From positions 16,283,001 through 16,347,000 of the forward strand of contig CM050659.1 in assembly GCA_027574665.1 (NCBI GenBank): a DNA stretch of 64,000 nucleotides. The letters run 5' to 3'. Position 1 is the stretch's first letter. Every line of letters starts with the position of its first letter. A program made the translations under genes and the position numbers. The notes under the pieces were generated by a model, which did not search any database, had not been told where the DNA came from, and was given only the letters and a program-made list of their open reading frames with translations. Source of the DNA: Rhynochetos jubatus. Its lineage: Eukaryota > Chordata > Aves > Eurypygiformes > Rhynochetidae. Shown piece by piece: positions 1 to 64,000 of the stretch.

Positions 1-13
1 GTCGGCAACTTCT

Positions 14-35
14 AGGGTTAGGGTTAGGGTTAGGG
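14..35 (+). repeat. Telomeric core AGGG(TTAGGG)3, standard form
   Basis: Four GGG tracts separated by TTA sit inside the monomer and recur about every 177 bp through the window. Four tracts is the minimum for an intramolecular G-quadruplex, and this 22-nt form equals the commonly studied human telomeric quadruplex sequence. The core also holds three overlapping copies of the TRF1 Myb-domain half-site YTAGGGTTR. The G-rich strand is the plus strand throughout. That these cores fold or bind shelterin in the cell is inference. Confidence 0.95.
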
Positions 36-140
36 TCCGGAGAACCAGAAAGCCCACAGCTCCAGGGATAATTGGGATTGCAAAGGCCTGCCAAGAGGAG
101 CACGACACTGCACAGACATGGCTCCTTCCCCTGCTTTCCT
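36..140. repeat. Conserved non-telomeric body of the monomer
   Basis: This part, from TCCGGAGAACC through the CTCCTTCCCC segment, is almost unchanged across the array. Its main alternatives are a linked set (ATATTTGGGAC, AAAGACC, CATGAC), a CACGAC/CACAAC switch and a CAGACATGG/CCGACATGG switch. It contains the short internal direct repeat GGGATAATTGGGAT. I find no known promoter element, pol III box or protein domain in it. Low variation here compared with the tail could mean constraint, or simply fewer CpG and homopolymer sites. Confidence 0.8.
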
Positions 141-152
141 AGCCAGAACCCA

Positions 153-179
153 GGGGGGGCCGTGGCCAGAAACCGCGGT
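153..179. repeat. Variable G run and CpG-rich tail
   Basis: This is the hypervariable part of the monomer. The G run is usually seven but ranges from about five to eight, with interrupted forms such as AGGTGGGG, GGGAGGGG and GGGGGGTCC. Next come alternatives GTGGCC, ATGCCC, TTCGCC, AGGCCC and TTGCCC, then GAAACCGCGG. These alternatives define the subfamilies used here to set domain boundaries. One-base changes in the G run are the main cause of reading-frame shifts between neighbouring units. Confidence 0.85.
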
Positions 180-324
180 CGGCAACTTCTAGGGTTAGGG
201 TTAGGGTTAGGGTCCGGAGAACCAGAAAGCCCACAGCTCCAGGGATAATTGGGATTGCAAAGGCCTGCCAAGAGGAGCACGACACTGCACAGACATGGCT
301 CCTTCCCCAGCTTTCCTAGCCAGA

Positions 325-2436
325 ACCCAGGTGGGGCCATGCCCAGAAACCGCGGTCGGCAACTTCTAGGGTTAGGGTTAGGGTTAGGGTCCGGAGAACC
401 AGAAAGCCCACAGCTCCAGGGATAATTGGGATTGCAAAGGCCTGCCAAGAGGAGCACAACACTGCACAGACATGGCTCCTTCCCCTGCTTTCCTAGCCAG
501 AACCCGGGGGGGGCCATGCCCGGAAACCGCGGTCGGCAACTTCTAGGGTTAGGGTTAGGGTTAGGGTCCAGAGAACCAGAAAGCCCACAGCTCCAGGGAT
601 AATTGGGATTGCAAAGGCCTGCCAAGAGGAGCACGACACTGCACAGACATGGCTCCTTCCCCTGCTTTCCTAGCCAGAACCCAGGGGGGGCCGTCGCCGG
701 AAACCGCGGTCGGCAACTTCTAGGGTTAGGGTTAGGATTAGGGTCTAGAGAACCAGAAAGCCCACAGCTCCAGGGATAATTGGGATTGCAAAGGCCTGCC
801 AAGAGGAGCACGACACTGCACCGACATGGCTCCTTCCCCTGCTTTCCTAGCCAGAACCCAGGGGGGGCCGTGGCCGGAAACCGCGGTCGGCAACTTCTAG
901 GGTTAGGGTTAGGGTCCGGAGAACCAGAAAGCCCACAGCTCCAGGGATAATTGGGATTGCAAAGGCCTGCCAAGAGGAGCACGACACTGCACAGACATGG
1001 CTCCTTCCCCAGCTTTCCTAGCCAGAACCCAGGGGGGGCCAGGCCCAGAAACCGCTGTCGGCAACTTCTAGGGTTAGGGTTAGGGTTAGGGTCCGGAGAA
1101 CCAGAAAGCCCACAGCTCCAGGGATAATTGGGATTGCAAAGGCCTGCCAAGAGGAGCACGACACTGCACAGACATGGCTCCTTCCCCTGCTTTCCTAGCC
1201 AGAACCGAGGGGGGGCCGTGGCCGGAAACCGCGGTTGGCAACTTCTAGGGTTAGGGTTAGGGTTAGGGTCCGGAGAACCAGAAAGCCCACAGCTCCAGGG
1301 ATAATTGGGATTGCAAAGGCCTGCCAAGAGGAGCACAACACTGCACAGACATGGCTCCTTCCCCAGCTTTCCTAGCCAGAACCCAGGTGGGGCCATGCCC
1401 AGAAACCGCGGTCGGCAACTTCTAGGGTTAGGGTTAGGGTTAGGGTCCGGAGAACCAGAAAGCCCACAGCTCCAGGGATAATTGGGATTGCAAAGGCCTG
1501 CCAAGAGGAGCACAACACTGCACAGACATGGCTCCTTCCCCTGCTTTCCTAGCCAGAACCCGGGGGGGGCCATGCCCGGAAACCGCGGTCGGCAACTTCT
1601 AGGGTTAGGGTTAGGGTTAGGGTCCAGAGAACCAGAAAGCCCACAGCTCCAGGGATAATTGGGATTGCAAAGGCCTGCCAAGAGGAGCACGACACTGCAC
1701 AGACATGGCTCCTTCCCCTGCTTTCCTAGCCAGAACCCAGGGGGGGCCGTCGCCGGAAACCGCGGTCGGCAACTTCTAGGGTTAGGGTTAGGATTAGGGT
1801 CTAGAGAACCAGAAAGGCCACAGCTCCAGGGATAATTGGGATTGCAAAGGCCTGCCAAGAGGAGCACGACACTGCACAGACATGGCTCCTTCCCCTGCTT
1901 TCCTAGCCAGAACCCAGGGGGGGCCGTGGCCGGAAACCGCGGTCGGCAACTTCTAGGGTTAGGGTTAGGGTCCGGAGAACCAGAAAGCCCACAGCTCCAG
2001 GGATAATTGGGATTGCAAAGGCCTGCCAAGAGGAGCACGACACTGCACAGACATGGCTCCTTCCCCAGCTTTCCTAGCCAGAACCCAGGGGGGGCCAGGC
2101 CCAGAAACCGCTGTCGGCAACTTCTAGGGTTAGGGTTAGGGTTAGGGTCCGGAGAACCAGAAAGCCCACAGCTCCAGGGATAATTGGGATTGCAAAGGCC
2201 TGCCAAGAGGAGCACGACACTGCACAGACATGGCTCCTTCCCCTGCTTTCCTAGCCAGAACCGAGGGGGGGCCGTGGCCGGAAACCGCGGTTGGCAACTT
2301 CTAGGGTTAGGGTTAGGGTTAGGGTCCGGAGAACCAGAAAGCCCACAGCTCCAGGGATAATTGGGATTGCAAAGGCCTGCCAAGAGGAGCACAACACTGC
2401 ACAGACATGGCTCCTTCCCCAGCTTTCCTAGCCAGA
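325..2436 (+). repeat. 1,056-bp hexamer HOR, two tandem copies
   Basis: Copies span 325-1,380 and 1,381-2,436, six monomers each, one of them 171 bp. Shared marks lie exactly 1,056 bp apart: the AGGTGGGGCC tail (325 and 1,381), the core variant GGATTAGGGTCTAGAG (TCTAGAG at 744 and 1,800), the CGCTGTCGG tail, and the CGGTTGGC tail. I see two single-base differences: CACCGACATGG against CACAGACATGG, and AAAGCCCAC against AAAGGCCAC. The same hexamer returns near 42.8, 44.5 and 52.4 kb. Confidence 0.88.
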
Positions 2437-2479
2437 ACCCAGGGGGGGCCGTGGCCGGAAACCGCGGTCGGCAACTTCT

Positions 2480-5400
2480 AGGGTTAGGGTTAGGGTCCGG
2501 AGAACCAGAAAGCCCACAGCTCCAGGGATAATTGGGATTGCAAAGGCCTGCCAAGAGGAGCACGACACTGCACAGACATGGCTCCTTCCCCTGCTTTCCT
2601 ATCCAGAACCCGGGGGGGGCCGTGGCCGGAAATCGCGGTCGGCAACTTCTAGGGTTAGGGTTAGGGTTAGGGTCCGGAGAACCAGAAAGCCCACAGCTCC
2701 AGGGATAATTGGGATTGCAAAGGCCTGCCAAGAGGAGCACGACACTGCACCGACATGGCTCCTTCCCCAGCTTTCCTAGCCAGAACCTGGGGGGGGCCGT
2801 GGCCGGAAACCGCGGTCGGCAACTTCTAGGGTTAGGGTTAGGGTTAGGGTCCGGAGAACCAGAAAGCCCACAGCTCCAGGGATAATTGGGATTGCAAAGG
2901 CCTGCCAAGAGGAGCACGACACTGCACAGACATGGCTCCTTCCCCTGCTTTCCTAGCCAGAACCCAGGGGGGTCCGTGGCCAGAAACCGCGGTCGGCAAC
3001 TTCTAGGGTTAGGGTTAGGGTTAGGGTCCGGAGAACCAGAAAGCCCACAGCTCCAGGGATAATTGGGATTGCAAAGGCCTGCCAAGAGGAGCACGACACT
3101 GCACAGACATGGCTCCTTCCCCAGCTTTCCTAGCCAGAACCCAGGTGGGGCCATGCCCAGAAACCGCGGTCGGCAACTTCTAGGGTTAGGGTTAGGGTTA
3201 GGGTCCGGAGAACCAGAAAGCCCACAGCTCCAGGGATAATTGGGATTGCAAAGGCCTGCCAAGAGGAGCACGACACTGCACCGACATGGCTCCTTCCCCT
3301 GCTTTCCTAGCCAGAACCCGGGGGGGGCCGTGGCCGGAAACCGCGGTCGGCAACTTCTAGGGTTAGGGTTAGGGTTAGGGTCCGGAGAACCAGAAAGCCC
3401 ACAGCTCCAGGGATAATTGGGATTGCAAAGGCCTGCCAAGAGGAGCACGACACTGCACAGACATGGCTCCTTCCCCAGCTTTCCTAGCCAGAACCCAGGT
3501 GGGGCCATGCCCAGAAACCGCGGTCGGCAACTTCTAGGGTTAGGGTTAGGGTTAGGGTCCGGAGAACCAGAAAGCCCACAGCTCCAGGGATAATTGGGAT
3601 TGCAAAGGCCTGCCAAGAGGAGCACGACACTGCACCGACATGGCTCCTTCCCCTGCTTTCCTAGCCAGAACCCGGGGGGGGCCGTGGCCGGAAACCGCGG
3701 TCGGCAACTTCTAGGGTTAGGGTTGGGGTTAGGGTCCGGAGAACCAGAAAGCCCACAGCTCCAGGGATAATTGGGATTGCAAAGGCCTGCCAAGAGGAGC
3801 ACGACACTGCACCGACATGGCTCCTTCCCCTGCTTTCCTAGCCAGAACCCAGGCGGGGCCGTGGCCGGAAACCGCGGTCGGCAACTTCTAGGGTTAGGGT
3901 TAGGGTTAGGGTCCGGAGAACCAGAAAGCCCACAGCTCCAGGGATAATTGGGATTGCAAAGGCCTGCCAAGAGGAGCACGACACTGCACCGACATGGCTC
4001 CTTCCCCTGCTTTCCTAGCCAGAACCCAGGGGGGGCCATGCCCAGAAACCGCGGTCGGCAACTTCTAGGGTTAGGGTTAGGGTTAGGGTCCGGAGAACCA
4101 GAAAGCCCACAGCTCCAGGGATAATTGGGATTGCAAAGGCCTGCCAAGAGGAGCACGACACTGCACAGACATGGCTCCTTCCCCTGCTTTCCTAGCCAGA
4201 ACCCGGGGGGTCCGTGGCCGGAAACCGCGGTCGGCAACTTCTAGGGTTAGGGTTAGGGTCCGGAGAACCAGAAAGCCCACAGCTCCAGGGATAATTGGGA
4301 TTGCAAAGGCCTGCCAAGAGGAGCACGACACTGCACAGACATGGCTCCTTCCGCAGCTTTCCTAGACAGAACCCAGGGGGGGGCCGTGGCCGGAAATCGC
4401 GGTCGGCAACTTCTAGGGTTAGGGTTAGGGTTAGGGTCCGGAGAACCAGAAAGCCCACAGCTCCAGGGATAATTGGGATTGCAAAGGCCTGCCAAGAGGA
4501 GCACGACACTGCACAGACATGGCTCCTTCCCCTGCTTTCCTAGCCAGAACCCAGGGGGGGCCGTGGCCAGAAACCGCGGTCGGCAACTTCTAGGGTTAGG
4601 GTTAGGGTTAGGGTCCGGAGAACCAGAAAGCCCACAGCTCCAGGGATAATTGGGATTGCAAAGGCCTGCCAAGAGGAGCACGACACTGCACAGACATGGC
4701 TCCTTCCCCTGCTTTCCTAGCCAGAACCCAGGGGGGGCCGTGGCCGGAAACCGCGGTCGGCAACTTCTAGGGTTAGGGTTAGGGTTAGGGTCCGGAGAAC
4801 CAGAAAGCCCACAGCTCCAGGGATAATTGGGATTGCAAAGGCCTGCCAAGAGGAGCACGACACTGCACAGACATGGCTCCTTCCCCAGCTTTCCTAGCCA
4901 GAACCCAGGTGGGGCCATGCCCAGAAACCGCTGTCGGCAACTTCTAGGGTTAGGGTTAGGGTTAGGGTCCGGAGAACCAGAAAGCCCACAGCTCCAGGGA
5001 TAATTGGGATTGCAAAGGCCTGCCAAGAGGAGCACGACACTGCACCGACATGGCTCCTTCCCCTGCTTTCCTAGCCAGAACCCGGGGGGGGCCGTGGCCG
5101 GAAACCGCGGTCGGCAACTTCTAGGGTTAGGGTTGGGGTTAGGGTCCGGAGAACCAGAAAGCCCACAGCTCCAGGGATAATTGGGATTGCAAAGGCCTGC
5201 CAAGAGGAGCACGACACTGCACAGACATGGCTCCTTCCCCTGCTTTCCTAGCCAGAACCCAGGGGGGGCCGTGGCCGGAAACCGCGGTCGGCAACTTCTA
5301 GGGTTAGGGTTAGGGTTAGGGTCCGGAGAAGCAGAAAGCCCACAGCTCCAGGGATAATTGGGATTGCAAAGGCCTGCCAAGAGGAGCACGACACTGCACA

Positions 5401-8400
5401 GACATGGCTCCTTCCCCTGCTTTCCTAGCCAGAACCCAGGGGGGGCCGTGGCCGGAAACCGCGTTCGGCAAATTCTAGGGTTAGGGTTAGGGTTAGGGTC
5501 CGGAGAACCAGAAAGCCCACAGCTCCAGGGATATTTGGGACTGCAAAGACCTGCCAAGAGGAGCATGACACTGCACAGACATGGCTCCTTCCCCTGCTTT
5601 CCTAGCCAGAACCCAGGGGGGGCCTTCGCCGGAAACCGCGGTCGGCAACTTCTAGGGTTAGGGTTAGGGTTAGGGTCCGGAGAACCAGAAAGCCCACAGC
5701 TCCAGGGATAATTGGGATTGCAAAGGCCTGCCAAGAGGAGCACGACACTGCACAGACATGGCTCCTTCCCCAGCTTTCCTAGCCAGAACCCAGGGGGGGC
5801 CTTCGCCGGAAACCGCGGTCGGCAACTTCTAGGGTTAGGGTTAGGGTTAGGGTCCGGAGAACCAGAAAGCCCACAGCTCCAGGGATAATTGGGATTGCAA
5901 AGGCCTGCCAAGAGGAGCACGACACTGCACAGACATGGCTCCTTCCCCTGCTTTCCTAGCCAGATCCCGGGGGGGGCCGTGGCCGGAAACCGCGGTCGGC
6001 AACTTCTAGGGTTAGGGTTAGGGTTAGGGTCCGGAGAACCAGAAAGCCCACAGCTCCAGGGATAATTGGGATTGCAAAGGCCTGCCAAGAGGAGCACGAC
6101 ACTGCACAGACATGGCTCCTTCCCCAGCTTTCCTAGCCAGAACCCAGGGGGGGGCCGTGGCCGGAAACCGCGGTCGGCAACTTCTAGGGTTAGGGTTAGG
6201 GTTAGGGTCCGGAGAACCAGAAAGCCCACAGCTCCAGGGATATTTGGGACTGCAAAGACCTGCCAAGAGGAGCATGACACTGCACAGACATGGCTCCTTC
6301 CCCTGCTTTCCTAGCCAGAACCCGGGGGGGGCCGTGGCCGGAAACCGCGGTCGGCAACTTCTAGGGTTAGGGTTAGGGTTAGGGTCCGGAGAACCAGAAA
6401 GCCCACAGCTCCAGGGATAATTGGGATTGCAAAGGCCTGCCAAGAGGAGCACGACACTGCACAGACATGGCTCCTTCCCCTGCTTTCCTAGCCAGAACCC
6501 AGGGGGGGCCGTGGCTAGAAACCGCGGTCGGCAACTTCTAGGGTTAGGGTTAGGGTTAGGGTCCGGAGAACCAGAAAGCCCACAGCTCCAGGGATAATTG
6601 GGATTGCAAAGGCCTGCCAAGAGGAGCACAACACTGCACAGACATGGCTCCTTCCCCAGCTTTCCTAGCCAGAACCCAGGGGGGGCCATGCCCAGAAACC
6701 GCGGTCGGCAACTTCTGGGGTTAGGGTTAGGGTCCGGAGAACCAGAAAGCCCACAGCTCCAGGGATAATTGGGATTGCAAAGGCCTGCCAAGAGGAGCAC
6801 GACACTGCACAGACATGGCTCCTTCCCCTGCTTTCCTAGCCAGAACCCAGGGGGGGCCGTGGCCGGAAACCGCGGTCGGCAACTTCTAGGGTTAGGGTTA
6901 GGGTTAGGGTCCGGAGAACCAGAAAGCCCACAGCTCCAGGGATAATTGGGATTGCAAAGGCCTGCCAAGAGGAGCACGACACTGCACAGACATGGCTCCT
7001 TCCCCTGCTTTCCTAGCCAGAACCCAGGGGGGGCCGTGGCCGGAAACCGCGGTCGGCAACTTCTAGGGTTAGGGTTAGGGTTAGGGTCCGGAGAACCAGA
7101 AAGCCCACAGCTCCAGGGATAATTGGGATTGCAAAGGCCTGCCAAGAGGAGCACGACACTGCACAGACATGGCTCCTTCCCCAGCTTTCCTAGCCAGAAC
7201 CCAGGTGGGGCCATGCCCAGAAACCGCTGTCGGCAACTTCTAGGGTTAGGGTTAGGGTTAGGGTCCGGAGAACCAGAAAGCCCACAGCTCCAGGGATAAT
7301 TGGGATTGCAAAGGCCTGCCAAGAGGAGCACGACACTGCACCGACATGGCTCCTTCCCCTGCTTTCCTAGCCAGAACCCGGGGGGGGCCGTGGCCGGAAA
7401 CCGCGGTCGGCAACTTCTAGGGTTAGGGTTGGGGTTAGGGTCCGGAGAACCAGAAAGCCCACAGCTCCAGGGATAATTGGGATTGCAAAGGCCTGCCAAG
7501 AGGAGCACGACACTGCACAGACATGGCTCCTTCCCCTGCTTTCCTAGCCAGAACCCAGGGGGGGCCGTGGCCGGAAACCGCGGTCGGCAACTTCTAGGGT
7601 TAGGGTTAGGGTTAGGGTCCGGAGAAGCAGAAAGCCCACAGCTCCAGGGTTAATTGGGATTGCAAAGGCCTGCCAAGAGGAGCACGACACTGCACAGACA
7701 TGGCTCCTTCCCCTGCTTTCCTAGCCAGAACCCAGGGGGGGCCGTGGCCGGAAACCGCGGTCGGCAAATTCTAGGGTTAGGGTTAGGGTTAGGGTCCGGA
7801 GAACCAGAAAGCCCACAGCTCCAGGGATATTTGGGACTGCAAAGACCTGCCAAGAGGAGCATGACACTGCACAGACATGGCTCCTTCCCCAGCTTTCCTA
7901 GCCAGAACCCAGGGGGGGCCGTGGCCGGAAACCGCGGTTGGCAACTTCTAGGGTTAGGGTTAGGGTTAGGGTCCGGAGAACCAGAAAGCCCACAGCTCCA
8001 GGGATAATTGGGATTGCAAAGGCCTGCCAAGAGGAGCACGACACTGCACAGACATGGCTCCTTCCCCTGCTTTCCTACCAGAACCCAGGGGGGGCCGTGG
8101 CCGGAAACTGCGGTTGGCAACTTCTAGGGTTAGGGTTAGGGTTAGGGTCCGGAGAACCAGAAAGCCCACAGCTCCAGGGATAATTGGGATTGCAAAGGCC
8201 TGCCAAGAGGAGCACGACACTGCACAGACATGGCTCCTTCCCCTGCTTTCCTACCAGAACCCAGGGCGGGCCGTGGCCGGAAACCGCGGTCGGCAACTTC
8301 TAGGGTTAGGGTTAGGGTTAGGGTCCGGAGAACCAGAAAGCCCACAGCTCCAGGGATAATTGGGATTGCAAAGGCCTGCCAAGAGGAGCACGACACTGCA

Positions 8401-10130
8401 CCGACATGGCTCCTTCCCCTGCTTTCCTAGCCAGAACCCAGGGGGGGCCATGGCCGGAAACCGCGGTCGGCAACTTCTAGGGTTAGGGTTAGGGTTAGGG
8501 TCCGGAGAACCAGAAAGCCCACAGCTCCAGGGATAATTGGGATTGCAAAGGCCTGCCAAGAGGAGCACAACACTGCACAGACATGGCTCCTTCCCCTGCT
8601 TTCCTAGCCAGAACCCAGGGGGGGCCGTGGCCGGAAACCGCGGTCGGCAACTTCTAGGGTTAGGGTTAGGGTTAGGGTCCGGAGAACCAGAAAGCCCACA
8701 GCTCCAGGGATAATTGGGATTGCAAAGGCCTGCCAAGAGGAGCACGACACTGCACAGACATGGCTCCTTCCCCTGCTTTCCTAGCCAGAACCCAGGGGGG
8801 GCCGTGGCCGGAAACCGCGGTCGGCAACTTCTAGGGTTAGGGTTAGGGTTAGGGTCCGGAGAACCAGAAAGCCCACAGCTCCAGGGATAATTGGGATTGC
8901 AAAGGCCTGCCAAGAGGAGCACGACACTGCACAGACATGGCTCCTTCCCCTGCTTTCCTAGCCAGAACCCAGGGGGGGCCTTCGCCGGAAACCGCGGTCG
9001 GCAACTTCTAGGGTTAGGGTTAGGGTTAGGGTCCGGAGAACCAGAAAGCCCACAGCTCCAGGGATATTTGGGACTGCAAAGACCTGCCAAGAGGAGCATG
9101 ACACTGCACCAACATGGCTCCTTCCCCAGCTTTCCTAGCCAGAACCCAGGGGGGGTCGTGGCCGGAAACCGCGGTCGGCAACTTCTAGGGTTAGGGTTAG
9201 GGTTAGGGTCCGGAGAACCAGAAAGCCCACAGCTCCAGGGATAATTGGGATTGCAAAGGCCTGCCAAGAGGAGCACGACACTGCACAGACATGGCTCCTT
9301 CCCCAGCTTTCCTAGCCAGAACCCGGGGGGGGCCGTGGCCGGAAACCGCGGTCGGCAACTTCTAGGGTTAGGGTTAGGGTTAGGGTCCGGAGAACCAGAA
9401 AGCCCACAGCTCCAGGGATAATTGGGATTGCAAAGGCCTGCCAAGAGGAGCACGACACTGCACAGACATGGCTCCTTCCCCAGCTTTCCTAGCCAGAACC
9501 CAGGGGGGGCCGTGGCTGGAAACCGCGGTCGGCAACTTCTAGGGTTAGGGTTAGGGTTAGGGTCCGGAGAACCAGAAAGCCCACAGCTCCAGGGATATTT
9601 GGGACTGCAAAGACCTGCCAAGAGGAGCATGACACTGCACAGACATGGCTCCTTCCCCTGCTTTCCTAGCCAGAACTCAGGGGGGGGCCTTCGCCGGAAA
9701 CCGCGGTCGGCAACTTCTAGGGTTAGGGTTAGGGTTAGGGTCCGGAGAACCAGAAAGCCCACAGCTCCAGGGATAATTGGGATTGCAAAGTCCTGCCAAG
9801 AGGAGCACGACACTGCACAGACATGGCTCCTTCCCCTGCTTTCCTAGCCAGAACCCAGGGGGGGCCGTGGCCGGAAACCGCGGTCGGCAACTTCTAGGGT
9901 TAGGGTTAGGGTTAGGGTCCGGAGAACCAGAAAGCCCACAGCTCCAGGGATAATTGGGATTGCAAAGGCCTGCCAAGAGGAGCACGACACTGCAAAGACA
10001 TGGCTCCTTTCCCTGCTTTCCTAGCCAGAACCCGGGGGGGGCCGTGGCCGGAAACCGCGGTCGTCAACTTCTAGGGTTAGGGTTAGGGTTAGGGTCCGGA
10101 GAACCAGAAAGCCCACAGCTCCAGGGATAA
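2480..10130 (+). repeat. Left copy of the 51,385-bp-shifted segmental duplication
   Basis: This block matches 53,865 onward at a constant shift of 51,385 bp. Rare marks align exactly: TTCCTATCCA (2,596 and 53,981), AACCTGGGG (CCTGG at 2,786 and 54,171), the AACCCAGGGGGGTCC tail (2,961 and 54,346), and CAGATCCCGG near 5,962 and 57,347. The match runs to about 8.9 kb. Past a local expansion in the other copy it resumes at a shift of 53,865 and continues to the window end. The left breakpoint lies near 2,450-2,560. Confidence 0.85.
5624..5640 (+). other. CENP-B-box-like site in TTCGCC-subfamily monomers (weak)
   Basis: CTTCGCCGGAAACCGCG matches the mammalian CENP-B box core (TTCG, A, CGGG at fixed spacing) at seven of nine key positions. 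TTCG and the central A are present, and CGGG is replaced by CCGC. The site recurs in TTCGCC-tailed units from about 5.5 to 34 kb and from 57 kb to the window end, but not at 35-56 kb. Two key mismatches make binding doubtful, and I list it as a candidate only. Confidence 0.25.
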
Positions 10131-11134
10131 TTGGGATTGCAAAGGCCTGCCAAGAGGAGCATGACACTGCACCGACATGGATCCTTCCCCTGCTTTCCTA
10201 GCCAGAACCCAGGGGGGGCCGTGGCCGGAAACCGCGGTCGGCAACTTCTAGGGTTAGGGTTAGGGTTAGGGTCCGGAGAACCAGAAAGCCCACAGCTCCA
10301 GGGATAATTGGGATTGCAAAGGCCTGCCAAGAGGAGCACGACACTGCACAGACATGGCTCCTTCCCCTGCTTTCCTAGCCAGAACCCAGGCGGGGCCTTC
10401 GCCGGAAACCGCGGTCGGCAACTTCTAGGGTTAGGGTTAGGGTTAGGGTCCGGAGAACCAGAAAGCCCACAGCTCCAGGGATAATTGGGATTGCAAAGGC
10501 CTGCCAAGAGGAGCACGACACTGCACAGACATGGCTCCTTCCCCTGCTTTCCTAGCCAGAACCCAGGGGGGGCCGTGGCCGGAAACCGCGGTCGGCAACT
10601 TCTAGGGTTAGGGTTAGGGTTAGGGTCCGGAGAACCAGAAAGCCCACAGCTCCAGGGATATTTGGGACTGCAAAGGCCTGCCAAGAGGAGCATGACACTG
10701 CACAGACATGGCTCCTTCCCCAGCTTTCCTAGCCAGAACCCGGGGGGGGCCGTGGCCGGAAACCGCGGTCGGCAACTTCTAGGGTTAGGGTTAGGGTTAG
10801 GGTCCGGAGAACCAGAAAGCCCACAGCTCCAGGGATAATTGGGATTGCAAAGGCCTGCCAAGAGGAGCACGACACTGCACCGACATGGCTCCTTCCCCTG
10901 CTTTCCTAGCCAGAACCCAGGGGGGGCCGTGGCCGGAAACCGCGGTCGGCAACTTCTAGGGTTAGGGTTAGGGTTAGGGTCCGGAGAACCAGAAAGCCCA
11001 CAGCTCCAGGGATAATTGGGATTGCAAAGGCCTGCCAAGAGGAGCATGACACTGCACCGACATGGATCCTTCCCCTGCTTTCCTAGCCAGAACCCAGGGG
11101 GGGCCTTCGCCGGAAACCGCGGTTGGCAACTTCT

Positions 11135-11162
11135 AGGGTTAGGGTTAGGGTTAGGGTTAGGG
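11135..11162 (+). repeat. Expanded telomeric core, five GGG tracts (183-bp monomer)
   Basis: One extra TTAGGG gives a 28-nt core and a 183-bp unit. The unit carries the linked marks CATGGATCC, TTCGCC and CGGTTGGC. The same combination recurs in all other 183-bp units in the window, so the extra repeat probably arose once and spread by amplification. Confidence 0.92.
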
Positions 11163-12169
11163 TCCGGAGAACCAGAAAGCCCACAGCTCCAGGGATAATT
11201 GGGATTGCAAAGGCCTGCCAAGAGGAGCACGACACTGCACCGACATGGCTCCTTCCCCTGCTTTCCTAGCCAGAACCCAGGGGGGGCCGTGGCCGGAAAC
11301 CGCGGTCGGCAACTTCTAGGGTTAGGGTTAGGGTTAGGGTCCGGAGAACCAGAAAGCCCACAGCTCCAGGGATATTTGGTACTGCAAAGACCTGCCAAGA
11401 GGAGCATGACACTGCACCGACATGGCTCCTTCCCCTGCTTTCCTAGCCAGAACCCAGGGGGGGCCTTCGCCGGAAACCGCGGTCGGCAACTTCTAGGGTT
11501 AGGGTTAGGGTTAGGGTCCGGAGAACCAGAAAGCCCACAGCTCCAGGGATAATTGGGATTGCAAAGGCCTGCCAAGAGGAGCACGACACTGCACAGACAT
11601 GGCTCCTTCCCCTGCTTTCCTAGCCAGAACCCAGGGGGGGCCTTCGCCGGAAACCGCGGTCGGCAACTTCTAGGGTTAGGGTTAGGGTTAGGGTCCGGAG
11701 AACCAGAAAGCCCACAGCTCCAGGGATATTTGGGACTGCAAAGACCTGCCAAGAGGAGCATGACACTGCACCAACATGGCTCCTTCCCCAGCTTTCCTAG
11801 CCAGAACCCAGGGGGGGTCGTGGCCGGAAACCGCGGTCGGCAACTTCTAGGGTTAGGGTTAGGGTTAGGGTCCGGAGAACCAGAAAGCCCACAGCTCCAG
11901 GGATAATTGGGATTGCAAAGGCCTGCCAAGAGGAGCACGACACTGCACAGACATGGCTCCTTCCCCAGCTTTCCTAGCCAGAACCCGGGGGGGGCCGTGG
12001 CCGGAAACCGCGGTCGGCAACTTCTAGGGTTAGGGTTAGGGTTAGGGTCCGGAGAACCAGAAAGCCCACAGCTCCAGGGATAATTGGGATTGCAAAGGCC
12101 TGCCAAGAGGAGCACGACACTGCACAGACATGGCTCCTTCCCCAGCTTTCCTAGCCAGAACGCAGGGGG

Positions 12170-13670
12170 GGCCGTGGCCGGAAACCGCGGTTGGCAACTT
12201 CTAGGGTTAGGGTTAGGGTTAGGGTCCGGAGAACCAGAAAGCCCACAGCTCCAGGGATAATTGGGATTGCAAAGGCCTGCCAAGAGGAGCACGACACTGC
12301 ACAGACATGGCTCCTTCCCCTGCTTTCCTAGACAGAACCCAGGGGGGGCCTGGCCGGAAACCGCGGTCGGCAACTTCTAGGGTTAGGGTTAGGGTTAGGG
12401 TCCGGAGAACCAGAAAGCCCACAGCTCCAGGGATAATTGGGATTGCAAAGGCCTGCCAAGAGGAGCACGACACTGCACAGACATGGCTCCTTCCCCAGCT
12501 TTCCTAGCCAGAACCCGGGGGGGGCCGTGGCCAGAAACCGCGGTTGGCAACTTCTAGGGTTAGGGTTAGGGTTAGGGTCCGGAGAACCAGAAAGCCCACA
12601 GCTCCAGGGATAATTGGGATTGCAAAGGCCTGCCAAGAGGAGCACGACACTGCAAAGTCATGGCTCCTTCCCCTGATTTCCTAGCCAGAACCCAGGGGGG
12701 CCGTGGCCGGAAACCGCGGTTGGCAACTTCTAGGGTTAGGGTTAGGGTTAGGGTCCGGAGAACCAGAAAGCCCACAGCTCCAGGGATAATTGGGATTGCA
12801 AAGGCCTGCCAAGAGGAGCACGACACTGCACAGACATGGCTCCTTCCCCTGCTTTCCTAGCCAGAACCCGGGGCGGGCCGTGGCCGGAAACCGCGGTCGG
12901 CAACTTCTAGGGTTAGGGTTAGGGTTAGGGTCCGGAGAACCAGAAAGCCCACAGCTCCAGGGATAATTGGGATTGCAAAGGCCTGCCAAGAGGAGCACGA
13001 CACTGCACAGACATGGCTCCTTCCCCTGCTTTCCTAGCCAGAACCCAGGGGGGGCCGTGGCCGGAAACCGCGGTCGGCAACTTCTAGAGTTAGGGTTAGG
13101 GTTAGGGTCCGGAGAACCAGAAAGCCCACAGCTCCAGGGATAATTGGGATTGCAAAGGCCTGCCAAGAGGAGCACGACACTGCACAGACATGGCTCCTTC
13201 CCCTGCTTTCCTAGCCAGAACCCAGGGGGGGCCGTGTCCGGAAACCGCGGTCGGCAACTTCTAGGGTTAGGGTTAGGGTTAGGGTCCGGAGAACCAGAAA
13301 GCCCACAGCTCCAGGGATAATTGGGATTGCAAAGGCCTGCCAAGAGGAGCACGACACTGCACCGACATGGCTCCTTCCCCAGCTTTCCTAGCCAGAACCC
13401 AGGGGGGGCCGTGGCCGGAAACCGCGGTCGGCAACTTCTAGGGTTAGGGTTAGGGTTAGGGTCCGGAGAACCAGAAAGCCCACAGCTCCAGGGATAATTG
13501 GGATTGCAAAGGCCTGCCAAGAGGAGCACGACACTGCACCGACATGGCTCCTTCCCCTGCTTTCCTAGCCAGAACCCAGGGGGGGCCGTGGCCGGAAACC
13601 GCGGTTGGCAACTTCTAGGGTTAGGGTTAGGGTTAGGGTCCGGAGAACCAGAAAGCCCACAGCTCCAGGG
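12170..13670 (+). repeat. Left copy of block repeated at a 2,664-bp shift
   Basis: The run from about 12,170 to 13,670 repeats at about 14,834-16,334. Shared rare marks include AACGCAGG, the shortened GGGGCCTGGCC tail, GCAAAGTCATGG (12,652 and 15,316), CCCTGATTTCC, the core variant TAGAGTTAGGG, and GTGTCCGG. A shorter part of it, from GCAAAGTCATGG onward, recurs at 20,465. Differences are few, for example TAGACAGAACCC against TAGCCAGAACCC. Breakpoints were judged by eye. Confidence 0.83.
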
Positions 13671-14240
13671 ATAATTGGGATTGCAAAGGCCTGCCAAGAG
13701 GAGCATGACACTGCACCGACATGGATCCTTCCCCTGCTTTCCTAGCCAGAACCCAGGGGGGGCCTTCGCCGGAAACCGCGGTTGGCAACTTCTAGGGTTA
13801 GGGTTAGGGTTAGGGTTAGGGTCCGGAGAACCAGAAAGCCCACAGCTCCAGGGATAATTGGGATTGCAAAGGCCTGCCAAGAGGAGCACGACACTGCACC
13901 GACATGGCTCCTTCCCCTGCTTTCCTAGCCAGAACCCAGGGGGGGCCGTGGCCGGAAACCGCGGTCGGCAACTTCTAGGGTTAGGGTTAGGGTTAGGGTC
14001 CGGAGAACCAGAAAGCCCACAGCTCCAGGGATAATTGGGATTGCAAAGGCCTGCCAAGAGGAGCATGACACTGCACCGACATGGATCCTTCCCCTGCTTT
14101 CCTAGCCAGAACCCAGGGGGGGCCTTCGCCGGAAACCGCGGTTGGCAACTTCTAGGGTTAGGGTTAGGGTTAGGGTTAGGGTCCGGAGAACCAGAAAGCC
14201 CACAGCTCCAGGGATAATTGGGATTGCAAAGGCCTGCCAA
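13520..14240 (+). repeat. 360-bp dimer HOR (177 + 183 bp), about two copies
   Basis: A standard 177-bp unit alternates with the 183-bp GGATCC/TTCGCC unit, repeated at a 360-bp step. The five-tract cores lie at 13,794-13,821 and 14,154-14,181. The same pair occurs alone near 11.0-11.2 kb and inside the pentamers at 18.4, 19.3 and 20.1 kb, so this dimer looks like an ancestral module. Confidence 0.85.
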
Positions 14241-14833
14241 GAGGAGCACGACACTGCAAAGACATGGCTCCTTCCCCTGCTTTCCTAGCCAGAACCCGGG
14301 GGGGGCCGTGGCCGGAAACCGCGGTCGGCAACTTCTAGGGTTAGGGTTAGGGTTAGGGTCCGGAGAACCAGAAAGCCCACAGCTCCAGGGATAATTGGGA
14401 TTGCAAAGGCCTGCCAAGAGGAGCACGACACTGCACCGACATGGCTCCTTCCCCTGCTTTCCTACCAGAACCCAGGGGGGGCCGTGGCCGGAAACCGCGG
14501 TCGGCAACTTCTAGGGTTAGGGTTAGGGTTAGGGTCCGGAGAACCAGAAAGCCCACAGCTCCAGGGATAATTGGGATTGCAAAGGCCTGCCAAGAGGAGC
14601 ACGACACTGCACAGACATGGCTCCTTCCCCTGCTTTCCTAGCCAGAACCTGGGGGGGGCCGTGGCCGGAAACCGCGGTCGGCAAGTTCTAGGGTTAGGGT
14701 TAGGGTTAGGGTCCGGAGAACCAGAAAGCCCACAGCTCCAGGGATAATTGGGATTGCAAAGGCCTGCCAAGAGGAGCACGACACTGCACAGACATGGCTC
14801 CTTCCCCTGCTTTCCTAGCCAGAACGCAGGGGG

Positions 14834-16334
14834 GGCCGTGGCCGGAAACCGCGGTTGGCAACTTCTAGGGTTAGGGTTAGGGTTAGGGTCCGGAGAACCA
14901 GAAAGCCCACAGCTCCAGGGATAATTGGGATTGCAAAGGCCTGCCAAGAGGAGCACGACACTGCACAGACATGGCTCCTTCCCCTGCTTTCCTAGCCAGA
15001 ACCCAGGGGGGGCCTGGCCGGAAACCGCGGTCGGCAACTTCTAGGGTTAGGGTTAGGGTTAGGGTCCGGAGAACCAGAAAGCCCACAGCTCCAGGGATAA
15101 TTGGGATTGCAAAGGCCTGCCAAGAGGAGCACGACACTGCACAGACATGGCTCCTTCCCCAGCTTTCCTAGCCAGAACCCGGGGGGGGCCGTGGCCAGAA
15201 ACCGCGGTTGGCAACTTCTAGGGTTAGGGTTAGGGTTAGGGTCCGGAGAACCAGAAAGCCCACAGCTCCAGGGATAATTGGGATTGCAAAGGCCTGCCAA
15301 GAGGAGCACGACACTGCAAAGTCATGGCTCCTTCCCCTGATTTCCTAGCCAGAACCCAGGGGGGCCGTGGCCGGAAACCGCGGTTGGCAACTTCTAGGGT
15401 TAGGGTTAGGGTTAGGGTCCGGAGAACCAGAAAGCCCACAGCTCCAGGGATAATTGGGATTGCAAAGGCCTGCCAAGAGGAGCACGACACTGCACAGACA
15501 TGGCTCCTTCCCCTGCTTTCCTAGCCAGAACCCGGGGCGGGCCGTGGCCGGAAACCGCGGTCGGCAACTTCTAGGGTTAGGGTTAGGGTTAGGGTCCGGA
15601 GAACCAGAAAGCCCACAGCTCCAGGGATAATTGGGATTGCAAAGGCCTGCCAAGAGGAGCACGACACTGCACCGACATGGCTCCTTCCCCTGCTTTCCTA
15701 GCCAGAACCCAGGGGGGGCCGTGGCCGGAAACCGCGGTCGGCAACTTCTAGAGTTAGGGTTAGGGTTAGGGTCCGGAGAACCAGAAAGCCCACAGCTCCA
15801 GGGATAATTGGGATTGCAAAGGCCTGCCAAGAGGAGCACGACACTGCACAGACATGGCTCCTTCCCCTGCTTTCCTAGCCAGAACCCAGGGGGGGCCGTG
15901 TCCGGAAACCGCGGTCGGCAACTTCTAGGGTTAGGGTTAGGGTTAGGGTCCGGAGAACCAGAAAGCCCACAGCTCCAGGGATAATTGGGATTGCAAAGGC
16001 CTGCCAAGAGGAGCACGACACTGCACCGACATGGCTCCTTCCCCAGCTTTCCTAGCCAGAACCCAGGGGGGGCCGTGGCCGGAAACCGCGGTCGGCAACT
16101 TCTAGGGTTAGGGTTAGGGTTAGGGTCCGGAGAACCAGAAAGCCCACAGCTCCAGGGATAATTGGGATTGCAAAGGCCTGCCAAGAGGAGCATGACACTG
16201 CACCGACATGGCTCCTTCCCCTGCTTTCCTAGCCAGAACCCAGGGGGGGCCGTGGCCGGAAACCGCGGTTGGCAACTTCTAGGGTTAGGGTTAGGGTTAG
16301 GGTCCGGAGAACCAGAAAGCCCACAGCTCCAGGG
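14834..16334 (+). repeat. Right copy of block repeated at a 2,664-bp shift
   Basis: This is the partner of 12,170-13,670, separated by the dimer and four other units. It keeps the same order of rare marks (GCAAAGTCATGG, CCCTGATTTCC, TAGAGTTAGGG, GTGTCCGG). It then leads into units with TTTCATACCAG near 16.4 kb, where the match ends. Confidence 0.83.
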
Positions 16335-16445
16335 ATAATTGGGATTGCAAAGGCCTGCCAAGAGGAGCACGACACTGCACCGACATGGCTCCTTCCCCTG
16401 CTTTCATACCAGAACCCAGGGGGGGCCGTGGCCGGAAACCGCGGT

Positions 16446-18215
16446 TGGCAACTTCTAGGGTTAGGGTTAGGGTTAGGGTCCGGAGAACCAGAAAGCCCAC
16501 AGCTCCAGGGATAATTGGGATTGCAAAGGCCTGCCAAGAGGAGCACGACACTGCACAGACTTGGCTCCTTCCCCTGCTTTCCTAGCCAGAACCCGGGAGG
16601 GACCGTGGCCGGAAACCGCGGTCGGCAACTTCTAGGGTTAGGGTTAGGGTTAGGGTCCGGAGAACCAGAAAGCCCACAGCTCCAGGGATAATTGGGATTG
16701 CAAAGGCCTGCCAAGAGGAGCACGACACTGCACAGACATGGCTACTTCCCCTGCTTTCCTAGCCAGAACCCAGGGGGGAGCGTTCGCCGGAAACCGCGGT
16801 CGGCAACTTCTAGGGTTAGGGTTAGGGTTAGGGTCCGGAGAACCAGAAAGCCCACAGCTCCAGGGATAATTGGGATTGCAAAGGCCTGCCAAGAGGAGCA
16901 CGACACTGCACAGACATGGCTCCTTCCCCTGCTTTCCTAGCCAGAACCCAGGCGGGGCCTTCGCTGGAAACCGCGGTCGGCAACTTCTAGGGTTAGGGTT
17001 AGGGTTAGGGTCCGGAGAACCAGAAAGCCCACAGCTCCAGGGATAATTGGGATTGCAAAGGCCTGCCAAGAGGAGCACGACACTGCACCGACATGGCTCC
17101 TTCCCCTGCTTTCCTAGCCAGAACCCAGGGGGGGCCGTGGCCGGAAACCGCGGTCGGCAACTTCTAGGGTTAGGGTTAGGGTTAGGGTCCGGAGAACCAG
17201 AAAGCCCACAGCTCCAGGGATATTTGGGACTGCAAAGGCCTGCCAAGAGGAGCATGACACTGCACAGACATGGCTCCTTCCCCAGCTTTCCTAGCCAGAA
17301 CCGGGGGGGGCCGTGGCCGGAAACCGCGGTCGGCAACTTCTAGGGTTAGGGTTAGGGTTAGGGTCCGGAGAACCAGAAAGCCCACAGCTCCAGGGATAAT
17401 TGGGATTGCAAAGGCCTGCCAAGAGGAGCACGACACTGCACAGACTTGGCTCCTTCCCCTGCTTTCCTAGCCAGAACCCGGGAGGGACCGTGGCCGGAAA
17501 CCGCGGTCGGCAACTTCTAGGGTTAGGGTTAGGGTTAGGGTCCGGAGAACCAGAAAGCCCACAGCTCCAGGGATAATTGGGATTGCAAAGGCCTGCCAAG
17601 AGGAGCACGACACTGCACAGACATGGCTCCTTCCCCTGCTTTCCTAGCCAGAACCCAGGGGGGAGCGTTCGCCGGAAACCGCGGTCGGCAACTTCTAGGG
17701 TTAGGGTTAGGGTTAGGGTCCGGAGAACCAGAAAGCCCACAGCTCCAGGGATAATTGGGATTGCAAAGGCCTGCCAAGAGGAGCACGACACTGCACAGAC
17801 ATGGCTCCTTCCCCTGCTTTCCTAGCCAGAACCCAGGCGGGGCCTTCGCTGGAAACCGCGGTCGGCAACTTCTAGGGTTAGGGTTAGGGTTAGGGTCCGG
17901 AGAACCAGAAAGCCCACAGCTCCAGGGATAATTGGGATTGCAAAGGCCTGCCAAGAGGAGCACGACACTGCACAGACATGGCTCCTTCCCCTGCTTTCCT
18001 AGCCAGAACCCAGGGGGGGCCGTGGCCGGAAACCGCGGTCGGCAACTTCTAGGGTTAGGGTTAGGGTTAGGGTCCGGAGAACCAGAAAGCCCACAGCTCC
18101 AGGGATATTTGGGACTGCAAAGGCCTGCCAAGAGGAGCATGACACTGCACAGACATGGCTCCTTCCCCAGCTTTCCTAGCCAGAACCGGGGGGGGCCGTG
18201 GCCGGAAACCGCGGT
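16446..18215 (+). repeat. 885-bp pentamer HOR, two tandem copies
   Basis: Copies span about 16,446-17,330 and 17,331-18,215. Marks exactly 885 bp apart include CAGACTTGGC (TTGGC at 16,561 and 17,446), GGGAGGGACCG, GGGGGAGCGTTCGCC, TTCGCTGG and AACCGGGGG (CCGGG at 17,301 and 18,186). The two differences I see are GGCTACTTCC against GGCTCCTTCC and CACCGACATGG against CACAGACATGG. That is about 99.8% identity by eye, so the duplication is recent. Confidence 0.88.
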
Positions 18216-19981
18216 CGGCAACTTCTAGGGTTAGGGTTAGGGTTAGGGTCCGGAGAACCAGAAAGCCCACAGCTCCAGGGATAATTGGGATTGCAAAGGC
18301 CTGCCAAGAGGAGCACGACACTGCACCGACATGGCTCCTTCCCCTGCTTTCCTAGCCAGAACCCAGGGGGGGCCGTGGCCGGAAACCGCGGTCGGCAACT
18401 TCTAGGGTTAGGGTTAGGGTTAGGGTCCGGAGAACCAGAAAGCCCACAGCTCCAGGGATAATTGGGATTGCAAAGGCCTGCCAAGAGGAGCATGACACTG
18501 CACCGACATGGATCCTTCCCCTGCTTTCCTAGCCAGAACCCAGGGGGGGCCTTCGCCGGAAACCGCGGTTGGCAATTTCTAGGGTTAGGGTTAGGGTTAG
18601 GGTTAGGGTCCGGAGAACCAGAAAGCCCACAGCTCCAGGGATAATTGGGATTGCAAAGGCCTGCCAAGAGGAGCACGACACTGCACCGACATGGCTCCTT
18701 CCCCTGCTTTCCTAGCCAGAACCCAGGGGGGGCCGTGGCCGGAAACCGCGGTCAGCAACTTCTAGGGTTAGGGTTAGGGTTAGGGTCCGGAGAACCAGAA
18801 AGCCCACAGCTCCAGGGATATTTGGGACTGCAAAGGCCTGCCAAGAGGAGCATGACACTGCACAGACATGGCTCCTTCCCCAGCTTTCCTAGCCAGAACC
18901 CGGGGGGGGCCGTGGCCGGAAACCGCGGTCGGCAACTTCTAGGGTTAGGGTTAGGGTTAGGGTCCGGAGAACCAGAAAGCCCACAGCTCCAGGGATAATT
19001 GGGATTGCAAAGGCCTGCCAAGAGGAGCACGACACTGCACCGACATGGCTCCTTCCCCTGCTTTCCTAGCCAGAACCCGGGGGGGGCCGTGGCCGGAAAC
19101 CGCGGTCGGCAACTTCTAGGGTTAGGGTTAGGGTTAGGGTCCGGAGAACCAGAAAGCCCACAGCTCCAGGGATAATTGGGATTGCAAAGGCCTGCCAAGA
19201 GGAGCACGACACTGCACCGACATGGCTCCTTCCCCTGCTTTCCTAGCCAGAACCCAGGGGGGGCCGTGGCCGGAAACCGCGGTCGGCAACTTCTAGGGTT
19301 AGGGTTAGGGTTAGGGTCCGGAGAACCAGAAAGCCCACAGCTCCAGGGATAATTGGGATTGCAAAGGCCTGCCAAGAGGAGCATGACACTGCACCGACAT
19401 GGATCCTTCCCCTGCTTTCCTAGCCAGAACCCAGGGGGGGCCTTCGCCGGAAACCGCGGTTGGCAATTTCTAGGGTTAGGGTTAGGGTTAGGGTTAGGGT
19501 CCGGAGAACCAGAAAGCCCACAGCTCCAGGGATAATTGGGATTGCAAAGGCCTGCCAAGAGGAGCACGACACTGCACCGACATGGCTCCTTCCCCTGCTT
19601 TCCTAGCCAGAACCCAGGGGGGGCCGTGGCCGGAAACCGCGGTCAGCAACTTCTAGGGTTAGGGTTAGGGTTAGGGTCCGGAGAACCAGAAAGCCCACAG
19701 CTCCAGGGATATTTGGGACTGCAAAGGCCTGCCAAGAGGAGCATGACACTGCACAGACATGGCTCCTTCCCCAGCTTTCCTAGCCAGAACCCGGGGGGGG
19801 CCGTGGCCGGAAACCGCGGTCGGCAACTTCTAGGGTTAGGGTTAGGGTTAGGGTCCGGAGAACCAGAAAGCCCACAGCTCCAGGGATAATTGGGATTGCA
19901 AAGGCCTGCCAAGAGGAGCACGACACTGCACCGACATGGCTCCTTCCCCTGCTTTCCTAGCCAGAACCCGGGGGGGGCCGT
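18200..19981 (+). repeat. 891-bp pentamer HOR, two tandem copies
   Basis: Copies are about 18,200-19,090 and 19,091-19,981. Each has four 177-bp units and one 183-bp unit. The 28-nt cores are at 18,581-18,608 and 19,472-19,499, preceded by the mark CGGTTGGCAATTTC. The CGGTCAGCAAC tail is also shared. A shortened third copy, one monomer less, follows and carries its expanded core at 20,185-20,212. Confidence 0.86.
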
Positions 19982-20184
19982 GGCCGGAAACCGCGGTCGG
20001 CAACTTCTAGGGTTAGGGTTAGGGTTAGGGTCCGGAGAACCAGAAAGCCCACAGCTCCAGGGATAATTGGGATTGCAAAGGCCTGCCAAGAGGAGCATGA
20101 CACTGCACCGACATGGATCCTTCCCCTGCTTTCCTAGCCAGAACCCAGGGGGGGCCTTCGCCGGAAACCGCGGTTGGCAACTTC

Positions 20185-20212
20185 TAGGGTTAGGGTTAGG
20201 GTTAGGGTTAGG
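20185..20212 (+). repeat. Expanded telomeric core, last 183-bp monomer
   Basis: This is the sixth and rightmost five-tract core found. It again sits in a unit with CATGGATCC, TTCGCC and CGGTTGGC. No 183-bp unit was found to the right of this point. Confidence 0.9.
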
Positions 20213-20279
20213 GTCCGGAGAACCAGAAAGCCCACAGCTCCAGGGATAATTGGGATTGCAAAGGCCTGCCAAGAGGAGC

Positions 20280-23200
20280 ACGACACTGCACAGACATGGC
20301 TCCTTCCCCAGCTTTCCTAGCCAGAACCCGGGGGGGGCCGTGGCCAGAAACCGCGGTTGGCAACTTCTAGGGTTAGGGTTAGGGTTAGGGTCCGGAGAAC
20401 CAGAAAGCCCACAGCTCCAGGGATAATTGGGATTGCAAAGGCCTGCCAAGAGGAGCACGACACTGCAAAGTCATGGCTCCTTCCCCTGATTTCCTAGCCA
20501 GAACCCGGGGGGGCCGTGGCCGGAAACCGCGGTTGGCAACTTCTAGGGTTAGGGTTAGGGTTAGGGTCCGGAGAACCAGAAAGCCCACAGCTCCAGGGAT
20601 AATTGGGATTGCAAAGGCCTGCCAAGAGGAGCACGACACTGCACCGACATGGCTCCTTCCCCTGCTTTCCTAGCCAGAACCTGGGGGGGGCCGTGGCCGG
20701 AAACCGCGGTCGGCAACTTCTAGAGTTAGGGTTAGGGTTAGGGTCCGGAGAACCAGAAAGCCCACAGCTCCAGGGATAATTGGGATTGCAAAGGCCTGCC
20801 AAGAGGAGCACGACACTGCACAGACATGGCTCCTTCCCCAGCTTTCCTAGCCAGAACCCAGGGGGGGCCGTGGCCGGAAACCGCGGTCGGCAACTTCTAG
20901 GGTTAGGGTTAGGGTTAGGGTCCGGAGAACCAGAAAGCCCACAGCTCCAGGGATAATTGGGATTGCAAAGGCCTGCCAAGAGGAGCACGACACTGCACAG
21001 ACATGGCTCCTTCCCCAGCTTTCCTAGCCAGAACCCAGGGGGGGCCGTGGCCGGAAACCGCGGTCGGCAACTTCTAGGGTTAGGGTTAGGGTTAGGGTCC
21101 GGAGAACCAGAAAGCCCACAGCTCCAGGGATAATTGGGATTGCAAAGGCCTGCCAAGAGGAGCATGACACTGCACCGACATGGCTCCTTCCCCTGCTTTC
21201 CTAGCCAGAACCCGGGAGGGGCCGTGGCCGGAAACCGCGGTCGGCAACTTCTAGGGTTAGGGTTAGGGTTAGGGTCCGGAGAACCAGAAAGCCCACAGCT
21301 CCAGGGATAATTGGGATTGCAAAGGCCTGCCAAGAGGAGCACGACACTGCACCGACATGGCTCCTTCCCCTGCTTTCCTAGCCAGAACCCAGGTGGGGCC
21401 GTGGCCGGAAACCGCGGTCGGCAACTTCTAGGGTTAGGGTTAGGGTTAGGGTCCGGAGAACCAGAAAGCCCACAGCTCCAGGGATAATTGGGATTGCAAA
21501 GGCCTGCCAAGAGGAGCACGACACTGCACAGACATGGCTACTTCCCCTGCTTTCCTAGCCAGAACCCAGGGGGGAGCGTTCGCCGGAAACCGCGGTCGGC
21601 AACTTCTAGGGTTAGGGTTAGGGTTAGGGTCCGGAGAACCAGAAAGCCCACAGCTCCAGGGATAATTGGGATTGCAAAGGCCTGCCAAGAGGAGCACGAC
21701 ACTGCACCGACATGGCTCCTTCCCCAGCTTTCCTAGACAGAACGCAGGGGGGGCCGTGGCCGGAAACCGCGGTCAGCAACTTCTAGGGTTAGGGTTAGGG
21801 TTAGGGTCCGGAGAACCAGAAAGCCCACAGCTCCAGGGATAATTGGGATTGCAAAGGCCTGCCAAGAGGAGCACGACACTGCACAGACATGGCTCCTTCC
21901 CCAGCTTTCCTGGCCAGAACCCAGGGGGGGCCGTGGTTGGAAACCGAGGTTGGCAACTTCTAGGGTTAGGGTTAGGGTTAGGGTCCGGAGAACCAGAAAG
22001 CCCACAGCTCCAGGGATAATTGGGATTGCAAAGGCCTGCCAAGAGGAGCACGACACTGCACCGACATGGCTCCTTCCCCAGCTTTCCTAGCCAGAACCCA
22101 GGGGGGGCCGTGGCCGGAAACCGCGGTCGGCAACTTCTAGGGTTAGGGTTAGGGTTAGGGTCCGGAGAACCAGAAAGCCCACAGCTCCAGGGATAATTGG
22201 GATTGCAAAGGCCTGCCAAGAGGAGCATGACACTGCACAGACATGGCTCCTTCCCCTGCTTTCCTAGCCAGAACACAGGGGGGGGCCTTCGCCGGAAACC
22301 GCGGTCGGCAACTTCTAGGGTTAGGGTTAGGGTTAGGGTCCGGAGAACCAGAAAGCCCACAGCTCCAGGGATAATTGGGATTGCAAAGGCCTGCCAAGAG
22401 GAGCACGACACTGCACCGACATGGCTCCTTCCCCAGCTTTCCTAGCCAGAATCCAGGGGGGGCCGTGGCCGGAAACCGCGGTCGGCAACTTTTAGGGTTA
22501 GGGTTAGGGTTAGGGTCCGGAGAACCAGAAAGCCCACAGCTCCAGGGATAATTGGGATTGCAAAGGCCTGCCAAGAGGAGCACGACACTGCACCGACATG
22601 GCTCCTTCCCCAGCTTTCCTAGCCAGAACCCAGGGGGGGCCGTGGCCGGAAACCGCAGTCGGCAACTTCTAGGGTTAGGGTTAGGAGTAGGGTCCAGAGA
22701 ACCAGAAAGCCCACAGCTCCAGGGATAATTGGGATTGCAAAGGCCTGCCAAGAGGAGCACAACACTGCACAGACATGGCTCCTTCCCCTGCTTTCCTAGC
22801 CAGAACCCGGGGGGGGGCCTTCGCCGGAAACTGCGGTCGGCAACTTCTAGGGTTAGGGTTAGGGTTAGGGTCCGGAGAACCAGAAAGCCCACAGCTCCAG
22901 GGATATTTGGGATTGCAAAGGCCTGCCAAGAGGAGCACGACACTGCACCGACATGGCTCCTTCCCCTGCTTTCCTAGCCAGAATCCAGGGGGGGCCGTGG
23001 CCGGAAACCGCGGTCGGCAACTTTTAGGGTTAGGGTTAGGGTTAGGGTCAGGAGAACCAGAAAGCCCACAGCTCCAGGGATAATTGGGATTGCAAAGGCC
23101 TGCCAAGAGGAGCACGACACTGCACAGACATGGCTCCTTCCCCTGCTTTCCTAGCCAGAACCCGGGGGGGGCCGTGGCCGGAAACCGCGGTCGGCAACTT

Positions 23201-26200
23201 CTAGGGTTAGGGTTAGGGTTAGGGTCCGGAGAACCAGAAAGCCCACAGCTCCAGGGATAATTGGGATTGCAAAGGCCTGCCAAGAGGAGCACGACACTGC
23301 ACAGACATGGCTCCTTCCCCAACTTTCCTAGCCAGAACGCAGGAGGGGCCGTGGCCGGAAACCGCGGTCGGCAACTTCTAGGGTTAGGGTTAGGGTTAGG
23401 GTCCGGAGAACCAGAAAGCCCACAGCTCCAGGGATAATTGGGATTGCAAAGGCCTGCCAAGAGGAGCACGACACTGCACTGACATGGCTCCTTCCCCTGC
23501 TTTCCTAGCCAGAACCCAGGGGGGGCCGTGGCCGGAAACCGCGGTCGGCAACTTCTAGGGTTAGGGTTAGGGTTAGGGTCCGGAGAACCAGAAAGCCCAC
23601 AGCTCCAGGGATAATTGGGATTGCAAAGGCCTGCCAAGAGGAGCACGACACTGCACCGACATGGCTCCTTCCCCAGCTTTCCTAGCCAGAACTCAGGGGG
23701 GGCCGTGGCCGGAAACCGCGGTCGGCAACTTCTAGGGTTAGGGTTAGGGTTAGGGTCCGGAGAACCAGAAAGCCCACAGCTCCAGGGATAATTGGGATTG
23801 CAAAGGCCTGCCAAGAGGAGCACGACACTGCACCGACATGGCTCCTTCCCCTGCTTTCCTAGCCAGAATCCAGGGGGGGCCGTGGCCGGAAACCGCGGTC
23901 GGCAACTTTTAGGGTTAGGGTTAGGGTTAGGGTCAGGAGAACCAGAAAGCCCACAGCTCCAGGGATAATTGGGATTGCAAAGGCCTGCCAAGAGGAGCAC
24001 GACACTGCACAGACATGGCTCCTTCTGCAGCTTTCCTAGCCAGAACCCGGGGGGGGCCGTGGCCGGAAACCGCGGTCGGCAACTTCTAGGGTTAGGGTTA
24101 GGGTTAGGGTCCGGAGAACCAGAAAGCCCACAGCTCCAGGGATAATTGGGATTGCAAAGGCCTGCCAAGAGGAGCACGACACTGCACAGACATGGCTCCT
24201 TCCCCAACTTTCCTAGCCAGAACGCAGGAGGGGCCGTGGCCGGAAACCGCGGTCGGCAACTTCTAGGGTTAGGGTTAGGGTTAGGGTCCGGAGAACCAGA
24301 AAGCCCACAGCTCCAGGGATAATTGGGATTGCAAAGGCCTGCCAAGAGGAGCACGACACTGCACCGACATGGCTCCCTCCCCAGCTTTCCTAGCCAGAAC
24401 TCAGGGGGGGCCGTGGCCGGAAACCGCGGTCGGCAACTTCTAGGGTTAGGGTTAGGGTTAGGGTCCGGAGAACCAGAAAGCCCACAGCTCCAGGGATAAT
24501 TGGGATTGCAAAGGCCTGCCAAGAGGAGCACGACACTGCACAGACATGGCTCCTTCCCCAACTTTCCTAGCCAGAACGCAGGAGGGGCCGTGGCCGGAAA
24601 CCGCGGTCGGCAACTTCTAGGGTTAGGGTTAGGGTTAGGGTCCGGAGAACCAGAAAGCCCACAGCTCCAGGGATAATTGGGATTGCAAAGGCCTGCCAAG
24701 AGGAGCACGACACTGCACAGACATGGCTCCTTCCCCTGCTTTCCTTGCCAGAACTCAGGGGGGGCCGTGGCCGGAAACCGCGTTCGGCAACTTCTAGGGT
24801 TAGGGTTAGGGTTAGGGTCCGGAGAACCAGAAAGCCCACAGCTCCAGGGATAATTGGGATTGCAAAGGCCTGCCAAGAGGAGCACGACACTGCACCGACA
24901 TGGCTCCTTCCCCAGCTTTCCTAGCCAGAACCCAGGGGGGGCCGTGGCCGGAAACCGTGGTCGGCAACTTCTAGGGTTAGGGTTAGGGTTAGGGTCCGGA
25001 GAACCAGAAAGCCCACAGCTCCAGGGATAATTGGGATTGCAAAGGCCTGCCAAGAGGAGCACGACACTGCACAGACATGGCTCCTTCCCCTGCTTTCCTA
25101 GCCAGAACCCAGGGGGGGGCCTTCGCCGGAAACCGCGGTCGGCAACTTCTAGGGTTAGGGTTAGGGTTAGGGTCCGGAGAACCAGAAAGCCCACAGCTCC
25201 AGGGATAATTGGGATTGCAAAGGCCTGCCAAGAGGAGCACGACACTGCACAGACATGGCTCCTTCCCCTGCTTTCCTAGCCAGAACCCGGGAGGGGCCGT
25301 GGCCGGAAACCGCGGTCGGCAACTTCTAGGGTTAGGGTTAGGGTTAGGGTCCGGAGAACCAGAAAGCCCACAGCTCCAGGGATAATTGGGATTGCAAAGG
25401 CCTGCCAAGAGGAGCACGACACTGCACAGACATGGCTCCTTCCCCCGCTTTCCTAGCCAGAACCCGGGTGGGGCCATGGCCGGAAACCGCGGTCGGCAAC
25501 TTCTAGGGTTAGGGTTAGGGTTAGGGTCCGGAGAACCAGAAAGCCCACAGCTCCAGGGATAATTGGGATTGCAAAGGCCTGCCAAGAGGAGCACGACACT
25601 GCACAGACATGGCTCCTTCCCCTGCTTTCATAGCCAGAACCCAGGGCAGGCCGTGGCCGGAAACCGCGGTCGGCAACTTCTAGGGTTAGGGTTAGGGTTA
25701 GGGTCCGGAGAACCAGAAAGCCCACAGCTCCAGGGATAATTGGGATTGCAAAGGCCTGCCAAGAGGAGCACGACACTGCACAGACATGGCTCCTTCCCCA
25801 GCTTTCCTAGCCAAAACCCGGGGGGGGGCCGTGGCCGGAAACCGCGGTCGGCAACTTCTAGGGTTAGGGTTAGGGTTAGGGTCCGGAGAACCAGAAAGCC
25901 CACAGCTCCAGGGATAATTGGGATTGCAAAGGCCTGCCAAGAGGAGCACGACACTGCACAGACATGGCTCCTTCCCCTGCTTTCCTAGCCAGAACCCGGG
26001 GCGGGCCGTGGCCGGAAACCGCGGTCGGCAACTTCTAGGGTTAGGGTTAGGGTTAGGGTCCGGAGAACCAGAAAGCCCACAGCTCCAGGGATATTTGGGA
26101 TTGCAAAGGCCTGCCAAGAGGAGCATGACACTGCACAGACATGGCTCCCTCCCCAGCTTTCCTAGCCAGAAATCAGGGGGGGCCATGCCCAGAAACCGGG

Positions 26201-26760
26201 GTTGGCAACTTCTAGGGTTAGGGTTAGGGTTAGGGTCCGGAGAACCAGAAAGCCCACAGCTCCAGGGATAATTGGGATTGCAAAGGCCTGCCAAGAGGAG
26301 CACGACACTGCACAGACATGGCTCCTTCCCCTGCTTTCCTAGAAAGAACCCGGGGGGGGCGTTCGCCGGAAACCGCGGTTGGCAACTTCTAGGGTTAGGG
26401 TTAGGGTTAGGGTCCGGAGAACCAGAAAGCCCACAGCTCCAGGGATAATTGGGATTGCAAAGGCCTGCCAAGAGGAGCACGACACTGCACAGACATGGCT
26501 CCTTCCCCCGCTTTCCTAGCCAGAACGCAGGAGGGGCCGTGGCCGGAAACCGCGGTCGGCAACTTCTAGGGTTAGGGTTAGGGTTAGGGTCCGGAGAACC
26601 AGAAAGCCCACAGCTCCAGGGATAATTGGGATTGCAAAGGCCTGCCAAGAGGCGCATGACACTGCACCGACATGGCTCCCTCCCCAGCTTTCCTAGCCAG
26701 AACTCAGGGGGGGCCGTGGCCGGAAACCGCGGTCGGCAACTTCTAGGGTTAGGGTTAGGG
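20280..26760 (+). repeat. Domain 5: mixed satellite with a degraded pentamer
   Basis: It opens with a copy of the GCAAAGTCATGG block. It includes units with AGAATCCAGG, the core lead ACTTTTAGGG and the core end GGTCAGGAGAACC. ACTTTTAGGG (at 23,021 and 23,906) and CCAACTTTCC (at 23,321 and 24,206) show an 885-bp step, an independent pentamer whose second copy lost a unit. GGGAGGGGCC and AACGCAGG tails are common. 183-bp and 171-bp units are absent. Two late partial ATATTTGGGATT units lie near 22,904 and 26,090. Confidence 0.7.
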
Positions 26761-28514
26761 TTAGGGTCCGGAGAACCAGAAAGCCCACAGCTCCAGGGAT
26801 AATTGGGATTGCAAAGGCCTGCCAAGAGGAGCACGACACTGCACAGACATGGCTCCTTCCCCTGCTTTCCTAGCCAGAACCCAGGGGGGGGCCTTCGCCG
26901 GAAACCGCGGTCGGCAACTTCTAGGGTTAGGGTTAGGGTCAGGGTCCGGAGAACCAGAAAGCCCACAGCTCCAGGGATAATTGGGATTGCAAAGGCCTGC
27001 CAAGAGGAGCACGACACTGCACAGACATGGCTCCTTCCCCTGCTTTCCTAGCCAGAATCCAGGGGGGGCCGTGGCCGGAAACCGCGGTCGGCAACTTCTA
27101 GGGTTAGGGTTAGGGTTAGGGTCCGGAGAACCAGAAAGCCCACAGCTCCAGGGATAATTGGGATTGCAAAGGCCTGCCAAGAGGAGCACGACACTGCACA
27201 GACATGGCTCCTTCCCCTGCTTTCCTAGCCAGAACCCAGGGGGGGCCGTGGCTGGAAACCGCGGTCGGCAACTTCTAGGGTTAGGGTTAGGGTTAGGGTC
27301 CGGAGAACCAGAAAGCCCACAGCTCCAGGGATAATTGGGATTGCAAAGGCCTGCCAAGAGGAGCACGACACTGCACAGACATGGCTCCTTCCCCCGCTTT
27401 CCTAGCCAGAACCCAGGGGGGGCCATAACCAGAAACCGCGGTCGGCAACTTCTAGGGTTAGGGTTAGGGTTAGGGTCCGGAGAACCAGAAAGCCCACAGC
27501 TCCAGGGATAATTGGGATTGCAAAGGCCTGCCAAGAGGAGCACGACACTGCACCGACATGGCTCCTTCCCCAGCTTTCCTATCCAGAACCCGGGAGGGGC
27601 CGTGGCCGGAAACCGCGGTCGGCAACTTCTAGGGTTAGGGTTAGGGTTAGGGTCCGGAGAACCAGAAAGCCCACAGCTCCAGGGATAATTGGGATTGCAA
27701 AGGCCTGCCAAGAGGCGCATGACACTGCACCGACATGGCTCCCTCCCCAGCTTTCCTAGCCAGAACCCAGGGGGGGCCGTGGCCGGAAACCGCGGTCGGC
27801 AACTTCTAGGGTTAGGGTTAGGGTTAGGGTCCGGAGAACCAGAAAGCCCACAGCTCCAGGGATAATTGGGATTGCAAAGGCCTGCCAAGAGGAGCACGAC
27901 ACTGCACAGACATGGCTCCTTCCCCAGCTTTCCTAGCCAGAACCCAGGGGGGGCCGTGGCCGGAAACCGCGGTCGGCAACTTCTAGGGTTAGGGTTAGGG
28001 TTAGGGTCCGGAGAACCAGAAAGCCCACAGCTCCAGGGATAATTGGGATTGCAAAGGCCTGCCAAGAGGAGCACGACACTGCACAGACATGGCTCCTTCC
28101 CCTGCTTTCCTAGCCAGAACCCAGGGGGGGCCGTGGCTGGAAACCGCGGTCGGCAACTTCTAGGGTTAGGGTTAGGGTTAGGGTCCGGAGAACCAGAAAG
28201 CCCACAGCTCCAGGGATAATTGGGATTGCAAAGGCCTGCCAAGAGGAGCACGACACTGCACCGACATGGCTCCTTCCCCAGCTTTCCTAGCCAGAACGCA
28301 GGAGGGGCCGTGGCCGGAAACCGCGGTCGGCAACTTCTAGGGTTAGGGTTAGGGTTAGGGTCCGGAGAACCAGAAAGCCCACAGCTCCAGGGATAATTGG
28401 GATTGCAAAGGCCTGCCAAGAGGCGCATGACACTGCACCGACATGGCTCCCTCCCCAGCTTTCCTAGCCAGAACTCAGGGGGGGCCGTGGCCGGAAACCG
28501 CGGTCGGCAACTTC

Positions 28515-28524
28515 TAGGGTTAGG
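28515..28524 (+). repeat. Shortest telomeric core, two GGG tracts (165-bp monomer)
   Basis: The core here is only AGGGTTAGGG before TCCGG, giving a 165-bp unit. It is the only such unit I found. It keeps one YTAGGGTTR half-site and cannot form an intramolecular four-tract quadruplex by itself. Confidence 0.92.
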
Positions 28525-28660
28525 GTCCGGAGAACCAGAAAGCCCACAGCTCCAGGGATAATTGGGATTGCAAAGGCCTGCCAAGAGGAGCACGACACTG
28601 CACCGACATGGCTCCTTCCCCAGCTTTCCTAGCCAGAACCCAGGGGGGGCCATTCCCAGA

Positions 28661-31297
28661 AACCGCGGTCGGCAACTTCTAGGGTTAGGGTTAGGGTTAG
28701 GGTCCGGAGAACCAGAAAGCCCACAGCTCCAGGGATAATTGGGATTGCAAAGGCCTGCCAAGAGGAGCACGACACTGCACAGACATGGCTCCTTCCCCTG
28801 CTTTCCTAGCCAGAACCCAGGGGGGGCCGTGGCCGGAAACCGCGGTCGGCAACTTCTAGGGTTAGGGTTAGGGTTAGGGTCCGGAGAACCAGAAAGCCCA
28901 CAGCTCCAGGGATAATTGGGATTGCAAAGGCCTGCCAAGAGGAGCACGACACTGCACAGACATGGCTCCTTCCCCAGCTTTCCTAGCCAGAACCCAGGGC
29001 AGGCCGTGGCCGGAAACCGCGGTCGGCAACTTCTAGGGTTAGGGTTAGGGTTAGGGTCCGGAGAACCAGAAAGCCCACAGCTCCAGGGATAATTGGGATT
29101 GCAAAGGCCTGCCAAGAGGAGCACGACACTGCACAGACATGGCTCCTTCCCCTGCTTTCCTAGCCAGAACCCGGGAGGGGCCGTGGCCGGAAACCGCGGT
29201 CGGCAACTTCTAGGGTTAGGGTTAGGGTTAGGGTCCGGAGAACCAGAAAGCCCACAGCTCCAGGGATAATTGGGATTGCAAAGGCCTGCCAAGAGGAGCA
29301 CGACACTGCACAGACATGGCTCCTTCCCCCGCTTTCCTAGCCAGAACTCAGGGGGGGCCGTGGCTGGAAACCGCGGTCGGCAACTTCTAGGGTTAGGGTT
29401 AGGGTTAGGGTCCGGAGAACCAGAAAGCCCACAGCTCCAGGGATAATTGGGATTGCAAAGGCCTGCCAAGAGGAGCACGACACTGCACAGACATGGCTCC
29501 TTCCCCTGCTTTCCTAGCCAGAACCCAGGGGGGGCCTTCGCCGGAAACCGCGGTCGGCAACTTCTAGGGTTAGGGTTAGGGTTAGGGTCCGGAGAACCAG
29601 AAAGCCCACAGCTCCAGGGATAATTGGGATTGCAAAGGCCTGCCAAGAGGAGCACGACACTGCACCGACATGGCTCCTTCCCCAGCTTTCCTAGCCAGAA
29701 CCTGGGGGGGGCCGTTGCAGGAAACCGCGGTCGGCAACTTCTAGGGTTAGGGTTAGGGTTAGGGTCCGGAGAACCAGAAAGCCCACAGCTCCAGGGATAA
29801 TTGGGATTGCAAAGGCCTGCCAAGAGGAGCACTACACTGCACAGACATGGCTCCTTCCGCAGCTTTCCTAGCCAGAGCCCAGGGGGGGCCGTGCCCGGAA
29901 ACCGCGGTCGGCAACTTCTAGGGTTAGGGTTAGGGTTAGGGTCCGGAGAACCAGAAAGCCCACAGCTCCAGGGATAATTGGGATTGCAAAGGCCTGCCAA
30001 GAGGAGCACGACACTGCACAGACATGGCTCCTTCCCCTGCTTTCCTAGCCAGAACCCAGGGGGGGCCGTGGCCGGAAACCGCGGTCGGCAACTTCTAGGG
30101 TTAGGGTTAGGGTTAGGGTCCGGAGAACCAGAAAGCCCACAGCTCCAGGGATAATTGGGATTGCAAAGGCCTGCCAAGAGGAGCACGACACTGCACAGAC
30201 ATGGCTCCTTCCCCAGCTTTCCTAGCCAGAACCCAGGGCAGGCCGTGGCCGGAAACCGCGGTCGGCAACTTCTAGGGTTAGGGTTAGGGTTAGGGTCCGG
30301 AGAACCAGAAAGCCCACAGCTCCAGGGATAATTGGGATTGCAAAGGCCTGCCAAGAGGAGCACGACACTGCACAGACATGGCTCCTTCCCCTGCTTTCCT
30401 AGCCAGAACCCGGGAGGGGCCGTGGCCGGAAACCGCGGTCGGCAACTTCTAGGGTTAGGGTTAGGGTTAGGGTCCGGAGAACCAGAAAGCCCACAGCTCC
30501 AGGGATAATTGGGATTGCAAAGGCCTGCCAAGAGGAGCACGACACTGCACAGACATGGCTCCTTCCCCCGCTTTCCTAGCCAGAACTCAGGGGGGGCCGT
30601 GGCTGGAAACCGCGGTCGGCAACTTCTAGGGTTAGGGTTAGGGTTAGGGTCCGGAGAACCAGAAAGCCCACAGCTCCAGGGATAATTGGGATTGCAAAGG
30701 CCTGCCAAGAGGAGCACGACACTGCACAGACATGGCTCCTTCCCCTGCTTTCCTAGCCAGAACCCAGGGGGGGCCTTCGCCGGAAACCGCGGTCGGCAAC
30801 TTCTAGGGTTAGGGTTAGGGTTAGGGTCCGGAGAACCAGAAAGCCCACAGCTCCAGGGATAATTGGGATTGCAAAGGCCTGCCAAGAGGAGCACGACACT
30901 GCACCGACATGGCTCCTTCCCCAGCTTTCCTAGCCAGAACCTGGGGGGGGCCGTTGCAGGAAACCGCGGTCGGCAACTTCTAGGGTTAGGGTTAGGGTTA
31001 GGGTCCGGAGAACCAGAAAGCCCACAGCTCCAGGGATAATTGGGATTGCAAAGGCCTGCCAAGAGGAGCACTACACTGCACAGACATGGCTCCTTCCGCA
31101 GCTTTCCTAGCCAGAGCCCAGGGGGGGCCGTGCCCGGAAACCGCGGTCGGCAACTTCTAGGGTTAGGGTTAGGGTTAGGGTCCGGAGAACCAGAAAGCCC
31201 ACAGCTCCAGGGATAATTGGGATTGCAAAGGCCTGCCAAGAGGAGCACGACACTGCACAGACATGGCTCCTTCCCCTGCTTTCCTAGCCAGAACCCA
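28661..31297 (+). repeat. 1,239-bp heptamer HOR, two copies plus a partial third
   Basis: Copies are about 28,661-29,899 and 29,900-31,138, with the match running on to about 31,297. Marks 1,239 bp apart include CAGGGCAGGCC, GGGAGGGGCC, AACTCAGG with GTGGCTGG, TTCGCC, CCTGGGG with CCGTTGCAGG, GCACTACACTG (ACTACAC at 29,831 and 31,070) and GCCAGAGCCC. I found no difference between the copies by eye. Either the event is very recent, or the assembly should be checked here. Confidence 0.87.
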
Positions 31298-34200
31298 GGT
31301 GGGGCCTTCGCCGGAAACCGCGGTCGGCAACTTCTAGGGTTAGGGTTAGGGTTAGGGTCCGGAGAACCAGAAAGCCCACAGCTCCAGGGATAATTGGGAT
31401 TGCAAAGGCCTGCCAAGAGGAGCACGACACTGCACAGACATGGCTCCTTCCCCTGCTTTCCTAGAGAGAGCCCGGGGGGGGGCCGTGGCCGGAAACCGCG
31501 GTTGGCAACTTCTAGGGTTAGGGTTAGGGTTAGGGTTCGGAGAACCAGAAAGCCCACAGCTCCAGGGATAATTGGGATTGCAAAGGCCTGCCAAGAGGAG
31601 CACGACAGTGCACAGACATGGCTCCTTCCCCAGCTTTCCTAGCCAGAACCCGGGAGGGGCCGTGGCCGGAAACCGCGGTCGGCAACTTCTAGGGTTAGGG
31701 TTAGGGTTAGGGTCCGGAGAACCAGAAAGCCCACAGCTCCAGGGATAATTGGGATTGCAAAGGCCTGCCAAGAGGAGCACGACACTGCACAGACATGGCT
31801 CCTTCCCCTGCTTTCCTAGCCAGAACCCGGGGGGGGCCGTGGCCGGAAACCGCGGTCGGCAACTTCTAGGGTTAGGGTTAGGGTTAGGGTCTGGAGAACC
31901 AGAAAGCCCACAGCTCCAGGGATAATTGGGATTGCAAAGGCCTGCCAAGAGGAGCACGACACTGCACAGACATGGCTCATTCCCCAGCTTTCCTAGCCAG
32001 AACCCAGGGCAGGCCGTGGCCGGAAACCGCGGTCGGCAACTTCTAGGGTTAGGGTTAGGGTTAGGGTCCGGAGAACCAGAAAGCCCACAGCTCCAGGGAT
32101 AATTGGGATTGCAAAGGCCTGCCAAGAGGAGCACGACACTGCACTGAAATGGCTCCCTCCCCAGCTTTCCTAGCCAGAACTCAGGGGGGGCCGTGGCCGG
32201 AAACCGCGGTCGGCAACTTCTAGGGTTAGGGTTAGGGTTAGGGTCCGGAGAACCAGAAAGCCCACAGCTCCAGGGATAATTGGGATTGCAAAGGCCTGCC
32301 AAGAGGAGCACGACACTGCACAGACATGGCTCCTTCCCCAGATTTCCTAGCCAGAACCCAGTGCAGGCCGTGGCCGGAAACCGCGGTCGGCAACTTCTAG
32401 GGTTAGGGTTAGGGTTAGGGTCCGGAGAACCAGAAAGCCCACAGCTCCAGGGATAATTGGGATTGCAAAGGCCTGCCAAGAGGAGCACGACACTGCACAG
32501 ACATGGCTCCTTCCCCTGCTTTCCTAGCCAGAACCCGGGAGGGGCCGTGGCCGGAAACCGCGGTCGGCAACTTCTAGGGTTAGGGTTAGGGTTAGGGTCC
32601 GGAGAACCAGAAAGCCCACAGCTCCAGGGATAATTGGGATTGCAAAGGCCTGCCAAGAGGAGCACGACACTGCACCGACATGGCTCCTTCCCCAGCTTTC
32701 CTAGCCAGAACCCGGGGGGGGCCGTTGCCGGAAACCGCGGTCGGCAACTTCTAGGGTTAGGGTTAGGGTTAGGGTCCGGAGAACCAGAAAGCCCACAGCT
32801 CCAGGGATAATTGGGATTGCAAAGGCCTGCCAAGAGGAGCATGACACTGCACAGACATGGCTCCTTCCCCAGCTTTCCTAGCCAGAGCCCAGGGGGGGCC
32901 GTGCCCGGAAACCGCGGTCGGCAACTTCTAGGGTTAGGGTTAGGGTTAGGGTCCGGAGAACCAGAAAGCCCACAGCTCCAGGGATAATTGGGATTGCAAA
33001 GGCCTGCCAAGAGGAGCACGACACTGCACAGACATGGCTCCTTCCCCTGCTTTCCTGGCCAGAACCCGCGGGGGGCCGTGGCCGGAAACCGCGGTCGGCA
33101 ACTTCTAGGGTTAGGGTTAGGGTTAGGGTCCGGAGAACCAGAAAGCCCACAGCTCCAGGGATAATTGGGATTGCAAAGGCCTGCCAAGAGGAGCACGACA
33201 CTGCACAGACATGGCTCCTTCCCCTGCTTTCCTAGAGAGAGCCCGGGGGGGGGCCGTGGCCGGAAACCGCGGTTGGCAACTTCTAGGGTTAGGGTTAGGG
33301 TTAGGGTTCGGAGAACCAGAAAGCCCACAGCTCCAGGGATAATTGGGATTGCAAAGGCCTGCCAAGAGGAGCACGACACTGCACAGACATGGCTCCTTCC
33401 CCTGCTTTCCTAGCCAGAACCCGGGAGGGGCCGTGGCCGGAAACCGCGGTTGGCAACTTCTAGGGTTAGGGTTAGGGTTAGGGTCCGGAGAACCAGAACG
33501 CCCACAGCTCCAGGGATAATTGGGATTGCAAAGGCCTGCCAAGAGGAGCACGACACTGCACAGACATGGCTCCTTCCCCTGCTTTCCTAGCCAGAACCCA
33601 GGGGGGGCCTTCGCCGGAAACCGCGGTCGGCAACTTCTAGGGTTAGGGTTAGGGTTAGGGTCCGGAGAACCAGAAAGCCCACAGCTCCAGGGATAATTGG
33701 GATTGCAAAGGCCTGCCAAGAGGAGCACGACACTGCACAGACATGGCTCCTTCCCCCGCTTTCCTAGCCAGAACTCAGGGGGGGCCGTGGCTGGAAACCG
33801 CGGTCGGCAACTTCTAGGGTTAGGGTTAGGGTTAGGGTCCGGAGAACCAGAAAGCCCACAGCTCCAGGGATAATTGGGATTGCAAAGGCCTGCCAAGAGG
33901 AGCACGACACTGCACAGACATGGCTCCTTCCCCTGCTTTCCTAGCCAGAACCCAGGGGGGGCCTTCGCCGGAAACCGCGGTCGGCAACTTCTAGGGTTAG
34001 GGTTAGGGTTAGGGTCCGGAGAACCAGAAAGCCCACAGCTCCAGGGATAATTGGGATTGCAAAGGCCTGCCAAGAGGAGCACGACACTGCACAGACATGG
34101 CTCCTTCCCCAGCTTTCCTAGCCAGAACCCGGGGGGGGCCGTTGCCGGAAACCGCGGTCGGCAACTTCTAGGGTTAGGGTTAGGGTTAGGGTCCGGAGAA

Positions 34201-34849
34201 CCAGAAAGCCCACAGCTCCAGGGATAATTGGGATTGCAAAGGCCTGCCAAGAGGAGCACGACACTGCACAGACATGGCTCCTTCCCCAGCTTTCCTAGCC
34301 AGAGCCCAGGGGGGGCCGTGCCCGGAAACCGCGGTCGGCAACTTCTAGGGTTAGGGTTAGGGTTAGGGTCCGGAGAACCAGAAAGCCCACAGCTCCAGGG
34401 ATAATTGGGATTGCAAAGGCCTGCCAAGAGGAGCACGACACTGCACAGACATGGCTCCTTCCCCTGCTTTCCTAGCCAGAACGCAGGAGGGGCCGTGGCC
34501 GGAAACCGCGGTCGGCAACTTCTAGGGTTAGGGTTAGGGTTAGGGTCCGGAGAACCAGAAAGCCCACAGCTCCAGGGATAATTGGGATTGCAAAGGCCTG
34601 CCAAGAGGAGCACGACACTGCACAGACATGGCTCCTTCCCCTGCTTTCCTAGAGAGAGCCCGGGGGGGGGCCGTGGCCGGAAACCGCGGTTGGCAACTTC
34701 TAGGGTTAGGGTTAGGGTTAGGGTTCGGAGAACCAGAAAGCCCACAGCTCCAGGGATAATTGGGATTGCAAAGGCCTGCCAAGAGGAGCACAACACTGCA
34801 CAGACATGGCTCCTTCCCCTGCTTTCCTAGCCAGAACCCGGGGGGGGCC

Positions 34850-37800
34850 GTGGGCGGAAACCGCGGTCGGCAACTTCTAGGGTTAGGGTTAGGGTTAGGG
34901 TCTGGAGAACCAGAAAGCCCACAGCTCCAGGGATAATTGGGATTGCAAAGGCCTGCCAAGAGGAGCACGACACTGCACAGACATGGCTCCTTCACCTGCT
35001 TTCCTAGCCAGAACCCGGGGGGTCCGTGGCCGGAAACCGCGGTCGGCAACTTCTAGGGTTAGGGTTAGGGTTAGGGTCCGGAGAACCAGAAAGCCCACAG
35101 CTCCAGGGATAATTGGGATTGCAAAGGCCTGCCAAGAGGAGCACGACACTGCACAGACATGGCTCCTTCCCCTGCTTTCCTAGCCAGAACCCAGGGGGGG
35201 CCATGCCCGGAAACCGCGGTCGGCAACTTCTAGGGTTAGGGTTAGGGTTAGGGTCCGGAGAACCAGAAAGCCCACAGCTCCAGGGATAATTGGGATTGCA
35301 AAGGCCTGCCAAGAGGAGCACGACACTGCACCGACATGGCTCCTTCCCCAGCTTTCCTAGCCAGAACCCAGGGGGGGCCGTGGCCGGAAACCGCGGTCGG
35401 CAACTTCTAGGGTTAGGGTTAGGGTTAGGGTCCGGAGAACCAGAAAGCCCACAGCTCCAGGGATAATTGGGATTGCAAAGGCCTGCCAAGAGGAGCACGA
35501 CACTGCACAGACATGGCTCCTTCCCCTGCTTTCCTAGCCATAACCCAGGGGGGGCCGTGGCCAGAAACCGCGGTCGGCAACTTCTAGGGTTAGGGTTAGG
35601 GTTAGGGTCCGGAGAACCAGAAAGCCCACAGCTCCAGGGATAATTGGGATTGCAAAGGCCTGCCAAGAGGAGCACGACACTGCACAGACATGGCTCCTTC
35701 CCCAGCTTTCCTAGCCAGAACCCAGGGGGGGCCTTGCCCAGAAACCGCGGTCGGCAACTTCTAGGGTTAGGGTTAGGGTCCGGAGAACCAGAAAGCCCAC
35801 AGCTCCAGGGATAATTGGGATTGCAAAGGCCTGCCAAGAGGAGCACGACACTGCACAGACATGGCTCCTTCCCCTGCTTTCCTAGCCAGAACCCAGGGGG
35901 GGCCGTGGCCGGAAACCGCGGTCGGCAACTTCTAGGGTTAGGGTTAGGGTTAGGGTCCGGAGAACCAGAAAGCCCACAGCTCCAGGGATAATTGGGATTG
36001 CAAAGGCCTGCCAAGAGGAGCACGACACTGCACAGACATGGCTCCTTCCCCTGCTTTCCTAGCCAGAACCCAGGGGGGGGCCGTGGCCGGAAACCGCGGT
36101 CGGCAACTTCTAGGGTTAGGGTTAGGGTTAGGGTCCGGAGAACCAGAAAGCCCACAGCTCCAGGGATAATTGGGATTGCAAAGGCCTGCCAAGAGGAGCA
36201 CGACACTGCACAGACATGGCTCCTTCCCCAGCTTTCCTAGCCAGAACCCAGGGGGGGCCAGGCCCAGAAACCGCGGTCGGCAACTTCTAGGGTTAGGGTT
36301 AGGGTTAGGGTCCGGAGAACCAGAAAGCCCACAGCTCCAGGGATAATTGGGATTGCAAAGGCCTGCCAAGAGGAGCACGACACTGCACCGACATGGCTCC
36401 TTCCCCTGCTTTCCTAGCCAGAACCCAGGGGGGGTCGTGGCCGGAAACCGCGGTCGGCAACTTCTAGGGTTAGGGTTGGGGTTAGGGTCCGGAGAACCAG
36501 AAAGCCCACAGCTCCAGGGATAATTGGGATTGCAAAGGCCTGCCAAGAGGAGCACGACACTGCACAGACATGGCTCCTTCCCCTGCTTTCCTAGCCAGAA
36601 CCCGGGGGGTCCGTGGCCGGAAACCGCGGTCGGCAACTTCTAGGGTTAGGGTTAGGGTTAGGGTCCGGAGAACCAGAAAGCCCACAGCTCCAGGGATAAT
36701 TGGGATTGCAAAGGCCTGCCAAGAGGAGCACGACACTGCACAGACATGGCTCCTTCCCCAGCTTTCCTAGCCAGAACCCAGGGGGGGCCATGCCCGGAAA
36801 CCGCGGTCGGCAACTTCTAGGGTTAGGGTTAGGGTTAGGGTCCGGAGAACCAGAAAGCCCACAGCTCCAGGGATAATTGGGATTGCAAAGGCCTGCCAAG
36901 AGGAGCACGACACTGCACAGACATGGCTCCTTCCCCTGCTTTCCTAGCCAGAACCCGGGGGGTCCGTGGCCGGAAACCGCGGTCGGCAACTTCTAGGGTT
37001 AGGGTTAGGGTCCGGAGAACCAGAAAGCCCACAGCTCCAGGGATAATTGGGATTGCAAAGGCCTGCCAAGAGGAGCACGACACTGCACAGACATGGCTCC
37101 TTCCCCTGCTTTCCTAGCCAGAACCCGGGGGGGGCCGTGGCCGGAAATCGCGGTCGGCAACTTCTAGGGTTAGGGTTAGGGTTAGGGTCCGGAGAACCAG
37201 AAAGCCCACAGCTCCAGGGATAATTGGGATTGCAAAGGCCTGCCAAGAGGAGCACAACACTGCACCGACATGGCTCCTTCCCCTGCTTTCCTAGCCAGAA
37301 CCCGGGGGGGGCCGTGGGCGGAAACCGCGGTCGGCAACTTCTAGGGTTAGGGTTAGGGTTAGGGTCTGGAGAACCAGAAAGCCCACAGCTCCAGGGATAA
37401 TTGGGATTGCAAAGGCCTGCCAAGAGGAGCACGACACTGCACAGACATGGCTCCTTCACCTGCTTTCCTAGCCAGAACCCGGGGGGTCCGTGGCCGGAAA
37501 CCGCGGTCGGCAACTTCTAGGGTTAGGGTTAGGGTTAGGGTCCGGAGAACCAGAAAGCCCACAGCTCCAGGGATAATTGGGATTGCAAAGGCCTGCCAAG
37601 AGGAGCACGACACTGCACAGACATGGCTCCTTCCCCAGCTTTCCTAGCCAGAACCCAGGGGGGGCCATGCCCGGAAACCGCGGTCGGCAACTTCTAGGGT
37701 TAGGGTTAGGGTTAGGGTCCGGAGAACCAGAAAGCCCACAGCTCCAGGGATAATTGGGATTGCAAAGGCCTGCCAAGAGGAGCACGACACTGCACCGACA

Positions 37801-40800
37801 TGGCTCCTTCCCCAGCTTTCCTAGCCAGAACCCAGGGGGGGCCGTGGCCGGAAACCGCGGTCGGCAACTTCTAGGGTTAGGGTTAGGGTTAGGGTCCGGA
37901 GAACCAGAAAGCCCACAGCTCCAGGGATAATTGGGATTGCAAAGGCCTGCCAAGAGGAGCACGACACTGCACAGACATGGCTCCTTCCCCTGCTTTCCTA
38001 GCCATAACCCAGGGGGGGCCGTGGCCAGAAACCGCGGTCAGCAACTTCTAGGGTTAGGGTTAGGGTTAGGGTCCGGAGAACCAGAAAGCCCACAGCTCCA
38101 GGGATAATTGGGATTGCAAAGGCCTGCCAAGAGGAGCACGACACTGCACAGACATGGCTCCTTCCCCAGCTTTCCTAGCCAGAACCCAGGGGGGGCCTTG
38201 CCCAGAAACCGCGGTCGGCAACTTCTAGGGTTAGGGTTAGGGTCCGGAGAACCAGAAAGCCCACAGCTCCAGGGATAATTGGGATTGCAAAGGCCTGCCA
38301 AGAGGAGCACGACACTGCACAGACATGGCTCCTTCCCCTGCTTTCCTAGCCAGAACCCAGGGGGGGCCGTGGCCGGAAACCGCGGTCGGCAACTTCTAGG
38401 GTTAGGGTTAGGGTTAGGGTCCGGAGAACCAGAAAGCCCACAGCTCCAGGGATAATTGGGATTGCAAAGGCCTGCCAAGAGGAGCACGACACTGCACAGA
38501 CATGGCTCCTTCCCCTGCTTTCCTAGCCAGAACCCAGGGGGGGCCGTGGCCGGAAACCGCGGTCGGCAACTTCTAGGGTTAGGGTTAGGGTTAGGGTCCG
38601 GAGAACCAGAAAGCCCACAGCTCCAGGGATAATTGGGATTGCAAAGGCCTGCCAAGAGGAGCACGACACTGCACAGACATGGCTTCTTCCCCTGCTTTCC
38701 TAGCCAGAACCCAGGGGGGGCCATGCCCAGAAACCGCGGTCGGCAACTTCTAGGGTTAGGGTTAGGGTTAGGGTCCGGAGAACCAGAAAGCCCACAGCTC
38801 CAGGGATAATTGGGATTGCAAAGGCCTGCCAAGAGGAGCACGACACTGCACCGACATGGCTCCTTCCCCTGCTTTCCTAGCCAGAACCCAGGGGGGGTCG
38901 TGGCCGGAAACCGCGGTCGGCAACTTCTAGGGTTAGGGTTGGGGTTAGGGTCCGGAGAACCAGAAAGCCCACAGCTCCAGGGATAATTGGGATTGCAAAG
39001 GCCTGCCAAGAGGAGCACGACACTGCACAGACATGGCTCCTTCACCTGCTTTCCTAGCCAGAACCCGGGGGGTCCGTGGCCGGAAACCGCGGTCGGCAAC
39101 TTCTAGGGTTAGGGTTAGGGTTAGGGTCCGGAGAACCAGAAAGCCCACAGCTCCAGGGATAATTGGGATTGCAAAGGCCTGCCAAGAGGAGCACGACACT
39201 GCACAGACATGGCTCCTTCCCCAGCTTTCCTAGCCAGAACCCAGGGGGGGCCATGCCCGGAAACCGCGGTCGGCAACTTCTAGGGTTAGGGTTAGGGTTA
39301 GGGTCCGGAGAACCAGAAAGCCCACAGCTCCAGGGATAATTGGGATTGCAAAGGCCTGCCAAGAGGAGCACGACACTGCACAGACATGGCTCCTTCCCCT
39401 GCTTTCCTAGCCAGAACCCGGGGGGTCCGTGGCCGGAAACCGCGGTCGGCAACTTCTAGGGTTAGGGTTAGGGTTAGGGTCCGGAGAACCAGAAAGCCCA
39501 CAGCTCCAGGGATAATTGGGATTGCAAAGGCCTGCCAAGAGGAGCACGACACTGCACAGACATGGCTCCTTCCCCAGCTTTCCTAGCCAGAACCCAGGGG
39601 GGGCCGTGGCCGGAAACCGCGGTCGGCAACTTCTAGGGTTAGGGTTAGGGTCCGGAGAACCAGAAAGCCCACAGCTCCAGGGATAATTGGGATTGCAAAG
39701 GCCTGCCAAGAGGAGCACGACACTGCACAGACATGGCTCCTTCCCCAGCTTTCCTAGCCAGAACCCAGGGGGGGCCGTGGCCGGAAACGGCGGTCGGTAA
39801 CTTCTAGGGTTAGGGTTAGGGATAGGGTCCGGAGAACCAGAAAGCCCACAGCTCCAGGGATAATTGGGATTGCAAAGGCCTGCCAAGAGGAGCACGACAC
39901 TGCACAGACATGGCTCCTTCCCCTGCTTTCCTAGCCAGAACCCGGGGGGGGCCGTGGCCGGAAATCGCGGTCGGCAACTTCTAGGGTTAGGGTTAGGGTT
40001 AGGGTCCGGAGAACCAGAAAGCCCACAGCTCCAGGGATAATTAGGATTGCAAAGGCCTGCCAAGAGGAGCACGACACTGCACAGACATGGCTCCTTCCCC
40101 AGCTTTCCTAGCCAGAACCCAGGGGGGGCCGTGGCCGGAAACCGCGGTTGGTAACTTCTAGGGTTAGGGTTAGGGTTAGGGTCCGGAGAACCAGAAAGCC
40201 CACAGCTCCAGGGATAATTGGGATTGCAAAGGCCTGCCAAGAGGAGCACAACACTGCACCGACATGGCTCCTTCCCCTGCTTTCCTAGCCAGAACCCGGG
40301 GGGGGCCGTGGGCGGAAACCGCGGTCGGCAACTTCTAGGGTTAGGGTTAGGGTTAGGGTCTGGAGAACCAGAAAGCCCACAGCTCCAGGGATAATTGGGA
40401 TTGCAAAGGCCTGCCAAGAGGAGCACGACACTGCACAGACATGGCTCCTTCACCTGCTTTCCTAGCCAGAACCCGGGGGGTCCGTGGCCGGAAACCGCGG
40501 TCGGCAACTTCTAGGGTTAGGGTTAGGGTTAGGGTCCGGAGAACCAGAAAGCCCACAGCTCCAGGGATAATTGGGATTGCAAAGGCCTGCCAAGAGGAGC
40601 ACGACACTGCACAGACATGGCTCCTTCCCCAGCTTTCCTAGCCAGAACCCAGGGGGGGCCATGCCCGGAAACCGCGGTCGGCAACTTCTAGGGTTAGGGT
40701 TAGGGTTAGGGTCCGGAGAACCAGAAAGCCCACAGCTCCAGGGATAATTGGGATTGCAAAGGCCTGCCAAGAGGAGCACGACACTGCACCGACATGGCTC

Positions 40801-42130
40801 CTTCCCCAGCTTTCCTAGCCAGAACCCAGGGGGGGCCGTGGCCGGAAACCGCGGTCGGCAACTTCTAGGGTTAGGGTTAGGGTTAGGGTCCGGAGAACCA
40901 GAAAGCCCACAGCTCCAGGGATAATTGGGATTGCAAAGGCCTGCCAAGAGGAGCACGACACTGCACAGACATGGCTCCTTCCCCTGCTTTCCTAGCCATA
41001 ACCCAGGGGGGGCCGTGGCCAGAAACCGCGGTCGGCAACTTCTAGGGTTAGGGTTAGGGTTAGGGTCCGGAGAACCAGAAAGCCCACAGCTCCAGGGATA
41101 ATTGGGATTGCAAAGGCCTGCCAAGAGGAGCACGACACTGCACAGACATGGCTCCTTCCCCAGCTTTCCTAGCCAGAACCCAGGGGGGGCCTTGCCCAGA
41201 AACCGCGGTCGGCAACTTCTAGGGTTAGGGTTAGGGTCCGGAGAACCAGAAAGCCCACAGCTCCAGGGATAATTGGGATTGCAAAGGCCTGCCAAGAGGA
41301 GCACGACACTGCACAGACATGGCTCCTTCCCCTGCTTTCCTAGCCAGAACCCAGGGGGGGCCGTGGCCGGAAACCGCGGTCGGCAACTTCTAGGGTTAGG
41401 GTTAGGGTTAGGGTCCGGAGAACCAGAAAGCCCACAGCTCCAGGGATAATTGGGATTGCAAAGGCCTGCCAAGAGGAGCACGACACTGCACAGACATGGC
41501 TCCTTCCCCTGCTTTCCTAGCCAGAACCCAGGGGGGGCCGTGGCCGGAAACCGCGGTCGGCAACTTCTAGGGTTAGGGTTAGGGTTAGGGTCCGGAGAAC
41601 CAGAAAGCCCACAGCTCCAGGGATAATTGGGATTGCAAAGGCCTGCCAAGAGGAGCACGACACTGCACAGACATGGCTCCTTCCCCTGCTTTCCTAGCCA
41701 GAACCCAGGGGGGGCCATGCCCAGAAACCGCGGTCGGCAACTTCTAGGGTTAGGGTTAGGGTTAGGGTCCGGAGAACCAGAAAGCCCACAGCTCCAGGGA
41801 TAATTGGGATTGCAAAGGCCTGCCAAGAGGAGCACGACACTGCACAGACATGGCTCCTTCCCCTGCTTTCCTAGCCAGAACCCAGGGGGGGTCGTGGCCG
41901 GAAACCGCGGTCGGCAACTTCTAGGGTTAGGGTTGGGGTTAGGGTCCGGAGAACCAGAAAGCCCACAGCTCCAGGGATAATTGGGATTGCAAAGGCCTGC
42001 CAAGAGGAGCACAACACTGCACCGACATGGCTCCTTCCCCTGCTTTCCTAGCCAGAACCCAGGGGGGGTCGTGGCCGGAAACCGCGGTCGGCAACTTCTA
42101 GGGTTAGGGTTAGGGTTAGGGTCCGGAGAA
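34850..42130 (+). repeat. Domain 7: 14-monomer HOR of about 2,464 bp, about three copies
   Basis: The rare tail GTGGGCGG is at 34,852, 37,316 (shift 2,464) and 40,310 (shift 2,994), and again at 50,159. Each is followed by GGGTCTGGAG, TTCACCTGC, and later CCATAACCC and TTGCCCAG with a 171-bp unit. Fourteen standard units minus two telomeric repeats and two bases gives 2,464 bp. The third copy is spaced further because an extra group with CGGTCGGTAAC, AAATCGCGG and CGGTTGGTAAC lies at 39.6-40.3 kb. Confidence 0.8.
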
Positions 42131-45100
42131 CCAGAAAGCCCACAGCTCCAGGGATAATTGGGATTGCAAAGGCCTGCCAAGAGGAGCACGACACTGCACA
42201 GACATGGCTCCTTCCCCAGCTTTCCTAGCCAGAACCCAGGGGGGGCCCGTGGCCGGAAACCGCGGTCGGCAACTTCTAGGGTTAGGGTTAGGGTTAGGGT
42301 CCGGAGAACCAGAAAGCCCACAGCTCCAGGGATAATTGGGATTGCAAAGGCCTGCCAAGAGGAGCACGACACTGCACAGACATGGCTCCTTCCCCTGCTT
42401 TCCTAGCCAGACCCCGGGGGGGGCCGTGGCCGGAAACCGCGGTCGGCAACTTCTAGGGTTAGGGTTAGGGTTAGGGTCCGGAGAACCAGAAAGCCCACAG
42501 CTCCAGGGATAATTGGGATTGCAAAGGCCTGCCAAGAGGAGCACGACACTGCACCGACATGGCTCCTTCCCCTGCTTTCCTAGCCAGAACCCAGGGGGGG
42601 TCGTGGCCGGAAAAGGCGGTCGGCAACTTCTAGGGTTAGGGTTAGGGTTAGGGTCCGGAGAACCAGAAAGCCCACAGCTCCAGGGATAATTGGGATTGCA
42701 AAGGCCTGCCAAGAGGAGCACGACACTGCACAGACATGGCTCCTTCCCCTGCTTTCCTAGCCAGAACCCAGGGGGGGCCGTGGCCGGAAACCGCGGTCGG
42801 CAACTTCTAGGGTTAGGGTTAGGGTTAGGGCCCGGAGAACCAGAAAGCCCACAGCTCCAGGGATAATTGGGATTGCAAAGGCCTGCCAAGAGGAGCACAA
42901 CACTGCACAGACATGGCTCCTTCCCCTGCTTTCCTAGCCAGAACCCGGGGGGGGCCATGCCCGGAAACCGCGGTCGGCAACTTCTAGGGTTAGGGTTAGG
43001 GTTAGGGTCCAGAGAACCAGAAAGCCCACAGCTCCAGGGATAATTGGGATTGCAAAGGCCTGCCAAGAGGAGCACGACACTGCACAGACATGGCTCCTTC
43101 CCCTGCTTTCCTAGCCAGAACCCAGGGGGGGCCGTCGCCGGAAACCGCGGTCGGCAACTTCTAGGGTTAGGGTTAGGATTAGGGTCTAGAGAACCAGAAA
43201 GCCCACAGCTCCAGGGATAATTGGGATTGCAAAGGCCTGCCAAGAGGAGCACGACACTGCACCGACATGGCTCCTTCCCCTGCTTTCCTAGCCAGAACCC
43301 AGGGGGGGCCGTGGCCGGAAACCGCGGTCGGCAACTTCTAGGGTTAGGGTTAGGGTCCGGAGAACCAGAAAGCCCACAGCTCCAGGGATAATTGGGATTG
43401 CAAAGGCCTGCCAAGAGGAGCACGACACTGCACAGACATGGCTCCTTCCCCAGCTTTCCTAGCCAGAACCCAGGGGGGGCCAGGCCCAGAAACCGCTGTC
43501 GGCAACTTCTAGGGTTAGGGTTAGGGTTAGGGTCCGGAGAACCAGAAAGCCCACAGCTCCAGGGATAATTGGGATTGCAAAGGCCTGCCAAGAGGAGCAC
43601 GACACTGCACAGACATGGCTCCTTCCCCTGCTTTCCTAGCCAGAACCGAGGGGGGGCCGTGGCCGGAAACCGCGGTTGGCAACTTCTAGGGTTAGGGTTA
43701 GGGTTAGGGTCCGGAGAACCAGAAAGCCCACAGCTCCAGGGATAATTGGGATTGCAAAGGCCTGCCAAGAGGAGCACAACACTGCACAGACATGGCTCCT
43801 TCCCCAGCTTTCCTAGCCAGAACCCAGGGGGGGCCGTGGCCGGAAACCGCGGTCGGCAACTTCTAGGGTTAGGGTTAGGGTTAGGGTCCGGAGAACCAGA
43901 AAGCCCACAGCTCCAGGGATAATTGGGATTGCAAAGGCCTGCCAAGAGGAGCACGACACTGCACCGACATGGCTCCTTCCCCTGCTTTCCTAGCCAGAAC
44001 CCGGGAGGGGCCGTGGCCGGAAACCGCGGTCGGCAACTTCTAGGGTTAGGGTTAGGGTTAGGGTCCGGAGAACCAGAAAGCCCACAGCTCCAGGGATAAT
44101 TGGGATTGCAAAGGCCTGCCAAGAGGAGCACGACACTGCACAGACATGGCTCCTTCCCCTGCTTTCCTAGCCAGAACCCGGGGGGTCCGTGGCCGGAAAC
44201 CGCGGTCGGCAACTTCTAGGGTTAGGGTTAGGGTCCGGAGAACCAGAAAGCCCACAGCTCCAGGGATAATTGGGATTGCAAAGGCCTGCCAAGAGGAGCA
44301 CGACACTGCACAGACATGGCTCCTTCCCCTGCTTTCCTAGCCAGAACCCAGGGGGGGCCGTGGCCAGAAACCGCGGTCGGCAACTTCTAGGGTTAGGGTT
44401 AGGGTTAGGGTCCGGAGAACCAGAAAGCCCACAGCTCCAGGGATAATTGGGATTGCAAAGGCCTGCCAAGAGGAGCACGACACTGCACAGACATGGCTCC
44501 TTCCCCAGCTTTCCTAGCCAGAACCCAGGTGGGGCCATGCCCAGAAACCGCGGTCGGCAACTTCTAGGGTTAGGGTTAGGGTTAGGGTCCGGAGAACCAG
44601 AAAGCCCACAGCTCCAGGGATAATTGGGATTGCAAAGGCCTGCCAAGAGGAGCACAACACTGCACAGACATGGCTCCTTCCCCTGCTTTCCTAGCCAGAA
44701 CCCGGGGGGGGCCATGCCCGGAAACCGCGGTCGGCAACTTCTAGGGTTAGGGTTAGGGTTAGGGTCCAGAGAACCAGAAAGCCCACAGCTCCAGGGATAA
44801 TTGGGATTGCAAAGGCCTGCCAAGAGGAGCACGACACTGCACAGACATGGCTCCTTCCCCTGCTTTCCTAGCCAGAACCCAGGGGGGGCCGTCGCCGGAA
44901 ACCGCGGTCGGCAACTTCTAGGGTTAGGGTTAGGATTAGGGTCTAGAGAACCAGAAAGCCCACAGCTCCAGGGATAATTGGGATTGCAAAGGCCTGCCAA
45001 GAGGAGCACGACACTGCACCGACATGGCTCCTTCCCCTGCTTTCCTAGCCAGAACCCAGGGGGGGCCGTGGCCGGAAACCGCGGTCGGCAACTTCTAGGG

Positions 45101-45269
45101 TTAGGGTTAGGGTCCGGAGAACCAGAAAGCCCACAGCTCCAGGGATAATTGGGATTGCAAAGGCCTGCCAAGAGGAGCACGACACTGCACAGACATGGCT
45201 CCTTCCCCAGCTTTCCTAGCCAGAACCCAGGGGGGGCCAGGCCCAGAAACCGCTGTCGGCAACTTCTAG

Positions 45270-46660
45270 GGTTAGGGTTAGGGTTAGGGTCCGGAGAACC
45301 AGAAAGCCCACAGCTCCAGGGATAATTGGGATTGCAAAGGCCTGCCAAGAGGAGCACGACACTGCACAGACATGGCTCCTTCCCCTGCTTTCCTAGCCAG
45401 AACCCAGGGGGGGCCGTGGCCGGAAACCGCGGTTGGCAACTTCTAGGGTTAGGGTTAGGGTTAGGGTCCGGAGAACCAGAAAGCCCACAGCTCCAGGGAT
45501 AATTGGGATTGCAAAGGCCTGCCAAGAGGAGCACAACACTGCACAGACATGGCTCCTTCCCCAGCTTTCCTAGCCAGAACCCAGGGGGGGCCGTGGCCGG
45601 AAACCGCGGTCGGCAACTTCTAGGGTTAGGGTTAGGGTCCGGAGAACCAGAAAGCCCACAGCTCCAGGGATAATTGGGATTGCAAAGGCCTGCCAAGAGG
45701 AGCACGACACTGCACAGACATGGCTCCTTCCCCTGCTTTCCTAGCCAGAACCCGGGTGGTCCGTGGCCGGAAACCGCGGTCGGCAACTTCTAGGGTTAGG
45801 GTTAGGGTCCGGAGAACCAGAAAGCCCACAGCTCCAGGGATAATTGGGATTGCAAAGGCCTGCCAAGAGGAGCACGACACTGCACAGACATGGCTCCTTC
45901 CCCTGCTTTCCTATCCAGAACCCGGGGGGGGCCGTGGCCGGAAATCGCGGTCGGCAACTTCTAGGGTTAGGGTTAGGGTTAGGGTCCGGAGAACCAGAAA
46001 GCCCACAGCTCCAGGGATAATTGGGATTGCAAAGGCCTGCCAAGAGGAGCACGACACTGCACAGACATGGCTCCTTCCCCTGCTTTCCTAGCCAGAACCC
46101 AGGGGGGGCCGTGGCCGGAAACCGCGGTTGGCAACTTCTAGGGTTAGGGTTAGGGTTAGGGTCCGGAGAACCAGAAAGCCCACAGCTCCAGGGATAATTG
46201 GGATTGCAAAGGCCTGCCAAGAGGAGCACAACACTGCACAGACATGGCTCCTTCCCCAGCTTTCCTAGCCAGAACCCAGGGGGGGCCGTGGCCGGAAACC
46301 GCGGTCGGCAACTTCTAGGGTTAGGGTTAGGGTCCGGAGAACCAGAAAGCCCACAGCTCCAGGGATAATTGGGATTGCAAAGGCCTGCCAAGAGGAGCAC
46401 GACACTGCACAGACATGGCTCCTTCCCCTGCTTTCCTAGCCAGAACCCGGGGGGTCCGTGGCCGGAAACCGCGGTCGGCAACTTCTAGGGTTAGGGTTAG
46501 GGTCCGGAGAACCAGAAAGCCCACAGCTCCAGGGATAATTGGGATTGCAAAGGCCTGCCAAGAGGAGCACGACACTGCACAGACATGGCTCCTTCCCCTG
46601 CTTTCCTATCCAGAACCCGGGGGGGGCCGTGGCCGGAAATCGCGGTCGGCAACTTCTAGG
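45270..46660 (+). repeat. 695-bp tetramer HOR, two tandem copies
   Basis: Copies are about 45,270-45,965 and 45,965-46,660. The shared order is a CGGTTGGC tail, a CACAAC unit of 171 bp, a GGTCC-tailed 171-bp unit, and a CTATCCAG unit with AAATCGCGG. The step of 695 bp equals two 171-bp units, one 177-bp and one 176-bp unit. One visible difference is CCCGGGTGGTCC against CCCGGGGGGTCC. Confidence 0.8.
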
Positions 46661-49600
46661 GTTAGGGTTAGGGTTAGGGTCCGGAGAACCAGAAAGCCCA
46701 CAGCTCCAGGGATAATTGGGATTGCAAAGGCCTGCCAAGAGGAGCACGACACTGCACCGACATGGCTCCTTCCCCAGCTTTCCTAGCCAGAACCCAGGGG
46801 GGGCCGTGGCCGGAAACCGCGGTCGGCAACTTCTAGGGTTAGGGTTAGGGTTAGGGTCCGGAGAACCAGAAAGCCCACAGCTCCAGGGATAATTGGGATT
46901 GCAAAGGCCTGCCAAGAGGAGCACGACACTGCACAGACATGGCTCCTTCCCCTGCTTTCCTAGCCAGAACCCAGGGGGGGCCGTGGCCAGAAACCGCGGT
47001 CGGCAACTTCTAGGGTTAGGGTTAGGGTTAGGGTCCGGAGAACCAGAAAGCCCACAGCTCCAGGGATAATTGGGATTGCAAAGGCCTGCCAAGAGGAGCA
47101 CGACACTGCACAGACATGGCTCCTTCCCCAGCTTTCCTAGCCAGAACCCAGGTGGGGCCATGCCCAGAAACCGCGGTCGGCAACTTCTAGGGTTAGGGTT
47201 AGGGTTAGGGTCCGGAGAACCAGAAAGCCCACAGCTCCAGGGATAATTGGGATTGCAAAGGCCTGCCAAGAGGAGCACGACACTGCACCGACATGGCTCC
47301 TTCCCCTGCTTTCCTAGCCAGAACCCGGGGGGGGCCGTGGCCGGAAACCGCGGTCGGCAACTTCTAGGGTTAGGGTTGGGGTTAGGGTCCGGAGAACCAG
47401 AAAGCCCACAGCTACAGGGATAATTGGGATTGCAAAGGCCTGCCAAGAGGAGCACGACACTGCACCGACATGGCTCCTTCCCCAGCTTTCCTAGCCAGAA
47501 CCCGGGGGTGTCCGTGGCCGGAAACCGCGGTCGGCAACTTCTAGGGTTAGGGTTAGGGTCCGGAGAACCAGAAAGCCCACAGCTCCAGGGATAATTGGGA
47601 TTGCAAAGGCCTGCCAAGAGGAGCACGACACTGCACCGACATGGCTCCTTCCCCTGCTTTCCTAGCCAGAACCCGGGGGGGGCCGTGGCCGGAAACCGCG
47701 GTCGGCAACTTCTAGGGTTAGGGTTAGGGTTAGGGTCCGGAGAACCAGAAAGCCCACAGCTCCAGGGATAATTGGGATTGCAAAGGCCTGCCAAGAGGAG
47801 CACGACACTGCACCGACATGGCTCCTTCCCCTGCTTTCCTAGCCAGAACCCAGGGGGGGCCATGCCCAGAAACCGCGGTCGGCAACTTCTAGGGTTAGGG
47901 TTAGGGTTAGGGTCCGGAGAACCAGAAAGCCCACAGCTCCAGGGATAATTGGGATTGCAAAGGCCTGCCAAGAGGAGCACGACACTGCACAGACATGGCT
48001 CCTTCCCCAGCTTTCCTAGCCAGAACCCAGGGGGGGCCATGCCCGGAAACCGCGGTCGGCAACTTCTAGGGTTAGGGTTAGGGTTAGGGTCCGGAGAACC
48101 AGAAAGCCCACAGCTCCAGGGATAATTGGGATTGCAAAGGCCTGCCAAGAGGAGCACGACACTGCACCAACATGGCTCCTTCCCCAGCTTTCCTAGCCAG
48201 AACCCAGGGGGGGCCGTGGCCGGAAACCGCGGTCGGCAACTTCTAGGGTTAGGGTTAGGGTTAGGGTCCGGAGAACCAGAAAGCCCACAGCTCCAGGGAT
48301 AATTGGGATTGCAAAGGCCTGCCAAGAGGAGCACGACACTGCACAGACATGGCTCCTTCCCCTGCTTTCCTAGCCAGAACCCAGGGGGGGCCGTGGCCAG
48401 AAACCGCGGTCGGCAACTTCTAGGGTTAGGGTTAGGGTTAGGGTCCGGAGAACCAGAAAGCCCACAGCTCCAGGGATAATTGGGATTGCAAAGGCCTGCC
48501 AAGAGGAGCACGACACTGCACAGACATGGCTCCTTCCCCTGCTTTCCTAGCCAGAACCCAGGGGGGGCCTTGCCCAGAAACCGCGGTCGGCAACTTCTAG
48601 GGTTAGGGTTAGGGTCCGGAGAACCAGAAAGCCCACAGCTCCAGGGATAATTGGGATTGCAAAGGCCTGCCAAGAGGAGCACGACACTGCACAGACATGG
48701 CTCCTTCCCCTGCTTTCCTAGCCAGAACCCAGGGGGGGCCGTGGCCGGAAACCGCGGTCGGCAACTTCTAGGGTTAGGGTTAGGGTTAGGGTCCGGAGAA
48801 CCAGAAAGCCCACAGCTCCAGGGATAATTGGGATTGCAAAGGCCTGCCAAGAGGAGCACGACACTGCACAGACATGGCTCCTTCCCCTGCTTTCCTAGCC
48901 ATAACCCAGGGGGGGCCGTGGCCGGAAACCGCGGTCGGCAACTTCTAGGGTTAGGGTTAGGGTTAGGGTCCTGAGAACCAGAAAGCCCACAGCTCCAGGG
49001 ATAATTGGGATTGCAAAGGCCTGCCAAGAGGAGCACGACACTGCACAGACATGGCTCCTTCCCCAGCTTTCCTAGCCAGAACCCAGGTGGGGCCATGCCC
49101 AGAAACCGCGGTCGGCAACTTCTAGGGTTAGGGTTAGGGTTAGGGTCCGGAGAACCAGAAAGCCCACAGCTCCAGGGATAATTGGGATTGCAAAGGCCTG
49201 CCAAGAGGAGCACGACACTGCACCGACATGGCTCCTTCCCCTGCTTTCCTAGCCAGAACCCGGGGGGGGCCGTGGCCGGAAACCGCGGTCGGCAACTTCT
49301 AGGGTTAGGGTTGGGGTTAGGGTCCGGAGAACCAGAAAGCCCACAGCTCCAGGGATAATTGGGATTGCAAAGGCCTGCCAAGAGGAGCACGACACTGCAC
49401 CGACATGGCTCCTTCCCCTGCTTTCCTAGCCAGAACCCAGGGGGGGCCGTGGCCGGAAACCGCGGTCGGCAACTTCTAGGGTTAGGGTTAGGGTTAGGGT
49501 CCGGAGAACCAGAAAGCCCACAGCTCCAGGGATAATTGGGATTGCAAAGGCCTGCCAAGAGGAGCACGACACTGCACAGACATGGCTCCTTCCCCAGCTT

Positions 49601-51699
49601 TCCTAGCCAGAACCCAGGGGGGGCCCGTGGCCGGAAACCGCGGTCGGCAACTTCTAGGGTTAGGGTTAGGGTTAGGGTCCGGAGAACCAGAAAGCCCACA
49701 GCTCCAGGGATAATTGGGATTGCAAAGGCCTGCCAAGAGGAGCACGACACTGCACAGACATGGCTCCTTCCCCTGCTTTCCTAGCCAGAACCTCGGGGGG
49801 GCCGTGGCCGGAAACCGCGGTCGGCAACTTCTAGGGTTAGGGTTAGGGTTAGGGTCCGGAGAACCAGAAAGCCCACAGCTCCAGGGATAATTGGGATTGC
49901 AAAGGCCTGCCAAGAGGAGCACGACACTGCACAGACATGGCTCCTTCCCCTGCTTTCCTAGCCAGAACCCGGGGGGTCCGTGGCCGGAAACCGCGGTCGG
50001 CAACTTCTAGGGTTAGGGTTAGGGTTAGGGTCCGGAGAACCAGAAAGCCCACAGCTCCAGGGATAATTGGGATTGCAAAGGCCTGCCAAGAGGAGCACAA
50101 CACTGCACCGACATGGCTCCTTCCCCTGCTTTCCTAGCCAGAACCCGGGGGGGGCCGTGGGCGGAAACCGCGGTCGGCAACTTCTAGGGTTAGGGTTAGG
50201 GTTAGGGTCTGGAGAACCAGAAAGCCCACAGCTCCAGGGATAATTGGGATTGCAAAGGCCTGCCAAGAGGAGCACGACACTGCACAGACATGGCTCCTTC
50301 ACCTGCTTTCCTAGCCAGAACCCGGGGGGTCCGTGGCCGGAAACCGCGGTCGGCAACTTCTAGGGTTAGGGTTAGGGTTAGGGTCCGGAGAACCAGAAAG
50401 CCCACAGCTCCAGGGATAATTGGGATTGCAAAGGCCTGCCAAGAGGAGCACGACACTGCACAGACATGGCTCCTTCCCCAGCTTTCCTAGCCAGAACCCA
50501 GGGGGGGCCAGGCCCAGAAACCGCTGTCGGCAACTTCTAGGGTTAGGGTTAGGGTTAGGATCCGGAGAACCAGAAAGCCCACAGCTCCAGGGATAATTGG
50601 GATTGCAAAGGCCTGCCAAGAGGAGCACGACACTGCACAGACATGGCTCCTTCCCCTGCTTTCCTAGCCAGAACTGAGGGGGGGCCGTGGCCGGAAACCG
50701 CGGTTGGCAACTTCTAGGGTTAGGGTTAGGGTTAGGGTCCGGAGAACCAGAAAGCCCACAGCTCCAGGGATAATTGGGATTGCAAAGGCCTGCCAAGAGG
50801 AGCACAACACTGCACAGACATGGCTCCTTCCCCAGCTTTCCTAGCCAGAACCCAGGGGGGGCCGTGGCCGGAAACCGCGGTCGGCAACTTCTAGGGTTAG
50901 GGTTAGGGTCCGGAGAACCAGAAAGCCCACAGCTCCAGGGATAATTGGGATTGCAAAGGCCTGCCAAGAGGAGCACGACACTGCACCGACATGGCTCCTT
51001 CCCCTGCTTTCCTAGCCAGAACCCGGGAGGGGCCGTGGCCGGAAACCGCGGTCGGCAACTTCTAGGGTTAGGGTTAGGGTTAGGGTCCGGAGAACCAGAA
51101 AGCCCACAGCTCCAGGGATAATTGGGATTGCAAAGGCCTGCCAAGAGGAGCACGACACTGCACAGACATGGCTCCTTCCCCTGCTTTCCTAGCCAGAACC
51201 CGGGGGGTCCGTGGCCGGAAACCGCGGTCGGCAACTTCTAGGGTTAGGGTTAGGGTCCGGAGAACCAGAAAGCCCACAGCTCCAGGGATAATTGGGATTG
51301 CAAAGGCCTGCCAAGAGGAGCACGACACTGCACAGACATGGCTCCTTCCCCTGCTTTCCTATCCAGAACCCGGGGGGGGCCGTGGCCGGAAATCGCGGTC
51401 GGCAACTTCTAGGGTTAGGGTTAGGGTTAGGGTCCGGAGAACCAGAAAGCCCACAGCTCCAGGGATAATTGGGATTGCAAAGGCCTGCCAAGAGGAGCAC
51501 GACACTGCACCGACATGGCTCCTTCCCCAGCTTTCCTAGCCAGAACCCAGGGGGGGCCGTGGCCGGAAACCGCGGTCGGCAACTTCTAGGGTTAGGGTTA
51601 GGGTTAGGGTCCGGAGAACCAGAAAGCCCACAGCTCCAGGGATAATTGGGATTGCAAAGGCCTGCCAAGAGGAGCACAACACTGCACAGACATGGCTCC

Positions 51700-51965
51700 T
51701 TCCCCTGCTTTCCTAGCCAGAACCCGGGGGGGGCCATGCCCGGAAACCGCGGTCGGCAACTTCTAGGGTTAGGGTTAGGGTCCGGAGAACCAGAAAGCCC
51801 ACAGCTCCAGGGATAATTGGGATTGCAAAGGCCTGCCAAGAGGAGCACAACACTGCACAGACATGGCTCCTTCCCCTGCATTCCTAGCCAGAACCCGGGG
51901 GGGGCCATGCCCGGAAACCGCGGTCGGCAACTTCTAGGGTTAGGGTTAGGGTCCGGAGAACCAGA
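51700..51965 (+). repeat. Adjacent near-identical 171-bp monomers
   Basis: Two neighbouring three-tract units share the CACAAC variant and the ATGCCCGG tail. They differ visibly only at CTGCTTTCC against CTGCATTCC. This is the smallest-scale duplication seen, a single-monomer event. Confidence 0.75.
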
Positions 51966-53864
51966 AAGCCCACAGCTCCAGGGATAATTGGGATTGCAAA
52001 GGCCTGCCAAGAGGAGCACGACACTGCACAGACATGGCTCCTTCCGCAGCTTTCCTAGACAGAACCCAGGGGGGGGCCGTGGCCGGAAATCGCGGTCGGC
52101 AACTTCTAGGGTTAGGGTTAGGGTTAGGGTCCGGAGAACCAGAAAGCCCACAGCTCCAGGGATAATTGGGATTGCAAAGGCCTGCCAAGAGGAGCACGAC
52201 ACTGCACAGACATGGCTCCTTCCCCTGCTTTCCTAGCCAGAACCGAGGGGGGGCCGTGGCCGGAAACCGCGGTTGGCAACTTCTAGGGTTAGGGTTAGGG
52301 TTAGGGTCCGGAGAACCAGAAAGCCCACAGCTCCAGGGATAATTGGGATTGCAAAGGCCTGCCAAGAGGAGCACAACACTGCACAGACATGGCTCCTTCC
52401 CCAGCTTTCCTAGCCAGAACCCAGGTGGGGCCATGCCCAGAAACCGCGGTCGGCAACTTCTAGGGTTAGGGTTAGGGTTAGGGTCCGGAGAACCAGAAAG
52501 CCCACAGCTCCAGGGATAATTGGGATTGCAAAGGCCTGCCAAGAGGAGCACAACACTGCACAGACATGGCTCCTTCCCCTGCTTTCCTAGCCAGAACCCG
52601 GGGGGGGCCATGCCCGGAAACCGCGGTCGGCAACTTCTAGGGTTAGGGTTAGGGTTAGGGTCCAGAGAACCAGAAAGCCCACAGCTCCAGGGATAATTGG
52701 GATTGCAAAGGCCTGCCAAGAGGAGCACGACACTGCACAGACATGGCTCCTTCCCCTGCTTTCCTAGCCAGAACCCAGGGGGGGCCGTCGCCGGAAACCG
52801 CGGTCGGCAACTTCTAGGGTTAGGGTTAGGATTAGGGTCTAGAGAACCAGAAAGCCCACAGCTCCAGGGATAATTGGGATTGCAAAGGCCTGCCAAGAGG
52901 AGCACGACACTGCACCGACATGGCTCCTTCCCCTGCTTTCCTAGCCAGAACCCAGGGGGGGCCGTGGCCGGAAACCGCGGTCGGCAACTTCTAGGGTTAG
53001 GGTTAGGGTCCGGAGAACCAGAAAGCCCACAGCTCCAGGGATAATTGGGATTGCAAAGGCCTGCCAAGAGGAGCACGACACTGCACAGACATGGCTCCTT
53101 CCCCAGCTTTCCTAGCCAGAACCCAGGGGGGGCCAGGCCCAGAAACCGCTGTCGGCAACTTCTAGGGTTAGGGTTAGGGTTAGGGTCCGGAGAACCAGAA
53201 AGCCCACAGCTCCAGGGATAATTGGGATTGCAAAGGCCTGCCAAGAGGAGCACGACACTGCACAGACATGGCTCCTTCCCCTGATTTCCTAGCCAGAACC
53301 GAGGGGGGGCCGTGGCCGGAAACCGCGGTTGGCAACTTCTAGGGTTAGGGTTAGGGTTAGGGTCCGGAGAACCAGAAAGCCCACAGCTCCAGGGATAATT
53401 GGGATTGCAAAGGCCTGCCAAGAGGAGCACAACACTGCACAGACATGGCTCCTTCCCCAGCTTTCCTAGCCAGAACCCAGGGGGGGCCGTGGCCGGAAAC
53501 CGCGGTCGGCAACTTCTAGGGTTAGGGTTAGGGTCCGGAGAACCAGAAAGCCCACAGCTACAGGGATAATTGGGATTGCAAAGGCCTGCCAAGAGGAGCA
53601 CGACACTGCACCGACATGGCTCCTTCCCCTGCTTTCCTAGCCAGAACCCGGGAGGGGCCGTGGCCGGAAACCGCGGTCGGCAACTTCTAGGGTTAGGGTT
53701 AGGGTTAGGGTCCGGAGAACCAGAAAGCCCACAGCTCCAGGGATAATTGGGATTGCAAAGGCCTGCCAAGAGGAGCACGACACTGCACAGACATGGCTCC
53801 TTCCCCTGCTTTCCTAGCCAGAACCCGGGGGGTCCGTGGCCGGAAACCGTGGTCGGCAACTTCT

Positions 53865-56800
53865 AGGGTTAGGGTTAGGGTCCGGAGAACCAGAAAGCCC
53901 ACAGCTCCAGGGATAATTGGGATTGCAAAGGCCTGCCAAGAGGAGCACGACACTGCACAGACATGGCTCCTTCCCCTGCTTTCCTATCCAGAACCCGGGG
54001 GGGGCCGTGGCCGGAAATCGCGGTCGGCAACTTCTAGGGTTAGGGTTAGGGTTAGGGTCCGGAGAACCAGAAAGCCCACAGCTCCAGGGATAATTGGGAT
54101 TGCAAAGGCCTGCCAAGAGGAGCACGACACTGCACCGACATGGCTCCTTCCCCAGCTTTCCTAGCCAGAACCTGGGGGGGGCCGTGGCCGGAAACCGCGG
54201 TCGGCAACTTCTAGGGTTAGGGTTAGGGTTAGGGTCCGGAGAACCAGAAAGCCCACAGCTCCAGGGATAATTGGGATTGCAAAGGCCTGCCAAGAGGAGC
54301 ACGACACTGCACAGACATGGCTCCTTCCCCTGCTTTCCTAGCCAGAACCCAGGGGGGTCCGTGGCCAGAAACCGCGGTCGGCAACTTCTAGGGTTAGGGT
54401 TAGGGTTAGGGTCCGGAGAACCAGAAAGCCCACAGCTCCAGGGATAATTGGGATTGCAAAGGCCTGCCAAGAGGAGCACGACACTGCACAGACATGGCTC
54501 CTTCCCCAGCTTTCCTAGCCAGAACCCAGGTGGGGCCATGCCCAGAAACCGCGGTCGGCAACTTCTAGGGTTAGGGTTAGGGTTAGGGTCCGGAGAACCA
54601 GAAAGCCCACAGCTCCAGGGATAATTGGGATTGCAAAGGCCTGCCAAGAGGAGCACGACACTGCACCGACATGGCTCCTTCCCCTGCTTTCCTAGCCAGA
54701 ACCCGGGGGGGGCCGTGGCCGGAAACCGCGGTCGGCAACTTCTAGGGTTAGGGTTAGGGTTAGGGTCCGGAGAACCAGAAAGCCCACAGCTCCAGGGATA
54801 ATTGGGATTGCAAAGGCCTGCCAAGAGGAGCACGACACTGCACAGACATGGCTCCTTCCCCAGCTTTCCTAGCCAGAACCCAGGTGGGGCCATGCCCAGA
54901 AACCGCGGTCGGCAACTTCTAGGGTTAGGGTTAGGGTTAGGGTCCGGAGAACCAGAAAGCCCACAGCTCCAGGGATAATTGGGATTGCAAAGGCCTGCCA
55001 AGAGGAGCACGACACTGCACCGACATGGCTCCTTCCCCTGCTTTCCTAGCCAGAACCCGGGGGGGGCCGTGGCCGGAAACCGCGGTCGGCAACTTCTAGG
55101 GTTAGGGTTGGGGTTAGGGTCCGGAGAACCAGAAAGCCCACAGCTCCAGGGATAATTGGGATTGCAAAGGCCTGCCAAGAGGAGCACGACACTGCACCGA
55201 CATGGCTCCTTCCCCTGCTTTCCTAGCCAGAACCCAGGCGGGGCCGTGGCCGGAAACCGCGGTCGGCAACTTCTAGGGTTAGGGTTAGGGTTAGGGTCCG
55301 GAGAACCAGAAAGCCCACAGCTCCAGGGATAATTGGGATTGCAAAGGCCTGCCAAGAGGAGCACGACACTGCACCGACATGGCTCCTTCCCCTGCTTTCC
55401 TAGCCAGAACCCAGGGGGGGCCATGCCCAGAAACCGCGGTCGGCAACTTCTAGGGTTAGGGTTAGGGTTAGGGTCCGGAGAACCAGAAAGCCCACAGCTC
55501 CAGGGATAATTGGGATTGCAAAGGCCTGCCAAGAGGAGCACGACACTGCACAGACATGGCTCCTTCCCCTGCTTTCCTAGCCAGAACCCGGGGGGTCCGT
55601 GGCCGGAAACCGCGGTCGGCAACTTCTAGGGTTAGGGTTAGGGTCCGGAGAACCAGAAAGCCCACAGCTCCAGGGATAATTGGGATTGCAAAGGCCTGCC
55701 AAGAGGAGCACGACACTGCACAGACATGGCTCCTTCCGCAGCTTTCCTAGACAGAACCCAGGGGGGGGCCGTGGCCGGAAATCGCGGTCGGCAACTTCTA
55801 GGGTTAGGGTTAGGGTTAGGGTCCGGAGAACCAGAAAGCCCACAGCTCCAGGGATAATTGGGATTGCAAAGGCCTGCCAAGAGGAGCACGACACTGCACA
55901 GACATGGCTCCTTCCCCTGCTTTCCTAGCCAGAACCCAGGGGGGGCCGTGGCCAGAAACCGCGGTCGGCAACTTCTAGGGTTAGGGTTAGGGTTAGGGTC
56001 CGGAGAACCAGAAAGCCCACAGCTCCAGGGATAATTGGGATTGCAAAGGCCTGCCAAGAGGAGCACGACACTGCACAGACATGGCTCCTTCCCCTGCTTT
56101 CCTAGCCAGAACCCAGGGGGGGCCGTGGCCGGAAACCGCGGTCGGCAACTTCTAGGGTTAGGGTTAGGGTTAGGGTCCGGAGAACCAGAAAGCCCACAGC
56201 TCCAGGGATAATTGGGATTGCAAAGGCCTGCCAAGAGGAGCACGACACTGCACAGACATGGCTCCTTCCCCAGCTTTCCTAGCCAGAACCCAGGTGGGGC
56301 CATGCCCAGAAACCGCTGTCGGCAACTTCTAGGGTTAGGGTTAGGGTTAGGGTCCGGAGAACCAGAAAGCCCACAGCTCCAGGGATAATTGGGATTGCAA
56401 AGGCCTGCCAAGAGGAGCACGACACTGCACCGACATGGCTCCTTCCCCTGCTTTCCTAGCCAGAACCCGGGGGGGGCCGTGGCCGGAAACCGCGGTCGGC
56501 AACTTCTAGGGTTAGGGTTGGGGTTAGGGTCCGGAGAACCAGAAAGCCCACAGCTCCAGGGATAATTGGGATTGCAAAGGCCTGCCAAGAGGAGCACGAC
56601 ACTGCACAGACATGGCTCCTTCCCCTGCTTTCCTAGCCAGAACCCAGGGGGGGCCGTGGCCGGAAACCGCGGTCGGCAACTTCTAGGGTTAGGGTTAGGG
56701 TTAGGGTCCGGAGAAGCAGAAAGCCCACAGCTCCAGGGATAATTGGGATTGCAAAGGCCTGCCAAGAGGAGCACGACACTGCACAGACATGGCTCCTTCC

Positions 56801-59800
56801 CCTGCTTTCCTAGCCAGAACCCAGGGGGGGCCGTGGCCGGAAACCGCGTTCGGCAAATTCTAGGGTTAGGGTTAGGGTTAGGGTCCGGAGAACCAGAAAG
56901 CCCACAGCTCCAGGGATATTTGGGACTGCAAAGACCTGCCAAGAGGAGCATGACACTGCACAGACATGGCTCCTTCCCCTGCTTTCCTAGCCAGAACCCA
57001 GGGGGGGCCTTCGCCGGAAACCGCGGTCGGCAACTTCTAGGGTTAGGGTTAGGGTTAGGGTCCGGAGAACCAGAAAGCCCACAGCTCCAGGGATAATTGG
57101 GATTGCAAAGGCCTGCCAAGAGGAGCACGACACTGCACAGACATGGCTCCTTCCCCAGCTTTCCTAGCCAGAACCCAGGGGGGGCCTTCGCCGGAAACCG
57201 CGGTCGGCAACTTCTAGGGTTAGGGTTAGGGTTAGGGTCCGGAGAACCAGAAAGCCCACAGCTCCAGGGATAATTGGGATTGCAAAGGCCTGCCAAGAGG
57301 AGCACGACACTGCACAGACATGGCTCCTTCCCCTGCTTTCCTAGCCAGATCCCGGGGGGGGCCGTGGCCGGAAACCGCGGTCGGCAACTTCTAGGGTTAG
57401 GGTTAGGGTTAGGGTCCGGAGAACCAGAAAGCCCACAGCTCCAGGGATAATTGGGATTGCAAAGGCCTGCCAAGAGGAGCACGACACTGCACAGACATGG
57501 CTCCTTCCCCAGCTTTCCTAGCCAGAACCCAGGGGGGGGCCGTGGCCGGAAACCGCGGTCGGCAACTTCTAGGGTTAGGGTTAGGGTTAGGGTCCGGAGA
57601 ACCAGAAAGCCCACAGCTCCAGGGATATTTGGGACTGCAAAGACCTGCCAAGAGGAGCATGACACTGCACAGACATGGCTCCTTCTGCAGCTTTCCTAGC
57701 CAGAACCCGGGGGGGGCCGTGGCCGGAAACCGCGGTCGGCAACTTCTAGGGTTAGGGTTAGGGTTAGGGTCCGGAGAACCAGAAAGCCCACAGCTCCAGG
57801 GATAATTGGGATTGCAAAGGCCTGCCAAGAGGAGCACGACACTGCACAGACATGGCTCCTTCCCCTGCTTTCCTAGCCAGAACCCAGGGGGGGCCGTGGC
57901 TAGAAACCGCGGTCGGCAACTTCTAGGGTTAGGGTTAGGGTTAGGGTCCGGAGAACCAGAAAGCCCACAGCTCCAGGGATAATTGGGATTGCAAAGGCCT
58001 GCCAAGAGGAGCACAACACTGCACAGACATGGCTCCTTCCCCAGCTTTCCTAGCCAGAACCCAGGGGGGGCCATGCCCAGAAACCGCGGTCGGCAACTTC
58101 TGGGGTTAGGGTTAGGGTCCGGAGAACCAGAAAGCCCACAGCTCCAGGGATAATTGGGATTGCAAAGGCCTGCCAAGAGGAGCACGACACTGCACAGACA
58201 TGGCTCCTTCCCCTGCTTTCCTAGCCAGAACCCAGGGGGGGCCGTGGCCGGAAACCGCGGTCGGCAACTTCTAGGGTTAGGGTTAGGGTTAGGGTCCGGA
58301 GAACCAGAAAGCCCACAGCTCCAGGGATAATTGGGATTGCAAAGGCCTGCCAAGAGGAGCACGACACTGCACAGACATGGCTCCTTCCCCTGCTTTCCTA
58401 GCCAGAACCCAGGGGGGGCCGTGGCCGGAAACCGCGGTCGGCAACTTCTAGGGTTAGGGTTAGGGTTAGGGTCCGGAGAACCAGAAAGCCCACAGCTCCA
58501 GGGATAATTGGGATTGCAAAGGCCTGCCAAGAGGAGCACGACACTGCACAGACATGGCTCCTTCCCCAGCTTTCCTAGCCAGAACCCAGGTGGGGCCATG
58601 CCCAGAAACCGCTGTCGGCAACTTCTAGGGTTAGGGTTAGGGTTAGGGTCCGGAGAACCAGAAAGCCCACAGCTCCAGGGATAATTGGGATTGCAAAGGC
58701 CTGCCAAGAGGAGCACGACACTGCACCGACATGGCTCCTTCCCCTGCTTTCCTAGCCAGAACCCGGGGGGGGCCGTGGCCGGAAACCGCGGTCGGCAACT
58801 TCTAGGGTTAGGGTTGGGGTTAGGGTCCGGAGAACCAGAAAGCCCACAGCTCCAGGGATAATTGGGATTGCAAAGGCCTGCCAAGAGGAGCACGACACTG
58901 CACAGACATGGCTCCTTCCCCTGCTTTCCTAGCCAGAACCCAGGGGGGGCCGTGGCCGGAAACCGCGGTCGGCAACTTCTAGGGTTAGGGTTAGGGTTAG
59001 GGTCCGGAGAAGCAGAAAGCCCACAGCTCCAGGGTTAATTGGGATTGCAAAGGCCTGCCAAGAGGAGCACGACACTGCACAGACATGGCTCCTTCCCCTG
59101 CTTTCCTAGCCAGAACCCAGGGGGGGCCGTGGCCGGAAACCGCGGTCGGCAAATTCTAGGGTTAGGGTTAGGGTTAGGGTCCGGAGAACCAGAAAGCCCA
59201 CAGCTCCAGGGATATTTGGGACTGCAAAGACCTGCCAAGAGGAGCATGACACTGCACAGACATGGCTCCTTCCCCAGCTTTCCTAGCCAGAACCCAGGGG
59301 GGGCCGTGGCCGGAAACCGCGGTTGGCAACTTCTAGGGTTAGGGTTAGGGTTAGGGTCCGGAGAACCAGAAAGCCCACAGCTCCAGGGATAATTGGGATT
59401 GCAAAGGCCTGCCAAGAGGAGCACGACACTGCACAGACATGGCTCCTTCCCCTGCTTTCCTACCAGAACCCAGGGGGGGCCGTGGCCGGAAACTGCGGTT
59501 GGCAACTTCTAGGGTTAGGGTTAGGGTTAGGGTCCGGAGAACCAGAAAGCCCACAGCTCCAGGGATAATTGGGATTGCAAAGGCCTGCCAAGAGGAGCAC
59601 GACACTGCACAGACATGGCTCCTTCCCCTGCTTTCCTACCAGAACCCAGGGCGGGCCGTGGCCGGAAACCGCGGTCGGCAACTTCTAGGGTTAGGGTTAG
59701 GGTTAGGGTCCGGAGAACCAGAAAGCCCACAGCTCCAGGGATAATTGGGATTGCAAAGGCCTGCCAAGAGGAGCACGACACTGCACCGACATGGCTCCTT

Positions 59801-62800
59801 CCCCTGCTTTCCTAGCCAGAACCCAGGGGGGGCCATGGCCGGAAACCGCGGTCGGCAACTTCTAGGGTTAGGGTTAGGGTTAGGGTCCGGAGAACCAGAA
59901 AGCCCACAGCTCCAGGGATAATTGGGTTTGCAAAGGCCTGCCAAGAGGAGCACAACACTGCACAGACATGGCTCCTTCCCCTGCTTTCCTAGCCAGAACC
60001 CAGGGGGGGCCGTGGCCGGAAACCGCGGTCGGCAACTTCTAGGGTTAGGGTTAGGGTTAGGGTCCGGAGAACCAGAAAGCCCACAGCTCCAGGGATAATT
60101 GGGATTGCAAAGGCCTGCCAAGAGGAGCACGACACTGCACAGACATGGCTCCTTCCCCTGCTTTCCTAGCCAGAACCCAGGGGGGGCCGTGGCCGGAAAC
60201 CGCGGTCGGCAACTTCTAGGGTTAGGGTTAGGGTTAGGGTCCGGAGAACCAGAAAGCCCACAGCTCCAGGGATAATTGGGATTGCAAAGGCCTGCCAAGA
60301 GGAGCACGACACTGCACCGACATGGCTCCTTCCCCTGCTTTCCTAGCCAGAACCCAGGGGGGGTCGTGGCCGGAAACCGCGGTCGGCAACTTCTAGGGTT
60401 AGGGTTAGGGTTAGGGTCCGGAGAACCAGAAAGCCCACAGCTCCAGGGATAATTGGGATTGCAAAGGCCTGCCAAGAGGAGCACGACACTGCACAGACAT
60501 GGCTCCTTCCCCTGCTTTCCTAGCCAGATCCCGGGGGGGGCCGTGGCCGGAAACCGCGGTCGGCAACTTCTAGGGTTAGGGTTAGGGTTAGGGTCCGGAG
60601 AACCAGAAAGCCCACAGCTCCAGGAATAATTGGGATTGCAAAGGCCTGCCAAGAGGAGCACGACACTGCACAGACATGGCTCCTTCCCCAGCTTTCCTAG
60701 CCAGAACCCAGGGGGGGGCCGTGGCCGGAAACCGCGGTCGGCAACTTCTAGGGTTAGGGTTAGGGTTAGGGTCCGGAGAACCAGAAAGCCCACAGCTCCA
60801 GGGATATTTGGGACTGCAAAGACCTGCCAAGAGGAGCATGACACTGCACAGACATGGCTCCTTCCCCTGCTTTCCTAGCCAGAACCCGGGGGGGGCCGTG
60901 GCCGGAAACCGCGGTCGGCAACTTCTAGGGTTAGGGTTAGGGTTAGGGTCCGGAGAACCAGAAAGCCCACAGCTCCAGGGATAATTGGGATTGCAAAGGC
61001 CTGCCAAGAGGAGCACGACACTGCACAGACATGGCTCCTTCCCCTGCTTTCCTAGCCAGAACCCAGGGGGGGCCTTCGCCGGAAACCGCGGTCGGCAACT
61101 TCTAGGGTTAGGGTTAGGGTTAGGGTCCGGAGAACCAGAAAGCCCACAGCTCCAGGGATATTTGGGACTGCAAAGACCTGCCAAGAGGAGCATGACACTG
61201 CACCAACATGGCTCCTTCCCCAGCTTTCCTAGCCAGAACCCAGGGGGGGCCGTGGCCGGAAACCGCGGTCGGCAACTTCTAGGGTTAGGGTTAGGGTTAG
61301 GGTCCGGAGAACCAGAAAGCCCACAGCTCCAGGGATAATTGGGATTGCAAAGGCCTGCCAAGAGGAGCACGACACTGCACAGACATGGCTCCTTCCCCTG
61401 CTTTCCTAGCCAGAACCCGGGAGGGGCCGTGGCCGGAAACCGCGGTCGGCAACTTCTAGGGTTAGGGTTAGGGTTAGGGTCCGGAGAACCAGAAAGCCCA
61501 CAGCTCCAGGGATAATTGGGATTGCAAAGGCCTGCCAAGAGGAGCACGACACTGCACAGACATGGCTCCTTCCCCTGCTTTCCTAGCCAGAACCCAGGGG
61601 GGGCCTTCGCCGGAAACCGCGGTCGGCAACTTCTAGGGTTAGGGTTAGGGTTAGGGTCCGGAGAACCAGAAAGCCCACAGCTCCAGGGATATTTGGGACT
61701 GCAAAGACCTGCCAAGAGGAGCATGACACTGCACCAACATGGCTCCTTCCCCAGCTTTCCTAGCCAGAACCCAGGGGGGGCCGTGGCCGGAAACCGCGGT
61801 CGGCAACTTCTAGGGTTAGGGTTAGGGTTAGGGTCCGGAGAACCAGAAAGCCCACAGCTCCAGGGATAATTGGGATTGCAAAGGCCTGCCAAGAGGAGCA
61901 CGACACTGCACAGACATGGCTCCTTCCCCTGCTTTCCTAGCCAGAACCCGGGAGGGGCCGTGGCCGGAAACCGCGGTCGGCAACTTCTAGGGTTAGGGTT
62001 AGGGTTAGGGTCCGGAGAACCAGAAAGCCCACAGCTCCAGGGATAATTGGGATTGCAAAGGCCTGCCAAGAGGAGCACGACACTGCACCGACATGGCTCC
62101 TTCCCCTGCTTTCCTAGCCAGAACCCAGGGGGGGTCGTGGCCGGAAACCGCGGTCGGCAACTTCTAGGGTTAGGGTTAGGGTTAGGGTCCGGAGAACCAG
62201 AAAGCCCACAGCTCCAGGGATAATTGGGATTGCAAAGGCCTGCCAAGAGGAGCACGACACTGCACAGACATGGCTCCTTCCCCTGCTTTCCTAGCCAGAA
62301 CACGGGGGGGGCCGTGGCCGGAAACCGCGGTCGGCAACTTCTAGGGTTAGGGTTAGGGTTAGGGTCCGGAGAACCAGAAAGCCCACAGCTCCAGGAATAA
62401 TTGGGATTGCAAAGGCCTGCCAAGAGGAGCACGACACTGCACAGACATGGCTCCTTCCCCAGCTTTCCTAGCCAGAACCCAGGGGGGGGCCGTGGCCGGA
62501 AACCGCGGTCGGCAACTTCTAGGGTTAGGGTTAGGGTTAGGGTCCGGAGAACCAGAAAGCCCACAGCTCCAGGGATATTTGGGACTGCAAAGACCTGCCA
62601 AGAGGAGCACGACACTGCACAGACATGGCTCCTTCCCCTGCTTTCCTAGCCAGAACCCGGGGGGGGCCGTGGCCGGAAACCGCGGTCGGCAACTTCTAGG
62701 GTTAGGGTTAGGGTTAGGGTCCGGAGAACCAGAAAGCCCACAGCTCCAGGGATAATTGGGATTGCAAAGGCCTGCCAAGAGGAGCACGACACTGCACAGA

Positions 62801-64000
62801 CATGGCTCCTTCCCCTGCTTTCCTAGCCAGAACCCAGGGGGGGCCTTCGCCGGAAACCGCGGTCGGCAACTTCTAGGGTTAGGGTTAGGGTTAGGGTCCG
62901 GAGAACCAGAAAGCCCACAGCTCCAGGGATATTTGGGACTGCAAAGACCTGCCAAGAGGAGCATGACACTGCACCAACATGGCTCCTTCCCCAGCTTTCC
63001 TAGCCAGAACCCAGGGGGGGTCGTGGCCGGAAACCGCGGTCGGCAACTTCTAGGGTTAGGGTTAGGGTTAGGGTCCGGAGAACCAGAAAGCCCACAGCTC
63101 CAGGGATAATTGGGATTGCAAAGGCCTGCCAAGAGGAGCACGACACTGCACAGACATGGCTCCTTCCCCAGCTTTCCTAGCCAGAACCCGGGGGGGGCCG
63201 TGGCCGGAAACCGCGGTCGGCAACTTCTAGGGTTAGGGTTAGGGTTAGGGTCCGGAGAACCAGAAAGCCCACAGCTCCAGGGATAATTGGGATTGCAAAG
63301 GCCTGCCAAGAGGAGCACGACACTGCACAGACATGGCTCCTTCCCCAGCTTTCCTAGCCAGAACCCAGGGGGGGCCGTGGCTGGAAACCGCGGTCGGCAA
63401 CTTCTAGGGTTAGGGTTAGGGTTAGGGTCCGGAGAACCAGAAAGCCCACAGCTCCAGGGATATTTGGGACTGCAAAGACCTGCCAAGAGGAGCATGACAC
63501 TGCACAGACATGGCTCCTTCCCCTGCTTTCCTAGCCAGAACTCAGGGGGGGGCCTTCGCCGGAAACCGCGGTCGGCAACTTCTAGGGTTAGGGTTAGGGT
63601 TAGGGTCCGGAGAACCAGAAAGCCCACAGCTCCAGGGATAATTGGGATTGCAAAGTCCTGCCAAGAGGAGCACGACACTGCACAGACATGGCTCCTTCCC
63701 CAGCTTTCCTAGCCAGAACCCAGGGGGGGCCTTCGCCGGAAACCGCGGTCGGCAACTTCTAGGGTTAGGGTTAGGGTTAGGGTCCGGAGAACCAGAAAGC
63801 CCACAGCTCCAGGGATAATTGGGATTGCAAAGGCCTGCCAAGAGGAGCACGACACTGCAAAGACATGGCTCCTTTCCCTGCTTTCCTAGCCAGAACCCGG
63901 GGGGGGCCGTGGCCGGAAACCGCGGTCGTCAACTTCTAGGGTTAGGGTTAGGGTTAGGGTCCGGAGAACCAGAAAGCCCACAGCTCCAGGGATAATTGGG
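53865..64000 (+). repeat. Right copy of the segmental duplication, with local expansion
   Basis: It matches 2,480-8,900 at a shift of 51,385, then 8,890-10,135 at a shift of 53,865. The 2,480-bp difference equals 14 monomers plus two bases and lies at about 60.3-62.8 kb. The copy runs off the window end inside the match. Small differences exist, such as CTTCTGCAGC near 57,683 against CTTCCCCTGC at the matching place near 6,298. Confidence 0.84.
60340..63200 (+). repeat. 1,771-bp decamer with a nested 531-bp trimer
   Basis: CAGGAATAAT, a rare form of CAGGGATAAT, is at 60,621 and 62,392, 1,771 bp apart (ten monomers plus one base). Inside the first decamer a trimer (TTCGCC unit; ATATTTGGGAC unit with CACCAACATGG; GGGAGGGGCC unit) is repeated with a 531-bp step: GATATTTGGG is at 61,158 and 61,689. 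The trimer copies are about 60,910-61,440 and 61,441-61,971. This is the material added in the right copy of the large duplication. Confidence 0.8.

Follow-up and report, generated by a model that had tools for sequence, protein, structure and literature searches.

A 177-bp satellite with a short telomeric core in Rhynochetos jubatus, probably an inherited slot homogenised within large arrays

In the bird Rhynochetos jubatus, a stretch of 64,000 nucleotides (the window) consists of a satellite in which most monomers contain the telomeric run AGGG(TTAGGG)3. Such an arrangement raises the question of whether the four G tracts are kept as the minimum for an intramolecular quadruplex, were left behind by a chromosome end, or are an inherited part of the monomer. 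The features on which the answer depends are:

1..64000, + strand: uninterrupted 177-bp satellite array of subfamily A, 362 units (Tandem Repeats Finder and anchors)
14..35, + strand: first core, AGGG(TTAGGG)3, representing 302 exact copies (sequence and counts)
36..177, + strand: first monomer body after the core (sequence and per-column variation)
1..2300, + strand: local duplication spanning six monomers, about 1,062 bp (best lag 6, units 0-19)

Tandem Repeats Finder describes the window as a single array with a period of 177, 362.4 copies and 96% matches, and an anchor scan recovers 362 units in one orientation. Spacing is 177 in 282 of 361 intervals, the others being 165 (1), 170 (8), 171 (20), 176 (21), 178 (23) and 183 (6). 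The 10-kb pieces adjoining the window on both sides are the same satellite. When bases 1-13 join 36..177 the monomer body amounts to 155 bp, and per-column variation places GAGAACCAGAAAGCCCACAG and CCTGCCAAGA among its least variable stretches. An array-wide higher-order repeat is absent from the window, where the best lag differs from segment to segment.

The core is exact in 302 units and extended to five tracts in six further runs, with the remaining units being shorter in tract number or altered by point changes. Requiring both flanks gives one unit with two tracts, 26 with three, 296 with four and four with five. Telomeric words are confined to the + strand (TTAGGGTTAGGG 354, CCCTAACCCTAA 0), as is the quadruplex pattern of four GGG runs with loops of 1-7 (324 matches on +, 0 on -), so that folding into a single intramolecular quadruplex is possible in principle for roughly nine of every ten units. 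The sequence-only reading had described a fusion of satellite and telomere at the scale of the single monomer, of near nucleosome length and on one strand. This description holds in its core, spacing and orientation, though its claim that every monomer bears the core is slightly too strong. The window also contains 1,041 copies of YTAGGGTTR, a TRF-type site, with three in most units. Binding of TRF1/TRF2, or of telomere proteins generally, would be plausible, and the roles proposed for the array as a protein sink, a replication barrier or a source of telomere seeds are hypothetical.

Rfam matched nothing in the window's opening 2 kb at E up to 1, and hairpin folding of one monomer was no better than shuffles on either strand (z +1.3 and +2.0). 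The CENP-B box and a pJ-alpha-like word had no exact match in the window, and the consensus reaches at best six of the nine essential CENP-B bases. A body 20-mer found no stretch in either the prokaryote or the viral contig collections. The consensus has a stop-free minus-strand frame, giving ORFs of 1,598 and 1,104 aa; these were judged to be chance rather than genes because 177 equals 59 codons.

An alpha-A-like globin exon points to a bird as the source of the assembly. Among PDB chains, six long ones of the blood-substitute type come out on top because each holds two globin stretches whose scores are added, and the leading chains with a single stretch (3wr1, 1a4f and those after them) mostly carry the label alpha-A and are for the most part bird proteins; flanks also resemble CR1. 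Across the 1.33-Gb assembly the family comprises at least 119,554 copies, or ~21 Mb (~1.6%). It is found on 13 chromosome-scale contigs, and on each of them the array matches and samples examined share a single orientation. The window belongs to a ~1.4-Mb array within the 26-Mb contig C14, starting at about 16.101 Mb and ending between 17.501 and 17.570 Mb. Compact arrays bounded on either side by non-satellite samples also occur on C13 (about 1.5 Mb), C15, C16 (matches spanning at least 0.8 Mb), C20, C22 and C28, and on C13, C14 and C16 they are large, as in centromeric satellites. On C8 (right edge), C24 (left edge) and C11 (left side) sampling stops within satellite. A single array locus on every chromosome was not found: C11 carries two clusters separated by 4.4 Mb, satellite lies at either end of contig C19, and C1-C7 have only 40 scattered exact matches of a shared 21-mer. 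The family is thus not a universal centromere repeat, unless C1-C7 harbour versions too diverged for an exact word to pick up.

The family is divided into subfamilies that differ in their cores. Subfamily A, to which the window array belongs, is the perfect-core form; its sister subfamily B (26,627 copies) has a broken fourth tract; and subfamily C, which extends over about 2.1 Mb or more on C8, has a broken last tract in most sampled cores. Together 86,147 cores were counted, 52,225 of them perfect with four or more tracts. On C13, C21 and C28, perfect-core A lies between broken-core B layers, and six sporadic B-type cores are listed inside the A zone of C13. The TTAGGG-type DNA within subfamily A adds up to about 1.25 Mb, and the subfamily accounts for about 55,730 of the 66,375 exact four-tract words of the assembly (84%), a share to be read with the caution that the assembly may be short of much terminal telomere.

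The sequence-only reading had also taken the four tracts to be built in as the quadruplex minimum. Assembly-wide, tract numbers form a ladder of 126 units with two tracts, 4,618 with three, 48,786 with four, 3,373 with five and 66 with six, the flanks of the five- and six-tract patterns being slightly different from those for two to four. An apparent one-tract class (15 matches) was attributed to chance, since the reversed-word control gave 48. Four or more tracts per unit are a feature of the window (324 matches in 362 units) and not of the B cores elsewhere. Because the ladder is near-symmetric around four, shows no deficit below four and is accompanied by 26,627 copies of B, the reading of a minimal quadruplex by design is weakened.

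Copies outside the arrays give a view of the older slot. The 100 listed of 89,752 places included 28 overlapping loci on C2-C8, of which 19 were kept; 10 of 100 listed two-tract matches lie on C2-C8. The loci contain 72 dispersed units, 60 of which were read confidently after exclusion of 12 whose left flank matched poorly. Their slots number one hexamer in one unit, two in 24, three in 20, four in 14 and five in one, and depart from TTAGGG at 98 of 1,020 sites. Old dispersed copies therefore mostly bear two to four decayed hexamers, and the core decays outside arrays. Body divergence over all 60 is 571/3,720 (15.3%, shifted units included). Among the 29 units that lack the exact word and have no more than 25 mismatches, the slot differs at 49/516 sites (9.5%) and the body at 246/1,798 (13.7%); for 52 units under the same mismatch limit the figures are 9.6% and 9.8%, exact-word selection depressing the latter. 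The core perhaps decays somewhat more slowly than the body, but the gap is small and subject to bias in both directions: the exact body word used to find loci sits inside the compared stretch and lowers body divergence, while scoring against the best-fitting slot number lowers slot divergence. On a body-only tree built from 45 dispersed units and 52 units sampled from arrays (120 columns, most forks open), the array rows are short-branched and need one label change against the dispersed rows (SH-aLRT support 88, short of the 95 mark).

The reading we favour, with a probability of about 0.7, is an old and probably (peri)centromeric satellite whose telomeric slot was inherited, changed by hexamer steps and homogenised. 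Under this reading the family would have built up large arrays on many chromosomes of medium and small size, most likely at (peri)centromeric positions, and its monomer would have inherited a short TTAGGG slot to which slippage or unequal exchange added or removed hexamers singly. Homogenisation may then have spread the four-hexamer subfamily A through array centres, leaving broken-core layers, presumably of different age, outside. Uniform orientation within an array follows from tandem amplification. Exchange between non-homologous chromosomes, if tolerated only for arrays lying the same way round, could account for an orientation common to them.

Human alpha satellite is a layered centromeric satellite with, as here, a nucleosome-scale monomer and megabase arrays. 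It shares the homogeneous centre, diverged flanking layers and largely chromosome-specific variants, but the window lacks an exact CENP-B box and an array-wide higher-order repeat. Mouse minor satellite keeps its orientation across chromosomes, which in the mouse are telocentric. One polarity relative to the chromosome arms is common to both, but the present family has mostly interior arrays and a motif that is itself telomeric.

This polarity is also what would be expected if the satellite had arisen at chromosome ends by telomere-satellite exchange, the orientation being a direct remnant and the arrays having later shifted inward. In all 10 contigs used, the G-rich strand runs toward whichever contig end is nearer, which is the orientation of a true telomere. 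This count is partly post hoc, as the idea was drawn from the listed matches when the extent of C14 was already known (C8 was found afterwards). Without C20 and C28, agreement is 8/8 (0.008). Outside the 10 are C19 (one end agrees, the other disagrees), C21 and C23 (the contig end lies inside satellite; both would agree) and the short contigs C55, C122 and C128 (two agree, one disagrees). On C20 and C28 the arrays approach the contig end to about 0.02 and 0.06 Mb, respectively, but these ends bear no telomere repeats and so may not be chromosome ends. The only contig end tied to a chromosome end is the start of C14, near which CCCTAA repeats occur. The other eight arrays are separated from the nearer contig end by 3.3-14.6 Mb, old dispersed copies mostly show two to four hexamers rather than longer telomeric blocks, and orientation alone cannot distinguish this origin from exchange between arrays lying the same way round. 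An origin at chromosome ends is thus unlikely.

Selection could instead keep the four-tract core for quadruplex folding or shelterin recruitment, making the array a sink for telomere proteins or a protective element. The predominance of perfect cores of four or more tracts among those counted, the TRF-type sites, the perfect-core central layer and the lesser decay of slots in dispersed copies not selected by word all agree with this, and passages in reviews place shelterin at some interstitial telomeric sites. Low substitution of the core in the window (0.31% against a body mean of 1.98%) could also reflect selection, but 12 of 177 stretches of 23 bp show even lower values. Three-tract units are not rarer than five-tract ones, leaving no cliff at the quadruplex minimum, B reaches 26,627 copies with its fourth tract broken, and the cores sampled on C8 mostly have a broken last tract, which makes such selection distinctly unlikely.

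A further idea, which we regard as a long shot, is that the perfect core favours A through telomere-protein binding or exchange with short-arm telomeres, so that A ousted B from the middle of the arrays and a telomere-like orientation became fixed on every one of these chromosomes. If true, a satellite of centromere regions would be spreading by a borrowed telomere signal. That every array is instead a degenerate telomeric block marking a chromosome fusion is hardly credible: telomeric words do lie inside chromosomes, but no long pure TTAGGG run exists in the window (longest hexamer array 30 bp, five copies), a fixed 155-bp body separates the cores, and the same family recurs on 13 chromosome-scale contigs, singly oriented on each in the matches and samples examined.

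Satellites with a built-in telomeric motif have been reported before, and the proposal of an undescribed kind of system is not supported. A passage in PMC7348932 mentions bird and rodent cases in which TTAGGG belongs to a larger satellite. For this it refers to an article whose title names satellite monomers with short TTAGGG clusters in the chaffinch, Fringilla coelebs (Liangouzov et al., 2002). By that title, the chaffinch satellite resembles the present one, also from a bird, with its 362 tandem units. The heterochromatic interstitial telomeric sequences (het-ITS) of vertebrates, according to the review passages available, are often (peri)centromeric and possibly shelterin-bound. They likewise place TTAGGG inside chromosomes, but as large telomeric-repeat blocks rather than a ~22-bp core within a 177-bp unit. 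Six body words had no match in the literature text searched, no 177-bp bird satellite was among the literature matches listed, and "177" in bird satellitome papers was confined to reference entries or absent.

In such a bird, interior satellite would probably contaminate the signal of telomere probes, telomere-length quantitative PCR and TRF mapping. The contrast between perfect and broken cores among subfamilies A, B and C constitutes a natural experiment on shelterin recruitment or quadruplexes inside heterochromatin. The common orientation toward the nearer end offers a testable regularity concerning exchange between non-homologous chromosomes.

Contig C14 (C-numbers denote assembly contigs) carries satellite without interruption across the whole window, in 362 tandem units with a period of 177 bp and 96% matches. 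The sequence-only reading was thus correct about the spacing, the number of units and the uniform plus-strand orientation of the telomeric core, the TTAGGG-type run of the monomer. Its claim that every monomer carries this core needs tempering: nearly all units do, but the exact form AGGG(TTAGGG)3 is present in 302. The remainder of the monomer, its body, is 155 bp long, and the window has a G+C content of 59.5% and a CpG observed/expected ratio of 0.45. Among window units, gaps affect 2.2% of the core versus 0.05% of the body, while substitutions affect 0.31% versus 1.98%; core variation consists mainly of whole hexamers. Even lower variation than in the core is found in 12 of 177 circular 23-bp windows. 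Two minus-strand open frames, of 1,598 and 1,104 aa, occupy window positions 26761-31557 and 46436-49750. With a period divisible by three and one stop-free frame, long minus-strand frames can run on from unit to unit, and across the satellite they are probably due to chance.

The window spans C14:16283001-16347000. The C14 array starts at about 16.101 Mb, is still present at 17.501 Mb and is gone at 17.570 Mb; it is an internal stretch of ~1.4 Mb on a contig of 25.96 Mb. Across the assembly (1,331,379,947 bases, 148 contigs), in which an alpha-A-like globin exon points to a bird host, a word from the body is found 89,752 times when one mismatch is allowed. A 21-mer common to three subfamilies has 119,554 matches, which amounts to ~21 Mb (~1.6% of the assembly). 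Arrays or array-like matches occur on 13 chromosome-scale contigs (C8, C11, C13-C16, C19-C24 and C28), with further matches on C55, C122 and C128. On C1-C7, the exact 21-mer matches listed comprise 40 scattered copies and no array, though diverged forms could escape an exact word. C19 has satellite at both its start and its end, each in plus orientation; the contig may be misassembled, or its chromosome may have two array loci. The sampled contig starts C14:1-5000 and C17:1-250 read as N, CCCTAA repeats (64 doublet matches) lie at C14:5001-8000, and the matches listed include TTAGGG runs with short interruptions at C4:79184788-79185482, either an interior block or a contig end.

Subfamily A has the perfect core of four GGG tracts. 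In subfamily B the core reads TTAGGG TTAGGG CTAGGG TTAGCG (26,627 exact copies genome-wide), and in subfamily C three TTAGGG are followed by TTAGCG (2,551 exact copies). With A represented by its consensus and B and C by a single unit each, identities are 84.8% (A-B), 83.1% (A-C) and 78.8% (B-C). Subfamily C begins at 25.872 Mb on C8, where family sequence was found at 5/5 sampled points up to 28.0 Mb. C8 is the largest contig seen with an array, and its C units include some with a TTACGCTTAGGG core variant. Because B and C break the core, the perfect four-tract form is not shared by the whole family, and large arrays do not require it.

Read 5' to 3', the G-rich strand heads for the nearer end of the contig in 10/10 cases (C8, C11, C13, C14, C15, C16, C20, C22, C24 and C28; two-sided sign test, 0.002), which is the orientation of a true telomere. 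The count leaves out C19, C21, C23, C55, C122 and C128, takes orientation from matches and samples rather than full arrays, and was tested partly on the data in which the rule was first noticed. Some array edges lie beyond the sampling, and contig ends may differ from chromosome ends. This polarity would follow from same-way-round exchange between non-homologous chromosomes, and would also follow from descent from subterminal arrays.

A and B are layered along several contigs.

Order of subfamilies along sampled contigs
C13: B at 8.329-8.336 Mb; A from ~8.338 to 9.82 Mb; B from 9.830 Mb
C28: non-satellite at 9.7 Mb; B at 9.85 Mb; A at 10.05 and 10.15 Mb; B at 10.25 Mb; non-satellite at contig end
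C21: B at 17.3 Mb; A at 17.9 Mb; B at contig end
C20: B at 0.02 Mb; then A at 0.05-0.6 Mb
C23: A, then B at contig end

C13 is non-satellite at 8.30 and 9.9 Mb, and its A zone holds at least six sporadic B cores among the matches listed. No B-type core appeared among the cores examined on C14, where the array was sampled in places. Layers of A within B are as expected from expansion of A inside B. Layered centromeric satellites show a similar nested pattern, and it is mainly this resemblance that favors a centromeric reading of the satellite; however, C11 has two clusters, and C19 and C1-C7 also count against it.

Dispersed units, the copies outside arrays on C2-C8, have lengths mostly near 164, 170 and 176, corresponding to two, three or four hexamer slots, and their slots deviate from TTAGGG at 98/1,020 sites. 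When units picked out by the search word are set aside, divergence among dispersed copies is 9.5% in the slots and 13.7% in a 62-bp body stretch; the core therefore decays outside arrays, perhaps at a slightly lower rate than the body. In a body-only tree, a single branch (SH-aLRT 88, below the 95 mark) sets the 52 array units apart; they are short-branched, and C11 and C14 units are largely apart. By the decay and the tree, the telomeric motif is probably a long-standing part of the monomer, while uniformly perfect cores characterise the homogenised arrays. Since four-slot units also occur among dispersed copies (14/60), the number four is probably old as well.

That four tracts were designed as a minimal quadruplex is unsupported; telomere proteins may bind the array.

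Copies genome-wide by tract number, with flanking sequence required
two tracts: 126
three tracts: 4,618 (8.1% of flanked cores)
four tracts: 48,786 (85.6%)
five tracts: 3,373 (5.9%)
six tracts: 66

One-tract matches are at chance level genome-wide. If the quadruplex minimum acted as a threshold, three-tract units should be scarce relative to five-tract units; the counts (4,618 versus 3,373) are mildly opposite, and the broken-core subfamilies exist.

Also unsupported is the claim that the merger of satellite and telomere is undescribed. According to a turtle study (PMC7348932), interstitial telomeric repeats are relatively common in birds, mostly centromeric or pericentromeric, and TTAGGG is sometimes part of a larger satellite, for which it cites Liangouzov et al. 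2002, a paper with the chaffinch in its title; rodents are also cited. By citation and title, the chaffinch repeat likewise places TTAGGG within a larger satellite. Other papers differ on frequency: telomere FISH in birds usually gives terminal signals only (PMC9693754), and two nightingales had no interstitial signal (PMC8687609). In mammals, satellites can include telomeric repeats among their components, and heterochromatic blocks of telomeric sequence could be bound by shelterin proteins (PMC9693754). TRF1 and TRF2 are reported at some of the short interstitial sites in human, depending on length and conservation (PMC6410037). Six monomer-body words had no match in the literature searched. 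The satellite with its telomeric core is real, striking and quantitatively large, yet of a known kind; most worth following are its orientation rule and the layering of perfect-core A within broken-core B.
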